From NCBI RefSeq assembly GCF_009741735.1, contig NZ_WHOH01000001.1, positions 1,178,001-1,242,000 of the forward strand: 64,000 nt of DNA. The letters are read 5' to 3'. The stretch comes from Lentibacillus sp. JNUCC-1. Its GTDB lineage: Bacteria > Bacillota > Bacilli > Bacillales > Amphibacillaceae. The notes under the pieces were generated by a model. That model was not told the origin of the DNA. It saw nothing but the letters and a program-made list of their open reading frames with translations, and searched no databases. Shown here piece after piece: positions 1 to 64,000 of this stretch. The number at the start of each line of letters is the position of its first letter. The first letter of the stretch is position 1. The translations under genes were made by a program, and so were the position numbers.

Positions 1-584
1 AAATGGTTAAAGCACCATTTTATACAACAGACGTCCCTATTTTGTCCAAGATTCCTTTTATTGGACCGATCTTTTTCCAGAACATGTATTTAACAACGTA
101 TCTGGCAATCTTCCTTGCCATTGCGGCTTGGTTTGTTTTGTTCAAAACACCATTCGGTTTGCGTCTCCGTTCTGTCGGTGAACACCCGATGGCTGCAGAT
201 ACAAATGGGGTTAATGTTTTCAGAATGCGTTACACCGCTGTTATTCTCTCGGGGATGCTCGGTGGGCTTGGTGGCAGTGTTTACGCGCTGACCATTGCAT
301 CGAACTTCTCGCATGCTACAATCGCTGGTCAGGGCTTTATGTCCTTAGCAGCTGTTATCTTTGGTAAGTGGCATCCGCTTGGAGCGATGGGTGCTGCGAT
401 ATTCTTCGGGCTTGCTCAGAGTTTGAGTGTTGTCGGTTCGAGCATACCGCTTCTCGAGAATGTGCCACAGGTCTTCTTGCTGATCGCACCATACGTCCTG
501 ACCATTCTCGCACTAGCAGGCTTCATCGGCCGCGCCGAAGCACCAAAAGCTAATGGTATTCCTTATATTAAAGGTACACGGTAA
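1..584 (+). CDS. Nucleoside ABC transporter permease, NupQ/YufQ-like (C-terminal part)
   Basis: This is the 3' part of a multi-membrane permease. The reading frame is open at the window edge, so the N-terminus lies outside. About 193 residues are visible, with several hydrophobic helices and the segment GLRLRSVGEHPMAADTNGV followed by a Gly-rich helix. That is the family hallmark of the BMP/nucleoside-type branch of BPD_transp_2 permeases. In Bacillus, NupNOPQ imports guanosine and other nucleosides; the permease pairs with an ATPase and a lipoprotein that would be encoded upstream. The stop is at 582-584. Its probable terminator (2814-2846) is now separated from the stop by a mobile repeat element. 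Substrate is inferred from family only. Confidence 0.85.
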   Translation, partial: MVKAPFYTTDVPILSKIPFIGPIFFQNMYLTTYLAIFLAIAAWFVLFKTPFGLRLRSVGEHPMAADTNGVNVFRMRYTAVILSGMLGGLGGSVYALTIASNFSHATIAGQGFMSLAAVIFGKWHPLGAMGAAIFFGLAQSLSVVGSSIPLLENVPQVFLLIAPYVLTILALAGFIGRAEAPKANGIPYIKGTR

Positions 585-705
585 ACACTGGTTTAGTAAC
601 TGCTAATAAGACCGCTCCGAAAATACATTTCGCTTTCCGCGGGCACGGCCTCAGCCTCCTCGCGGAAAGACCATGCACTGGACCCATAAAATTGGACACT
701 CGGTT

Positions 706-1517
706 TTATGCATTTAACTCAAAGAGCTTACGATAAGCTACTGGGGTTTTTCGATTTAATCTTGATTTGATTCTTAAATGATTGTAGTAATAAATATAGT
801 CTTCCAGTTCTTTTTTAAAGTGCTCAATGCTGTCAAATTCCTCTAAATACAGGAATTCATATTTTAGTATCCCAAAAAAGTTTTCTATGACGGCATTATC
901 ATAACAGTTCCCCTTGCGGGACATGCTTTGTGTAATGTTATGTTGCTCGAGCTTTTTCCGATATCGGGGATTCGATAATGCCAGCCCTGATCAGAATGAA
1001 TTAACAGTTCGTCGCTGTCCTTTTTGTGTTCCAAGGCTTGATCTAACATCTTTTCCACCAGATCGAACGTAGGCCTGTTTTGAAGTGTGTACGTAATGAT
1101 TTCCCCGTTGAACAGGTCCAATACAGGTGAAAGGTACAGTTTTTCGCCAAACAGCCTGAATTCCGTTACATCAGTAACCCATTTTAGATTCGGCTTTTCT
1201 GCTTTGAAGTTACGCTCAAGAACGTTTGGTGCTGCCTTGCCTGATGGGCCTTTATACGACTTGTATTTTTTCATTCGGACGACACAATGGATCCCGAGCT
1301 CTCTCATTAACCGAAGTACTTTTTTTTCATTTATTTCATGGCCTTTTTCTTTAAGGACATCTGTTATGCGACGGTAGCCAAGACGGCCTCTGTGTCGGTG
1401 ATAAATAAAATTAATTCTTCTTTTCCACTTGCGATCAGGGTCCGGTTGTTTTAAAAGATTGACGTTGTAGTAATAAGTGTTTCTTTTAATACCTGCAACC
1501 TTTACAAGCTTACTCAC
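706..1517 (-). pseudogene. IS3-family transposase ORFB (DDE integrase), frameshifted
   Basis: Catalytic rve-type transposase. The first fragment (885-1517) has the N-terminal HTH_21 region, then TDVTEF (first Asp) and HSDQG (second Asp). The second fragment (706-924) carries [12 protein letters not shown] (catalytic Glu) and the C-terminal YNHLRIK motif. The two parts are in different frames. Restoring one base in the GGGG run at 965-968 of the plus strand rejoins them as a continuous protein of about 270 residues with the expected [11 protein letters not shown] sequence. The frame is also open upstream of the GTG at 1517, so the functional product is probably an ORFAB fusion made by -1 slippage at A-AAG near the end of ORFA. 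It is either inactive or carries a sequencing indel. Confidence 0.85.
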
Positions 1518-1543
1518 CGGGAATTTATGCCTTAGTTCAAGTA

Positions 1544-2053
1544 TTACTTTTGTTTTGGTTTTGTTGGTGATTGGTCTTCTTGAACCAAGGCTCTCAACTT
1601 TTTTAAATAAGCATTCTCCATACGAAGGTATTCGAGCTCTTTTTCCATAGCTTCTATTGATTGATTCTCAGGTTCCTGCTTGTTCTTTTGAGTGCGAGAA
1701 TTCATAACAGAAGGCCCCTTTCTTGATTCAAGGGCATCTTCTCCACTTTTCTCCCACTTTTTCCTCCACCTTCGAACCATAGAAGGATCAGGTATATGGA
1801 AAATGGCAGATGCCTCTCGAATGGAATAATGCGTTTCATTAATGAATTCTATTACCTTTAGTTTAAAGGCTCTCGAATAGTTTGTATAGGGAAAATCAAA
1901 TGCCTTATCACCATGGTGTTGAAATAACAACACCCAATACCTAATCACAGATTCATCAATGTTGAGTTTATTTGCCAGGTCTCGGTAACTGAACTTTCCG
2001 CCCACATAGTCTTTAGCTATTTGTAACTTAAAAACTTTGGTAAACTTGGACAT
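1544..2053 (-). CDS. IS3-family transposase ORFA (helix-turn-helix protein)
   Basis: A protein of 169 residues with two helix-turn-helix segments (about residues 15-45 and 70-110, the second containing REASAIFHIPDPSMVRRWRKK). A C-terminal leucine-rich coiled coil follows (EAMEKELEYLRMENAYLKKL). This is the usual ORFA of the IS150 group, which binds the terminal repeats and, by frameshift fusion, delivers the ORFB catalytic domain. It ends in QSPTKPKQK just where the ORFB frame (TKVILELRHKF) becomes readable, so the arrangement for programmed -1 frameshifting is intact. The start codon lies about 50 bp inside the right end of the element. Confidence 0.88.
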   Translation of the reverse strand: MSKFTKVFKLQIAKDYVGGKFSYRDLANKLNIDESVIRYWVLLFQHHGDKAFDFPYTNYSRAFKLKVIEFINETHYSIREASAIFHIPDPSMVRRWRKKWEKSGEDALESRKGPSVMNSRTQKNKQEPENQSIEAMEKELEYLRMENAYLKKLRALVQEDQSPTKPKQK

Positions 2054-2146
2054 TTTTATACCTCCTAATGTTGGATATGGTGTCCAACATTAGGGGTGCA
2101 GCTCAACCACCGCTGCGGGGTCTTCGGACTCGTGCTGTTCCCGCAG

Positions 2147-2541
2147 TCAACCATGTATCGCGAAAAGCGCTATACACCACAAGGGGATGAAAATAGATGT
2201 AGGGTGGCGATACTAGTGCTACGGCTGGATGAGGAAGGTCGATACTCCTTGGTGCCTTAGAGCCCTACCCGCAGTCTGACTCCTTCGACCACGGCGCATC
2301 ACTTATTGTTGCTCCCATTCGGGAAGCACTCATGGTAGATTAACCCTATTCTGGTTGTTGCGCCAGCCTTAATAAATAATGGATGCCGTATGTCTTAGGA
2401 AGGAGATCAAGAACACATTATCTTACTAACCTAAATGCACCAATACAGCGACGCTCTCATCTTAGTTTTTTTTAAAAACATGAGCTGCGTCTACTTAAAT
2501 ATTGTCTTTTTGCGATTCTTAAGAGATTTAATTTTCATGGT
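2147..2541. repeat. 395-bp inserted sequence, copy A (structured, non-coding)
   Basis: The stretch from TCAACCATG to TTTCATGGT is inserted in the family-2 module between CCCGC-AG and AG-GAGTC, giving an apparent 2-bp AG duplication. A second copy of identical length occurs at 42101-42495 with only three substitutions seen by eye. It has no convincing ORF. Several complementary segments (GTAGGG with CCCTAC; GGCGCA with TGCGCC) suggest a folded RNA or a subterminal hairpin mobile element. The ends share only the short inverted motif ACCATG. Its nature is unknown; a non-autonomous relative of an IS110- or IS605-type element is conceivable but not shown. Confidence 0.6.
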
Positions 2542-2813
2542 AGGAGTCTTCATGTATTTTCTCCGCTTTACGTGTATATTTTGTAATGATTGTGGACGGG
2601 TAGCGATAGCGAATTACTCGATTAAAGAAGAATGGATTATACCTATCCAAGCTCGGGGAAAACACGGAGACTCCAGCGGGAGGATAAGCCTCGGTGAGAC
2701 CCCGGAGCGCGGTAGCGCGAGGAGGCTCAGCAGCGCCCGCGGAAAGCGCAGTGTTTTCCCCGAGCGGTTGACAGAGGCTGTCATAGCGCGTATATCCGTT
2801 CCGTAGTTTATCT

Positions 2814-2846
2814 AGACATGTGCTCTCTTGAGGCGCATGTCTTTTT
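2814..2846 (+). terminator. Rho-independent terminator, probably of the NupQ-like gene
   Basis: Stem AGACATGTGC / GCGCATGTCT with a 9-nt loop, followed by a run of five T on the plus strand. The only plus-strand gene upstream is the permease ending at 584. The terminator is thus displaced by the inserted element. Confidence 0.75.
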
Positions 2847-2963
2847 GTTAGGTTGGGGTGATACTTCGCTTGTCCCCTTCTCTTTTGAGTTTTGGAACGG
2901 GGAAAATAGGAAATGTGATATTGTAAAGGGGTACTGATCTTAATTGTAGAAGGAGTGTGTGTT

Positions 2964-3365
2964 ATGCCTTATTTATTTGTAGCGGCTGCGGCTGTTGCGG
3001 TTTTGACGATTACTGGTGTTTATAAAGTTTTGATTGATAAGCTGAAGCTTAAGCCGGAAAATGCGCAAAAGCTTCAAACGCAATTCTTCATAGGCGTGGC
3101 CGTAGCTGAAGTGATCCCAATTGTTCTTATTATTTTGGGTTTCAACCAATTGGAGAGTGTTGGCAGCGTTTCCGAGCTTTATTTGCCCGGGGCGATTGTG
3201 GTTATCCTTATGCTGTTTGCGGTTGTGTTCATGTTTTTACAGCGGGCTGTCGGTGTGAATGAGGAATCCCGAACAGCGGTCACGCTAATGACCATGATCG
3301 GCATTGCGCTCGTTATGGCGATTCCCATCATCTCGATAGTGGGTCTGCTGCTCTTGTTGCCGTAA
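2964..3365 (+). CDS. Four-helix membrane protein resembling a tandem ATP synthase subunit c
   Basis: A hydrophobic protein of 133 residues. The ATG at 2964 is preferred over the in-frame GTG at 2955 because an AAGGAG ribosome site (2950-2954) overlaps the latter. Four membrane helices are visible. After helix 1 comes a polar loop (KPENAQKLQTQ) and then FFIGVAVAEVIPIVLIILGF. This mirrors the AtpE of this window ([11 protein letters not shown], then [19 protein letters not shown]), including the ion-binding Glu. The last helix (MTMIGIALVMAIPIISIVGL) repeats the pattern with Met in place of Glu. The glycine-rich first helix of AtpE is missing. I do not recognise a named family; a role in ion translocation is only an idea. 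Confidence 0.75.
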   Translation: MPYLFVAAAAVAVLTITGVYKVLIDKLKLKPENAQKLQTQFFIGVAVAEVIPIVLIILGFNQLESVGSVSELYLPGAIVVILMLFAVVFMFLQRAVGVNEESRTAVTLMTMIGIALVMAIPIISIVGLLLLLP

Positions 3366-3443
3366 TTTCAAACTTCTGCATGCCACTCTCTTTCTGAACA
3401 TACATTTTACAGATAGGAAATGTTTTTCAGAGGGGGATGCTGG

Positions 3444-3872
3444 ATGCAGTTTTATTATGGGCAACAAATGCCGCTCAGGGTTTTGGATGAGACGGAGTTT
3501 TGGAAAATGCAGGAGGCCGAACACACGACTGTCATGATTGAGCTTTTGCCTGATCTCGAGCAGCACTATGTGGAGGCATTGAAAGAATGGGGAGAAGCAC
3601 TCACGACGACCCATCAGCATGTGAAACGCTTTGTGGAGTCGGTAATCAGAAGCAATCCCGAGCTGCCGCCGCAACTGTATCAGCAAGTGTTGCAATTGGT
3701 GTCGTTCAGTTTGAAGGAGAGCATGGCGTTTATTGAACTTTGTCGGAAGTTAAAGAAGGAAAGCCAGGCTGTTGTTGGGAATCACACGGCTCAAGTTGTC
3801 ATTGATCATATCGTTGATGAATCAGAGTATTTCATCGGCATCGCCCAAACGATCTTGTATCAGAAAAATTGA
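3444..3872 (+). CDS. DUF2935 (hemerythrin-like four-helix) protein
   Basis: A soluble protein of 142 residues starting at the ATG at 3444, which follows the strong site GAGGGGG at 3431-3436. The sequence is helical and contains WKMQEAEHTTVMIELLPDLE near the N-terminus and NHTAQVVIDHIVDESEYFI near the C-terminus. This pattern of Glu/His residues is typical of DUF2935 proteins of spore formers, whose fold is four-helical and may bind metal. These usually occur as tandem domains of about 250 residues, so this is a single-domain version. It stands alone between the subunit-c-like protein and the ThrE-type exporter. Function unknown. Confidence 0.75.
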   Translation: MQFYYGQQMPLRVLDETEFWKMQEAEHTTVMIELLPDLEQHYVEALKEWGEALTTTHQHVKRFVESVIRSNPELPPQLYQQVLQLVSFSLKESMAFIELCRKLKKESQAVVGNHTAQVVIDHIVDESEYFIGIAQTILYQKN

Positions 3873-3905
3873 ACCCCTCCCCGCCCGCTGATGGGCTCAG
3901 TTCTG

Positions 3906-3934
3906 CTGTCATTTTTTCCAAAATCCGCTATAAT
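3906..3934 (+). promoter_or_regulatory. Possible SigA promoter of the ThrE-type operon
   Basis: TATAAT at 3929-3934 lies 28 nt before the start codon at 3962. A weak -35 box CTGTCA lies 17 bp upstream of it (3906-3911). The -10 is perfect but the -35 is poor. Confidence 0.5.
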
Positions 3935-3961
3935 ACAGTTAAAGCGAAAGCAGGTGAGGAT

Positions 3962-4705
3962 ATGGCAGATCAGGATAAAATCATACGTGTGTGTATGCTG
4001 GCGGGAAAAGTCATGCTTGAAAGCGGGGCTGAGACATACCGAGTGGAAGATACGATGAATCGCATGGCACGGACAGCAGGACTTGAAGGTGCGGAAAGTT
4101 ATGCTGCTCCGACTGCGATTCATTTTTCCGTACGACGATCGGCGCCGGCGCATTTTATGCGGATTTCCGAACGGTCTACTGATCTGCATAAAATTGCTGA
4201 TGTAAATGAGATCTCCCGGCGGTATTCAGACGGTGATCTCACTTTGGACGAGGTCTTTAAAAGGCTCATTGAGGTTGATCATACATATAATCTGTTCCCT
4301 TGGTGGCTTCAGGTGGTGGCAGCGCTGCTTGTAAGCGGCGCATTTGCCATTATGTTTGGCGGGGCGGCGGGTGATTTTATGCCAGCATGTCTAACGGGTG
4401 GCGTTGCTTATGCCGCTATGCTTGGTGTGAATCACATTGTTCGCATGCGGTTTGTGGCAGACTTTTTTGCTTCGGTTGTGATCGGTGCTCTGGCTGTCTT
4501 GTTTTTATCGATTGGTTTCGGTGTTTCATTGGAAAAAGTCATCATAGGTGCAGTGATGCCGCTCGTACCTGGGCTTCATATTACAAATGCTGTCCGAGAT
4601 TTGCTGGCCGGCCACCTCGTTGCAGGTGTGTCTAAGGGCATGGAAGCTGTGCTGACGGCGTTTGCGATTGGCGCGGGTGTTGCGGTTGCAATTGCTTTTG
4701 TATAG
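3962..4705 (+). CDS. Threonine/serine exporter family protein, ThrE N-terminal type (DUF1212)
   Basis: A protein of 247 residues starting at the ATG at 3962, with AGGTGAGG as ribosome site. The cytosolic N-terminal part contains the family signature around LESGAETYRVEDTM. The C-terminal part has about five hydrophobic helices (from LFPWWLQVVAALLVSG onward) and the conserved PLVPGLHITNAVRDL. In two-gene systems this larger subunit works with a small DUF3815 subunit. That subunit follows here at once (4721), with a ribosome site 4 nt after the stop. Export of threonine or serine is known for the Corynebacterium homologue ThrE; the substrate here is not proven. Confidence 0.88.
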   Translation: MADQDKIIRVCMLAGKVMLESGAETYRVEDTMNRMARTAGLEGAESYAAPTAIHFSVRRSAPAHFMRISERSTDLHKIADVNEISRRYSDGDLTLDEVFKRLIEVDHTYNLFPWWLQVVAALLVSGAFAIMFGGAAGDFMPACLTGGVAYAAMLGVNHIVRMRFVADFFASVVIGALAVLFLSIGFGVSLEKVIIGAVMPLVPGLHITNAVRDLLAGHLVAGVSKGMEAVLTAFAIGAGVAVAIAFV

Positions 4706-4720
4706 ATGGGAGGGTTTTGG

Positions 4721-5233
4721 ATGGACATTATTGTGCAGATGGTGACGAGTTTTGTTGCTGCGGCTGGTTTTGGAATATTGTTTAACGCGCCTCGGGGCAA
4801 AATTGCGACGTGCGGGCTTGTTGGCATGGCTGGGTGGATGCTATACGACGGGCTTGTGTTTCAGGGACTCGAATTGATGCCGGCAACGGTGATCGCAGCA
4901 GTCCTTGTTGGGGTATTAAGCCGATTCGCCGCAAAATGGCACAAGACACCGGTTATTATTTTTAACGTTTCCGGCATCATCCCGCTCGTGCCGGGTGGGG
5001 TTGCCTATGATGCAATGCGCCACTTTGTAGAAGCAGACTATCTCAGCGGTGTCCAACTTTCCGTCCAAGTCATGCTCCTCGCAGGTGGTATTGCCATGGG
5101 CCTCATGTTCTCTGAAGTTGCTTCACAAATCACCAGAAAAATTCAGCCCGCTGAACCACAGCGGGGCTACGTCTTCTCACTTATGCGCGGTTTTCGGCTT
5201 CGATTTTTTTGCTGCCAAGAATTAGGTAGTTGA
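4721..5233 (+). CDS. Threonine/serine exporter family small subunit (DUF3815), C-terminus extended by likely indel
   Basis: The second subunit of the ThrE-type exporter. The start is the ATG at 4721 behind GGGAGG. Four to five hydrophobic helices and the motif NVSGIIPLVPGGVAYDAM are visible. As written the frame runs to 5233 and overlaps the convergent permease gene by 53 bp, through a terminator hairpin. If one C is restored in the CCC run at 5147-5149, the protein ends at TGA (5152-5154) after KIQPR, with 144 residues. The same correction makes the terminator stem perfect. The correct end is therefore very probably 5154. Confidence 0.85.
   Translation: MDIIVQMVTSFVAAAGFGILFNAPRGKIATCGLVGMAGWMLYDGLVFQGLELMPATVIAAVLVGVLSRFAAKWHKTPVIIFNVSGIIPLVPGGVAYDAMRHFVEADYLSGVQLSVQVMLLAGGIAMGLMFSEVASQITRKIQPAEPQRGYVFSLMRGFRLRFFCCQELGS
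5145..5168 (-). terminator. Terminator of the APC permease gene, stem lacking one C
   Basis: AGCCCGCTG (5145-5153) faces CAGCGGGGCT (5159-5168). The right arm requires AGCCCCGCTG, so the left arm is one C short. On the minus strand the hairpin is followed by GAATTTTTC. It lies between the two convergent genes. Confidence 0.75.
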
Positions 5234-6640
5234 GTTCTTCTTTTGGAATGCTGTTAAATTCTGTGCGCTTGATCAGGTAAAAGACCAAACCAAGTACAAC
5301 CCAGACGACGAGTGCAATCCTGGACTCGACGCCAAGTGCTGCAGGCGATCCTGGAATGAGCAGCAGTCCGAGAAATGTCACGCCTGCCAGCATCCCGAGG
5401 CCGGCGATGGTCTTTTTAACAGGGGCCACGACGTGTTTTTTCGAATTAAAATCGGCTTCTTTTTTCCACTTGAACAAAGTGAACGCTGTATAGCATGTGT
5501 AAAAATACGCAATGGTGACACCGATCGAGGACATGTCAACGACCCATAGCAACGCCTCTCGTCCAAACCATGGTGCGAACATGGACAAGATAACGGTAAA
5601 TACGATTCCGACATACGGTGCTTTAGATTTGGGATGCAATTTTTCAAACGCTGCTGGCAGGATCTTCGCACGTGACATGGCGAACAACAAACGGCTTGAG
5701 GAAATAATAAATCCGTTCAAACCTGTAAAGATTCCCATGGTCAACGCGACAACAAGCAACCCAAGTCCCAGTGGGCCAAGCAAGTCTTTAATCGCAGCCC
5801 CTGCACCCCATACAGTATTTGCCTCGACAAGACCTTCCCACGGTGCAATCATGGATACGGCAAAAATCATCAGACTGTATAGCACGCCAGCTGCAAGGAT
5901 CGCCATAATAATCAATGTAAAAGCTTTTTTGGACGAAAAGTGAAACTCTTCAGCGGCCTGGGGGATGTTGTCAAATCCGACAAACGCCCACGGTGCAATT
6001 GCCACGATCGACACAATCGCTGCAATGGATCCCGTATTTTCAGGGAAAAGTGGTACCATATTAGCGACGCTCGCATCCGGATTCACCCCAACAAGCGTGG
6101 TAATGACGAGCACACTTGCCACCATCACCAAGCAAAAGATAAACTGCATGCGACCGGAAAGACCTGTTCCTTTTATGTTTAAATAACCAGACGCAACCAA
6201 GACGGCCGAGGCGATCAAGATTTCCATTAAGTGGACATCCCAACCGGCAACCGTATAAAGATGAATATTTTCCACAAAGGCTGGAAAAATGAATTTAAAC
6301 ATAAGCGCAAAGGCTGATGCGTTCAAAGCAACGATACATATGTACCCAAGCGTGAGAAACCAGCCGCAAATAAAAGCATGAACACGACCGAGCGAGATAA
6401 ATGCATAAGCAAATTCCCCGCCTGATACGGGGAAGCTTTTAATGAGAAATCCGTAACTGACCGCAATGAGCATCATGAGCAATGCCCCGATTCCAAAGCC
6501 AATCATGACACCAAGAGGACCCGCCTCACTCATCCAGTTGGTCGGCTGTACAAACGCCCCCATCCAATAGATGATCCTAGCGCGATCGCCCAGACCCATC
6601 TGGGCTTCAGTGTCTTTTCCAATGTTGTCCGCTCTTCCAT
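5181..6640 (-). CDS. APC-family amino acid permease (frameshift near N-terminus)
   Basis: An amino acid-polyamine-organocation permease with 12 or so hydrophobic helices; it probably takes up an amino acid or amine by ion symport. The start is the ATG at 6640 behind AAAGGAG. This frame reads LKPRWVWAIALGSSIGWG, the usual first helix of the family, but leaves the main frame at a C5 run (6557-6561). The rest continues in another frame with GAFVQPTNWM. Adding one C gives an uninterrupted protein of 486 residues. The longest uninterrupted frame (5181-6692) has an unrelated N-terminus that should not be used. The substrate cannot be told from the sequence. Confidence 0.85.
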
Positions 6641-6778
6641 TGTGTATCTCCTTTAACAATTGTGACAGGATATGTAATTTAACATATCTCACTATTCCCC
6701 AATCTCATCATCTCAAACATGTTTAAGAGGAAAAGTTATCACAAAAGGCCACCTTTTATGGATGGACCGCACACATGG

Positions 6779-7995
6779 TTATCCGGAAAAGTCATCTGAA
6801 ACGACGCGATTACGTCCGGCCCCAAGTCCTACCACCCAAGTTAGAAGCGTCATGAACATTAAAATCAGAAGTGCCGCAGACCAATTTCCAGTCGCATCAA
6901 TGACATAGCCCATAAGGATTGGTCCAGTTGCAGCAAGGAAATACCCAATCGCCTGGGCCATACCTGAAAGCTCGGCTGCTTGTTTAGCGGTATAAGCACG
7001 AAGCCCCAGAAATGTGAGAGCCAATGGGAATAGACCGCCGAGCGCAACGCCGATCAACAGAACACTGATGACCATCATCGTGTAACTGTCACCATAAAAA
7101 AGCCCACCTAAACCTATGAACGACAATACGCAAAGAATGCTCACTATCAAGCGCTGAGATGCCATTTTTCCAGCAAGAATTGGCACAATAAGACCGATGG
7201 GCAGCCCCACAAATTGATTTACCGACAGCATCCAGCCTGCTTCACTGCTGGTCACCCCGTAATCTCTGAGCATTTCAGGGAGCCACGTGATAATGACATT
7301 GTACACAAAAGCCTGCATGCCCATAAAAACAGCGACCTGCCAAGCAAGCCTCGAACGCCACATACGCATATCACTGGCATAAACAAATTCCATCCGGACT
7401 TTGTTAGCGGAGGTCCGGTGTCTGACAAAATAAATCCACATAAGGGCTGCAATAATTGCCGGAATAGCCCAGACTGCTAATGCCGCCTGCCAGCCATATG
7501 CCGAGTGCTCCGCAATAGGAATGCTAAGTCCCGAGGCCAAGGCAGCACTCAGGCTCATGGACGTTGCATAGATACTCGTCATAAGCGTCTCCCGTTTAGG
7601 AAAACGTTCTTTTATAATGCCGGGCAACAAAACATTGGATACAGCGATCCCAATTCCGATCATCAAGGTTCCGCCAAACAGCAGGACGGGATGGGCAATG
7701 GTACGTATCACAATCCCAAGTGCAAGCAACACCATGCCCCTATAAGCGCCCCTTCGTTGGTGTATTTAATGCCTAGTTTCGGTGCGACTGGAGACATAAT
7801 AGCAAACGCAAACAGCGGAAGGCTCGTTAAAATTCCAATGCTCCAGTTCGGCAGGGTGAGCGTCTCTCGGATCATGCCGATCACAGGGCCAACGGAAGTA
7901 ATCGCAGCACGCAGGTTAAATGCCACCATAATGATACTGGCAATCAGCAGGAATTGATTATAGCTTTTCAGCTGTTCGTATTTGTATTTTTGCAC
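6779..7995 (-). CDS. MFS transporter, CynX/NimT (YycB)-like, frameshifted
   Basis: Two frames together make a 12-helix major facilitator protein. The upstream part (7708-7995) contains FNLRAAITSVGPVIGMI and LLTSLPLFAF-type sequence, the signature of the CynX/NimT/YycB branch. The downstream part (6779-7735) supplies the remaining ten helices. One C missing from the C4 run at 7737-7740 explains the break; corrected length is 405 residues. The start is the GTG at 7995, 7 nt after GAGGAGG. Relatives export or import cyanate, nitroimidazoles or other small anions. The substrate here is unknown. No partner genes are adjacent. Confidence 0.82.
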
Positions 7996-8225
7996 AAAGC
8001 ATCCTCCTCTTGCTGAGTCAGCTTGCGGTCTGTCATACAGCAGTATTGATTGAAATTCACGGTCTAAAAAACGCCTGATCCAAATAGGCCAGACGTTACG
8101 GTACATTGTTCATTATAGCACATGCACGTGTCTTGATGTGCCCAATCCGCAAATGGATATACTTGTATTTGACCTTCTCTTTTAAGTTCGTTATCTGAAA
8201 AATAGTGCATTTGCAGGTAATTCAA

Positions 8226-8902
8226 TTAAACTGCGAACCATGAAAACTTGAATCTAACTTTATCTAGAAGGATCCTCACTTACTTAATGAGAATGGCAAC
8301 CAACAATCACAATGAGTGAATCGTGATTTGCGCTACGGGAAGTCGCTTTAACTTTATCACAGCTCAAGTGCGACATCTGCTCAAGAAAACCACTTTCACA
8401 GTGTCTTCTAGCCGCGAGCACGGCCTCAGCCTCCTTGCCCCGGCAAGGGGTATGTCGACGTTGCCCGCAAAGGGCGGTTTTAGTCGACCCTCCCTAATGT
8501 AACGCTGTGGGGTCTTCGGACTCGTGCTGTTCCCGCAGGAGTCGACTTCCCTTCGCTCCAATCACTTTATGTTAGTCAGTGGCTCGGACGGTTCGTTACA
8601 CAATTGCGTGTGAACTAATTTCACTATCACACGCAGCCCCGTTCTAAATACATGTGATTTTCATCCTTGTTTTTTGATTGAGTAATCACATCAAGTTTTA
8701 CGTGCTCAGTTATAAAAGTATAAACAATTCTTTCACCGATCTCCGGGAAAACACGGAGACTCCTATGGGAGCAAAAGCCTAGATGAGACCCCACAGCGCG
8801 CAGCGCGAGGAGGCTCATCAGCGCCCATGGAAAGCGCAGTGTTTTCCCGGAGATCGGTGGGGCGAGGCAGTCATAACATACTCCCTTATGTCGCACTTTA
8901 CG
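8226..8902. repeat. Composite MITE-like element, copy 2
   Basis: Fills most of the 900-bp gap between the MFS and RND genes. The left end has AAACTGCGAAC (8228-8238) followed by ATGAAAACTTGAAT. The family-2 module runs about 8330-8560. It contains an insertion at 8347-8410 and a second at about 8449-8505 (TATGTCGACGTTGCCCGCAA), both also found in copy 4. The family-1 module is at 8746-8860, with near-perfect inverted ends TCTCCGGGAAAACACGGAGA. The right end is degenerate. I see no gene in it. Confidence 0.75.
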
Positions 8903-8957
8903 GATTCCACATCTTAATCAATGGTCACTGCCCAAAATATAACACTGTAAAACGTAG

Positions 8958-9003
8958 AAAATCCGAACCGTGATCCATAGCAGTATGGATTGGTTCGGAT
9001 TTT
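8958..9003 (-). terminator. Terminator of the RND efflux operon
   Basis: Stem AAAATCCGAACC / GGTTCGGATTTT with a 22-nt partly paired loop, 13 nt after the stop of the RND gene on the minus strand. A short T-run forms part of the 3' arm. Confidence 0.75.
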
Positions 9004-9016
9004 CTTCATTCATATC

Positions 9017-12000
9017 TTAAACATTCTTCTTACGTTTGTTCCGTCGTGTCACTTTTGCTGTGAAGTCATCAAAGAATGAGTAGATGACTGGTACGAGCAG
9101 TAGTGTGAACAAGCTGGAAACGCTGAGACCGAAGATGATGGTCACTGCCAGCGGCTGCTGGGTTTCGGACCCTTCACCAAGAGCAAGTGCCAGCGGAACC
9201 ATTGCCAGAACGGTCGTTAATGTCGTCATCAAGATCGGACGCAAACGGCTGCGGCCGGCTTCCAGAATCGCTTCGTAACGTTCCATTCCTTTTCGCCGCA
9301 ATATATTAATATAATCGACGAGCACAATCGAGTTGTTGACCACGATCCCGGCGAGCATGATGATCCCAATAAAGCCTGGAATGCTCAATGGAATGCCGGT
9401 TATAAAGAGCCCGAGCAACACCCCGACGACTGTCGTTGGCATAGCAAACATGATAATGAACGGGAACAGGAAGTTTTCAAACTGCACCGCCATGACTGCA
9501 TACACCAAGAAGATCGAGAATACGAGTGCCAGAGCCAGATCCTGGAAGGACTCCTGCATATCCTGCGCTTGCCCGCCAATGTCAAAATCATAGCCTTCAG
9601 GAAAAGGCATGTCGTTCAGGGTTTTTTTAACATCGTCGACCACACTGCCCAGATCCCGGTCCATGACCCCACTCGTGATATTTAATTGCGGCCGCTGGTT
9701 TTGTCTTGTCAGTGTAGCAGGTCCTTGAGTCTGTGTCAGGTCTGCCACTTCCTGAAGCGGAATCACTGCACCGGAAGGAGATTGTATTTTCAGGTCAAGC
9801 AGATCACTGATGGTACGGTTGTTCTCTTCCGGATACTTCATCACAACATTGATCTCTTCACCGCCTTCACGGTATTGTGTTGCTGTCTGACCGTTTAGCT
9901 TCATCTGAACTTGGCCGGTAATCTGCTGTTGATTTAACCCGTAGGCTGCAGCGGCTGATTCATCCACCTTGATCGTCATTTGCGGGAGGCCTTCAGAGGC
10001 GCTGCTTTCCGGATTATGAACACCATCGATCTGATTGAGTTCATCGATCACATCTTCTGAAAGATCACGCAGGACACCATGTTCAGGGCCGTGCAGCTGG
10101 ATCTGAATCGGATCTCCGGTACTCATGCCGCCGTCCATAGTACTGACGGTAATCTCGGCGCCTGCTATACCTTGCAGATCTTCATCAATATCGGCAACAA
10201 CTTGAGAAGTTGACTGATCACGGTCAGAAGCCGGGAGCAGCTGGATCATGTAGGATGCAGTATTGCCGCTGCCTCCTGCGCCACCACCCATCTGATCGCC
10301 ACCGCCAACTGTGACAAAGTTCGTTTCGATCAAGGACTCATAATCTGTTATTTTATCGTTAATCTGCTCTACAACATCTTCTGTATCCTCAAGTGAGGTG
10401 CCTGAAGCTGTTTTTACTGATATCTGCACCTGTCCCTGGTCTGCGGAAGGTATGAACTCCGCGCCAATCATAGGGATCAGGGCCAGACTGCCGACGATAA
10501 TGGCAAGTGTCGCGGCAACGGTAATTTTCCGGAACTTCAGTACCCATTTGAGCATGCGCTGGTAGAGGTTTCCGACTTTATCCAAAAAGCGGTTAAACCA
10601 GTATCGGCGTCCTTCTTCTCCCATCGCCGAGGCCAGAAGTTTGGACGAAAGCATCGGTACGAGCGTGATCGCGGCAATCAGCGATGTGATTAATGCGAAC
10701 GAAACGGCCAAGGCCAGCGGTGTAAATAGGTCTGATGCGATGCCTTCAACATAAATAATCGGCAGGAACACAACCAATGTTGTTGTCGTGGATGCAATTA
10801 CGGCTGGTGCAAGTTCAGAAGCACCGTTAATTGCCGCTTCTTTCAGACTGTAACCGCGTTGCCTGTAGGTGTATATATGCTCTAAAATAACAATCGAACT
10901 GTCGACCATCATTCCAAGACCGAGCGCCAAACCGCCGAGTGTCAAGACGTTCAGCGTTTCTCCAGTGAAATACATCAAGGTAAACGTGGAGATAATGGCA
11001 ATCGGGATCGATACACCAATGACAAGTGTTGCCCGGATGCTTTTTAGGAATAGCAGCAAGATAAAGATGGAAATAATGCCACCAATCAGGATGTTTTGCA
11101 CAACGGAATTGATCGAGAGTTCAATGAATTCCGAGGTATCGATCACCACATCAAGATCAACATCTGATGACAAATCACCTTTCATGTCACTGATGGCATC
11201 CTTCACATTACCGGCGACATCCACTGGATTGCCATCTGTCTTCTTCATGATGGACAAAACGACTGAGGACTTGCCGTTCACAAGTGTTTCTGAAGATGAT
11301 TTTTTAAACGTATCTTTCACATCCGCAACATCATCGACCTGAATCGTTGCGCCCGTTTCGGATTGAACAATCGTTTGTTTAATGTCGTCAACTGATGTGA
11401 ACTCCCCGACAACCCGGAGCTGCAGATTTTTACTTCCCTTCTCTACCACACCGACAGATGAGGACTGGTTGGTGCTGTTGAGTGACTGGGTAATCGTTTG
11501 TGCCGTCACACCGTACTGCTGCATCGCTGTTTCATTGAGTTCAATTTGAATCTCACGGGTTTTTGCCCCTTCAATATTGACAGAAGCAACCCCGCCCTGC
11601 CGCTCGAGATAAGGGACAACCTGATCTTCAGCAATGCTCGTCAGTTCGGCTGCTTCTTTTCCTGTGAGACTGACCCACATGAGCGGAAGCTGGTCTGGAT
11701 TAAAACGGATAATACTTGGTTCGTTGGCTTGTTCCGGCAAAAATCCTTTGGTCTGATCAATCTTTTCCCTGACATCAAGGAGCGCTTGATCAAGATCTGT
11801 GCCATTCTTGAACATCATAACAACCAGCGAGGCCCCAGGCTGGGATTGGGATTGAATTGTGTCGATCCCTTCAATTGAACTGACAGATCCCTCAATCGGG
11901 CGGCTGATTAGTTCTTCCACATCTTCCGGTGCGGCATCGGGATAGCTTGTTGCGACAACCGCAATCGGCAGTTCTATTTTAGGAAACAGATCGATCGCAA

Positions 12001-12094
12001 GACTTCTGACCGATACGACGCCAAGGGCGATGATCGCAAGGACGATCATGATGACGCCGACGGGCCGTTTGACAGATGTTTGAACTAATTTCAC
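9017..12094 (-). CDS. RND efflux transporter, SwrC/AcrB family
   Basis: A full-length HAE1-type RND pump of 1025 residues. It shows the duplicated architecture: helix 1 (residues 10-30), a large extracytoplasmic loop (to about 330), six helices, and then the second copy of both. The proton-relay helix LGLGMMVDSSIVILEHI (about residue 390) carries the family Asp. Expected substrates are amphiphiles or drugs extruded by proton antiport; the B. subtilis homologue SwrC gives surfactin resistance. The gene overlaps the fusion-protein gene by 4 bp (ATGA) and is third in a tetR-MFP-RND operon ended by a hairpin at 8958. The order equals yerO-swrC with an added lipoprotein adaptor. Confidence 0.92.
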   Translation of the reverse strand: MKLVQTSVKRPVGVIMIVLAIIALGVVSVRSLAIDLFPKIELPIAVVATSYPDAAPEDVEELISRPIEGSVSSIEGIDTIQSQSQPGASLVVMMFKNGTDLDQALLDVREKIDQTKGFLPEQANEPSIIRFNPDQLPLMWVSLTGKEAAELTSIAEDQVVPYLERQGGVASVNIEGAKTREIQIELNETAMQQYGVTAQTITQSLNSTNQSSSVGVVEKGSKNLQLRVVGEFTSVDDIKQTIVQSETGATIQVDDVADVKDTFKKSSSETLVNGKSSVVLSIMKKTDGNPVDVAGNVKDAISDMKGDLSSDVDLDVVIDTSEFIELSINSVVQNILIGGIISIFILLLFLKSIRATLVIGVSIPIAIISTFTLMYFTGETLNVLTLGGLALGLGMMVDSSIVILEHIYTYRQRGYSLKEAAINGASELAPAVIASTTTTLVVFLPIIYVEGIASDLFTPLALAVSFALITSLIAAITLVPMLSSKLLASAMGEEGRRYWFNRFLDKVGNLYQRMLKWVLKFRKITVAATLAIIVGSLALIPMIGAEFIPSADQGQVQISVKTASGTSLEDTEDVVEQINDKITDYESLIETNFVTVGGGDQMGGGAGGSGNTASYMIQLLPASDRDQSTSQVVADIDEDLQGIAGAEITVSTMDGGMSTGDPIQIQLHGPEHGVLRDLSEDVIDELNQIDGVHNPESSASEGLPQMTIKVDESAAAAYGLNQQQITGQVQMKLNGQTATQYREGGEEINVVMKYPEENNRTISDLLDLKIQSPSGAVIPLQEVADLTQTQGPATLTRQNQRPQLNITSGVMDRDLGSVVDDVKKTLNDMPFPEGYDFDIGGQAQDMQESFQDLALALVFSIFLVYAVMAVQFENFLFPFIIMFAMPTTVVGVLLGLFITGIPLSIPGFIGIIMLAGIVVNNSIVLVDYINILRRKGMERYEAILEAGRSRLRPILMTTLTTVLAMVPLALALGEGSETQQPLAVTIIFGLSVSSLFTLLLVPVIYSFFDDFTAKVTRRNKRKKNV

Positions 12095-12963
12095 GATGAC
12101 TCTCCTTCCTTCACAACCTCAACTTCACTGCCGTCTGCAAGTGACGTTTGTCCTGTCACCACAACCTGGTCGCCTGTTTTCAAACCAGACTTGACGGCTG
12201 TTTTATCTGACTGAATTTCTTCAGTTTCAATTTCAGTTTTAGTTACTTTTCCGTCTGAAACAACATAAACGTAAGCTCCGTCACTCTCTTCAACAAGTGC
12301 TTCTGTTGGAATTAGGACAGAATCTTTTACGCGTTTTTCAGGTACCATCATTTGCACGACCATCCCCGGGAGCAGAACATTACCTTTGTTTTCAATAGAT
12401 ACTTTCGCCGTGTACAGACCCTGGTCATTCGGCATCACGCTTTTTTCAGTAACGTCGGCTTCATACGTCTCGCCTTGGAACGTCAGCTCATAGGTTTTGT
12501 CTTTTTTGATTAAGTCCAGAACGTTTGATGTTACGCCAAACTCGGCTGTCATTTCATCGAGATCAGCCACTATGGCAAAAGGTTCTTCGGCAGAAACCAT
12601 GTCACCTTCATTGGCACTCAAGTTAATGATGGTCCCGGCTTTTGGTGCTTTAATGGTTTGCTTGCCTGCCCGGCTTGCCAGGGTAGCTAATTTGTCATCT
12701 TCTTCAACCGTGTCACCGTTCTCCACTTCAAGTGAATCAATCTCTCCTGGTTGTGGAAGCATGACCGGTGTCGTACTTGATGGAGATGTGCGGCCTGTCA
12801 TGGTTCGATTAACGACCAAATCTCCTTCCGAAACCTCAGCTGTGTGTACCGGTGTTGGGCGCTGCTCATCATTTTCCTCAGCATTATCCTCGTTTTCTCC
12901 GTTACATGCGGCCAGAAGCCCCACTACAAACAGCATTGCAATCATTAAGTATACTTTTTTCAT
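12091..12963 (-). CDS. RND efflux periplasmic-adaptor-type lipoprotein (HlyD/AcrA family)
   Basis: A membrane-fusion-type protein of 290 residues. The signal peptide ends in the lipobox LLAAC with Cys20, so the protein should be anchored outside the membrane. An acidic linker is followed by a short biotinyl-lipoyl-like hairpin (PGEIDSLEVENGDTVEEDD ... AGTIINLSANEGD) and a beta-barrel region. The long coiled-coil hairpin of Gram-negative AcrA is missing, as expected in a Gram-positive. It probably assists the RND pump whose start overlaps its stop. It is 59 bp downstream of the TetR-type regulator gene. Confidence 0.9.
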   Translation of the reverse strand: MKKVYLMIAMLFVVGLLAACNGENEDNAEENDEQRPTPVHTAEVSEGDLVVNRTMTGRTSPSSTTPVMLPQPGEIDSLEVENGDTVEEDDKLATLASRAGKQTIKAPKAGTIINLSANEGDMVSAEEPFAIVADLDEMTAEFGVTSNVLDLIKKDKTYELTFQGETYEADVTEKSVMPNDQGLYTAKVSIENKGNVLLPGMVVQMMVPEKRVKDSVLIPTEALVEESDGAYVYVVSDGKVTKTEIETEEIQSDKTAVKSGLKTGDQVVVTGQTSLADGSEVEVVKEGESS

Positions 12964-13022
12964 ACATGTACCCTCCCAATATTCACATCTCTATTGTAAT
13001 GATGATCTCCATATACCGATCA

Positions 13023-13907
13023 TTATTGTATCAGTTTTATTTGAAGCCGATCCGCAATTTTTACCGCAAACGGCTTTAGAGCCGGTTCTGCTTGAAAATA
13101 AGCAAGCATCCCCTTAATGACCATCGTGCTGGGTTGCTCCTCTTTGGCCGACACAGCAATCATATCGGCTGCTTCCAAAAGTTCTGCCTGACGATCAGCG
13201 GATAAATCTGTCTCATAAACCGCTGCTTTAGCTTGCTCAATAAGGTCCATAAGGCTTTCCCCGTTGACATCTGCAAAGTGATCTGTATAGATGTCAGGCA
13301 GATTTTCTGCCGTTATCAGCGGTGGCGATGAATCTGCCAGCATACCCTGAATCAGATTATCGATCCGCTCAACGATATAGTTGCCTGTCTGTTCTGTATC
13401 TATTTGCAGACCATCTGTGACCATCCATTTAAAGTACCCGTTCATCAGCCCATCACTTTGAATAATCGTGTCGATCAAACAGTCATTGACAGAAGGTCCG
13501 TAAATGGCCAGAAGGTTATCTTTCAGCCAGTGAAAATTATGGACTTTCATTTGGTTGACCAACTGGTCAGTATACTGTCCGGCTGGAATGTTTTCTCTAA
13601 TGTGCATCCTGATAAAGTCTTTATATGTGTAAACATAATTGGCTAGAACACTGATTTGCGCTGCAAAGCTGGCCCTCGCATCAAAATCGTTGTGATTTTT
13701 AATGGCTTCCAGCCTATTAATGATTTCTTTATAATAATACTGAATCACTTTGGTAAGAAAGTCCTCTTTTGATTGAAAGTACAAGTAAAAAGAACCTTTG
13801 GACATCCCCGCCGCTGCAGCAATTTCCTGCACTGACGTGTTATGATACCCTTTGTCTGCAAATAACTTCATACCGGAACTCATAAGAAGCATCTGTTTGT
13901 CATTCAT
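13023..13907 (-). CDS. TetR/AcrR-family regulator (YerO-like)
   Basis: A protein of 294 residues with an N-terminal TetR helix-turn-helix (residues 8-55, VQEIAAAAGMSKGSFYLYFQSKEDF). The ligand domain is unusually long for the family (about 200 usual) but matches the length of YerO, the regulator next to swrC in B. subtilis. It heads the efflux operon and most likely represses its own promoter: a 14-bp palindrome ACTTACCGGTCAGT lies against a perfect -10 box upstream (13959-13977). The inducer is unknown, probably an amphiphilic substrate of the pump. Confidence 0.88.
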   Translation of the reverse strand: MNDKQMLLMSSGMKLFADKGYHNTSVQEIAAAAGMSKGSFYLYFQSKEDFLTKVIQYYYKEIINRLEAIKNHNDFDARASFAAQISVLANYVYTYKDFIRMHIRENIPAGQYTDQLVNQMKVHNFHWLKDNLLAIYGPSVNDCLIDTIIQSDGLMNGYFKWMVTDGLQIDTEQTGNYIVERIDNLIQGMLADSSPPLITAENLPDIYTDHFADVNGESLMDLIEQAKAAVYETDLSADRQAELLEAADMIAVSAKEEQPSTMVIKGMLAYFQAEPALKPFAVKIADRLQIKLIQ

Positions 13908-13937
13908 TTTTCTAACCTGCCTTACGTTTACGGATTG

Positions 13938-13977
13938 AACCGTTCATTGGTTTCATTAATTATACTTACCGGTCAGT
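13938..13977 (-). promoter_or_regulatory. Promoter and probable operator of the efflux operon
   Basis: On the minus strand a perfect TATAAT (13959-13964) overlaps the palindrome ACTGACCGGTAAGT (13964-13977, one mismatched pair), typical of TetR operators. A second inverted repeat AACC-N7-GGTT lies at 13938-13952 in the leader. No good -35 box is visible, so the assignment is moderate. Confidence 0.5.
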
Positions 13978-14070
13978 CACTAAAAAAACCTAATCCTTAT
14001 TATAAACAGATCAGGCCGTAAGCACAAGCTTAGAATTCGTATTTTTAAATGATAACGCATTCATTGAAAT

Positions 14071-14556
14071 TCAATCAAAAAGCGGGTCAAGCTCGTCATA
14101 ATAAGAGGGTCGGTTCATCATGATTTTAAGTTGGGCTGTCCTTTGATATTGCTTTTGAAACGTGTCTAATGAAGTGTCTAAGTGAAGGAAGGTCCCATCT
14201 CTGAATTGGATCCTTACTGTGTCAGGCTCTAACTTTTCATAACGTTCAATAAGGTCAAGCGCGATCCAGTAACATTGCTTATTACGCTTGGTAATAATGG
14301 GAAACATGAACACACCGAGATGCGGAATTATGGGGATAGGAACTTTGTAGGTAACATTAAGGAGTTTCCTGGCATAATCACGACGTCCATTCAAGGTCGA
14401 TTTGTTCGCAAAACAACTGTCTTCTAAAATCTTTTCAGTGGTTTTGGCCACTTTAATCCATCTGTTCCCTTCATAGACACGTGCCTTATAAAATGAAGAA
14501 TCATACGACTGAATAGCCTTTGTAAAGGGTGTAATTTTGTAAGCATAACGTCCCAT
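14071..14556 (-). CDS. comK: ComK-family competence transcription factor
   Basis: A protein of 161 residues matching the ComK family along its length. It shows DSCFANKSTLNGRRDYARKLL (ComK: Cys/Gly-Ser...GR), then KVPIPI, a FPI pattern, CYWIALDLIERY, VRIQFRDGT and the end motif QYQRTAQL. ComK binds AT-boxes (AAAA-N5-TTTT) and switches on DNA-uptake genes in B. subtilis. Compared with the B. subtilis protein (192 residues) the C-terminal tail needed for proteolytic control is about 30 residues shorter. It stands alone, with no clear operon partner. The family assignment is firm; activity is not known. Confidence 0.85.
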   Translation of the reverse strand: MGRYAYKITPFTKAIQSYDSSFYKARVYEGNRWIKVAKTTEKILEDSCFANKSTLNGRRDYARKLLNVTYKVPIPIIPHLGVFMFPIITKRNKQCYWIALDLIERYEKLEPDTVRIQFRDGTFLHLDTSLDTFQKQYQRTAQLKIMMNRPSYYDELDPLFD

Positions 14557-14752
14557 AAATACATCACAACGCTTTCATATGTACTAAAAGCCAATATGTG
14601 TGACTGCTGCAAATACAACGTGTTTACAGGTAAAATTATGTAGGAGGCTTTTGTTAAATTAGTTATATTTTACTATACTGTGAATCAGATGCCAATATTA
14701 AAGTGATAAAATTTAAACTTTTTGTCGAAATGAGGAGATTTGAAGGGGTGAT

Positions 14753-14779
14753 TTAACAAAATGAATGTTTTACCGATAT
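14753..14779 (+). promoter_or_regulatory. SigD-type (flagellar sigma) promoter of yjfB
   Basis: TTAA (14753-14756), 15-bp spacer, then ACCGATAT (14772-14779). The B. subtilis SigD consensus is TAAA-N15-GCCGATAT, so the -10 box differs at one base only. The start codon is 20 bp further on, so the leader is very short. Confidence 0.65.
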
Positions 14780-14799
14780 AAGACGAGGGAGGGATCTTA

Positions 14800-14988
14800 A
14801 TGGATATTGCAGCACTTTCTGTCGTCATGGCGAATCAACAGACAAAAGCCGATGCGAGCATGATGGTTCTCAACCGAACAAAAAACGTCATGGAAGAGCA
14901 AGGTGCCCAGCTTGTACAAATGCTTGAAGCTTCAGCACCACAAGCACCTCATCCCAACCTTGGCAGTCAGGTGGATCTGTCGGTTTAG
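14800..14988 (+). CDS. yjfB: YjfB-family putative motility protein
   Basis: A protein of 62 residues starting MDIAALSVVMANQQTKADAS and containing VLNRTKNVMEEQGAQLVQML, the usual helical layout of the YjfB family (putative motility proteins of 55-65 residues). It ends in HPNLGSQVDLSV, close to the family C-terminus HPNLGxxID. The ribosome site is GAGGGAGGG. The SigD-type promoter just upstream supports coexpression with flagellar genes. It is a single-gene transcript on the plus strand, closed by a hairpin at 15024. The molecular role is not known. Confidence 0.85.
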   Translation: MDIAALSVVMANQQTKADASMMVLNRTKNVMEEQGAQLVQMLEASAPQAPHPNLGSQVDLSV

Positions 14989-15023
14989 GCAGAGGTATTT
15001 TAATTCAAAGCTCAAGGTTTGTT

Positions 15024-15073
15024 AAAGGCAAGAAGGAATCGCTTTTCAATGCGGTTCGCTTCTTGCCTTTTAA
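15024..15073 (+). terminator. Terminator of yjfB
   Basis: Stem AAAGGCAAGAAG / CTTCTTGCCTTTT with a 23-nt arm extension and loop, T-run at the 3' side. It also lies just beyond the stop of the convergent lipoprotein gene and could serve both. Confidence 0.75.
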
Positions 15074-15084
15074 TATTTGGCCGT

Positions 15085-15378
15085 TTATTCGTTTTTGTCG
15101 TCGTTCATGTCATTGTTTCCGGTGTCGTTATTGTTCTGCTTGTCATTATTCTTGTCTTGCTCGTCATTGTCAAGCATGTCATCGTCACCATTGTCGGTAT
15201 CGTTATCGAGCATATCATCCTCATTGTTATTCATATCCCCGCCGTCATTTTCCTCATTCATCGGGGCATCATTATCATTGTTATCCACCGGATCCATGTC
15301 ATCATCATTACCACAAGCAGTCATGATGGCAAGTGCTAAAAACGGGGCAAGCATCTTCAACATCCATTTCCTTTTCAT
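15085..15378 (-). CDS. Small, highly acidic lipoprotein
   Basis: A precursor of 97 residues: a basic N-terminus (MKRKW), a hydrophobic core, and a lipobox ending at Cys22 (MTAC). About 75 residues follow made almost only of Asp, Asn, Glu, Gln, Met and Gly in loose repeats such as DDMLDNDTDNGDDDMLDND. The mature part should be disordered and strongly negative on the outer face of the membrane. The ribosome site is AAGGAGGG. I recognise no family. Such tails are common in halophilic or halotolerant Bacillaceae, but binding partners or metal binding are guesses. Confidence 0.75.
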   Translation of the reverse strand: MKRKWMLKMLAPFLALAIMTACGNDDDMDPVDNNDNDAPMNEENDGGDMNNNEDDMLDNDTDNGDDDMLDNDEQDKNNDKQNNNDTGNNDMNDDKNE

Positions 15379-15467
15379 AACTATCCCTCCTTGAATTCAT
15401 TTCGATGTCACGAGTAGTTTAACCAAGACATTCATTTGAATACGCCTTTTAGAAAAATCACGGAAAC

Positions 15468-15863
15468 TTTTATCGGCGCTCGCGGTGTTTTATCGGCGCT
15501 CGCGGTGTTTTATCGGCGCTCGCGGTGTTTTATCGGCGCTCGCGGTGTTTTATCGGCGCTCGCGGTGTTTTATCGGCGCTCGCGGTGTTTTATCGGCGCT
15601 CGCGGTGTTTTATCGGCGCTCGCGGTGTTTTATCGGCGCTCGCGGTGTTTTATCGGCGCTCGCGGTGTTTTATCGGCGCTCGCGGTGTTTTATCGGCGCT
15701 CGCGGTGTTTTATCGGCGCTCGCGGTGTTTTATCGGCGCTCGCGGTGTTTTATCGGCGCTCGCGGTGTTTTATCGGCGCTCGCGGTGTTTTATCGGCGCT
15801 CGCGGTGTTTTATCGGCGCTCGCGGTGTTTTATCGGCGCTCGCGGTGTTTTATCGGCGCTCGG
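15468..15863. repeat. Perfect 20-bp tandem repeat array (19 units plus a partial)
   Basis: The unit TTTTATCGGCGCTCGCGGTG repeats 19 times without a single change from 15468 to 15847, followed by the first 16 bases of a twentieth unit. Because 20 is not a multiple of 3 and the unit has no stop, every plus-strand frame stays open and encodes the same 20-residue cycle (FYRRSRCFIG...). That explains long false ORFs here. The array lies between fabZ and the lipoprotein gene. Confidence 0.97.
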
Positions 15864-15887
15864 ACTGTGAGCCGAGCGCCGATAAAA
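15848..15887. other. 16-bp perfect hairpin closing the tandem array
   Basis: The last partial unit TTTTATCGGCGCTCGG (15848-15863) is followed after 8 nt by its exact reverse complement (15872-15887). The arms carry T at the outer 5' side and A at the outer 3' side, the reverse of a normal terminator, so no U-tail exists on either strand. It may still end or stabilise the fabZ transcript. Confidence 0.8.
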
Positions 15888-15973
15888 AAAGCAGCTATGC
15901 CAAACGCGGCAGAACTGCTCTCCATATATGTACATCCATTTTAATTCAAACGTTTGATCAAGCGCCACGCACG

Positions 15974-16393
15974 TTACTGAATGGCAAACATAATCTCAGC
16001 TTCACAGGCAACTTCGCCGTCCACAGTCGCAATTCCTTTACCTTTTCCAACAGGCCCTTTCAGACGGGTGATCTCCACTTCAAGCTGGAGCTGGTCGCCT
16101 GGCTTGACCTGACGCTTAAAGCGGCACTTATCAATACCGGCGAGAAAGCCGATCTTCCCTTGATTTTCCTCACGTCCCAACACAGCAATGGCTCCTGTTT
16201 GAGCAAGTGCTTCTATAATTAAAACACCTGGCATGACCGGATAATCTGGAAAATGCCCCTGGAAAGATGGTTCATTCACGGTTACATTTTTCAATGCGAC
16301 GACGCGCTTGCCTTCTTCCACTTCAAGCACACGGTCCACCAGTAAAAAAGGGTAGCGGTGCGGAATTGTTTGCTTAATTTCTTCAATATCCAT
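15974..16393 (-). CDS. fabZ: 3-hydroxyacyl-ACP dehydratase FabZ
   Basis: Dehydrates beta-hydroxyacyl-ACP in fatty acid elongation, in the cytosol. A protein of 139 residues with the hot-dog fold motifs [11 protein letters not shown] near the N-terminus and [20 protein letters not shown]. The latter holds the catalytic His and, 14 residues later, Glu. Length is normal for the family. The start at 16393 follows GAGGTTT-type ribosome sequence. It follows the EpuA-like gene by about 24 bp, as in other Bacillaceae where fabZ is the last gene after flhO-flhP. No partner fab genes are nearby. Confidence 0.95.
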
Positions 16394-16416
16394 TCGCTTT
16401 AAACCTCCTCAAATGA

Positions 16417-16802
16417 CTACTTTTCCTTTTCTACAATATCGATAATATGCTGCCATGTTTCCCTGTCAAATATCTCTTTAAAAGAGCCATCACCAAGAAC
16501 ACTGTACCCAATTCCAAGTCCTAAAATCAGCGCAGCAACCGCCAGCACCAAAACAATAATCAAACGGAGCCAGATCGGCAATAGACGTCTTTTCACGCGC
16601 TTGCCTTTTTCTTTTCCGCCTTCTTTTTCTGTTTATGTTCTTCGCGTGCAGAAGGTTTGGCTTTCTCTTTCTGCTTCTGTTTGGTCACCGTTCTTTTGCC
16701 TTTTTCCAGGTCAACCGAAGAGGTGCGCTTGGGTTGCTTGGCACTTTCGGTTTCTGATGTCTGATTGGTTGTTGTTTCGGTAGAATTTGTTTGGGTTGCC
16801 AT
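16417..16802 (-). CDS. EpuA-like small membrane protein ('RNA polymerase subunit beta' family), frameshifted
   Basis: The first part (16593-16802) is a Thr/Lys-rich cytosolic tail of about 65 residues with many KEK/KKK repeats. As written it stops at 16593. Restoring one C at 16611 (plus strand) joins it to VKRRLLPIWLRLIIVLVL and a membrane helix. A short outside domain follows (GDGSFKEIFDRETWQHIIDI), ending at 16417. This is the EpuA family (Pfam DNA_rpol_b), which sits beside fabZ and flhP in many Bacillaceae. Corrected length is 128 residues. The family name is historical; a polymerase role is not established. The C-terminal half was missed by simple ORF calling. Confidence 0.75.
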
Positions 16803-16907
16803 GGCTTGTTACTCCTTCACTTGCAAAAAATAAGCTTGTCACTGCAGTATCTTATTCATTTCTTAATCCTTTTATTCCCCGCACTCCCGGGGCATAAACA
16901 GCCCTTG

Positions 16908-17738
16908 TTATGACCTGAGCTGGTTGACTAAACCGGACATCTGATCTGACATCGAGATTGTCCGAGCGTTGAATTGGTAGGCGCGCTGTGTCATCATCAT
17001 GTCTGTCATCTGTTTGGCCACATCAACGTTGGACGCTTCCAATGCTCCGCTTTTGATGAGGTCGCCCTGTGGGTTAACCACCTGAATAACGTCATCGAAA
17101 TTGTAGCCGAGGGTCTCAGCATCAGGCATTCGGAAAGCATTGGCCCCGGCAGTTTCCAATAAACGGGGGCGAACAGCTTCTACAATGGCAAGACGTCCTG
17201 CTGTTTCAGTCACCCCTTGGCGTGAAACTTCAATAACACCGTTTGGCTGAATGGCAATATCATCAAAGCCGTTTGCAATTTCAATCGGTCCATTCTCCCC
17301 CAGGACAGGATTTCCGTCTTTTGTCGTCAGCAGCACACTGCCATCCGCCATCGGACTGAGATAGAATGCGCCATCTCGCGTATAAAGCGTTTCTGACGTG
17401 CCATTCTCCGTCACTTGGATTTGAAATAGATGGTTGTCCTTGAGCAAAGCTGTATCAAGCTCCCGATCTGTCGGTTTTTGTGCACCTGGTGTGAGATCGA
17501 TCGTGATATCATCCAACTTGGCACCTGACCCAATCCGAATCCCGTCTGGTGTCACGCGACCCTCCGCATTGGCAGGGTCTGTCATATTATTGATTTGCTG
17601 AAACAAAAGGGAAGAGAAATCGGCTTGACGGTGCTTATAACCGGTCGTTTGACTGTTTGACATATTATGCCCGATCACATCCAGCTTTTGCTGAAGTCCC
17701 CGCATCGTTACGGCGGCCTGTATCATGGTTTGCGACAT
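16908..17738 (-). CDS. flhP: Flagellar hook-basal body protein FlhP (FlgG-like)
   Basis: A rod/hook-type protein of 276 residues. The N-terminus MSQTMIQAAVTMRGLQQKLDVIGHNMSNSQTTGYK is the flg_bb_rod signature. The C-terminus (SGALEASNVDVAKQMTDMM ... ARTISMSDQMSGLVNQLRS) is the conserved coiled segment that polymerises into the rod. With FlhO it forms the distal rod of the flagellar basal body in Bacillus. It follows flhO by 13 bp in one transcription unit downstream of mbl, the conserved Bacillus order. Confidence 0.92.
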   Translation of the reverse strand: MSQTMIQAAVTMRGLQQKLDVIGHNMSNSQTTGYKHRQADFSSLLFQQINNMTDPANAEGRVTPDGIRIGSGAKLDDITIDLTPGAQKPTDRELDTALLKDNHLFQIQVTENGTSETLYTRDGAFYLSPMADGSVLLTTKDGNPVLGENGPIEIANGFDDIAIQPNGVIEVSRQGVTETAGRLAIVEAVRPRLLETAGANAFRMPDAETLGYNFDDVIQVVNPQGDLIKSGALEASNVDVAKQMTDMMMTQRAYQFNARTISMSDQMSGLVNQLRS

Positions 17739-17751
17739 GCTTTACCCTCCT

Positions 17752-18558
17752 CTACCCGATTCGTCCAATCTCACTTACTGCTTTACCCATGCTCTGGTCA
17801 TAGGCTTTTAACACACGCTGGTTCATTTCAAAAGAGCGGTAAGCGCTCATCATTTCGGTCATAGTCTGCATGGCATCAACATTCGAACCTTCCAAGGCCC
17901 CTTGCTGAATGGTAAATTCAGCTCCAGCAGGCACTTCACCTGCATCCCCTGTAAAAAATCCATAGTCATCTTTAACAAGATCGTTCGCATCCGCTGCATA
18001 ACTCATGCCAAGTTCAGCAGTATTGCCTGCCGCTGTCGTGACAACACCATTTGAAGAGACCGTAAACGTCATACCGTCTGTTTGTATCCGATTGCCGGCG
18101 CTGTCCAGCACATAATGTCCGGAACCCGCTGTTAAATACCCGTCCTGATCAACAGTGAAGTGCCCATTGCGTGTATAGGCTGTATCCCCATTTTCCAGTT
18201 GGACGGTGAAAAAAAGGCTCCCCGTTTCATCCGGCACCTTCCCATTTACAAGCGCGAGATCTGTCGAAACGTTTGTTTCCCGGATATCGCCTTGTGCATG
18301 GTTCGGGATCGTTTCCTGAACATAAACCCCTGTATTGAACGATCCAATTTGCTCATTTACAGGGATGTTAAACGAATGCGATACCGGAATCGTCTTTTTT
18401 CCCATATGATACGTGAGCATCTCCGGAAACGCACGAATGGCTGCATCATCCGCTTTATAGCCCGGCGTGTTGACATTGGCCATATTGTTTGATAACACTT
18501 CCTGCCGACGCTGCTGAGCCTGCATGCCGCTTGCAACGGTATAAAAGCCTCTTAACAT
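17752..18558 (-). CDS. flhO: Flagellar hook-basal body protein FlhO (FlgG-like)
   Basis: A protein of 268 residues beginning MLRGFYTVASGMQAQQRRQEVLSNNMANVNTPGYK, the rod-protein N-terminal signature, and ending with QGALEGSNVDAMQTMTEMM and the terminal heptad region. It is paralogous to FlhP (next gene) and forms part of the flagellar distal rod, reached by the flagellar type III export route. The start follows AGGAGAGG. It lies 24 bp after the corrected end of mbl. Confidence 0.93.
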   Translation of the reverse strand: MLRGFYTVASGMQAQQRRQEVLSNNMANVNTPGYKADDAAIRAFPEMLTYHMGKKTIPVSHSFNIPVNEQIGSFNTGVYVQETIPNHAQGDIRETNVSTDLALVNGKVPDETGSLFFTVQLENGDTAYTRNGHFTVDQDGYLTAGSGHYVLDSAGNRIQTDGMTFTVSSNGVVTTAAGNTAELGMSYAADANDLVKDDYGFFTGDAGEVPAGAEFTIQQGALEGSNVDAMQTMTEMMSAYRSFEMNQRVLKAYDQSMGKAVSEIGRIG

Positions 18559-18582
18559 GATCCTCTCTCCTTTGAAAAAAGG

Positions 18583-19583
18583 TTAAACGATGCTTTTGCG
18601 TTCAATCTTATCGATGTTTTCCAGCATGATGCCCGTTCCTTTGGCCACACAGTTCATCGGTTCTTCGGCTAATAAAACAGGAACTTTGAGCTCGTCCGCC
18701 AGCAGTTGATCAATGCCGTGAATCAAAGCGCCGCCCCTGTCAAAATGACGCCTCGATCAATGATATCAGCAGACAGTTCAGGCGGTGTCTGTTCCAGAAC
18801 AGTTTTAGCACCCTGGGTGATCAGCGAAACTGGTTCACGCAGCGCTTCTTCAATTTCATCAGAGTGAACCGAGATCGTACGCGGCAGTCCTGACACCAGG
18901 TCACGCCCACGGATGTCCATCGTTTCATGCCTTCCACCCGGATAGACGGTAGCGACATTAATCTTAATGTCTTCAGCCGTGCGCTCCCCGATCAGAAGTT
19001 TATATTTGCGTTTTATGTACTGCAGGATTTCTACGTCAAATTTGTCCCCGGCCATTTTAACCGACTGAGCCGTGACGATGTCTCCCATGGAGAGGACAGC
19101 CACATCTGTCGTGCCGCCGCCAATGTCCACAACCATATTTCCGCTTGGCTGGTAAATCTCCATTCCAGCACCAACCGCCGCAACTTTCGGCTCTTCTTCC
19201 AAGTAAATCTTCTTGCCGCCGGATTTTTCCGCTGCTTCTTTAATCGCTTTTTGCTCGACTTTGGTAATGTTGGTCGGGCAGCAAATCAGCATACGCGGTT
19301 TGGACAGAAATCCGCGGACATTTATTTTACTGATAAAATGTTTCAGCATTGCTTCTGTAATGTCAAAATCAGCAATGACGCCGTCTTTCAGCGGACGAAC
19401 CGCTTCAATATTGCCTGGGGTACGACCGACCATCTGGCGCGCCGCCTCTCCCACTTCAAGCACTTTTCCTGTATTGCGATTCATTGCAACGACTGCCGGC
19501 TCATTTAAAATGATCCCTTTGCCCTTCACGTGAATGAGCACGTTAGCCGTACCAAGGTCAATTCCGATATCCCTAGAAAACAT
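18583..19583 (-). CDS. mbl: Rod-shape determining protein Mbl (MreB-like actin), frameshifted near the C-terminus
   Basis: Bacterial actin that guides cell-wall elongation. The start is the ATG at 19583 (MFSRDIGIDLGTANVLIHV) behind AGGAGG; a longer upstream start is not supported. ATP-binding motifs are DLGTAN and GNMVVDIGGGTTDVAVLS. The frame breaks after VILTGAAL at a C4 run (18734-18737). With one C added it continues IHGIDQLLADELKVPVLLAEE to the stop at 18583, giving 333 residues, the exact length I recall for B. subtilis Mbl. It lies downstream of spoIIID, as in Bacillus. A real loss of the last 46 residues would be unexpected. Confidence 0.93.
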
Positions 19584-19757
19584 ACGTTGGTGAACCTCCT
19601 GAAATTTATATTTGAACAACGTTTCGTACATACTGCCTCTAATGAACTATTTTACCACAAAATTCAACGCATAACTGCATACTTCGCAAAAATATTATGG
19701 ATTATTTTCGTTCCCTTAGTATATCTCTTCCTGACGTCTCCATACAGTCGTGCACAC

Positions 19758-19790
19758 GAAAAACGCGCAGCATGTACGCATGCTGCGCGT
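19758..19790 (-). terminator. Terminator of spoIIID
   Basis: Stem ACGCGCAGCATG / CATGCTGCGCGT with a 4-nt loop. On the minus strand it is followed by TTTTTCG. It lies about 20 bp past the spoIIID stop. Confidence 0.9.
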
Positions 19791-19808
19791 CGTCAGGTTA
19801 GGATATAC

Positions 19809-20120
19809 TCACCCGACAGGTTTTGGGCCTCTGGGCGGTGACGTTTTGCCATTGATTTTGGCCGCCTGTGTTGTTTTAAGTTTATATTTCTTACGCGTGG
19901 CCTCGCCGCCGCGTATGTGCCGGATCGATTTGTGATAATTAAGGACTTCTTTTACGTCATTCGCCAATTCAGGATTGATTTCAGGCAATCGCTCAGTCAA
20001 ATCTTTATGGACGGTACTCTTGGAAACGCCAAATTCTTTCGCGATCGTTCTGACAGTTTTCCTCGTCTCCACGACTTGCCTCCCTATCCTGATCGTTCTT
20101 TCTTTGATGTAATCGTGCAC
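19809..20120 (-). CDS. spoIIID: Sporulation transcriptional regulator SpoIIID
   Basis: A small DNA-binding protein of 103 residues that works with SigE and SigK in the mother cell during sporulation. The sequence from MHDYIKERTIRIGRQVVETR through FGVSKSTVHKDLTERLPEIN (helix-turn-helix) to YHKSIRHIRGGEATRKKYK is nearly identical to the Bacillus protein. The last 25 residues are basic and variable, about ten longer than in B. subtilis. The start follows GGGAGGCG. It is directly upstream of mbl, the usual order. A SigE promoter would have to lie in or before the small ORF at 20134. Confidence 0.97.
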   Translation of the reverse strand: MHDYIKERTIRIGRQVVETRKTVRTIAKEFGVSKSTVHKDLTERLPEINPELANDVKEVLNYHKSIRHIRGGEATRKKYKLKTTQAAKINGKTSPPRGPKPVG

Positions 20121-20133
20121 ACCGTTCGCCTCC

Positions 20134-20373
20134 CTAAGTTGGATATTTCCGAGGTGTGAATCGAGACAAGGTGATACAGTTACATGGCTTGTTATTGGAC
20201 ATAAGACGATGGTTTGAACAAATACCGGTAAAAGTGGGTGTTATGAGCACACGAATGCCGTTAATAGGATCAACACTGCAGAAAATGTAAGGGTATGTAT
20301 TCAGATAACCTGGAAATAGGGCTTCACAACAAGGTTGAGTAAACACTTCAATATGCTCTGTTACAACAGCCAC
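20134..20373 (-). CDS. Possible small Cys-rich protein upstream of spoIIID
   Basis: An open frame of 79 codons from a GTG at 20373, 7 nt after the good ribosome site GAGGTGAG (20381-20388). An ATG 21 bp upstream has no such site. It encodes several cysteines (QPCCEALF, YIFCSV, GICSNH, KPCNCITLSRF) and ends 13 bp before spoIIID. The Cys-rich beta-like composition vaguely recalls spore crust proteins, but I see no firm family match. It may be spurious. If real, its position suggests sporulation expression with spoIIID. Confidence 0.4.
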   Translation of the reverse strand: MAVVTEHIEVFTQPCCEALFPGYLNTYPYIFCSVDPINGIRVLITPTFTGICSNHRLMSNNKPCNCITLSRFTPRKYPT

Positions 20374-20381
20374 ACATGATC

Positions 20382-20498
20382 TCACCTCAGACATTGAAGA
20401 TTGTTTGATTTATAACATTTTATTATCAAAGCAGTGGAAATATGATCAAAATTAAGTATTAAGCCAGAAAGGACAAGCGCTGACAAGGATTTGGACAT
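20382..20498 (-). CDS. Candidate 38-residue peptide downstream of the AimR-like gene
   Basis: A short frame, ATG at 20498, 7 nt after AAGGGGC. It encodes MSKSLSALVLSGLI followed by a polar C-terminal part ending NNLQCLR. It has a weakly hydrophobic N-terminus and lies at the place where arbitrium peptide genes (aimP) sit, just after the receptor gene. However, its ribosome site is part of the receptor gene's terminator stem, and the N-terminus lacks the usual basic residues plus long hydrophobic core. The stop overlaps the ribosome site of the next frame (20373). Low confidence. Confidence 0.2.
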   Translation of the reverse strand: MSKSLSALVLSGLILNFDHISTALIIKCYKSNNLQCLR

Positions 20499-20500
20499 GA

Positions 20501-20541
20501 GAAAGCCCCTTGTGCCATCATATGCATGATGAACAAGGGGC
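20501..20541 (-). terminator. Terminator of the AimR-like gene
   Basis: Stem GCCCCTTGT / ACAAGGGGC (20505-20513 with 20533-20541) and an internal ATCATGCATATGAT palindrome. On the minus strand it is followed by TTTCTC. Confidence 0.75.
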
Positions 20542-20552
20542 ATGTTGAAATG

Positions 20553-21578
20553 TTATGATCTTAACTTTTGCAGCGCTCGCAGCGGGAGGCGACTGAAGAA
20601 ATAATCGCTTTTCTTTTGGATAAACGCGCCATAGGATTTCATGAGCATATGAGGATCCTGTGTGGCACAACCAAGATAATACAGGCGAAACGGCGTGTCA
20701 GAAGGAATATCATTCAAAATATGCCGTGCCTTTTCATAATTTCCTTCAGCGATGGCCAAGTGTGCCTGTTCACTCGCGTCGCTTGTCGTAATATGATCCG
20801 TTATGCCAAATTCGGCCGCGAGAAATGGTATATTATGTTCTGTAATCATTTTCTCCAAATCTTTGTATCCATGCTTCACTGCGAGTTTCAATCCTTCTTG
20901 CATATGATAGAAAGCTTGCTCATACGTATCAAATAAGTAAGTCAACCCAAGATTAGCATGAATGCTGATTTTTGTGCGCATGTTTTTAGTACGGGTCAAA
21001 GCTTGAAACCCCAGCTTGCGAGCAATAATAAGTTCATTGCGGTGCCAATAGTATACGAACAAATTCTGCTGCATTCTTGTTTGGAAAAAATCGAGCAAAG
21101 CAACGTCTTGGATCTCTTCAAAACGCTTGTAGTTCTTCTGAATATACTTTCCGATCCTATCAAAATTCCCTGTATCAAGTTCGATAGACATCCGGCCAAA
21201 GTCAACAAGGCAAGCGAGTTCAGGGTCAGAAGTTCTGATTGCGTTAAAGCGTTCCATCAAAAGCGGGGGTGTTACTTTGCAGCGGTGTCGATCAAGCATA
21301 TATTGATAGACCAGAGCCCAGTTTTGCCTTGACAGATCTTGAGAAGAACGGTTTTTGTAAATTAACTGCTGCAAATCCTCATAAAATCCGTGCATGTATA
21401 GGAATTCCATGCCTGTTTTCTTAATGCGATCACTGTGCGATTCCAAACAATATTGCCGCATCTTGTCGTTTGCTTCTTCTTCAGTGAATTGTTTTTTCAG
21501 TAACAGCATGATGACGTGCATAGAGGAATGGTCTGAGGCGGACATGAATTGATCCAGAGCTGGTTGGGAGAGTTCCAT
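20553..21578 (-). CDS. AimR-family (arbitrium-receptor-like) TPR protein without HTH
   Basis: A helical TPR-type protein of 341 residues. The start is the ATG at 21578, 9 nt after AAAGGGG. The repeat region and the closing segment DYFFSRLPLRALQKL match the AimR family of phage lysis-lysogeny pheromone receptors (SPbeta AimR ends in a similar RLPLLELQKM block). Inner features such as STGNFDRIGKYI-like and AHANLGLTYLF-like TPR helices agree. SPbeta AimR is about 45 residues longer, and its extra N-terminal part is the DNA-binding region; no helix-turn-helix is visible here. No phage genes are near, so it is a chromosomal orphan. It has its own terminator, and an inverted repeat (21678-21704) lies upstream. 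Ligand and target unknown. Confidence 0.72.
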   Translation of the reverse strand: MELSQPALDQFMSASDHSSMHVIMLLLKKQFTEEEANDKMRQYCLESHSDRIKKTGMEFLYMHGFYEDLQQLIYKNRSSQDLSRQNWALVYQYMLDRHRCKVTPPLLMERFNAIRTSDPELACLVDFGRMSIELDTGNFDRIGKYIQKNYKRFEEIQDVALLDFFQTRMQQNLFVYYWHRNELIIARKLGFQALTRTKNMRTKISIHANLGLTYLFDTYEQAFYHMQEGLKLAVKHGYKDLEKMITEHNIPFLAAEFGITDHITTSDASEQAHLAIAEGNYEKARHILNDIPSDTPFRLYYLGCATQDPHMLMKSYGAFIQKKSDYFFSRLPLRALQKLRS

Positions 21579-21677
21579 GGAAGGCAACCCCTTTCAATGA
21601 TTTGGGTTTATAGATGTGGGTAGGTCTTTACTCACACGAGAAATATCATATCATAATGTGTCCTAAAATGATATCAC

Positions 21678-21704
21678 AATCGTTCGACAAATTCATGAAC
21701 GATT
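21678..21704. promoter_or_regulatory. Inverted repeat upstream of the AimR-like gene
   Basis: AATCGTTC - 11 nt - GAACGATT, perfect 8-bp arms, about 100 bp before the start codon. Spacing of one-and-a-half to two helical turns is typical of a dimeric regulator site. No direct evidence of binding. Confidence 0.45.
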
Positions 21705-21715
21705 CGACAGCAACT

Positions 21716-21749
21716 TAAAAACTCCAGCCTGCATGGACTGGAGTTTTTA
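21716..21749 (-). terminator. Terminator of spoIIQ
   Basis: Stem AAAAACTCCAG / CTGGAGTTTTT around a short loop; T-run on the minus strand. It lies 11 bp after the spoIIQ stop. Confidence 0.85.
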
Positions 21750-21759
21750 ATCGAAGCTA

Positions 21760-22566
21760 TTATTCTGTTTCGCTTTCTTCAGGAATGCCTTCCGGATGAT
21801 CCTCTTTTTCTTCTAACAGATCATCAATGTCTGATGGTTCGGCATCCTCTTCTGTCTGGACTGACTCGGATTCGGCTTCATCCATTTTGCTTACTGGCTG
21901 ATTAAAGTAAGTTTCAGGGTTGAATTTCTGATCTCCTTTATGCAGTTCAAAGTGGACATGGATGCCATTGTCTTTGCCAAACAGATTTTTCCCTGCTGTG
22001 CCGAGTACGTCACCTTGTTTTACCTTGTCGCCTTTTTTGACAGTGACATCGCCCATGCTTGCATAATGGGTTTCAACGTCATTTCCGTGGGACAAGCTTA
22101 CCACATGGCCAAGCAGCGGATCTTCTTTAACCTCTGACACTTCACCGCCCATAGACGCGAGTACATCGAATGTTTCGCCTGAAGCAGCTGCCATGTCAAT
22201 GCCCGTACTTTGGTACCAGCGGTTGTTGTGTTGGACGAGCGCTTGCTGCTTGTCCGTATCCTCTGCGTTGTAATCATAAAATTTAGTGACGATTTCTGCT
22301 TGAACATCTTCAGCTGCAGGCATGCCAACGACTTCTTCTTGATCAACGACAGGGTCTGCATCTTCATCGAAAGGATCCGGCACATAATTATTGTCCGCAA
22401 TCTCATCCTGGTCTTCTGTCATATCCGGCATCTGATTATCGATATTTTGATACCAGACAACGACGGTCAGCAACAGGGCAGCAACAGTTAGATAGACTGC
22501 CGGGAAAAACCACTTCTTCCGGAAAATGCGTCTCCAACTTGACTTTGGATTTTGTTCTTCCTTCAT
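21760..22566 (-). CDS. spoIIQ: Stage II sporulation protein Q (degenerate LytM/M23 domain)
   Basis: A forespore membrane protein of 268 residues that binds SpoIIIAH across the intermembrane space during engulfment. It has a short cytosolic tail, a membrane helix at about residues 19-39, a variable acidic linker, a LytM domain (about 105-225) and an acidic Glu/Asp-rich tail of about 40 residues. The metal-site motif HVHFELH is present. The usual first-ligand motif HxGxD reads STGID, i.e. Ser for His, as in Bacillus SpoIIQ, so peptidase activity is not expected. It lies downstream of spoIID, as in Bacillus, but with a repeat array between. Confidence 0.95.
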   Translation of the reverse strand: MKEEQNPKSSWRRIFRKKWFFPAVYLTVAALLLTVVVWYQNIDNQMPDMTEDQDEIADNNYVPDPFDEDADPVVDQEEVVGMPAAEDVQAEIVTKFYDYNAEDTDKQQALVQHNNRWYQSTGIDMAAASGETFDVLASMGGEVSEVKEDPLLGHVVSLSHGNDVETHYASMGDVTVKKGDKVKQGDVLGTAGKNLFGKDNGIHVHFELHKGDQKFNPETYFNQPVSKMDEAESESVQTEEDAEPSDIDDLLEEKEDHPEGIPEESETE

Positions 22567-22664
22567 ATGTTATCACCTCAACAACCATTCTGATCAAAAA
22601 AATGTGATTATATACATGTTGAGGAAAATATTTCTATATAATTGAAAAACACCTACAAACAAAG

Positions 22665-22800
22665 ACCGGAGTAAGGCGTGAATGACTGATTCTGGCAACC
22701 GCTCGAGGAAAACACTCCGCGTTCCGTGAGCGCTGCTGACCCTCGGTCCCACAGGATGTGGGTCATGAAGAAGTGGCGATTGCCGTCGCGGTCTTAGCCT
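22665..22800. repeat. Truncated composite-element remnant, copy 3
   Basis: GCTCGAGGAAAACACTCCGC... to about 22765 matches one half of the family-1 module, preceded by TGAATGACTGATTCTGGCAACC as in other copies. The inverted partner arm is missing. The remnant directly precedes the TGCACATTC array. The rest of the stretch from 22567 to 22837 shows nothing else. Confidence 0.6.
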
Positions 22801-22837
22801 TCCTTCCCCTTTATTTATTCACATTCCTTCACGTATT

Positions 22838-23226
22838 TGCACATTCACGGGCGGATATGCACATTCATTCCCCGATTTGCACATTCACAGACGGATATGC
22901 ACATTCATTCCCATATTTGCACATTCACGGACAGATATGCACATTCAGCCCCATATTTGTACATTCACAGACGGATATGCACATTCAGCCCCATATTTGC
23001 ACATTCGCGGACGGATATGCACATTCATTCCCATATTTGCACATTCACGGACGGATATGCACATTCAGCCCCATATTTGCACATTCACGGACGGATATGC
23101 ACATTCATTCCCATATTTGCACATTCACGGACGGATATGCACATTCAGCCCCATATTTGCACATTCACGGACGGATATGCACATTCAGCCCCGTATTTGC
23201 ACACTCGCGCCCTCGGTCTGCACACT
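22838..23226. repeat. 20-bp-phased TGCACATTC array 1 (20 units)
   Basis: The 9-mer TGCACATTC recurs every 20 bp from 22838 to 23218 (20 positions; variants TGTACATTC at 22958, TGCACACTC at 23198 and 23218). The 11-bp spacers alternate between ACGGACGGATA and TTCCCATATT- or GCCCCATATT-like forms, so the array has a 40-bp higher order. It lies between the spoIID terminator and spoIIQ. It has no cas genes and no unique spacers, so it is not CRISPR. Confidence 0.95.
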
Positions 23227-23262
23227 CGCTGCTGAGTTAATCCAAGTAAACCAATTCCCTCG

Positions 23263-23309
23263 TAAAAACAACACCCCCTTCAAAGTTATATTCGAAGGCG
23301 GTGTTGTTA
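23263..23309 (-). terminator. Terminator of spoIID
   Basis: AACAACACC ... GGTGTTGTT with inner pairing CCTTCGAA / TTCGAAGG-like, and TTTTT following on the minus strand. Confidence 0.8.
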
Positions 23310-23314
23310 TTTGT

Positions 23315-24472
23315 TTATTGTTTGTTACTATCTTCCTGGTCGGCCATGACTAAGGTTGGGACGGTTTCGGCGAGGGAGCTGATTTTTACGTCTTGGTAGT
23401 AGTGTGCGACGATGTCTTTATATGTTTTTCCTTCTTGGGCCATGCCGTTGGCGCCGTATTGGCTCATGCCGATCCCGTGGCCGAAGCCTTTTGTCGTAAA
23501 AATGAAGTGGTTGTTTTTTTGTTTGATAGAAAAATCACTTGACCTGAGATCGAGTTTTTCCCGGACTTTTCGTCCAGATAGTGTCTCATCACCAAGTGCC
23601 AGTGATTGGACCCGGCCGCTTTCTGTACGGGTGATGGTCATAGGCACAGCTGACTGTTTGGGCAGCTGGACCCCAAGTGCCTGTTCTATATCTTCCAAAG
23701 TGAATGTTTTCTGATCCAAGTATTTCGGGGATGAGGTATCCCACGGGCTTTCTACGCTTCTAAGGTAGGGCAGCTCATTCTCCCAATAGTCTTCCGAGTT
23801 TTCAGTGTATCCGTTGCTCGTTGAGAAAAATGCCGGTGTGATGGTGACATCATTGTAGGTGAGCACCTCTCCCTCGGTCTCTGATACAGCCTCTCGAATG
23901 CGCTCCATTTTCCAATTGTAGTCTTTTCCCCAGCGCTCCCGAAGTTCGGTGTCACTTTTATAGACCTGGTGGGAAATTGTGTCTGTGATCGCTGCATCCT
24001 CTTGATTTTCCTGATGCTGAAGATGGTTCACAATATAGGTTCTTGCAGCGAGGGCCTGTGCTTTTAATGCTTCAAGCTCGAATTCTGCGGGCATCTCGGC
24101 GGATACGACTCCTGCAACATAGTTTTCCAGGGGTACCTTTTCAATGTCCTCCGATCCGCTTCTCATCACATTAACCGCTAATTGTTCATCACCCTCTTCA
24201 ACCTCTATGGGAGCTGGCATTTCATGAACCAGATCTGTTGTGGATTCTGATTCGATGAATGGGACGACAATTAATGTCGGGATAATAAGGATTATGGCCA
24301 TTAAACTTGCGAAAACGACAAGTCCGGGTAATTTCCAGGATGGCTTCTTCCAGCCTGATTTGGTTCGTAGGGTTGATGGCCTTGCACCTGTCTTTTTCTG
24401 CAGTTGTTTGACTTTGGTGTATATGCGTTTTCGTGGTGATGTTTTCAGTTTTGGTTTAAATGGTTTTGACAT
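23315..24472 (-). CDS. spoIID: Stage II sporulation protein D
   Basis: A membrane-anchored lytic transglycosylase that thins septal peptidoglycan during engulfment, working with SpoIIM and SpoIIP. 385 residues from the ATG at 24472 (MSKPFKPKLK) behind AAGGAGG; the longer in-frame ATG at 24538 is not supported. It has a basic cytosolic tail and a membrane helix (about residues 52-75). The SpoIID domain follows with VVSAEMPAEFELEALKAQALAARTY, which contains the catalytic-type Glu. GFGHGIGMSQYGANGMA is near the C-terminus. In B. subtilis it follows murAA directly; here an opp operon lies between. Confidence 0.95.
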   Translation of the reverse strand: MSKPFKPKLKTSPRKRIYTKVKQLQKKTGARPSTLRTKSGWKKPSWKLPGLVVFASLMAIILIIPTLIVVPFIESESTTDLVHEMPAPIEVEEGDEQLAVNVMRSGSEDIEKVPLENYVAGVVSAEMPAEFELEALKAQALAARTYIVNHLQHQENQEDAAITDTISHQVYKSDTELRERWGKDYNWKMERIREAVSETEGEVLTYNDVTITPAFFSTSNGYTENSEDYWENELPYLRSVESPWDTSSPKYLDQKTFTLEDIEQALGVQLPKQSAVPMTITRTESGRVQSLALGDETLSGRKVREKLDLRSSDFSIKQKNNHFIFTTKGFGHGIGMSQYGANGMAQEGKTYKDIVAHYYQDVKISSLAETVPTLVMADQEDSNKQ

Positions 24473-24555
24473 ATCGAACCTCCTTGCACAATGTTTGAGT
24501 CTCTGACATTTGCACCTCTCTATTATCCCTACTACCATTTATATACACGGACAAG

Positions 24556-24602
24556 CAAAAATAGAACGCCTTGAATGGTTTTTCCATCCAAGGCGTTCTA
24601 TG
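24556..24602 (-). terminator. Terminator of the opp operon
   Basis: Stem ATAGAACGCCTTG / CAAGGCGTTCTAT, followed by TTTTTGC on the minus strand. Confidence 0.9.
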
Positions 24603-24606
24603 GTGT

Positions 24607-25566
24607 TTAATTATATAAATGACAGGCGACATGGTGGCCGGGTTCGACTTGCTTGAATTCGGGCTTTTCCAGTGAGCATATGTCCATTGCGGCTGGACAG
24701 CGGGTACGGAATACGCAGCCGCTCGGCGGGTTAATCGGACTCGGCAGATCGCCCTGTAATATGATCCGCTCCCGCTTCATTTCGATATCCGGATCGGGAA
24801 TCGGTATGGCCGAGAGAAGCGCCTGTGTATATGGATGCAGCGGATCGTCATACAGGGTGCGGCTCTCGGTCAGTTCGACAAGATGGCCGAGATACATGAC
24901 ACCGATCCGGTCAGAAATGTGTTTAACCATGGACAGGTCATGAGCAATGAACAAATATGTCAGCCCTTTCTCCTGCTGCAATTTTTGCATCAGATTCACC
25001 ACCTGCGCCTGTACCGAGACATCGAGTGCCGAGATTGGCTCATCAGCGATGATAAAGTCAGGCTCCAGAGCAAGAGCGCGGGCGATTCCAATCCGCTGCC
25101 GCTGTCCCCCGCTGAATTCATGAGGGTACCGATTGGCATGATCCCTGTTTAAACCCACTTCTTCAAGCAGTTCGATCACATAATCGAGGCGCTCTGTTCG
25201 TTTGGGACGAATCCCGTGCACTGCCATTGGTTCCGAAATGATTTCTCTGACTGTTGAACGGGGATTAAGAGACGCATACGGGTCCTGAAAAATCATTTGC
25301 ATGCTGCGGTGAAATTGCTCCTTATCTACACCTGTTAACGTATGCACGTTTTGCGCGTTATAAACAACATCCCCACTCGTGCGGTCATACAGTCCCATGA
25401 TCGTGCGTCCAACAGTTGATTTGCCGCAGCCAGACTCACCGACAAGGCCGAATGTCTCCCCTTTTTCAATGGCAAAAGTGATGCCATCGACGGCCTGCAA
25501 GATGCTTTTCTTTCCGACTTCAAAGTGTTTTTTTAGTTTTTTGACTTCCAGCATTGGTGCATTCAT
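24607..25566 (-). CDS. oppF: Oligopeptide ABC transporter ATPase OppF
   Basis: A protein of 319 residues from the ATG at 25566 ([18 protein letters not shown]) behind GAGGAGA. Walker A is GESGCGKST, the signature LSGGQ-type motif is EFSGGQRQR, and Walker B is DFIIADEP. The C-terminal oligo_HPY region contains [21 protein letters not shown]; its Cys pattern can bind an iron-sulfur cluster in relatives. It pairs with OppD to drive peptide import. It is the last gene of oppB-C-D-A-F and is separated from oppA by 61 bp holding a GC-rich hairpin. Confidence 0.95.
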
Positions 25567-25592
25567 GACGGTCTCTCCTCTGTTTAACACCG

Positions 25593-25614
25593 CCCGCCCA
25601 GTTGCCTGGGCGGG
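25593..25614 (-). other. GC-rich stem-loop between oppA and oppF
   Basis: CCCGCCCAG / CTGGGCGGG with a 4-nt loop and no T-run on the minus strand. It may stabilise the oppA 3' end or partly attenuate oppF, giving more binding protein than ATPase. That role is inferred from similar operons. Confidence 0.6.
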
Positions 25615-25627
25615 GCTTATGGTAGCG

Positions 25628-27304
25628 TTATTGCTTTAAATCAGCCTTCTTCAGTTCGAGGTATCCAACAGGGTGACGAAGCACGCCGCTCAAATCAGGG
25701 TTTTGAATCGCGACCTGATTATAGTAACGAATTGGGAAGATCGGCATATCTTCAGCAAGCATCTTCTCTGCTTCATACATGTGCTCCCAACGCTTTGCTT
25801 CATCGCTTTCTGTTTTCGACTTTTGAATCAGTTCGTCATAGTCTGAGTCAGAATAAGCTGTTCTGTTCATCGATGAATCTGTGACAAAGCTTTCCAGGAA
25901 GTTGACTGGATCCCCGTAATCAAATAGGAATGAGCTTCGGAAGAGTTGCAGTTCCAAACCTTTCTGTTCTTCCGAGAATACTTGCCACTCTTTATTTTCA
26001 AGTGTGACATCGATACCGAGGTGATCTGTATACATGCTCTGAATTGCTTCAGCTACAGACTTATGGGTTTCACTCGTGTTATAGGACAAAATCACTTCCG
26101 GCAGTTCATCATAGCCTTCTTCTTTCATCCCCTCTTCCAACAGCTGTTTTGCTTCATCAGGGGAAAATGGCACAAGTTCGCCATTCGCCTCGCGGAAATC
26201 ACTGCCATCCGGCGACTGGAAACCTGGTGAAACAAAAGCAAATGCAGGTTTCGCTTTATTTTTTACCACATAGTCAGCAATTTCCTGCTTATCAACGGCA
26301 AGGGCAAATGCTTTTCGGATCTTTTCATTCTGGAACGGTTCTTTTTCAAGATTATACCGGAAAAATTCGAGTCCGCCCTGATCTTCAAATACAACATTTT
26401 CATTATCGATCAACTGATCTGACAGCTCAGACGGAATTGAGGAAATATCCAATTCACCATTATCAAACATCTGATATTCCGTCGTTGTTTCACTCACCAT
26501 GTACCACCGAATTTTATCCAAGTTAACGGTAGAAGCATCCCAATATTCCTCATTTTTCACCATGACAAATTCGTTGTCATGCTCCCAGGATTCCAGTTTG
26601 AATGGACCGTTGCCGACAAAAGTGTCTGCTTCAGCATGCCAATCCGGATCGTCTTGGGCCACTTGATTGTTGACCGGGAAAAACGCTGGATTAGTGACGA
26701 GGTTCAAGAAAAAGCCTGCTGGGGCTTCCAGTTCAACTTCAAACGTTTTCTCATCAGGTGCACTGAGTCCAAGATCATCAGCTGAGCCTTCTCCACTGTT
26801 AAATGCTTCCCCGCCTTTAATGAAATAACCGAGAAATGCGGATGGGTACCCATTATCCGGGTCAAGCAGTTCTGTCCAGGCATAGACAAAATCCTCACCT
26901 GTGACTGGATCGCCATTGGACCAGTTCGCATCTTCACGGAGCGTGAACGTATATGTTGTACCATCCTCTGACACATTCCACTCCTCAGCCATAGCCGGTT
27001 GTGGCGTATGGTCGTCTCCAAGACGTGTGAGTCCTTCCATCATATTGTTCAAGGGACTGTAGGAAACAGAATCGAATCCTTTTGGCGGGTTAAAAGAAGT
27101 TGGTTCATCGCCATTGTTAATGCGCAGTACTTTTTCTTCTTCCGCCGCCTCTTTTTCTGTGTTATCGCTTGTGCCATCATTTGTTTCATTGGACGCATTG
27201 GATGCATTTCCATCGTCTGTCTGCGAACTGTCTGTCGCCGTACATGCCGCTGCAATCGCCAGAACGAAAACGGCCAGCAGCAGTAAAAAAACTCTCTTGA
27301 ACAT
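25628..27304 (-). CDS. oppA: Oligopeptide-binding lipoprotein OppA
   Basis: An extracellular solute-binding protein (SBP family 5) of 558 residues. The start is the ATG at 27304 behind GGGGGA. The signal peptide ends with the lipobox AAAC (Cys21). A Ser/Thr/Asn/Glu-rich linker follows, and then the family motif region [20 protein letters not shown] and [19 protein letters not shown]. It captures peptides for OppBCDF; in Bacillus the system also imports signalling peptides that control competence and sporulation. It is fourth in the operon, 14 bp after oppD. Confidence 0.95.
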
Positions 27305-27318
27305 GTTGATTCCCCCTT

Positions 27319-28323
27319 TTATTTTTGAATGGCTGTTTGAGCCAGTAGTGCCTGTGCTCTGTCGTCCTGAAGCCAGCAATGAACATGGTGGGTATCGTTG
27401 AGCTGTGTGCGCGGCGGCGGAACATGCCGGCAGACTTCCATCGCCATAGGACAGCGTGCTGCAAAGGGACATCCCTTTGGCGGTGAAAATAAATCAGGTG
27501 GTGTGCCTTCAATCGGAGTCAATTTTTCTTCTTTTAAATCAAGTCTCGGTACAGATTTCAGCAGCCCTTGTGTATATGGATGTTCAGGCCTGTAGAAGAC
27601 ATCCCGCTTATCACCGCTTTCAATCACCTGACCGGCATACATCACAGCGATTCTGTCAGCAATTTTCGCCACAACCCCCAAGTCATGGGTGATGAGAATT
27701 ACCGCAACGCCTGTTTCCCGCTGAATATGTTCAAACAACTCAAGAATTTGCGCCTGAATGGTTACGTCAAGTGCTGTAGTTGGTTCATCGGCAATCAGCA
27801 GTTCCGGGTCACAAATGAGTGCCATCGCTATCACGATGCGCTGCCGCATGCCCCCGCTGAATTGGTGCGGATACTGAGCAAGTCGTGCTTCCGGGTCAGG
27901 AATGCCCACCAGCTTCAGCATATCAAGTGCTTTTCGTTGGATTTCCTTGTTGGAAAGCTTTGTATGCTGCCGCAGCCCTTCCATCAATTGCGTCCCGATC
28001 GTAAGTGTGGGGTTCAGCGCTGTCATCGGATCCTGAAAAATCATGGAAACATCAACACCACGGATGTTACGCATCGCCTTTTCGGTTTCATGAACAAGAT
28101 CTGTTCCTTTAAATAAAATCTGTCCATTTGTGATCTTACCTGGGGGTGACGGGATGAGACGCATGATTGCATTGGCGGTCACACTTTTTCCGCAGCCGGA
28201 CTCCCCCACGATGGCCAGCGTTTCGCCCTCTTCCACATGTAGATTGACCCCCCGCACCGCTTTCACAGTGCCGCCAAACGTTGTAAACGAAATGTGTAAG
28301 TCTTTCACTTCCAGCAAGGTCAT
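27319..28323 (-). CDS. oppD: Oligopeptide ABC transporter ATPase OppD
   Basis: A protein of 334 residues with Walker [11 protein letters not shown], a Q-loop in [15 protein letters not shown], signature FSGGMRQR, Walker B LLIADEP and switch His in ITHDLG. The C-terminal oligo_HPY domain carries [13 protein letters not shown]. It forms the ATPase heterodimer with OppF. It begins 10 bp after the oppC stop. Confidence 0.95.
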
Positions 28324-28333
28324 GGTTCATCAC

Positions 28334-29290
28334 CTACTTCCTAAGCTTTGGATCGAGTGCATCCTGCAGTCCGTCACCCAATACGTTAAATGCAAACATC
28401 GTAAACGATATGAAAAAGGCCGGATAAAACAAAGTCCACCAATACCCTGAGAGAATGGCGCCCAGAGCATCATTTGCCATAACACCCCAACTCGCGTGCG
28501 GTGCTTGGATGCCCAGTCCCAGAAAGCTGAGAAAGGCTTCGGCAAAAATCGCTGTCGGAACCGTCAAGGTCATCTGCACGATAATCGGGCCCATTGTATT
28601 CGGCAGCAGATTCTTTCGTATGATCCGAGGGGTTTTCGCTCCAAACGACTGTGACGCGAGCACAAATTCATCGTTTTTCAGCTGGAGTACCTGTCCCCTG
28701 ACAATACGCGCCATGCCAACCCATCCCGTAACAGAAAGGGCAATGATAATCGTCGTCAAACTCGGTCCCATAACCACCAGAAGCAAAATAACGACGAGCA
28801 AATAGGGAAGACCGTATAAAATCTCAATGATACGCATCATGATCCCATCTGTCCGCCCACCTCTATAGCCAGCAACACCGCCATAAATAATCCCGATAAA
28901 AAAATCGATCAAAGCTGCCATGATTCCAACAAACAATGAAATACGCGCCCCATACCAGGTGCGGGTGAACACATCACGACCGAGATTATCTGTGCCAAAC
29001 CAATGATCCTTTGACGGCGGCTTGAATTGATTCGGCAGCGACGTATCTTTCACAGAATACGGGGTCAACATCGGACCAAAAATAGCCAAGAGTCCAAGTA
29101 AAATTAAAAAGATCAATCCTGCCATTGCCAGTTTATTTTTCAACAGCCGGCGCCAGGCATCTTTCCAGTAGGACAGCGAGGGTCTCGCAAGCACTTCAGC
29201 TTCCCCTCCATCGCCTTCTCTCCATCTGAACCAGTCATCAGGAACGTTTTCAGGTGTATAGGTTTGTTGAGCATTTGTGTATTGTTTCAT
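28334..29290 (-). CDS. oppC: Oligopeptide ABC transporter permease OppC
   Basis: A protein of 318 residues: a soluble N-terminal stretch of about 50 residues, the OppC_N helix (KNKLAMAGLIFLILLG), and then five helices of the BPD_transp_1 domain. The EAA-type loop is EAFLSFLGLGIQAPHASWG. It forms the channel with OppB. Its ATG overlaps the oppB stop by 4 bp, so translation is probably coupled. Confidence 0.94.
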   Translation of the reverse strand: MKQYTNAQQTYTPENVPDDWFRWREGDGGEAEVLARPSLSYWKDAWRRLLKNKLAMAGLIFLILLGLLAIFGPMLTPYSVKDTSLPNQFKPPSKDHWFGTDNLGRDVFTRTWYGARISLFVGIMAALIDFFIGIIYGGVAGYRGGRTDGIMMRIIEILYGLPYLLVVILLLVVMGPSLTTIIIALSVTGWVGMARIVRGQVLQLKNDEFVLASQSFGAKTPRIIRKNLLPNTMGPIIVQMTLTVPTAIFAEAFLSFLGLGIQAPHASWGVMANDALGAILSGYWWTLFYPAFFISFTMFAFNVLGDGLQDALDPKLRK

Positions 29291-30228
29291 CGCTTTTCAC
29301 CATCACGTTTATGAATTTTAATTCTAGGGTCCAGAATGCCGTACGCAATATCCACTAAAAACAACATCAAGATCAGAAAAGCACTGTAAAAAACCGTTGT
29401 CCCCATGATCACCGGATAATCTCTGTGATTGATGCTTTCTACAAAATAACGACCCATGCCAGGTATCGCGAAAATCTTTTCAATGACAAAGGTTCCTGTT
29501 AAAATACCCGCCAGAAGCGTTCCCATAATGGTAACGACTGGCATCAGCGCATTCTTGAGGGCATGTTTAATGATGATTTTCCAGGGTGATAAGCCCTTTG
29601 CTCGTGCCATTTTGATATAGTCCTGTGTCAAGACTTCGAGCATGGTTGAACGTGTCAACCTTGCGATAATGGCCATCGGACCTGTGGCCAAGGCTACAAT
29701 AGGCAAAATCATATGGGCGAGACTTTCCCAGCGTGCGGTTGGAAGCAGGTTCCAGTCGACGGCAAATTTCTGAATCAGCAATGTTGCCAGCACAAAGTTT
29801 GGAATCGATATTCCCAGTACAGCAACCGTCATGGCAAAGTAATCAATGATGCCGTTATGCCTGAGCGCTGCAAATACACCGAGAATGATGCCTGATAAAA
29901 CTGCAACAATGACTGAGACCATGCCTAATTCAAATGAAATGGGAAAACCCCTGCTGAGGAGGTCGTTCACAGTATGGTTTGATTGTTTGATTGATGGGCC
30001 AAAGTCAAGAGTGACAATAGATTTTAAATAGAGTACATATTGAACGACATAAGGTTTATCGAGGTTATAGTGACGTTCTAAATTTTGTTGAACCGTTTCG
30101 TTGGTATTGCGATCCTGGTCGTTAAATGGTGAACCGGGTACACTGACCATCAAAACAAACGTCAGCGTGATAATGATCCATAAAGTGATTGCCATAATTG
30201 CAAGCCGTTTCAATATGTAACGCAGCAA
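29287..30228 (-). CDS. oppB: Oligopeptide ABC transporter permease OppB
   Basis: A protein of 313 residues with six membrane helices, beginning LRYILKRLAIMAITLWIIITLTF; the start is TTG at 30228 behind AAAGGGG. It has the family motif MSVPGSPF after helix 1 and the EAA loop with RAKGLSPWKIIIKHALKNAL. First gene of the operon. Only about 70 bp separate the start from composite element copy 4, so the promoter is either in that short gap or within the element. Confidence 0.94.
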   Translation of the reverse strand: MLRYILKRLAIMAITLWIIITLTFVLMVSVPGSPFNDQDRNTNETVQQNLERHYNLDKPYVVQYVLYLKSIVTLDFGPSIKQSNHTVNDLLSRGFPISFELGMVSVIVAVLSGIILGVFAALRHNGIIDYFAMTVAVLGISIPNFVLATLLIQKFAVDWNLLPTARWESLAHMILPIVALATGPMAIIARLTRSTMLEVLTQDYIKMARAKGLSPWKIIIKHALKNALMPVVTIMGTLLAGILTGTFVIEKIFAIPGMGRYFVESINHRDYPVIMGTTVFYSAFLILMLFLVDIAYGILDPRIKIHKRDGEKR

Positions 30229-30297
30229 AGTTTTCGACCCCTTTCTAGCAGGCTGTATTTGTATAGGTTGTTGCTAGTGGATAAAACCTCGTTTCCG

Positions 30298-30846
30298 TAA
30301 ACTACGAGATAACTAAGTTTATATGAAGAAAGATATCGCTCCGAAAATACATTTCGCTTTCCGCGGGCACGGCCTCAACCTCCTTGCCTCGGCAAGAGGT
30401 ATGTCGACGTTGCCCGCAAAGGGCGGTTTTAGTCGACCCTCCCTAATGTACGCGCTGTGGGGTCTTAGGACTCGTGCTGTTCCCGCAGGAGCCTTCATGT
30501 ATTTTCTCCGCTATATGTGTGACACCACTTTATGTAATGTTTATGACCGGTTACCAATAGCAATTGGTCTATTAAAAAGAGGGTGGAACATACACCTCAT
30601 CAAGCTCGGGGAAAACATGGAGACTCAAGCGGGAAGTTAAGCCTCGGTGAGACCCCGGAACGCCTTCATGACTCACATCCTGTGGGCCCGAGGCTCAGCA
30701 GCGCCCGCGGCAAAGAAGACACTGTGAAAGTGAACTTCTTGAACAGATGTCGGACTTGAGCTGTGATAAAGTTAAAGCGCAGTGTTTCCCCGAGCGGTTG
30801 TCAGTGGCAGTCATTTCAAGTTTTCATTGGTTCGTAGTTTGTGTCG
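30298..30846. repeat. Composite MITE-like element, copy 4
   Basis: The left end is TAAACTACGA (30298-30307); the right end is GGTTCGTAGTTTGTGTCGAC. The family-2 module at 30335-30490 contains the extra segment TATGTCGACGTTGCCCGCAA, shared with copy 2. The family-1 module at 30604-30800 is interrupted at about 30713-30783 by a segment that is the reverse complement of 8347-8410 in copy 2. It lies upstream of oppB. From 30847 to 31160 there is AT-rich sequence without a gene; a perfect palindrome AAAAATGCGCATTTTT sits near 31022-31037. Confidence 0.75.
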
Positions 30847-31165
30847 ACTGTTTGTTAGGAATTTTAACTTTAAACGTTACAAGGTTTTAGTTAAAAAGCC
30901 TTCTTCCAAAACATGAAGTATGGGTGTAAGATACTGTGATGTTTGTACAGTTTATGATGGTAAGGGTGGCCTGTATGACAATTTAATGCCGTGTTTATGT
31001 AAGTGCTTTCAATTTCACGTGTAAAAATGCGCATTTTTTATATAATATCCACAATTCATTCGACTTGTTTATATTTAAGCAGAATATAAACAAGATGTCA
31101 ACTGGTTTTTTAATAAATGTGAAAAGTCTACTAATGTCTGATGACTATATGTATGCAGAAACACA

Positions 31166-31204
31166 TAAAAACCACATGTCCGCAAAAACGTGAACATGTG
31201 GTTC
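31166..31204 (-). terminator. Terminator of murAA
   Basis: Stem AACCACATGT / ACATGTGGTT with a 14-nt loop and TTTTTATG following on the minus strand; about 75 bp past the stop. Confidence 0.85.
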
Positions 31205-31276
31205 TTATAAGTGTATTGAATATATTGAGATCGTTTATGTTGTAATGTCTGCTTCAAAAGTAGCCAGTCAAAAGTC

Positions 31277-32601
31277 CTACATTTCAGCAGTAATTTGGTT
31301 CTCGGATAGTTTCATCTCGACGTAGGTTTCAACAACATCCCCATTCTCATCAACGCGCTCAATGTCTGCTCCAAGTTTGGCCAGTTTTCCGGCAAAGTTC
31401 ACATAACCACGGTCTAGATGGTGCAGATCTGTTACACGTGTTAAGCCTTCAGCCCGCAAACCGGCAAGAATCAAAGCAGCTGCAGCTCTTAAGTCAGTAG
31501 CTGCGACTTCTGCGCCTTGGAGTTCTCTTGGACCTTCAATAATGACACTTCTGCCTTCGATTTTCATCTGAGCGTTCATGCGTCTGAATTCTTCCACATG
31601 CATAAAACGATTTTCAAAAACCGTTTCAGTGATCACACTTGTACCTTCTGCACATAGCATGAGTGCCATCATTTGTGATTGCATGTCAGTCGGAAACCCA
31701 GGATGCGGCAAAGTCTTAATGTCAGTTGCTTTAATGTGCTCAGGACCAATAACGCGCAGTCCATCCTTTTCATCAAGGATCTGAACATCCATTTCTTCCA
31801 GTTTTGAAATAACCGAACGCAGATGCTCTCTCTCAACGTTTTCAATTAATACATTTCCGTTCGTGATCGCCGCTGCTACCATAAATGTGCCGGCTTCAAC
31901 ACGGTCAGGAATGATCGAATGTTCCACACCATTCAACTGGTCAACGCCATCTATTTTGATAGTTTCCGTGCCTGCACCAACAATTTTAGCACCCATTTTA
32001 TTTAATATATTGGCTAGATCTACAATTTCAGGTTCTTTGGCGCAATTTTCCAAAATAGTGCGACCTTCAGCTAATGCTGCAGCCATCATAATGTTTTCTG
32101 TTGCACCCACGCTTGGCATATCCAAATAAATTTTGGCGCCCTGCAATCGTTTGTTTACATGCGCTTCTACAAATCCGTTCCCAACATGGACAGTGGCCCC
32201 ATTGCTTCGAACCCTTTCAAATGGAGGTCAATTGGTCTAGAACCAATTGCACAGCCGCCTGGCATAGCTACTTTTGCATGGCCGTAACGCGCGAGCAGTG
32301 GTCCAAGTACCAACACTGAAGCGCGCATTTTCCGGACAAATTCGAACGGTGCTTCTGTTTTGAGTTTGTGTGTTGCATCAACGGTGATCGTATGGTCATT
32401 AAATTGTACGTCAGCATTTAAATTGCGGATGACTTCGTTGATTGTGTAAACATCAGCCAAATCAGGAACATCTTTAATAACACTCTTTCCTTGGCTCGGA
32501 AGAATACTCGCGGCAATGACCGGAAGCACTGCATTTTTGGCGCCTTCAACTCTCACAGTGCCGCTCAGCTGCCTTCCACCTCTTACGATGATTTTATCCA
32601 T
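31277..32601 (-). CDS. murAA: UDP-N-acetylglucosamine 1-carboxyvinyltransferase MurAA, frameshifted
   Basis: First committed step of peptidoglycan synthesis: enolpyruvyl transfer from PEP to UDP-GlcNAc. The start is the ATG at 32601 ([20 protein letters not shown]). The first fragment (to 32167) includes the loop [15 protein letters not shown] with the PEP-binding Cys. The frame then breaks at a C4 run (32197-32200). Adding one C restores [20 protein letters not shown] and joins the second fragment (31277-32146); corrected length is 441 residues. This paralogue is essential in B. subtilis, so the break is probably an assembly error. It follows ywmB by 36 bp, as in Bacillus. Confidence 0.93.
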
Positions 32602-32637
32602 ATTTAAATTCTCCTTCAAATGCAATTTCACTATATA

Positions 32638-33351
32638 TTAGTATTCATGGATGAGGATAGGTGTGCCTAACACAGCTTGCTCCCCATCATTCGGGCCTTG
32701 ACGAACGACCATTTGAAAGTTAAGAGGTTTGTCCATCATGTCAATTTTTGTCGCCCATAGGTGTGTATACCCGTATGTTGTTTTTTTATGCACATCTTTT
32801 ATAAAATCTTCTTGACTCGATATGTATGTTAAATCCAAACGATCTTGAAGCTTACGCTCGACATACACGTTGTTTATTATATCACGTTCTTGAGTGGTCA
32901 GACAAGTAAATACAACAAAATCTTGCATGAAATATGTTTCTTGCGCATTTTGTCGGATCTGGTTATAGGATTGGCGAATGTTGTCGTTCCACGAAGATCC
33001 GGATATAACAGCGACCAGTTCTGATGCAAAAGAATCATTTGTTGGTTCGACCACTTTGAATGCCGTAGTGATGCCTGACTTTTGATCAGTATTGGTCCAT
33101 GAATAGTATACTGCTTTTTTTGATGGCGTAACAGTGACCTTATGACCATTTTCACGTGCGTTTTCGACAATTGTCATAAGGTTGGATCTTGATTGATGTT
33201 CTTTTATCGTCACTTCCCAAGTATCCACTGGTGCAATATATGACTGAGCGAACTGGGCAAGGTCAACAAGCGGATCTGCTTTGGTACTTGCTGCTGCGCT
33301 GTTGGCAAATAATATTAATATCATAAAAATAAAGACCATTTTCTGTTTCAT
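32638..33351 (-). CDS. ywmB: YwmB-like secreted protein (TATA-box-binding-like, DUF1779)
   Basis: A protein of 237 residues with a cleavable signal peptide (MKQKMVFIFMILILFANSAAA). Its mature part matches the YwmB family: VTIKEHQSRSNLMTIVENARENGHKV-type N-terminal repeat, then a second similar beta-alpha segment near residues 150-215. The family name comes from a structural resemblance to TATA-box-binding protein; its job is unknown. Position directly before murAA is conserved in Bacillus, which supports the assignment. Confidence 0.85.
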   Translation of the reverse strand: MKQKMVFIFMILILFANSAAASTKADPLVDLAQFAQSYIAPVDTWEVTIKEHQSRSNLMTIVENARENGHKVTVTPSKKAVYYSWTNTDQKSGITTAFKVVEPTNDSFASELVAVISGSSWNDNIRQSYNQIRQNAQETYFMQDFVVFTCLTTQERDIINNVYVERKLQDRLDLTYISSQEDFIKDVHKKTTYGYTHLWATKIDMMDKPLNFQMVVRQGPNDGEQAVLGTPILIHEY

Positions 33352-33474
33352 TGTATTTCCTCCCCCGTATCATTCAATATTACCTTCATTATTGCCCTCG
33401 AGAGAAAACATCATACATACAATAACAGATTAATAGAATTCAAGATTCACCACTAACAATCACGCCGCTTTTTC

Positions 33475-33926
33475 TGTAAACTGCGAACTAACTAGTTAGA
33501 TTTAATTAAGGATTTTATGACTGCCACTGGCGACCGCTCGGGGAAAACACTCCGCGTCCAGTGGGCGCTGATGAGCCTCCTCGCGCTGCGCGCTGTGGGG
33601 TCTCATCTAGGCTTTTGCTCCCACGGGAGTCTCCGTGTTTTCCCCGAGCTAGTTGAGTGGCGCTCACCTTCCTGCTGGCCTTCTTAAGTAGAAGGTTCGT
33701 CCAAGCCACTAAAAAATATAAAGTGATAGGAGCGGAGGGAAGTCGACTCCTGCGGGAACAGCACGAGTCCGAAGACCCCACAGCGAGCGGTTTTTGCGAG
33801 CGAGGAGGCTGAGGCCGTGCCCGCGGAAAGCGACTTTCCGCAGCGCAAATCACGATTCTCTCATTGTGGTGGTTAGTTGCTAGAAAGCAGTCATTTCAAG
33901 TTTTCACTGGTTCGCAGTTTGTGTCA
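33475..33926. repeat. Composite MITE-like element, copy 5 (compact, well preserved)
   Basis: Terminal motifs TAAACTGCGAAC (33477-33488) and GTTCGCAGTTT-GTGTCAAC (33910-33926) are inverted to each other. The family-1 module is at 33535-33655 and the family-2 module at 33735-33850, both strong palindromes. Without nested insertions this copy shows the basic design, about 450 bp. It lies between the DUF1146 gene terminator and ywmB. Confidence 0.8.
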
Positions 33927-33958
33927 ACTGTTAGATATTATTTTTTAAATTAAAGCCA

Positions 33959-33987
33959 CAAAAAATCCGCCTGTTTAAGGGCGGATG
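33959..33987 (-). terminator. Terminator of the DUF1146 gene
   Basis: Stem ATCCGCC / GGCGGAT with an 8-nt loop and TTTTTTG on the minus strand; 22 bp after the stop. Confidence 0.85.
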
Positions 33988-34008
33988 GTTGTGCGTTTGT
34001 TTGCTTTG

Positions 34009-34239
34009 TTACAGGAGATATCTTAGGTCTTGTGACCATTGGAGTATGTCGAGGAAGAAACGACTGACTCCTGTGCCGACGACGATCGCAATTAATAGCA
34101 GCAGCAATCGCGCTTCAGCTGCACGTCCTTTTCGAAATAAAGGATCAAAATTAATTGCCTGCAGCACGCGCCATGTAATTAAAATAAAAATGATATGAGA
34201 AACGATTCCCGTCACGGCCGTAATTCCAATTGAATCCAA
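34009..34239 (-). CDS. ywzB: DUF1146 membrane protein (YwzB-like)
   Basis: A protein of about 76 residues with two membrane helices (GITAVTGIVSHIIFILITW and LLLLLIAIVVGTGVSRFFLDI) and the DUF1146 centre ALQAINFDPLF-like (here LQAINFDPLFRKG). TTG at 34239 is the likely start, 7 nt after GAGGTG; an ATG 18 bp upstream would overlap this site. In Bacillus ywzB lies between atpC and ywmB/murAA, exactly as here. Function unknown. Confidence 0.82.
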   Translation of the reverse strand: MDSIGITAVTGIVSHIIFILITWRVLQAINFDPLFRKGRAAEARLLLLLIAIVVGTGVSRFFLDILQWSQDLRYLL

Positions 34240-34415
34240 AATACCACACCTCAACATTCATTTGTACGATTTATTATCTAGTGTTACTGTGCCACGAATG
34301 CTTGGCTTTGTCAATTATGCCATAACCACCACTTCAGCAGCACAGCTGTCATCCACGAATCGACATACGTCCTGTCATTTCCCGGGAAATATCGACAGCA
34401 ACAGCACGTTCAAAT

Positions 34416-34454
34416 GAAAAACCACCCACTTTATGCTTTTCAGCTTTGTGGGTG
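34416..34454 (-). terminator. Terminator of the atp operon
   Basis: ACCCAC (34424-34429) pairs with GTGGGT (34448-34453), with additional pairing inside. On the minus strand it is followed by GGTTTTTC. It lies about 60 bp past the atpC stop. Confidence 0.75.
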
Positions 34455-34511
34455 ATTTTATAACTGACCTGTGCTGTTGAACGCATGCACAGACACATGT
34501 ATGAGAATTGG

Positions 34512-34919
<408 letters not shown>

Positions 34920-34936
34920 TTAGTATGGCAGCAGCC

Positions 34937-36360
<1,424 letters not shown>

Positions 36361-36387
36361 TCACTGACTACCTTAAATAACAACAAT

Positions 36388-37251
<864 letters not shown>

Positions 37252-37350
37252 TCACCGCCCTTCCTGAACAGATATCAGAGGCTGGATCGTATGGCAGAAT
37301 ACATCCGACATATTCTCCAGCGTCATGAATTTGTATTTAAATGGTTACGA

Positions 37351-38868
<1,518 letters not shown>

Positions 38869-38880
38869 TCACCCCTATCT

Positions 38881-39426
38881 TCAATTGTTCGCTAGTTTCA
38901 TGCTGCGTTCAATACGCTCGAGTTTGCTGCTGATGGTTCCGTCAATGATGGTGTTGCCCATGCGGATTTTAATGCCGCCCAGTATTGAAGGGTCTACAAC
39001 CGGTGTGAAAATGACCGACTGTTTGCCAAACCGTTTGGCCACACTTTTTTCAAGGTTTGATAGTTCCTCAGAGGACAATTCGCGAACAGAATAAATTGTC
39101 GCTTCTCCAAGACCTCTTGACTCATTGACTCTGTCGACAAATTCATCAACAATCGCAGGCAGCAGATTAATACGGTGGCGTTCCACCAGTAGCTTAAGCG
39201 TATTTACAACAAGCACGGAGCAGGAATTGAACGTTTTGGCAACGAATGCCTTTTTGTCGTCCATCGAAAGACGTGGATGCGACAGAAAAGGGACAAGCTG
39301 CTGGTTATTCTCAAACACTGTTTTCAGTGTACGGAATTCTTCAACAAGCTCATCGATGGTACCCTTTTCGTTGCCCGACTGATACAGGGCATCGGCATAA
39401 CGTTTGGCTACCACGACCTCGCTCAT
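38881..39426 (-). CDS. atpH: F1Fo ATP synthase subunit delta
   Basis: The peripheral-stalk subunit, 181 residues: a six-helix N-terminal domain (VVAKRYADALYQSGNEKGT) and the C-terminal motif VDPSILGGIKIRMGNTIIDGTI. Its ATG overlaps the atpF stop by 4 bp. Confidence 0.96.
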   Translation of the reverse strand: MSEVVVAKRYADALYQSGNEKGTIDELVEEFRTLKTVFENNQQLVPFLSHPRLSMDDKKAFVAKTFNSCSVLVVNTLKLLVERHRINLLPAIVDEFVDRVNESRGLGEATIYSVRELSSEELSNLEKSVAKRFGKQSVIFTPVVDPSILGGIKIRMGNTIIDGTISSKLERIERSMKLANN

Positions 39427-39947
39427 TTTTCTCCTCCTGCTTCTTTGATGTATTCATCGATCAGTTTTTCCTGATCTTGTGCACTGATTTCTTTTTCAAT
39501 GACTTTACCAGCGATCATAACGGATAATGAAGCCACTTTGTCCTGGAGTTCCTGAAGTGCTTTTTCTTTCTCGTTATTGATCTCTTCTTGAGCGGCTGTT
39601 TTAATCCGCTCTGCCTCTTCACGTGCGGCAAGGACAATGTCTTTCTCTTGTCTTGTGCCGGCGTCTTTGGCATCTTCTATAATTTGCTGGGCTTCCTGCC
39701 TTGTTTGTTTCAATTGTTTAGCTGCTTCAGCGCGATCTTTCTCAGCTTCAGCACGGCTTTGCTCGGCTGTATCAATTTCACTGGCGATATGCTGTTCCCG
39801 TTTTTGCATCATATCAACAACGGGGCGCCAAGCGAATTTACCGACAAGCAGAAGCAGTACGATAAAGAAGACGAGCTGAAAGATCATGTCACCAACGTTC
39901 AGTCGGCCTACTGCATACAGCATTGTCATATCTGCTAACACATGCAC
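39423..39947 (-). CDS. atpF: F1Fo ATP synthase subunit b
   Basis: The peripheral-stalk membrane subunit, about 174 residues. The GTG at 39947 is favoured as start because AAAGGAG lies 8 nt upstream; an ATG 24 bp further upstream has no good site. One membrane helix (MIFQLVFFIVLLLLVGKF) is followed by a long charged coiled coil rich in EQSRAEAEKDRAEAAK-type heptads. Terminal overlap with atpH. Confidence 0.94.
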   Translation of the reverse strand: MHVLADMTMLYAVGRLNVGDMIFQLVFFIVLLLLVGKFAWRPVVDMMQKREQHIASEIDTAEQSRAEAEKDRAEAAKQLKQTRQEAQQIIEDAKDAGTRQEKDIVLAAREEAERIKTAAQEEINNEKEKALQELQDKVASLSVMIAGKVIEKEISAQDQEKLIDEYIKEAGGEK

Positions 39948-40062
39948 GTGTTCCACTCCTTTCACCTGCAATCAAGCCATTTGTCAGATTCCAAATCATT
40001 CATACCACAAACAACGGCGAAGGTTTACGTAATCTTCGCCATGTTGATGGTTCCGTATGTTC

Positions 40063-40308
<246 letters not shown>

Positions 40309-40363
40309 TTATAAATTCCTTTTTAAAAGGATTGAATCAATTGTTTACATTTTCAAGCGGCCT

Positions 40364-41478
<1,115 letters not shown>

Positions 41479-41680
41479 GATCGCTTTCTCCTTCAATGCT
41501 ACACAAAGCGCCCATTTAAAAATTGAAGGCAATAGTGAGCCTGTCCAGCTCTCTTGAAAAGCTTTTGCCTATCAGATCCGAATCACCCTTGAATTATGAA
41601 AACGGGAACATTCTTCACGCTATGTATTCCTTGTGCAAAAAATTTAACGAAATTGCAACCCTTGCCACCTACACGCTAGT

Positions 41681-41710
41681 AGTTTACCAATAGGTGCTGC
41701 CGGTTGTCAA
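41681..41710 (-). promoter_or_regulatory. SigA-type promoter of the atp operon
   Basis: On the minus strand, TTGACA (41705-41710), 18-bp spacer, TAAACT (41681-41686). The -35 box is perfect. It is about 200 bp before the atpI start. The remaining stretch 41720-41925 shows no gene. Confidence 0.6.
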
Positions 41711-41929
41711 TCACTTTAGGTCAGTCCTCCAAAACTACAATTCCGCTAAGCTGACTTGTCGCATCAACACTAAGTCATTATAAAGGAAAAACCACTCGTG
41801 TGAACGTGACATTTCTGTGAACAATCTTCCCACATTTTTATTCAATACTCCAAACCACTGTTTTACGATAAGTCGTCTTTTTTTCGTAGAGAGAGTTGCT
41901 TTAACAGTTAAAGCCTTCAATGAATGGTT

Positions 41930-42745
41930 GACACAAACTGCGAACTAATGAAAACTTGAATGACTGCTTCTGGCAACTAACCACCACAATGAGAGTATCG
42001 TGATTTGCGCTGCGGGAAGTCGCTTTCCGCGGGCACGGCCTCAGCCTCCTCGCGGAAAGACCACCGCTGTGGGGTCTTCGGACTCGTGCTGTTCCCGCAG
42101 TCAACCATGTATCGCGAAAAGCGCTATACACCACAAGGGGATGAAAATAGATGTAGGGTGGCGATACTAGTGCTACGGCTGGATGAGGAAGGTCGATACT
42201 CCTTGGTGCCTTAGAGCCCTACCCGCAGTCTGACTCCTTCGACCACGGCGCATCACTTATTGTTGCTCCCTTTCGGGAAGCACTCATGGTAGATTAACCC
42301 TATTCTGGTTGTTGCGCCAGCCTTAATAAATAACGGATGCCGTATGTCTTAGGAAGGAGATCAAGAACACATTATCTTACTAACCTAAATGCACCAATAC
42401 AGCGACGCTCTCATCTTAGTTTTTTTAAAAAACATGAGCTGCGTCTACTTAAATATTGTCTTTTTGCGATTCTTAAGAGATTTAATTTTCATGGTAGGAG
42501 TCGACTTCCCTCCGCTCCAATCACTCTATTTATTCAGTGGCTTGGACGGTTCTACTCATAATAAGAGCTGGAAAACTGATTTCTCATATCCAGCTCGGGG
42601 AAAACACGGAGACTCCTGTGGGAGCAAAAGCCTAGATGAGACCCCGGAGGTCGTCAGACCGAGGAGGCTCATCAGCGCCCACTGGACGCGGAGTGTTTTC
42701 CCCGAGCGATTGCCAGAGGCAGTCATAAGTTAGTTCGCAGTTTAC
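41930..42745. repeat. Composite MITE-like element, copy 6 (with 395-bp insert, no IS)
   Basis: Ends GACACAAACTGCGAAC (41930-41945) and GTTCGCAGTTTAC (42733-42745) are inverted. The family-2 module runs 42005-42100 and resumes after the insert at 42496; the family-1 module is at 42592-42715. The sequence across 42051-42066 is the uninterrupted version of the IS target in copy 1. The element lies between the atp operon and the terminator of the Vpr-like gene. Confidence 0.8.
42101..42495. repeat. 395-bp inserted sequence, copy B
   Basis: Same length and about 99% identical to 2147-2541, in the same site of the host module and the same orientation. It may have moved together with its host element rather than independently. 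No gene is visible. Confidence 0.6.
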
Positions 42746-42797
42746 ATAAACTAAGTCTTAATAAATAACAGCTGTCTAAATGAAGACGGTTTAATAT

Positions 42798-42843
42798 AAA
42801 AAGCCAAAAGGGGCTTTATTCGATCCATTCCTTTTGGCTTTTT
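42798..42843 (-). terminator. Terminator of the Vpr-like protease gene
   Basis: Stem AAAAAGCCAAAAGG / CCTTTTGGCTTTTT around an 18-nt loop; T-rich tail on the minus strand. Confidence 0.88.
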
Positions 42844-42850
42844 ACTTTTT

Positions 42851-45094
42851 TTAGTGGGATGGCGGTATGAATATGTCTGTTTCGATTGTTTCGATCGTAC
42901 CGTCTGCCAGTTCCATAATAATCATGCCTTTATACTCACCTGGAGGACCGATTTCTTTTTTGTTCATTTCACCTTTATTTAATCCCTGTTTGACGTCTCG
43001 GTCTTCCAGTAATACACGTTCATGAATGAGTGTGTGTGGATTGTATAAGTCAATCTTTAAGTCTTTAACATCCTCTGTCATATAATATTGGTAGGTATAC
43101 GCATCAGCTGAAAAAGGTTTTAGTGTGACCCCGATCCCCATCGCTTTCGGATAGTCGGCTGTCTGGTTCATGTATAGGTACGGAATGTGAAAGGTTTCGG
43201 ATCCTTCCTTTAACTGCAAATACCCTTGATGAAGGCCGCTGTCCTGACGCATCGATGTGACTGTCATTCCGATGGAGATGGTTGCTGTTTCATGCGGTGG
43301 GACCGTAAACGTTTTAGGAAGGTCCCACACGACACCAGCTTCTTTCTTCGGCATGACAAACGTGTATGTGAGACTTTCATCACTCACATTTTCAATCGTA
43401 AGATCGATGGTTTCCTTTTGGCTGTAGTCCGCAAATTTCCCATAGGTTAAAAATCCCTCGTGTATAATTGTATCTGTTGTGCGGGCTTGATCAAGTTGGA
43501 TGTCGCCTGCTCCTTGTTCTATTGGAGTGAGACGTTTGCCTGTGGGATCTGCAAGCGGGTTTGCGGTTGTTGTGAGTGCATTGGTCAGTTTTTTATTTGA
43601 CCAGTCTGGATGGGCTTCTTTTAAGACTGCCAATGCCCCTGCCACGTGCGGTGCTGCCATGCTTGTGCCCTGAAGCTCTTTATAGCCTCCTGGAACGGTA
43701 CTCCATATATTGGCGCCCGGCGCTGAAATTTCCGGCTTAATATTCCAACTGACCGTTACTGGACCACGTGAACTAAAGGCTGCCATATGTTTCTCAGTGG
43801 TGCTATAGACCGTTTCCAGATATAAATGATCACGGTCTGCCATTGCTTTGATGAGCGCCTCACCAGCTTTTTTTGAAATACCGGCAGCAGGAATCGAAAT
43901 CGGTTTTTCCCCAGCTACAGAGCCTTGAAATGAGCCATCTTCCTTATTCATCACCAGCAGAGCTTTTGCCCCTTTTGCCTCGGCTTCCTGTGCCAACTCA
44001 TAAAAAGGGGTTTGACCACGTTTAGTCAGTACTATGTGGTCGGTCACATTACGGGAGGGATCTGTCAGCTCCGCAAAAGGGAAATCTTTTGACAGGGCCC
44101 ATGGAACTGAACCCCGCATAGGCTGGAGCGCAATGTCCTGATCCAGAACAGGCACATATAATTCAGGCATCATGGTTTTCGGTGCAGTGGCGCCGACACT
44201 CAAAGCATTTACAGCTGTCGCCGGTGAGCCAACTGTCCAATCACCAGGTCCGTCGTTGCCATTTGCGATGACAATCATGGTGCCTTTCTCTGTGGCCCTG
44301 TTGACGGCCTGGCTGGTCGGGTAATCAGGCCCATTGATGGCGTTGCCAAGCGACAGATTAACCACGTCCATTCCGTCTCTCACAGCTTCCTCAAGCGCTG
44401 CGATTACCTGTACTGATGTGCCCTGCCCACCAGGGCCAAGCGCTCTGTAAGCATAGAGTTCAGCATCTGGTGCGACCCCTTTAAGTGCCCCATCGCCCGC
44501 AATAATGCCTGCCACGTGTGTACCATGGATGGTCGGGATCCCCTCAGAGACTTGGGTTTCCATAGGTTCATCATCCAAATCAACCAAGTCATACCCACCC
44601 TTGTAATTGTCAGCCAGATCCGGATGGTTGAAGTCTATCCCTGTATCTATGACGCCAACTTTCACGCCTTTTCCTGTAAATGGTGTCGTATTCAAATCTC
44701 CGGGGATCACCTGAGGATTGATGAGGGCATCTTGTTCTGATACTGGGCCAGGGAGAGACGCCTTAACCGGCAATTCCGCTTGTGAAGCAGCAAGGTCTCC
44801 GTGGGGATGGTTATAGGTTGTGACAGGGTGGATCGTTTTTATAAAATCGTGGGATGCGATCCGGGCCATTTTTTCCTGGGGGCCTTTCACTGCCACTGCT
44901 TGAAGCAGCAAGTCATAAACATCCACCACTTCTATGTATGGGTGATGGCTCACGATGATTTTAGCACGCTCAGCAGGATCCCCTTCCACTTCCAAGATCA
45001 TTGTTTTCTGATTCTCATGATCGGGAGCAGATTGCACGGTGGCAAAAGGTATCATCATGGTCATCATCACAGAGACTATTAACAAAAAACGCAT
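42851..45094 (-). CDS. Secreted subtilisin-like serine protease (Vpr-like, S8 with PA domain)
   Basis: A preproprotein of 747 residues. It has a signal peptide (MRFLLIVSVMMTMMIPFATVQS) and an inhibitor I9-type propeptide to about residue 100. The S8 domain has the catalytic Asp in VGVIDTGIDFNHPDL, His in HGTHVAGIIAG and Ser in GTSMAAPHVAG. A PA insertion (about 345-430) splits the catalytic domain, as in B. subtilis Vpr. A beta-sandwich C-terminal region follows with no cell-wall anchor. It degrades extracellular protein. It stands alone, with its own terminator, between the atp operon and mnaA, where B. subtilis has no protease gene. Confidence 0.93.
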   Translation of the reverse strand: MRFLLIVSVMMTMMIPFATVQSAPDHENQKTMILEVEGDPAERAKIIVSHHPYIEVVDVYDLLLQAVAVKGPQEKMARIASHDFIKTIHPVTTYNHPHGDLAASQAELPVKASLPGPVSEQDALINPQVIPGDLNTTPFTGKGVKVGVIDTGIDFNHPDLADNYKGGYDLVDLDDEPMETQVSEGIPTIHGTHVAGIIAGDGALKGVAPDAELYAYRALGPGGQGTSVQVIAALEEAVRDGMDVVNLSLGNAINGPDYPTSQAVNRATEKGTMIVIANGNDGPGDWTVGSPATAVNALSVGATAPKTMMPELYVPVLDQDIALQPMRGSVPWALSKDFPFAELTDPSRNVTDHIVLTKRGQTPFYELAQEAEAKGAKALLVMNKEDGSFQGSVAGEKPISIPAAGISKKAGEALIKAMADRDHLYLETVYSTTEKHMAAFSSRGPVTVSWNIKPEISAPGANIWSTVPGGYKELQGTSMAAPHVAGALAVLKEAHPDWSNKKLTNALTTTANPLADPTGKRLTPIEQGAGDIQLDQARTTDTIIHEGFLTYGKFADYSQKETIDLTIENVSDESLTYTFVMPKKEAGVVWDLPKTFTVPPHETATISIGMTVTSMRQDSGLHQGYLQLKEGSETFHIPYLYMNQTADYPKAMGIGVTLKPFSADAYTYQYYMTEDVKDLKIDLYNPHTLIHERVLLEDRDVKQGLNKGEMNKKEIGPPGEYKGMIIMELADGTIETIETDIFIPPSH

Positions 45095-45175
45095 ATGCTA
45101 CCCTCCCTTTTCAGATAGATGTAGTATTTGAAAATGAGAGCGATAATATGTAAGGATTTTGATCGTTTTGTAATG

Positions 45176-45212
45176 AAAAAGACCTGATACGCACGTGGTA
45201 ACAGGTCTTTTT
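45176..45212 (-). terminator. Terminator of mnaA
   Basis: Stem AAAAAGACCTG / CAGGTCTTTTT, symmetrical, so it may act in both directions. It lies 9 bp past the stop. Confidence 0.88.
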
Positions 45213-45220
45213 CTATGGAT

Positions 45221-46344
45221 TTATTGGTTGGCAAAATAGGACTTGATGGCATCGGCGATACGTGCGGATGCTTGCCCATCACCGTACGGGTTTGCTGCTT
45301 TAGCCATTTTTTTATATTCAAGGCCATCTGTCAGCAGCTCGTCCGCCAGATTAAAGATTGTATCTTCATCAGTGCCGGCCAGTTTCAAGGTGCCTGCTGC
45401 AATGCCTTCCGGACGTTCTGTCGTATCACGCAGCACAAGCACTGGTACACCAAGTGAAGGCGCCTCTTCCTGCACCCCGCCGGAATCGGTCAGAATCAAG
45501 TGGGCCCTGCTGGCGAAATTGTGGAAATCCACCACGCTGAGGGGGCGATCAATTGAATGCGGTCATCTTTACCCAGTATTTCGTCTGCAGTCTGTCGGAC
45601 CATAGGGTTTAAATGGACCGGGTAGATCACATGAATATCCTTATGCGTCTCTACCAACCGCTTGATCGCCCGAAACATCTGCTGCATGTTGGCGCCAAGG
45701 TTTTCTCTGCGATGAGCCGTCATGAGAACAAGACGTTTGTCCTCTATCGCATCGAGAATAGGACTATTGTAATCATCCTTCACCGTTGTTTTCAGGGCAT
45801 CGATAGCCGTGTTGCCTGTAACAACAATCGTTTCAGGATCTTTGTTTTCTTCAAGCAAATTCTCTTTGGCTTGCTCTGTCGGAGAAAAATGCAAGTCTGC
45901 CATCACACCTGTAAGTTGACGATTCATTTCCTCAGGGTATGGACTGTATTTATTCCACGTGCGGAGCCCTGCTTCAACGTGTCCAATCGCGATCTGATTG
46001 TAATAGGCGGCAAGGGACGCAGCAAAAGTTGTGCTCGTATCCCCGTGCACAAGTACGATATCCGGCTGTGCCTCTTTCATCACTGTGTCCAGACCTTCCA
46101 GCGCCCTCGTTGTGATCTGGGCAAGGGTCTGCTTGTCCTTCATAATATTGAGATCATAATCTGGCTGAATGTCAAAAATACCGAGGACCTGGTCAAGCAT
46201 TTCCCGGTGCTGGGCCGTCACAGTTACGATGGACTCAAATTGATCAGGGCGTTTGTTCAATTCTAGAACAAGCGGCGCCATTTTAATCGCTTCAGGCCGC
46301 GTCCCAAAGATTGACATCACTTTAATGCGTTTTTCCATTATCAT
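45221..46344 (-). CDS. mnaA: UDP-N-acetylglucosamine 2-epimerase (non-hydrolysing), frameshifted
   Basis: Interconverts UDP-GlcNAc and UDP-ManNAc for teichoic acid linkage units. The start is the ATG at 46344 with GGAG 5 nt before. Fragment 1 has VMSIFGTRPEAIKMAPLVLEL, VHGDTSTTFAASLAAYY, GHVEAGLRTWNKYSPYPEE and TAHRRENLG. Fragment 2 (45221-45535) has ILTDSGGVQEEAPSLGVPVL. One G missing from the G5 run at 45541-45545 breaks the frame; corrected, it reads LIAPLSVVDFHNFAS with 374 residues in total. It follows upp by 42 bp, the Bacillus order. Confidence 0.93.
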
Positions 46345-46386
46345 GTACACTCCATTACGTCATATTTTCCTATGTCGCATGTGCTT

Positions 46387-47016
46387 TTATTTGGTGCCGA
46401 ACAATCTGTCACCAGCGTCACCAAGACCTGGAATAATGTAGCCTTTTTCATCGAGCTTCTCATCTAGTGCTCCCAGGTAAATGTCAACATCAGGATGTTC
46501 TTTTTTGATGACTTCCACACCTTCAGGAGCAGCAATCAGGCACATCAGGCGAATATGTTGAGCGCCGCGCTTTTTCAGAGAATGAATAGCGTCGTTGGCA
46601 GAGCCTCCGGTGGCGAGCATTGGATCAATGACGATGAGCTCACGGTCTTGAATATCGGACGGCATCTTAAAATAGTATTCGTGCGGCTGCAATGTTTCCG
46701 GATCACGGTACAATCCCACATGGCCAACACGCGCTGCCGGAATCAGTTTACGAACACCATCAACCATACCGAGTCCTGCTCTCAGGATCGGAACAAGACC
46801 AATTTTCTTTCCGGCCAGAACTTTGGCTTGGGTTTCCATAACAGGGGTCTCAATCGTTTTTTCCTGGATAGGCAGGTTGCGCGTAATTTCAAAAGCCATC
46901 AGCATTGCCACTTCATCGACCAGCTCACGAAATTCTTTTGTTCCAGTATTTTTATCACGAATATACGTCAATTTATGTTGGATCAGCGGGTGGTCCAGTA
47001 CGTGTACATGTCCCAT
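46387..47016 (-). CDS. upp: Uracil phosphoribosyltransferase
   Basis: Salvages uracil with PRPP to UMP. 209 residues, full length: [40 protein letters not shown], the PRPP loop [16 protein letters not shown] and the C-terminal [13 protein letters not shown]. Upstream lie array 2 and the glyA terminator. Confidence 0.97.
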
Positions 47017-47170
47017 CGTTCAACACTCCCATATTTTTTATTTGCATCCTGTAAATTGTACAGAAAAAAGGCTTTTGATTCAACCGATTACCCGGAATGT
47101 TTGTCAGCGAGTCGGGGTGTATTGAGGTAAACACGGGAGCGGCTGGGATATGCGCCCTTGTTTGGGGATT

Positions 47171-47449
47171 TGCACATTCATTTTCGGATATGCACATTCA
47201 ATTCCGGATTTGCACATTCAATCCCGGATATGCACATTCATTCCCAGATATGCACATTCGTTCTCGGATTTGCACATTCAATCCCGAATATGCACATTCA
47301 ATCCCGAATATGCACATTCAATCCCGGATATGCACATTCATTCCCAGATATGCACATTCAGCCGCGGTTTTGCACATTCAATCCCAGATATGCACATTCA
47401 GCCGCGGATTTGCACATTCAATCCCAGATATGCACATTCAGCCCCACCA
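47171..47449. repeat. 20-bp-phased TGCACATTC array 2 (14 units)
   Basis: TGCACATTC occurs at 47171 and then every 20 bp to 47431, 14 positions, all exact. Spacers are variants of AATCCCGGATA, ATTCCCAGATA and AGCCGCGGATT. It lies between the glyA terminator and upp. Its open frames (HSIPDMHIHSQICTF-like) are a by-product of the period. Confidence 0.95.
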
Positions 47450-47453
47450 CACC

Positions 47454-47486
47454 GAAAAAAGACATCCGACCCCGGATGTCTTTTCT
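47454..47486 (-). terminator. Terminator of glyA
   Basis: Stem AAAAGACATCCG / CGGATGTCTTTT with a 4-nt loop; T-tail on the minus strand. Confidence 0.9.
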
Positions 47487-47492
47487 CCTTCA

Positions 47493-48726
47493 TTATGCGT
47501 ACAGTACGAACTTGCCGGTAAGGGCATCGACTCTTGACCGGGAAGTTTCGAGCTGTTGCTTGTCCTCATGGTTTTTGAGTGTATCAGCAATGATGCTGGC
47601 GATTTCTTTCATATCTTCTGTTCCAAAGCCGCGTGTTGTGACAGCTGCCGTGCCAATTCTGACACCACTTGTGACAAAAGGACTTTCCGTGTCAAACGGG
47701 ATGGTGTTTTTGTTCGTTGTGATCCCGATATCGTCTAAAACTTCCTCGGCGATTTTACCAGTCAAATTGAGCGGTTTGACGTCCATTAACAGCAAATGGT
47801 TGTCTGTTCCACCTGAAACGACGCGAAGGCCTTCTTCCTGCAGTGCTTCTGCCAAGGCTTTAGCGTTGTCAACAATGTGCTGGGCATATGTCTTGAACTC
47901 GTCTGACAGAGCCTCTTTAAAAGAAACAGCCTTCGCAGCAATCACGTGCATAAGAGGGCCGCCCTGCATGCCCGGGAATACAGATTTATCGATCTTTTTG
48001 GCATCGTCTGCTTTACATAGAATCATCCCCCGCGTGGTCCACGGAGCGTTTTATGTGTGGTTGTGGTCACAAAGTCTGCATATGGAACCGGATTCTGATG
48101 CAAACCAGCGGCCACAAGACCGGCAATATGGGCCATGTCCACCATGAGATATGCGCCAACTTCATCGGCGATCTCGCGGAACTTTGCAAAGTCTATTTCA
48201 CGTGAATAGGCGCTTGCCCCTGTTACGATCATTTTCGGCTTGACCTCTTTTGCTTTTTGCAAAACATGGTCATAATCAAGTTGCTCTGTCTTTTCTTCCA
48301 CACCATAATCAACAAAGTTATAAAGTTTACCACTGAAATTGACTGGGCTTCCGTGGGTTAAATGACCCCGTGACTCAGATTCATGCCAAGTACTGTATCC
48401 CCGGGTTCAAGAAACGCTTGGTAAACCGCCATGTTCGCCTGAGCACCAGAGTGGGGCTGAACGTTGGCATGTTCTGCGCCGAAAAGGGCTTTTGCACGGT
48501 CACGCGCCAGATTTTCCACGATGTCAACGTATTCACAGCCGCCGTAATAGCGGCGACCTGGATAACCTTCAGCATATTTGTTCGTTAATACAGAACCCAT
48601 TGCTTCCATAACAGCTACTGATACAAAATTTTCTGAGGCGATCAGTTCGATCTTATCCTGCTGGCGTTTTTTCTCCTTGTTGATGGCTTCAAACACTTCA
48701 TTGTCTGCTTGTTGTAAATGTTTCAT
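47493..48726 (-). CDS. glyA: Serine hydroxymethyltransferase, two frameshifts
   Basis: PLP enzyme converting serine and tetrahydrofolate to glycine and methylene-THF. The start is the ATG at 48726 ([15 protein letters not shown]) behind GGGAGG. Three fragments (48358-48726, 48023-48301, 47493-48026) are joined by adding one C at the C4 run 48366-48369 (restoring [21 protein letters not shown]) and one at the C5 run 48027-48031 (restoring [14 protein letters not shown]). The PLP Lys is in [14 protein letters not shown]. Corrected length is 411 residues, normal for the family. Confidence 0.94.
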
Positions 48727-48793
48727 ATGTAAACCTCCCAAATAGATTAAGTGATGCCAAAAGAAATCCCCTTAACAGGGGACCGTCAAAGCA

Positions 48794-49354
48794 TTAAGAT
48801 TCCTTTGACGGGTATTGGGCGCGAGCGCCGCCAATCAGTTTCGGCCGGGTTACCGCAAATGATGCGCGTGCATCACCGACAGTATCTTGTCCAAATCTGA
48901 GCGGAACAGCCACGTGCTTTAGATGCATCCCGATCATGGTTTCTCCAATATCAAGACCAGCATCTGCTTTAATGGATTCCACCAGAACAGGATCTTCCAT
49001 CTTGCTAAAGGCACAGGCTGCCATTGAGCCGCCTGCGTTTGGGACAGGAACTGCAGTGACTTCAGTGAGTTCGAGATCGAGCATGGTATCACGTTCGACA
49101 ACAAGAGCCCGATTCAAATGTTCACAGCACTGAAAAGCCAGTCGCAAGTCTTTTCGGTCAACAAGCTTGGAAACGGCTTTATAAATGGTATCTGCTACTT
49201 CTTCACTTCCCGCTGAACCAATGGCTTTTCCGGTAATTTCACTTGTGGAGCAGCCAATCACAAACACGTCATCTTCTCTGAGTTTCTCTTCTCTCAGCCA
49301 ATTAGACACAATCACATCAATATCCTGTTCAATCTTTTGCATATCTGCAGTCAT
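48794..49354 (-). CDS. ywlG: YwlG family protein (TIGR01440, UPF0340)
   Basis: A cytosolic protein of 186 residues matching the YwlG family: VFVIGCSTSEITGKAIGSAGS, FQCCEHLNRALVVER and VPNAGGSMAACAFSKM. Its place between rpiB and glyA is conserved in Bacilli. The biochemical function is not known to me. It begins 15 bp after rpiB, and a small CCCCTTAACAGGGG hairpin separates it from glyA. Confidence 0.9.
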   Translation of the reverse strand: MTADMQKIEQDIDVIVSNWLREEKLREDDVFVIGCSTSEITGKAIGSAGSEEVADTIYKAVSKLVDRKDLRLAFQCCEHLNRALVVERDTMLDLELTEVTAVPVPNAGGSMAACAFSKMEDPVLVESIKADAGLDIGETMIGMHLKHVAVPLRFGQDTVGDARASFAVTRPKLIGGARAQYPSKES

Positions 49355-49369
49355 TAAAGCACATCCTTT

Positions 49370-49816
49370 TTAAAGATTTTTGCTCTCATATGCATCAATT
49401 TTACCTACACGGTTCTGATGGCGCCCGCCTTCAAATTCTGTTTCCAGAAATGCTTTGGCGACCTCTCTAGCCAGCCCTGGGCCAACGACACGCTCGCCCA
49501 TTGCAAGGACATTGGCATTGTTATGCTGTCGTGTGGCTTTAGCACTGAAGACATCGTGGGTCAGGGCACAGCGAATGCCTTTAACCTTATTGGCAGAAAT
49601 GGACATGCCTATGCCTGTGCCGCAGATAAAGATGCCCCGGTCAAACTCTCCTGAAGCAACACGTTCTGCAGCTGGCAGGGCATAATCCGGATAATCCACG
49701 GATGTGCCGCAATCACAGCCGGCATCTTCATATGAAATATTCATTTCATCAAGCAACCCTTTTATCTCTTTGCGAAGTTCAACACCGGCGTGATCAGATG
49801 TTAAAAGGACTTTCAT
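49370..49816 (-). CDS. rpiB: Ribose 5-phosphate isomerase B
   Basis: A protein of 148 residues of the RpiB/LacAB family: MKVLLTSDHAGVELRKEIKG, CGTSVDYPDYALPAAERV, ICGTGIGMSISANKVKGIRCAL (active-site Cys) and a C-terminal His/Arg region. Interconverts ribose and ribulose 5-phosphate. Confidence 0.94.
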   Translation of the reverse strand: MKVLLTSDHAGVELRKEIKGLLDEMNISYEDAGCDCGTSVDYPDYALPAAERVASGEFDRGIFICGTGIGMSISANKVKGIRCALTHDVFSAKATRQHNNANVLAMGERVVGPGLAREVAKAFLETEFEGGRHQNRVGKIDAYESKNL

Positions 49817-49857
49817 TTAAAACAGCTCCTTTAGTAAGGTATGGTGTCTATCTCTCA

Positions 49858-51150
49858 TTATCGAACTTTAAAGACGGATATATGCTTTTTCAGGCTTTGC
49901 GATTGCTTTTCCAGCTCTTGTGCCAGATGATCGAGCGATTCAATTGTACTGGACTGTTCATAAACAGCTGCATTGACTTCTTCGGCCCCGGCGGAGGTCT
50001 CTTCCGCTACAGCAGCTACTTCTTGCGATTGGGCTGCCGTTGTCTGGATGGACTGCAACTGCTTGTCCAAAAGCCCCGTCATTTCATCAATATCATTCGC
50101 CACTTCCAGAACTGAATTGGACATACTTTCGATTGCTTCATTTGTCTCTTGGCCATTTGCCGCCTCTCGTTTGGCATAAGAGACATTTTGATTGATTTGC
50201 TCAACAACGTGAAGGACATTCCCCTGCATAGCCGATATAAGATGTGTGATCTCGTTAACCGCATGGGCACTTTGATCGGCCAGCTTGCGGATCTCTTCTG
50301 CCACAACCGCAAACCCTTTACCATGTTCACCGGCACGGGCTGCTTCAATCGAGGCATTTAATGCAAGCAAATTTGTTTGTTCGGCAATATCGCCCACCAT
50401 GGAAATGATCGATTCAACACGTCCAGTATGCTCTTTCAGCTGATTGACATCATTGAGAGAGGCTGTCTGATCAGCTGCCAGCGCCTGAATGCCTTCTACT
50501 AATTGATGTACCACAAATTGGCTTCTGTTAAGCGTTTCAAGCATTGCCTGCGATTTTTCCTTAGAGTCGCTCGCTTTGTTCTGAACCGTTTCAGCGAGGT
50601 CAGTCGCTTGTTCCACAGCAGCAACTGTTCCTTGGATCGCTTCAGACGAACTTTCGGCACCTTTTGAAATGTCATCAATAGAAGCACTGATTTGCTGTGT
50701 GTGCTGTGACACCGTATGTGAAGCTGTCTTGATTTTAACAACTGTTTCATTGGTGTGCTCAAAATGGTTTTCGATGTTATGCACCATTGTTTTCAGATTG
50801 GCAAGCATCGAATCAAATGCAACAGTGAGCGCCCCGATTTCATCGTCTGATGCATGGATATCAACCGTTTGGTTTAAATCCCCTTCCGCTGCGTTGGTCG
50901 CCACACGCTCCAGTTTCTCAAGCGGTCTTGTTATAAAACCTGCTGCCAGGTAAGCCAGTAGCCCGGACCAGAAAACACCGCCCAAAAGAATCAAAATCGA
51001 GTACAACTCAAACGAAACCGCCCAATATTCTTTGATATAGTCATAAAGCACATACATGAATAAAGCACTTGTGGAATACGTAATCACAGCCAAAATGGTT
51101 GTAAACATCATCAACTTCAACCGCAGCCCGGCCCGATATCTTTTTCTCAT
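49858..51150 (-). CDS. Methyl-accepting chemotaxis protein without an external sensor domain
   Basis: A protein of 430 residues. Two membrane helices (about 14-34 and 44-68) are joined by only about ten residues, so there is no extracellular ligand domain. HAMP follows ([20 protein letters not shown]) and then the signalling domain. The hairpin tip of the latter is [45 protein letters not shown]. It probably senses an intramembrane or cytosolic cue and signals to CheA/CheW. It begins 19 bp after the ywlE stop and may be cotranscribed with it; this gene is not part of the B. subtilis order. Confidence 0.92.
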
Positions 51151-51169
51151 AAAGCTTCCCCCGTTTTAC

Positions 51170-51787
51170 CTACTGATCTGCTTGATGCTGAATTTTTTTC
51201 ATAAGATGGTCCATGCAGGCGTCAAGCTCGTTCAAGGTATGTTCATAAACAGATATATCTCCGCCAAAAGGATCTGAAATGTCATAACTGATTAAAGTCA
51301 TTTCCAGCTTTTCAATCGCTGTCATTTCCGCCTTGAACCTTTCGCGCAAAGCTTTATCCAGCTCAACCATGCTCATGTTCTGACCATGCTCGCGAACGAA
51401 CAACGCCCGCTTTGTCTCAAGATCAGCATAGCGTTCTCTTAATTCTTCCCATACTTTATTATCGGCCGAAGATACGTATTCTTTTAGCGTGAAAAATTTC
51501 TCCTGATAAGCCGGATAATCAGTCATAAGATTTTGTTTGTGGCCGGTGGTCATGCTGAGCACCACATCAGCCCAATTCAACAGCTTATCATCTACGGGCT
51601 GTGTTTGATGATCCAGTGTGATCCCCCGCTCCGCCAGTGCTTGAATAGCCTGTGGATTAGCAGGTTCATTTTTACCGGCAAAAATACCTGCTGACCGGAC
51701 TGCTGTGTCTGGGTATTTTTGTTTAAGAAGGGCCTCGGCCATGGGGCTGCGGCATGTGTTTCCCGTACAAACAAACAAAATGTTCAT
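51170..51787 (-). CDS. ywlE: Low-molecular-weight protein arginine phosphatase YwlE with helical insertion
   Basis: A protein of 205 residues from the ATG at 51787 behind GGGGG. The N-terminal P-loop VCTGNTCRSPMAEALL holds the nucleophile Cys7, Arg13 and Thr11, the residue tied to phospho-arginine specificity. The general-acid motif DPFGG is near residue 165. B. subtilis YwlE has about 150 residues. Here about 65 residues (SADNKVWEELRERYADLETK ... IEKLEMTLISYD), charged and helical, are inserted between FTLKEYV and ISDPFGG. The enzyme reverses McsB arginine phosphorylation. The role of the insert is unknown. Confidence 0.9.
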   Translation of the reverse strand: MNILFVCTGNTCRSPMAEALLKQKYPDTAVRSAGIFAGKNEPANPQAIQALAERGITLDHQTQPVDDKLLNWADVVLSMTTGHKQNLMTDYPAYQEKFFTLKEYVSSADNKVWEELRERYADLETKRALFVREHGQNMSMVELDKALRERFKAEMTAIEKLEMTLISYDISDPFGGDISVYEHTLNELDACMDHLMKKIQHQADQ

Positions 51788-51903
51788 CATTGATCCCCCA
51801 CACTCTTGGTCATAACTTTTTCTATACGTCATGTTCGTTTCTATTATCAATATATCATACATACATCACTGAAGGCACAAAAAGTCACTCACATTTATTC
51901 CAC

Positions 51904-51936
51904 AAAAAAACCTCATGCCTACACATGAAGTTTTTG
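51904..51936 (-). terminator. Terminator of mntP
   Basis: AAACCTCATG / CATGAAGTTTTT with a 6-nt loop; T-run on the minus strand, 5 bp after the stop. Confidence 0.75.
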
Positions 51937-51940
51937 ATCT

Positions 51941-52482
51941 TTAACCAAAAATAAAATACAATCCGAATGCACACAGAATACTTCCGCCGAGCATTTCGCT
52001 GTAAACCCCAAGAACGCTCCGTGCTTTTCTCCCCAACAGCAGACCGCTTAAAGTTAATCCCATACTGACAAAGCCGAACATAACGATGGCCATAACTGTT
52101 TGAAATCCGGTAATGCCGAGGCTGAGCCCAACGGAGAAACTATCCAGACTCACACTGAAAGCCATTAGTATCAGCCCTGCTCCAGCCGGGGCCACAAGCG
52201 GAGTTGCTTGATAATTAAATGCAGAGAAAAACATTTGCGCGCCAATTGCAAATAGCAAAAGCCCCCTGCAAGTGCAGCAATCTGATCAATCTGACCAGAC
52301 AAAACATGGCCCGCCGCAATGCCCGCAGCCGGCATCATCACGTGGAACGCGCCCACTGTTAAACTGATCAGGGCAATACGTTTGAGTCTGAGACGCTGCA
52401 TCCCCATGCCAAGACTAACGGAAAAAGCATCCATCCCCAAGGCAAGCGCCATAAATAATAGTGACATCCATTCTGCCGTCAT
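51941..52482 (-). CDS. mntP: Manganese efflux pump MntP (YwlD-like), frameshifted
   Basis: A six-helix manganese exporter. Fragment 1 (from 52482) has the duplicated family motif ALALGMDAFSVSLGMGM; fragment 2 (51941-52258) has the second copy AFSVSLDSFSVGLSLGI. One C missing from the C5 run at 52262-52266 separates them. Corrected, it reads ALAGGLLLFAIGAQMFF with 180 residues in all, the family length. It lies between ywlC and ywlE as in Bacillus. Confidence 0.9.
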
Positions 52483-52537
52483 TCCTCATCCTCCTCGGAC
52501 ATGCTTCTGCCTCATACATATGCATGTCCAGGAGATA

Positions 52538-53587
52538 TTATGAGAAGCCGTTCATATTATCATCGGCCGCTTTCTTAAGCCGATTCATGATGGCCAGACC
52601 AATGCCCTCCTCAGGGAATGTTTCACAAAAAATGACGTCAACATCACTTTTCTTAAACAGTCGTAAGCCGTCATACAAACGCTGTGCCACTACCGGCAGT
52701 TCATCGCCCAGTGTATAGATTCTGTCAGCGTGTATGTCCTTTGCCGTGTGATCTGTTGCTAAAAGCCCAACCCGTTTGCCTTGAGCTTGCTCAGCTGTAA
52801 TCTGCTTCTGTAAAAAGTCAGCTGTGCCGCTGGCCAGAATAAGCGGAACTTCCGGGGCATAATGGGTATATTTCATCCCCGGTGCTTTAGGCTGCGAGGT
52901 GGTTGCCACCAGAGCAGGATCTGTCATAACACTTCCCCAGGCTGCTTTAATTTGGTCCTGCGTGATGGCGCCTGGCCTTAGAATGACGGGGATTTCCCCG
53001 GTGCAATCGACCACCGTTGATTCAAGACCCACACCTGTTTTGCCGCCGTCAATCAGTCCGTCAATACGTCCATATAAATCTGCCCAGACGTGATCAGCAC
53101 GAGTAGGGCTCGGTTTTCCAGAAGTGTTCGCACTCGGTGCTGCGAGTGGGATATCGCAGGTGCTTAACAACCTTTGGGCGACAGGGTGTGCCGGCATGCG
53201 AATGCCAACTGTGGATAAGCCGGCCGTGACATTTGATGCACATACCCCATTGCTCCTGAGCACAAATGTAATCGGACCTGGCGCAAATGCTTCAATCAGA
53301 CAGTCAGCGAGTGGTGTCAATTCTTCCACAAGGTTCTGTAATTGATCTTTGGTCGCAACATGCGCAATCAGAGGGTTGTCAGCCGGACGTCCTTTCGCCG
53401 TGAAAATACGCTGTACAGCTGACTCATTTGTCGCATCAGCCCCAAGTCCATAAACCGTCTCGGTCGGAAACGCAACTGTCTTGCCGCTTTGAAGCATATG
53501 GGAAGCATCCAAGACTGCCTGGTCTGCAGGCTCCTGACCTGACGACGGTGCATGAGACGTCAGGTTCCATCGTTTTGTTTCTATCAT
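52538..53587 (-). CDS. ywlC: L-threonylcarbamoyladenylate synthase (Sua5/YwlC)
   Basis: Makes threonylcarbamoyl-AMP for the t6A modification of tRNAs. 349 residues from the ATG at 53587. The YrdC domain has GKTVAFPTETVYGLGADA, KGRPADNPLIAHV, and PLAAPSANTSGKPSPT. It is followed by the linker PKAPGMKYTHYAPEVPL and a C-terminal Sua5 domain. The region upstream carries a DnaA-box cluster (53718-53849), a position also used in B. subtilis. Confidence 0.93.
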   Translation of the reverse strand: MIETKRWNLTSHAPSSGQEPADQAVLDASHMLQSGKTVAFPTETVYGLGADATNESAVQRIFTAKGRPADNPLIAHVATKDQLQNLVEELTPLADCLIEAFAPGPITFVLRSNGVCASNVTAGLSTVGIRMPAHPVAQRLLSTCDIPLAAPSANTSGKPSPTRADHVWADLYGRIDGLIDGGKTGVGLESTVVDCTGEIPVILRPGAITQDQIKAAWGSVMTDPALVATTSQPKAPGMKYTHYAPEVPLILASGTADFLQKQITAEQAQGKRVGLLATDHTAKDIHADRIYTLGDELPVVAQRLYDGLRLFKKSDVDVIFCETFPEEGIGLAIMNRLKKAADDNMNGFS

Positions 53588-53717
53588 ATAGGTCAGCCTT
53601 TCTTGAACCATTTTAAAAATAAATGGCTTGCACCTGTTGGGCAAAGCCATGACGAAGAATCTATTTATTAGTTTAGGCCAAACCTGGCTGATACGCAAAA
53701 GTTAACCCCGCAAAAAT

Positions 53718-53849
53718 TCATCCACATATATACACAGCTTTAAAAGCTGATTTATTCACGATTAAGCGTTACTTACTTGTGGATATCCACAGTGGAATTT
53801 CATTTTCCCACAGTTTTTATACAGCTTATGCACAAGTGACTGTGGATAG
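53718..53849. promoter_or_regulatory. DnaA-box cluster upstream of ywlC
   Basis: Matches to TTATNCACA: TTATGCACA (53826-53834, perfect); one-mismatch sites at 53718, 53728, 53752, 53778 (reverse), 53783 and 53841 (reverse). A further perfect TTATCCACA (54162-54170) and a near match (54173) lie in the next gene. The pair at 53778-53791 forms the palindrome TGTGGATATCCACA. Confidence 0.75.
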
Positions 53850-53872
53850 TGTGAATAGACTGATGGTAATGT

Positions 53873-54274
53873 TTACGATATGTGGTAAATCCACCACTTC
53901 CCTGCCTGTTCGGGAGCTTGAACATCCCCTGGAGTGACAGTCGTTTCATCAAATTGTAAAGCCGTTAGCAGTGTATCAACTTGGGGCTGATGACTGTGGA
54001 CGTAGAGGGCCTGGGCACCTTTTTCCTTTGCCATATTGATCACCGTCTCGATCAGTACAATCACAGAACCGGCCATTTCCGGGGTTAGCTGAAGTTGCCT
54101 GAGCCAATATACATCCGACTTAACCTGCTCCAAAGCGAAACACCCTGCTGTTAGGCCATCATTATCCACAACATATCCACAGGTCTTAAGCAATTGCTGG
54201 TCCAAGTCTGGATTAAGTGTGAGTAACTGGTCAATTGTACCGTCTGTTACATGTTCAGCGCGAATGATTTTCAT
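53873..54274 (-). CDS. GNAT-like protein of unknown function
   Basis: A protein of 133 residues from the ATG at 54274 (MKIIRAEHVTDGTIDQLL) behind GAGGTGAT. The layout recalls a small acetyltransferase fold: a Cys/Gly strand (LTAGCFALEQV), a strand-helix in the centre (YWLRQLQLTPEMAGSVIVLIE) and ALYVHSHQPQVDTLLTALQF. I see no clear acetyl-CoA loop. It lies between spoIIR and ywlC, where Bacillus has small ywlA/ywlB genes. Function not assigned. Confidence 0.7.
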   Translation of the reverse strand: MKIIRAEHVTDGTIDQLLTLNPDLDQQLLKTCGYVVDNDGLTAGCFALEQVKSDVYWLRQLQLTPEMAGSVIVLIETVINMAKEKGAQALYVHSHQPQVDTLLTALQFDETTVTPGDVQAPEQAGKWWIYHIS

Positions 54275-54359
54275 ACGATCACCTCTCGTAGTCTGGTACT
54301 CTGGCAAAGTGCGCCTGCCAGAGTTGAATCTCTACCAGTCTATGTGAGGACTCTCTCAT

Positions 54360-54995
54360 CTATGACCAGCCAAGCCAATCAAATAGAAAAAACTTAATTT
54401 TAACGCCATCATCTTCCTGGTCATCTGCATGAGCAGTAACCTGTTCAGTTGCCCCAGGCTCTTCCTCCGCTTCGTCTTCACCTGTGCTTGTTCCGTTTGA
54501 AAAGTCCAGAAAGCAGAGCGGCGGGAATAAGACACACCACCAATTCGCACCTTGTCCCTCGCCAAGTGTAATCAGCACAGCTTCATATTCACCAGCAGGA
54601 TAAACGTAAGATCCATATAGCTTAACCGGAAAGTTGACATTTTCACCATAAGATACTTCATAACTTTGTTCAGAGCGCTGTTCGTTCAGAATGCCTGCAA
54701 CAGTTTCTTGAATATCTGGAATCCGTGAAGCAATCAGGTCTCTTGCAGTCTGGATATCGGTTAAATGCTCGACCCACCCATTAATCTGGTCATTAACGGC
54801 GTCTCGCACCTTGTGCTTAAGCTCTTGATCTTTTTCAGAGTCGCTGTTGGCAAGAATCCTCAGGCGAATGGCTTCATCGGGGATAACTTGAAAAGATTCG
54901 CCCCCAGCTTGTTGCGTGACACCTTGGTTCGGCATGCTAAAAAGTAAAATAACACTAATCATTGCAATAAAAATAACCTGTCTCATCTCCCGCAC
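54360..54995 (-). CDS. spoIIR: Stage II sporulation protein R
   Basis: A forespore-secreted signal that triggers SpoIIGA to process pro-SigE. 211 residues: an N-terminal signal/anchor (VIFIAMISVILLFSM), the conserved core AIRLRILANSDSEKDQELKHKVRDAV, and VKLYGSYVYPAGEYEAVLITLGEGQGANWWCVLFPPLCFLDF-like segments. A Glu-rich low-complexity linker and KIKFFLFDWLGW close the protein. Confidence 0.95.
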   Translation of the reverse strand: MREMRQVIFIAMISVILLFSMPNQGVTQQAGGESFQVIPDEAIRLRILANSDSEKDQELKHKVRDAVNDQINGWVEHLTDIQTARDLIASRIPDIQETVAGILNEQRSEQSYEVSYGENVNFPVKLYGSYVYPAGEYEAVLITLGEGQGANWWCVLFPPLCFLDFSNGTSTGEDEAEEEPGATEQVTAHADDQEDDGVKIKFFLFDWLGWS

Positions 54996-55079
54996 CCCTT
55001 TTGTGTTTGTTATTCACAGTATGGGCAGCAAGAGAATCTTTTAAACTCCTAAAACACTTTTATTTTTAGCCTTGCGAGA

Positions 55080-55375
55080 ATAATAGACTTTGAATTACTT
55101 AGCGAAAACCTGGAAACGACTGCTTCTGGCAGTCGCTCGGGGAAAACACTGCGCTTTCCATGGGCGCTGCTGAGCCTCCTCGCGCTGCGCGCTGTGGGGT
55201 CTCACCTAGGCTTTTGCTCCCATAGGAGTCTCCGTGTTTTCCCCGAGCTTGATGAAGCGTGTGTACCTTCTTCATTGTTTTTATAATAAAGCTATCCACG
55301 CCGCCGAAATAGTTTGATTGATGCGGTGGAAATCGACGCATACGGAAAAAGCACGAGTCCGAAGATCTAAGAGAC
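55080..55375. repeat. Composite MITE-like element, copy 7 (one end eroded)
   Basis: GAAAACCTGGAAACGACTGCTTCTGGC-type left end, a complete family-1 module at 55133-55252 with long inverted arms, and only a fragment of family 2 (GCACGAGTCCGAAGA at 55350-55365). It fills the gap between spoIIR and prmC. Confidence 0.7.
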
Positions 55376-55439
55376 TATATTAAGGGGAGTCTGCTAATAG
55401 CATCTTTTTCCAGAATCAAAGCCTGGCTCCTAGAGATCT

Positions 55440-56324
55440 TTAGCCGAAATTGGTTGTTGGCGTATACAGTTGGGCTGTGATGATACGGTTTTTTTGGTTG
55501 ATGTCTTGTATTGTATCCACACGTGCTTCTGGGTAGGCTTTTTTGATTAGAGCTGTGATGGGTTTGCTTTGGGTGTGACCGATTTCGAATGCAAGCATCT
55601 TAACAGGCAGTTTCTGTGACTGCCGAATAATGGCTTCATAAGCAGCCAGGCCATCGTTGTCGGCAAATAAGGCGAGCTCTGGGTCATAGTCACGTACAGT
55701 ATCAGCGAGAAGGTCTTTCTCAGAATGTGCAATATACGGCGGGTTTGACACGATGATCTGGGGAAGACGGTTGTGATCTATAAGAGGTTGTAAAAAATCC
55801 CCTTGATAAAATGTCACCTCTGCCTCCAGCATTTCAGCATTTCTTCGCGCAACTTTTAAAGCTTTTTCTGAGACATCTGTTCCGTATACAACAGCATCCG
55901 GAAGCTCAAGTGCGAGTGTTGTTGCAATGATGCCGCTGCCTGTACCGATATCTGCAATCGTAAGAGGGTGATTAAATCGCGTTTTATCTTTAACTGCATT
56001 TAAAATATGTTCCACAAGTTCTTCTGTTTCAGGGCGCGGGACAAGCACATCAGGTGTCACTGTAAAGCGACGGCCATAAAATGATTCATACCCTGTCAAA
56101 TGCTGGACAGGTACCCCAGTTTGCGCATGCTTTTCCACATCGCGCCAAAACGGGTTCAATATCTCTGGTTCAATTTCATCACGCATCATGGCAAAGAAAG
56201 CACTCCTGCTTACGCCTAAATGATGCATAAGCAGAAGCTCTGCTACCTTTTCTTCACGGTTATGCTGCTGTAAAAAAAGAGAAGCCCTGTTAAGGACTTC
56301 ATATTGTTTGATGGCTTTATTCAT
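55440..56324 (-). CDS. prmC: Release factor glutamine methyltransferase PrmC
   Basis: Methylates the GGQ glutamine of release factors. 294 residues from the ATG at 56324, directly after the prfA stop. A helical N-terminal domain (EKVAELLLMHHLGVSR) is followed by the methyltransferase with IADIGTGSGIIATTLAL (SAM loop) and IIVSNPPYIA (NPPY, substrate Gln). Confidence 0.95.
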   Translation of the reverse strand: MNKAIKQYEVLNRASLFLQQHNREEKVAELLLMHHLGVSRSAFFAMMRDEIEPEILNPFWRDVEKHAQTGVPVQHLTGYESFYGRRFTVTPDVLVPRPETEELVEHILNAVKDKTRFNHPLTIADIGTGSGIIATTLALELPDAVVYGTDVSEKALKVARRNAEMLEAEVTFYQGDFLQPLIDHNRLPQIIVSNPPYIAHSEKDLLADTVRDYDPELALFADNDGLAAYEAIIRQSQKLPVKMLAFEIGHTQSKPITALIKKAYPEARVDTIQDINQKNRIITAQLYTPTTNFG

Positions 56325-56325
56325 A

Positions 56326-57405
56326 TCATTCACCGATCTGTTCCAATTTTTTAGCTTGCTCTTCAAGCAGAAGTGCATCGATAAATTCTTCAAGCTTGCC
56401 CTCTAAAATCTGGTCAAGTTTTTGGATGGTCAAACCTATCCGGTGATCAGTTACTCGGTTTTGCGGAAAGTTATAGGTGCGAATCCGCTCAGAACGGTCC
56501 CCAGTGCCAACAGCAGATTTACGGTTTTCATCATATTCAGCCTGTGCTTCTTGCTGATACATGTCGTAAATACGAGCACGGAGCACTTTCATCGCTTTTT
56601 CTTTGTTCTTAATTTGCGACTTTTCATCCTGAATCGAAACGACCACGCCTGTTGGTTCGTGTGTCAGGCGTACAGCTGACATCGTGGTGTTAACACTTTG
56701 CCCGCCAGGACCGCTGGAAGCAAAAGTGTCCACTCGGATATCTTTATCATGAATGTCCACTTCCACATCTTCGGTTTCAGGTAATACAGCAACGGTTGCG
56801 GTTGAGGTATGAATCCGGCCGCCGGACTCTGTCTCAGGAACGCGCTGCACGCGATGTGCACCGTTTTCGTATTTCAGCTGGGAATAGGCCCCTGTGCCGC
56901 TGATCATAAAAATAATTTCTTTGTAGCCGCCAACACCTGTTGAGTGTGTTTCAAGAACGTCAATTTTCCAGCGACGGTTTTCCGCATAGCGGCTGTACAT
57001 TCTGTATAGATCGCCGGCAAACAGCGCTGCCTCGTCGCCACCTGCAGCGCCTCGTATTTCCATGATGACGTTTTTATCATCATTCGGATCTTTAGGGAGA
57101 AGCAGCAGTTTCATGTTTTCTTCTAGTTCAGCCTTTCGTTCTGTCAGTTCTTCAATCTCCGCTTTCACCATATCTGTCATATCATCATCCAAATTGTCTT
57201 CAAGCATTACTTTGGCATCATCTAATTCGGATGTGACATTTTTATAATCACGGTACGCCTGGATTACGTCTTCCAGATCAGATTGTTCCTTTGAATATTC
57301 ACGGAGTTTCTTCGTATCGCTGATAACCTCAGGATCACTGAGCAGTTCGTTCAATTTATTATAGCGATCTTCTAACGATTGCAAACGATCAAGCATCACA
57401 GTCAC
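56326..57405 (-). CDS. prfA: Peptide chain release factor 1
   Basis: Reads UAA and UAG stops. 359 residues: the N-terminal coiled coil, the codon-recognition region (about 180-200), the catalytic loop [19 protein letters not shown] and the C-terminal [20 protein letters not shown]. It forms a unit with prmC. Confidence 0.97.
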
Positions 57406-57492
57406 CTCTTTTGATATTAAGCTTTAAAAATAGTATTGCCTCAGCAATCTTCCCTGAAAAATAGAAGCATTTGCATCGGTCCCACCTGGTTA

Positions 57493-57644
57493 TGCATATT
57501 AAATTCACGATTATGCACGTTCAATTCTTTTTATGCACATTCGCCACCCGTCATGCACATTCAATCCCTTTTATGCACATTCGTCGCCCGTTATGCACAT
57601 TCAATTCCTTTTATGCACATTCGCGACCCGGGTTATGCACGCTC
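57493..57644. repeat. 20-bp-phased TGCACATTC array 3 (about 8 units)
   Basis: TGCAC(A/G)TTC at 57514, 57534, 57554, 57574, 57594 and 57614, with degenerate outer units at 57493 and 57636. Spacers alternate AATTCCTTTTA with GCCACCCGTTA-like forms. It lies between the tdk terminator and prfA. Confidence 0.92.
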
Positions 57645-57741
57645 GCACCTTCCAGCACTATACCACTCATTCTATCGTCCTGATTAACATTCTAATTATA
57701 GTATAACCAGGGATTCGGGTCAAAATTTAACCAGATACTAA

Positions 57742-57778
57742 AATGCACAGCCTTTGCGATTCTGAGCGGCTGTGCATT
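57742..57778 (-). terminator. Terminator of tdk
   Basis: Stem AATGCACAGCC / GGCTGTGCATT and TTTTAG following on the minus strand. Confidence 0.8.
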
Positions 57779-57781
57779 GGG

Positions 57782-58402
57782 TTATTTCAGGGTATCAAAT
57801 GCTTTTAAAGCGATCGTGTTCCCCGGTTTGCCAGGGACTTCATGGTGGTGGCGGCAGCGTGGTTCGTAGCTTTCGCTAGCGCCAACAAGGATAATTGGAT
57901 CGTTGTAGGAAGCGGGTTTCCCATTAATTAAGCGCTGGGTTCTGCTGGCGGGAGATCCGCATACCGGACAGATGGCATTCAGCTTGGTCACAGCTTCGCT
58001 CATGGCCATGAGTCGCGGCATAGCACCAAATGGCTCGCCACGGAAGTCGGTATCCAGACCGGCGACGATAACGCGCTTGCCTGCATCTGCCAATGATTCA
58101 GCTACCGGTTCCAATGCTTCATCAAAAAATTGTGCCTCGTCAATTCCAATAACATCAACATCATCGTCGACGTGCTCCAAGATATCTGTTGCCCTTTCCA
58201 CCGGCCGAGCGATGGCGGATGACCCATCATGGGAAACAACGGAATCTCCTTTAAAGCGATTATCTATAGCTGGTTTAAATGTTCTAACGTTCAGTTTGCC
58301 ATATGTGGCACGGCGGATGCGACGGATCAATTCTTCAGACTTACCTGAAAACATACTGCCGCAGATCACTTCCACCCAGCCGGGCTCCTTCATTTCATAC
58401 AT
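57782..58402 (-). CDS. tdk: Thymidine kinase
   Basis: Phosphorylates thymidine in salvage. 206 residues from the ATG at 58402 ([25 protein letters not shown], with the P-loop), as in B. subtilis Tdk; longer in-frame starts are not supported. It shows the lid [13 protein letters not shown], Zn-binding CPVCG and [11 protein letters not shown]. Cotranscription with rpmE is unlikely because a terminator lies between. Confidence 0.95.
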
Positions 58403-58504
58403 ACTCAGGGGCGCTCCCTTCCAAGCTGTTCTATATTCTATGTTATGTATCACTTTTAGTTTACCACGCTTACGGCTGATTAAAAACCTCAAATCAGACA
58501 AATA

Positions 58505-58540
58505 AAAAACAGGCAAAGGTATAAAAGTTTGCCTGTTTTT
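58505..58540 (-). terminator. Terminator of rpmE
   Basis: Stem AAAAACAGGCAAA / TTTGCCTGTTTTT; symmetrical; 10 bp after the stop. Confidence 0.9.
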
Positions 58541-58550
58541 ATTTAAGCTA

Positions 58551-58796
58551 TTATTTCATGCCGTATTTCTTCTTGAAACGATCCACGCGTCCGCCCACTT
58601 TATCGGCTTTCTGCTTGCCTGTATAGAATGGGTGTGAATCTGAACTGATTTCAACGCGAATCAATGGGTATGAATTGCCATCTTCCCATTCAATGGTTTC
58701 ATCAGAAGCCAATGTTGAGCCGCTCATGAATTTAAAATCTGAGCTTGTGTCAAGAAATACAACTTGTCTGTATTCCGGATGAATGTCTTTTTTCAT
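58551..58796 (-). CDS. rpmE2: 50S ribosomal protein L31 type B
   Basis: A protein of 81 residues starting [19 protein letters not shown]. It lacks the zinc-binding CxxC of type A L31 and has the type B insert ([16 protein letters not shown]), so it belongs to the zinc-free form. In B. subtilis the gene next to rho encodes type A, while type B is a zinc-stress gene elsewhere. No Zur box is evident upstream, so this may be the main L31 here. Confidence 0.95.
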
Positions 58797-58960
58797 TTCT
58801 TTCCACTCCTTCTGCCCTGAATCCTTTGGAAACAGAGTTTATTATAAGAGCCGTCAAAGGTCTGCTAACCTCTCTAAACTCACATAAAAAGATTATATCA
58901 GCCTGAAGCCTTGATTGCAACCACTCAATGTTATTCAGATTTTTCACGACAAGCGCTAGA

Positions 58961-60238
58961 CTATTTCGTTCCGCGCCGTTTCATCTCATCATCCATCATT
59001 TGGAAAAATTCTTCATTGTTTTTGGAAGACCGAAGTCGTTTCAGGAAACGTTCAATAAAGTCTGGGGTGGATTGCATTGTTTTGCGAATGGCCCACATTT
59101 TATCCAGATGTGCTTTGGGAACAAGCAGTTCCTCTTTTCTCGTACCAGAACGCATAATGTCAATCGCAGGGAAAATGCGGCGTTCTGCCAGACTGCGGTC
59201 AAGATGCAGTTCCATATTGCCGGTCCCTTTAAATTCCTCATAGATCACATCATCCATTCGGGAGCCGGTGTCCACAAGTGCGGTTGCTAAAATGGTAAAG
59301 CTGCCGCCTTCTTCAATGTTTCGCGCAGCACCGAAGAACCGTTTAGGACGGTGGAATGCGGCCGGATCAATACCGCCTGATAATGTTCGTCCACTTGGCG
59401 GGATCACGAGGTTATATGCGCGGGCAAGTCTCGTAATGCTGTCCATCAGCACAATCACGTCTTTTTTATGCTCGACAAGGCGCATGGCCCGTTCCAGCAC
59501 AAGTTCAGACACTTTTATATGGTTTTCGGGCACTTCGTCAAAAGTCGAAGCAACCACGTCAACACCCGGGTGAACAGAGCGTTCAATATCTGTTACTTCT
59601 TCAGGCCGTTCATCAACGAGTAAGATAATAAGCTTGGCATCCGGGTGGTTTTCAGAAATGCTGTTGGCCATCTCTTTGATGAGCACCGTTTTACCCGCTT
59701 TGGGCGGTGCTACAATCAATCCGCGCTGCCCATAGCCTACAGGTGTCATCATATCCATTATGCGGGTAGAAATGCTTCTGGTTTCCCGCTCAAGCTGCAT
59801 AAACCGATCTGGATAAAGTGGCGTTAAAGCTTGAAAATACACACGCTCTTTGGCTGCTTCAGGGTCTTCACCATTGACCGCATCCACATGCAACAGGCCA
59901 TAATAGCGTTCATTTTCTTTTGGCGGTCTTACTTTCCCTGATACTTTGTCACCGTTGCGGAGGTCAAAGCGGCGGATTTGTGATGCCGAGATGTAGATAT
60001 CTTCTGCACTTGGAGAATAATTAATAGGTCGGAGAAAACCAAAACCTTCTGAAGGAATAATTTCCAGTACACCGTCCATAAATAAAAAGCCATCTTTTTC
60101 AGCCTGGGCTTTTAGTATGGAGAAAATCAATTCTCGTTTTGTCAGTTTCGCATAATACGAGACTTTATACTCTTTTGCAAGCGCATAAAGGTCTTTAAGT
60201 GTTAATGTTTCCAGTTTGGATATCGTCAATCCTGTCAT
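58961..60238 (-). CDS. rho: Transcription termination factor Rho
   Basis: Hexameric RNA helicase. 425 residues: an N-terminal Rho_N helix bundle, a cold-shock-like RNA domain (FGFLRPINYSPSAEDIYISASQIRRFDLRNGD), Walker A APPKAGKTVLIKE, Walker B DVIVLMDSITRLARAYN and the R-loop/Q-loop region SGRTLSGGIDPAA. Full length for Bacillus. The 290-bp stretch from 60239 to 60490 upstream shows no gene or clear structure. Confidence 0.97.
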   Translation of the reverse strand: MTGLTISKLETLTLKDLYALAKEYKVSYYAKLTKRELIFSILKAQAEKDGFLFMDGVLEIIPSEGFGFLRPINYSPSAEDIYISASQIRRFDLRNGDKVSGKVRPPKENERYYGLLHVDAVNGEDPEAAKERVYFQALTPLYPDRFMQLERETRSISTRIMDMMTPVGYGQRGLIVAPPKAGKTVLIKEMANSISENHPDAKLIILLVDERPEEVTDIERSVHPGVDVVASTFDEVPENHIKVSELVLERAMRLVEHKKDVIVLMDSITRLARAYNLVIPPSGRTLSGGIDPAAFHRPKRFFGAARNIEEGGSFTILATALVDTGSRMDDVIYEEFKGTGNMELHLDRSLAERRIFPAIDIMRSGTRKEELLVPKAHLDKMWAIRKTMQSTPDFIERFLKRLRSSKNNEEFFQMMDDEMKRRGTK

Positions 60239-60490
60239 TCTATCACCTTGCCTATTCTTTTTTATGACTATGTTTCACTTGAAATGCTTTGATTATTTGG
60301 TGGAAGCTTAGGGGCATTCCATCTATTAAAGGATCTATTGAAGCGTAATCAGAAGTTTGAAAGTTGATGGCAATCTGTTTTATTAAGGGTAGCCAATCTT
60401 TCTTATTTTTAATCGGTTATAAGTTTGTATTGTTAATAGGAAATGTTAAATCGTTTGGGATTTTCTTAGGAAGGTCTATATATATGATGA

Positions 60491-60525
60491 TTGGGAAGGC
60501 GGTTGAAGCTAGCCCGCCTTCCCAA
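60491..60525 (-). terminator. Hairpin after glpX
   Basis: Stem TTGGGAAGGCGG / CCGCCTTCCCAA; strong stem but a weak T-run (AATCATC). It overlaps the region just past the glpX stop. Confidence 0.65.
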
Positions 60526-60530
60526 TGAAT

Positions 60531-61502
60531 TTATTCTGTTTCCATGACGAGGTGCGGTTTTTTATTCAGACTGTGTGCCCCATCTATAAATCGGACGGTA
60601 CCGCTTTTGGCACGCATGACGACTGTTTGTGTGGTGGCACGGCTGCCTTTGAACTGTACACCTTTCAGCAATTCGCCATCCGTGACACCTGTTGCGGCGA
60701 AAATGGCGTCGTCTCCTTTACAGAAGTCCTCCATATAAAACACTTTGTTTATATCAGTGATGCCCATGCCTTCACAACGGGCCTGTTCTTCCTGATTCGA
60801 TGGCACAAGCTTGCCTTGAATCTCGCCGCCGAGGCATTTCAGGGCAACAGCTGCGAGTACACCTTCAGGAGCACCGCCGATTCCGAATAAAATATCCACG
60901 CCTGTATCTTCAAAAGCCGTATTGATTGCGGCTGCCACATCACCGTCGGGAATAAGCTTAATGCGTGCACCCGCCGAGCGGATTTCTTCCACAAGCTTGG
61001 CATGTCTTGGACGATCAAGGACAATGGCAACCAAATCTTCAATATCTTTATTCTTAGCCTTGGCTACTGCTTGCAGATTCTCTTCAGTGGTCGCATTAAT
61101 ATCAATGGTCCCTACAGCTTGAGGTCCGACAGCAATTTTTTGCATATACATGTCTGGTGCATGCAACAGCGTTTTCTCATCCGCGATCGCGATAACAGCA
61201 AGTGCGTTCCATGTCCCCTGGGCCACGATGTTGGTGCCTTCAAGCGGATCAACGGCAACATCAACACCAGGACCATTTCCCATACCCAGTTTTTCGCCAA
61301 TATAAAGCATAGGCGCTTCGTCCATTTCGCCTTCACCAATGACGACTGTTCCGCGCATTGGGATGGTATCAAAAACCTTTCGCATGGCAGACGTTGCCGC
61401 GTCATCAGCTTCTTCCTTCTTGCCGCGGCCCATCCAGCGTGCCGAGGATAATGCGGCTGCCTCTGTGACACGGACCAATTCCATCGTTAAACTTCTCTCC
61501 AT
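60531..61502 (-). CDS. glpX: Class II fructose-1,6-bisphosphatase GlpX
   Basis: A gluconeogenic phosphatase of 323 residues, metal dependent. Motifs: [35 protein letters not shown] and [11 protein letters not shown] (metal and phosphate binding), [12 protein letters not shown]. Start behind GGGAGAGGGG. It lies between murAZ and rho, the conserved Bacillus order. Confidence 0.95.
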
Positions 61503-61610
61503 GTTTCCCCTCTCCCTTTTAACAAATATGAAGCCTCATCCCAAGAAGATTCTATGTTAAAAAGCGGAGGGCCTTTTGGCCGGGGCAGTCATCATTGCCC
61601 ATACATGCTG

Positions 61611-62897
61611 TTAAGAGTTCTGGAGTTGACTGATTTCCTGATCGGTCATATCTTCCCGCCAGATTTTGGCGCCGAGTGCACTCATCTTTTCTATCAACTT
61701 TTCATACCCTCGGTCGATATGTTCAAGACCAGTCACCTCAGTAATGCCATCAGCCATCAAACCGGCAATGACGAGTGCTGCGCCTGCGCGCAAATCGCTG
61801 GCACTCACTCTTGCACCTTCAAGTTGCACAGGACCTGACACAATGACTGATCCGCCTTCCACCTTTATTATAGCATTCATACGCCTTAGTTCGTCAATAT
61901 GTTTTAATCGGGCTGCATAAATTGTATCAATGATCACACCAGTATTAGATGCCTGAGTCAGCAGTGTCGTAAAAGGTTGCTGCAAATCGGTGGGAAATCC
62001 AGGATATACGAGTGTTTTGACGTCGACACTTTTCATTTGTTCGGGCGGTTTAATCCGCAGCTGTTCATCCCCGACTTCGATGGACACACCCATTTCTCTT
62101 AGTTTAGCAAGCAGCGATTCCAGATGCTGTGGAATAACATTGTCAATAATCACGTCTTCTCCAGCTGCAGCAGCTGCAATAATATACGTCCCAGCTTCAA
62201 TTCTGTCAGGAATAATCGTGTGACGGCATCCTTTCAGCTTTTCAACGCCTTCTATCCGAATGACATCTGTTCCGGCACCTTTAATATTCGCGCCCATGCT
62301 TGTTAAAAGCGTGGCCACATCAATGATTTCCGGCTCTTTGGCGGCATTCTCAATCACTGTCTGCCCCTTGGCTTTAACAGCCGCAAGCATGATATTAATG
62401 GTCGCCCCGACACTCACAACGTCCAAATAAATACGTGCGCCTTTCAATTCATCGGCTCTTAAATAGACAGCTCCATGTTCATTCGTTACTTTGGCTCCGA
62501 GTGCTTCGAAACCTTTAATGTGCTGGTCGATCGGACGCGGGCCTAAATGACAGCCGCCTGGCAGCCCAATAACCGCTTTATTGAATTTACCGAGCATGGC
62601 GCCCATGAAGTAATAGGAGGCGCGAAGCTTTTTCACAAGTCCATTGGGAAGCGGCATAGAAACCATTTCAGATGGGTCTATATGTGCCGTCTGACCTTCC
62701 CATTCCACCGTTCCGCCAATCTCTTCAAGAAGCGTGCCGAGTGTATACACGTCAGATATATTCGGCAACCCTTCTATTACCACATCTGAGTCGGCAAGAA
62801 TTGCAGCAGGCAATAGGGCAACAGCACTGTTCTTGGCACCGCCAATACGTACTTGGCCCTTTAAAGAACGCCCGCCTTCAATTAAAATTTTCTGCAC
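61611..62897 (-). CDS. murAB: UDP-N-acetylglucosamine 1-carboxyvinyltransferase MurAZ (second MurA)
   Basis: The second MurA paralogue, 428 residues, intact. [24 protein letters not shown], the PEP-binding loop [14 protein letters not shown] and the C-terminal [15 protein letters not shown]. It shares only moderate identity with MurAA at 31277, as usual for the two Bacillus paralogues. Only this copy is unbroken as written. Confidence 0.95.
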
Positions 62898-62972
62898 TTC
62901 AAAAACCCCGCTTCACCTTTAAAATCGTTTAGACATTCTTTAGTCTGCATGCTTTTTCCAGTTTTATGCTCT

Positions 62973-63614
62973 TTACTTTTGACTATTCCAGTCAGCCAGG
63001 AATTTTTCAATACCTTGGTCTGTCAGAGGATGCTTAACAAGCTGCCCAAACACCTTATAAGGAATGGTAGCTATATGAGCTCCGTTCAAGGCTGCGTCCG
63101 TAACATGTAAAGGATGACGAATCGATGCAGCGATAATTTCGGTTGTTATGTTGTGGCGGTCGAAAATAGAGGCGATTGTTGCAATCAGGTCCATCCCATC
63201 ATGACCGATGTCGTCAAGTCTTCCGAGAAATGGCGACACATAAGATGCCCCAGCTCGTGCAGCCAGAAGCGCCTGGTTGGCATTGAATATAAGTGTCACA
63301 TTCGTTTTAATGTTTAAATCACTGAACGCTTTGACCGCTTTCAAACCTTCCAAAGTCATCGGAACCTTCACCGTGATGTTTGGCGCGATGGCTGCAAGCT
63401 CCTTGCCTTCTTCAATCATACCTGCCGCATCTTCTGCCACAACTTCAGCACTGACAGAACCTGAAACTTCTGCTGTAATGTCTCTCAGACGATCATGAAA
63501 AGACACGCCTTCTTTCGCTACAAGACTCGGGTTAGTCGTTACCCCTGCCAAAATGCCGAGTTCTTTTGCCTCTCTGATCTCCGAAATATTAGCTGAATCA
63601 ATAAAAAACTTCAT
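62973..63614 (-). CDS. fsa: Fructose-6-phosphate aldolase / small transaldolase (YwjH-like)
   Basis: A protein of 213 residues from the ATG at 63614 ([21 protein letters not shown]) behind AAAGGAGG. TIM-barrel with [12 protein letters not shown], the Schiff-base Lys in [15 protein letters not shown], and [13 protein letters not shown]. Transfers dihydroxyacetone units. The name transaldolase (tal) is also used for this short type; activity cannot be separated from sequence alone. Confidence 0.9.
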
Positions 63615-63663
63615 ATATAATACTTCCTCCTTTTTGTAAATTAAATGAATGCCCTCATGTAAA

Positions 63664-63703
63664 GAAAACGAAAGCAAAGCACCCAAGGCGTTGCTTTCGT
63701 TCT
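63664..63703 (-). terminator. Terminator of fbaA
   Basis: Stem AACGAAAGCAA / TTGCTTTCGTT with a 13-nt loop and TTTTCTTT following on the minus strand; it separates fbaA from fsa. Confidence 0.85.
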
Positions 63704-63716
63704 GTTAAGTTGATCG

Positions 63717-64000
63717 TTAAGCTTTGTTGGACGATCCGAATTCACGCATTTTTCCAATAACGGTTTCTTCTATGGCCTCACGGCCTGGTCCCAGATACTT
63801 ACGCGGATCATATTGTTCAGGCTGCTCATTAAGCACTTTACGAACAGCTTTAGCTTGATTAATTTGATTTTCAGTGTTCACATTGATTTTCGCTGAGCCA
63901 AGAGAAATGGCACGCTGGATATCTTTCGTTGGTATTCCTGTTCCCCCATGCAAAACCAGCGGAATGTTGGTCAGATTCATGACCTCTTCCATTCTGTCAA
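63717..64000 (-). CDS. fbaA: Class II fructose-bisphosphate aldolase (C-terminal part)
   Basis: The last 94 or so codons. The gene continues beyond the window. [34 protein letters not shown] includes the metal-binding His and phosphate-binding residues of class II aldolase; the C-terminus is [25 protein letters not shown]. Glycolytic enzyme, upstream neighbour of fsa as in Bacillus. Confidence 0.95.

Follow-up and report, generated by a model that had tools for sequence, protein, structure and literature searches.

Frame breaks at G/C runs in the assembly of Lentibacillus sp. JNUCC-1 are very probably residual consensus errors

Genes on both large contigs of the deposited genome of Lentibacillus sp. 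JNUCC-1 are broken by frame changes that go in one direction, coincide with runs of G or C and become more frequent as the run becomes longer. The frame breaks are present in the deposited sequence. We consider it very probable indeed that they are residual consensus errors of an assembly made from PacBio reads alone. Judging from the sequence, the broken genes are almost certainly not real in the cell, which most likely carries intact copies. The window analysed here is a stretch of 64,000 nucleotides (G000:C1:1178001-1242000) of a 3,687,469-base genome in three contigs. The strain (KCTC 43912) is salt-loving. It comes from fermented anchovy sauce, and its contigs measure 2,174,790, 25,650 and 1,487,029 bp (total 3,687,469 bp; PMC7380530). 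The genome was sequenced on a PacBio Sequel with 2.0 chemistry, with no short reads described, and assembled with HGAP2 in SMRT Analysis 2.3.0 together with Circlator, at a reported depth of 224.6-fold (PMC7380530). It is thus an assembly from uncorrected long reads (PacBio only, HGAP2; PMC7380530), the material in which an artefact of this kind would be expected.

The original prediction placed twelve single-base G/C deletions in genes of the window. At ten of these sites the gene is one base short of its homologues and a G/C run of at least three lies at the break; all ten are in genes on the reverse strand. Within an insertion sequence (IS), the transposase with rve domains (706..1517, identified by Pfam and by other IS copies) changes frame at about 965: Pfam finds rve in the ORF at 888-1517 and rve_2/rve_3, which are different integrase-core families, in the ORF at 709-924, and the G run at 965 is one base longer in all three other long copies of the IS in the same genome. 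The amino acid permease of the APC family (5181..6640) is broken near 6556, since its 486-residue homologue in G001, a genome of the same genus and our main comparison, aligns to 6640-6536 in one frame and to 6560-5187 in another. For the MFS transporter (6779..7995), 14 ORFs of relatives from 9 sources each match as two pieces in different frames, and the break lies within 7711-7761, an interval that holds two GGGG runs. The open frame of this gene is 400-457 aa long in eight relatives (matches of at least 45% identity, with one stop codon counted in two of the eight), against 328 aa here.

The gene mbl (MreB/Mbl; 18586..19631) is in two frames with a break at 18728-18736. Its corrected product had been put at exactly 333 residues, and the Mbl of G001 is indeed 333 aa long in one frame; this agreement carries little weight by itself, as does the claim that the corrected gene lengths are all multiples of three. 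Elsewhere in the genome, another gene of the MreB family likewise lies in two adjacent fragments (G000:C3:254462-255372; L003, L004). Pieces of murAA (EPSP_synthase family; 31280..32634, break 32187-32200), mnaA (UDP-GlcNAc 2-epimerase; 45233..46356, break 45540-45550), glyA (SHMT; 47499..48726, three pieces with breaks at 48008-48035 and 48362-48372) and mntP (51944..52473, break 52228-52264) match successive parts of one Pfam family each; murAA, mnaA and mntP are each in two frames. The gene atpD (34940..36348, break 35266-35284) is also in two frames: every one of the 40 other genomes searched has a best match with an open frame of 469-512 aa, compared with 361 aa here. Similarly, among the best 120 MnaA homologues out of 8000 sequences scored, the 119 others are 336-405 aa long, whereas the strain's own entry has 282 aa; no full-length MnaA of the same species is among those 120, in which identity to other entries reaches 86% at most.

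The picture is different at the other two sites. The EpuA-like gene (16423..16802, reverse strand) does change frame, within about 16593-16632: the G001 homologue is 135 aa long, and the 3' piece matches PF11772. However, A5 runs occur twice in this interval and its G/C runs do not exceed two bases, so that the frame change is real while its assignment to a G/C deletion at 16611 is not upheld. The break claimed at 5147 in a gene then called DUF3815 is not established. The 175-aa ORF (4706..5233, forward strand) carries a complete ThrE_2 domain (PF12821; earlier DUF3815) at residues 10-137, covering Pfam positions 1-128 of 129, and 5147 lies behind it. In the eight relatives shown, the protein stops soon after the domain, with short ends that are unlike one another, and an A5 run lies close to 5147.

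A count of split genes across the genome had been proposed, and we carried it out on a sample, comparing ORFs from 660 kb of G001 with 604 kb of the JNUCC-1 genome. Matches in more than one frame were found for 41 of 355 matched genes. Two short, dubious ORFs of 97 and 67 aa, for which the fit came out as -1 twice and as -2 plus +1, were removed, leaving 39 of 353 genes (11%, about one in nine) broken by 42 frame changes. Breaks in the first or last stretch of a gene, where the piece is too short for a separate match, are missed by this comparison. Both large contigs are hit: the 424 kb sampled on one hold 29 frame changes, and the 180 kb sampled on the other hold 13. In a frame-aware fit whose choices did not include a two-base insertion, all 42 changes were net -1 and none was +1. 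An anchor-based estimate gave exactly one base in 37 of the 42; the other five (22, 10, 7, 4 and -2) equal one base modulo 3 and are -1 in the frame-aware fit. When the comparison was reversed, 8 of 403 JNUCC-1 ORFs matched G001 in more than one frame, none of them a clear break in G001: one reflects a break in JNUCC-1 itself, two result from extended starts, one runs antisense to a gene, and the remaining four do not exceed 96 aa. Among these four, an ORF of 65 aa, 74-75% identical on both sides, stays a possible break in G001.

The 42 breaks share a clear signature. Their intervals contain a G/C run of at least three in 42 of 42 cases, of at least four in 29 and of at least five in 12, against 21.7%, 5.4% and 0.9%, respectively, for random intervals of equal lengths within coding matches. 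Taking the true run length as the observed length plus one, the broken fraction rises from 10 of 880 runs of four (1.1%) to 17 of 168 runs of five (10.1%) and 10 of 26 runs of six (38.5%), with 1 of 3 runs of seven also broken. Four of the 42 intervals, which were set apart from these G/C rates, hold an A/T run of 6-7 (2.9% expected by the same null for runs of at least six), so that A/T deletions may be among them. With the A/T run taken as the site, 2 of 110 A/T runs of seven and 2 of 17 of eight would be broken. Long A/T runs are probably hit too. The statement that none of the breaks is an A/T indel agrees with the ten clear window sites, but because of these four intervals it cannot be extended to the genome. 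A preference for G on the coding strand, considered at one stage, was dropped: the G:C ratio at the breaks (31:11) equals the background across all G/C runs of at least four (748:291), with no strand effect. The overall length spectrum of G/C runs does not settle the matter: for every run of five there are 0.12 runs of six here, 0.20 in G001 and 0.10 in five named relatives.

Among 286 genes of at least 150 aa, the thirds of lowest, middle and highest conservation have 0.107, 0.151 and 0.122 breaks per kb, and broken and whole genes do not differ in identity (p = 0.79). Conserved genes are not avoided by the breaks, and we see no trace of selection. Ordinary pseudogenisation in JNUCC-1 would fit the dispensable classes to which some of the broken genes belong (IS, MFS, APC), but it predicts an enrichment in poorly conserved genes that is absent, and it would hardly yield 42 of 42 frame changes of -1 (a count of frame changes alone). 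It would also have to include essential genes. The original prediction described several of the genes as essential or near-essential in Bacillus. JNUCC-1 belongs to Lentibacillus rather than to Bacillus. In Bacilli, murAA, glyA and mnaA are essential or nearly so, and real lesions in them would be expected to be lethal or severe. We give pseudogenisation hardly any probability.

The chief biological rival is a mutator: a strain deficient in mutL would have lost bases by slippage in G/C runs, and the deletions would then be real. As assembled, mutL is split, with pieces at C3:1347183-1347581 and 1345966-1347213 (G000:C3:1345966-1347581; L230, L231). In bacteria that lack mismatch repair, slippage likewise becomes more frequent in longer runs, a feature that mutator genomes would thus have in common with JNUCC-1. 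Mutator genomes are, however, expected to show gains as well as losses and to spare essential genes. In JNUCC-1 there is no +1 among the 42 changes, murAA, glyA and mnaA are broken, and conserved genes are broken as often as others; neither base gains nor an avoidance of conserved genes is seen. Furthermore, mutS is intact. The mutL break carries the same signature as the other breaks, and for this reason it is more likely to be one more assembly error. A mutator is therefore a very unlikely explanation, albeit the most serious of the biological ones.

Real breaks might alternatively be tolerated if ribosomal or transcriptional slippage at the runs restored the frame. In agreement with this, neither side of the break is relaxed in the broken genes, whose first and last pieces do not differ in identity (p = 0.33). 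On the other hand, the same genes are open in one frame in relatives, and runs of 3-5 G/C are not, to our knowledge, highly slippery. One-base G/C deletions also occur in 16S and 23S rRNA, where recoding would be useless; the lesions are thus neither confined to coding sequence nor kept in relatives. Slippage of this type falls well below the mutator in probability. Combining the two, a mutL-deficient hypermutator with hundreds of -1 slips, including in essential genes, that survives by frequent ribosomal or transcriptional slippage, is just as improbable.

Across the six 16S (L163, L166, L169, L172, L174, L177) and six 23S copies (L184, L187, L190, L193, L196, L199) of JNUCC-1, the one-base G/C deletions are copy-specific. 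There are three one-base indel columns with five short copies, and each column falls in a G/C run. One of the six 16S copies is short in a C run. In 23S, one of six copies is short in a run of six G, and three of six are short where six C follow one another; a copy with a T inside this C run is complete. Control genomes also show single-base columns. In G014 there are two among the seven 16S copies and one among the seven 23S copies. In G007, a single-contig relative, the seven 16S copies show no such column, whereas the 23S copies, of which six out of seven were compared, show two, each in a G run; its copies L195 and L198 each lack one G in a G run. In view of these G007 copies, the rRNA evidence is supportive and not unique to the JNUCC-1 assembly. 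As a separate observation, three of the seven 16S copies of G014 (L175, L178 and L180) reach 1702-1703 bases through an insertion, well over 100 bases in length, that is absent from the other four. No tRNA genes were found in the window and 27 other JNUCC-1 stretches, which left no second RNA test. In practice, a 16S or 23S sequence taken from one copy of this assembly can be one base off.

Near-identical IS copies provide a parallel comparison within the genome. Two one-base G/C deletions occur among four copies: besides the window copy, one of the three other long copies lacks a base where four C are expected. A substitution and an additional base at the edge further distinguish the fourth copy. 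The deletions are therefore independent of coding, as an artefact would have it, although G007 is similar in its rRNA. The IS itself, at window positions 700-2100, consists of the rve transposase and a separate helix-turn-helix ORF and has three further near-identical long copies (matches L202-L205). One of these (L204) begins at query base 93, and query bases 1-100 match about 1.6 kb upstream (L205), as if this copy were interrupted.

Consensus errors would account for these observations together. The consensus would drop one base from G/C runs of a true length of 4-6, and probably from the longest A/T runs as well, with a frequency that grows sharply as the runs lengthen; each undercall inside a gene would then shift the frame and split the gene. 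Breaks at runs far above chance, deletions only and a rate that increases with run length are what such an artefact predicts. The earlier proposal of systematic homopolymer undercalling is borne out by this combination of one direction, targeting of G/C runs, run-length dependence, hits in rRNA and IS copies and a PacBio-only source. Against an artefact, mutL is itself split, and the 224.6-fold depth should remove random errors. The depth forces the explanation towards a systematic consensus bias, which would be the cause rather than thin coverage. A plausible source of such a bias is a consensus model not matched to the Sequel 2.0 chemistry. SMRT Analysis 2.3.0 is presumably older than the Sequel.

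The aligned coding sequence amounts to 335 kb, and from 42 frame changes within it, a fair guess is that a few hundred such splits occur genome-wide. Statements on missing genes, numbers of pseudogenes, completeness scores and rRNA comparisons that use a single copy are unreliable as a result when they derive from the JNUCC-1 assembly.

Among titles and the openings of abstracts, we found no description of this G/C bias for Sequel data assembled with HGAP2. Its general form is nevertheless that of other long-read-only bacterial assemblies, whose errors are "most commonly homopolymer-length errors" (PMC8812927). A nanopore assembly likewise shows deletions with runs of 2-8, most of them after 4-5 identical bases (PMC12007338). 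The platforms differ, JNUCC-1 having been sequenced on a PacBio Sequel and the Kastor profile being one of nanopore reads (PMC12007338). As a further difference, G/C runs of 4-6 dominate in JNUCC-1, whereas A/T runs of 7-8 are rarely hit.
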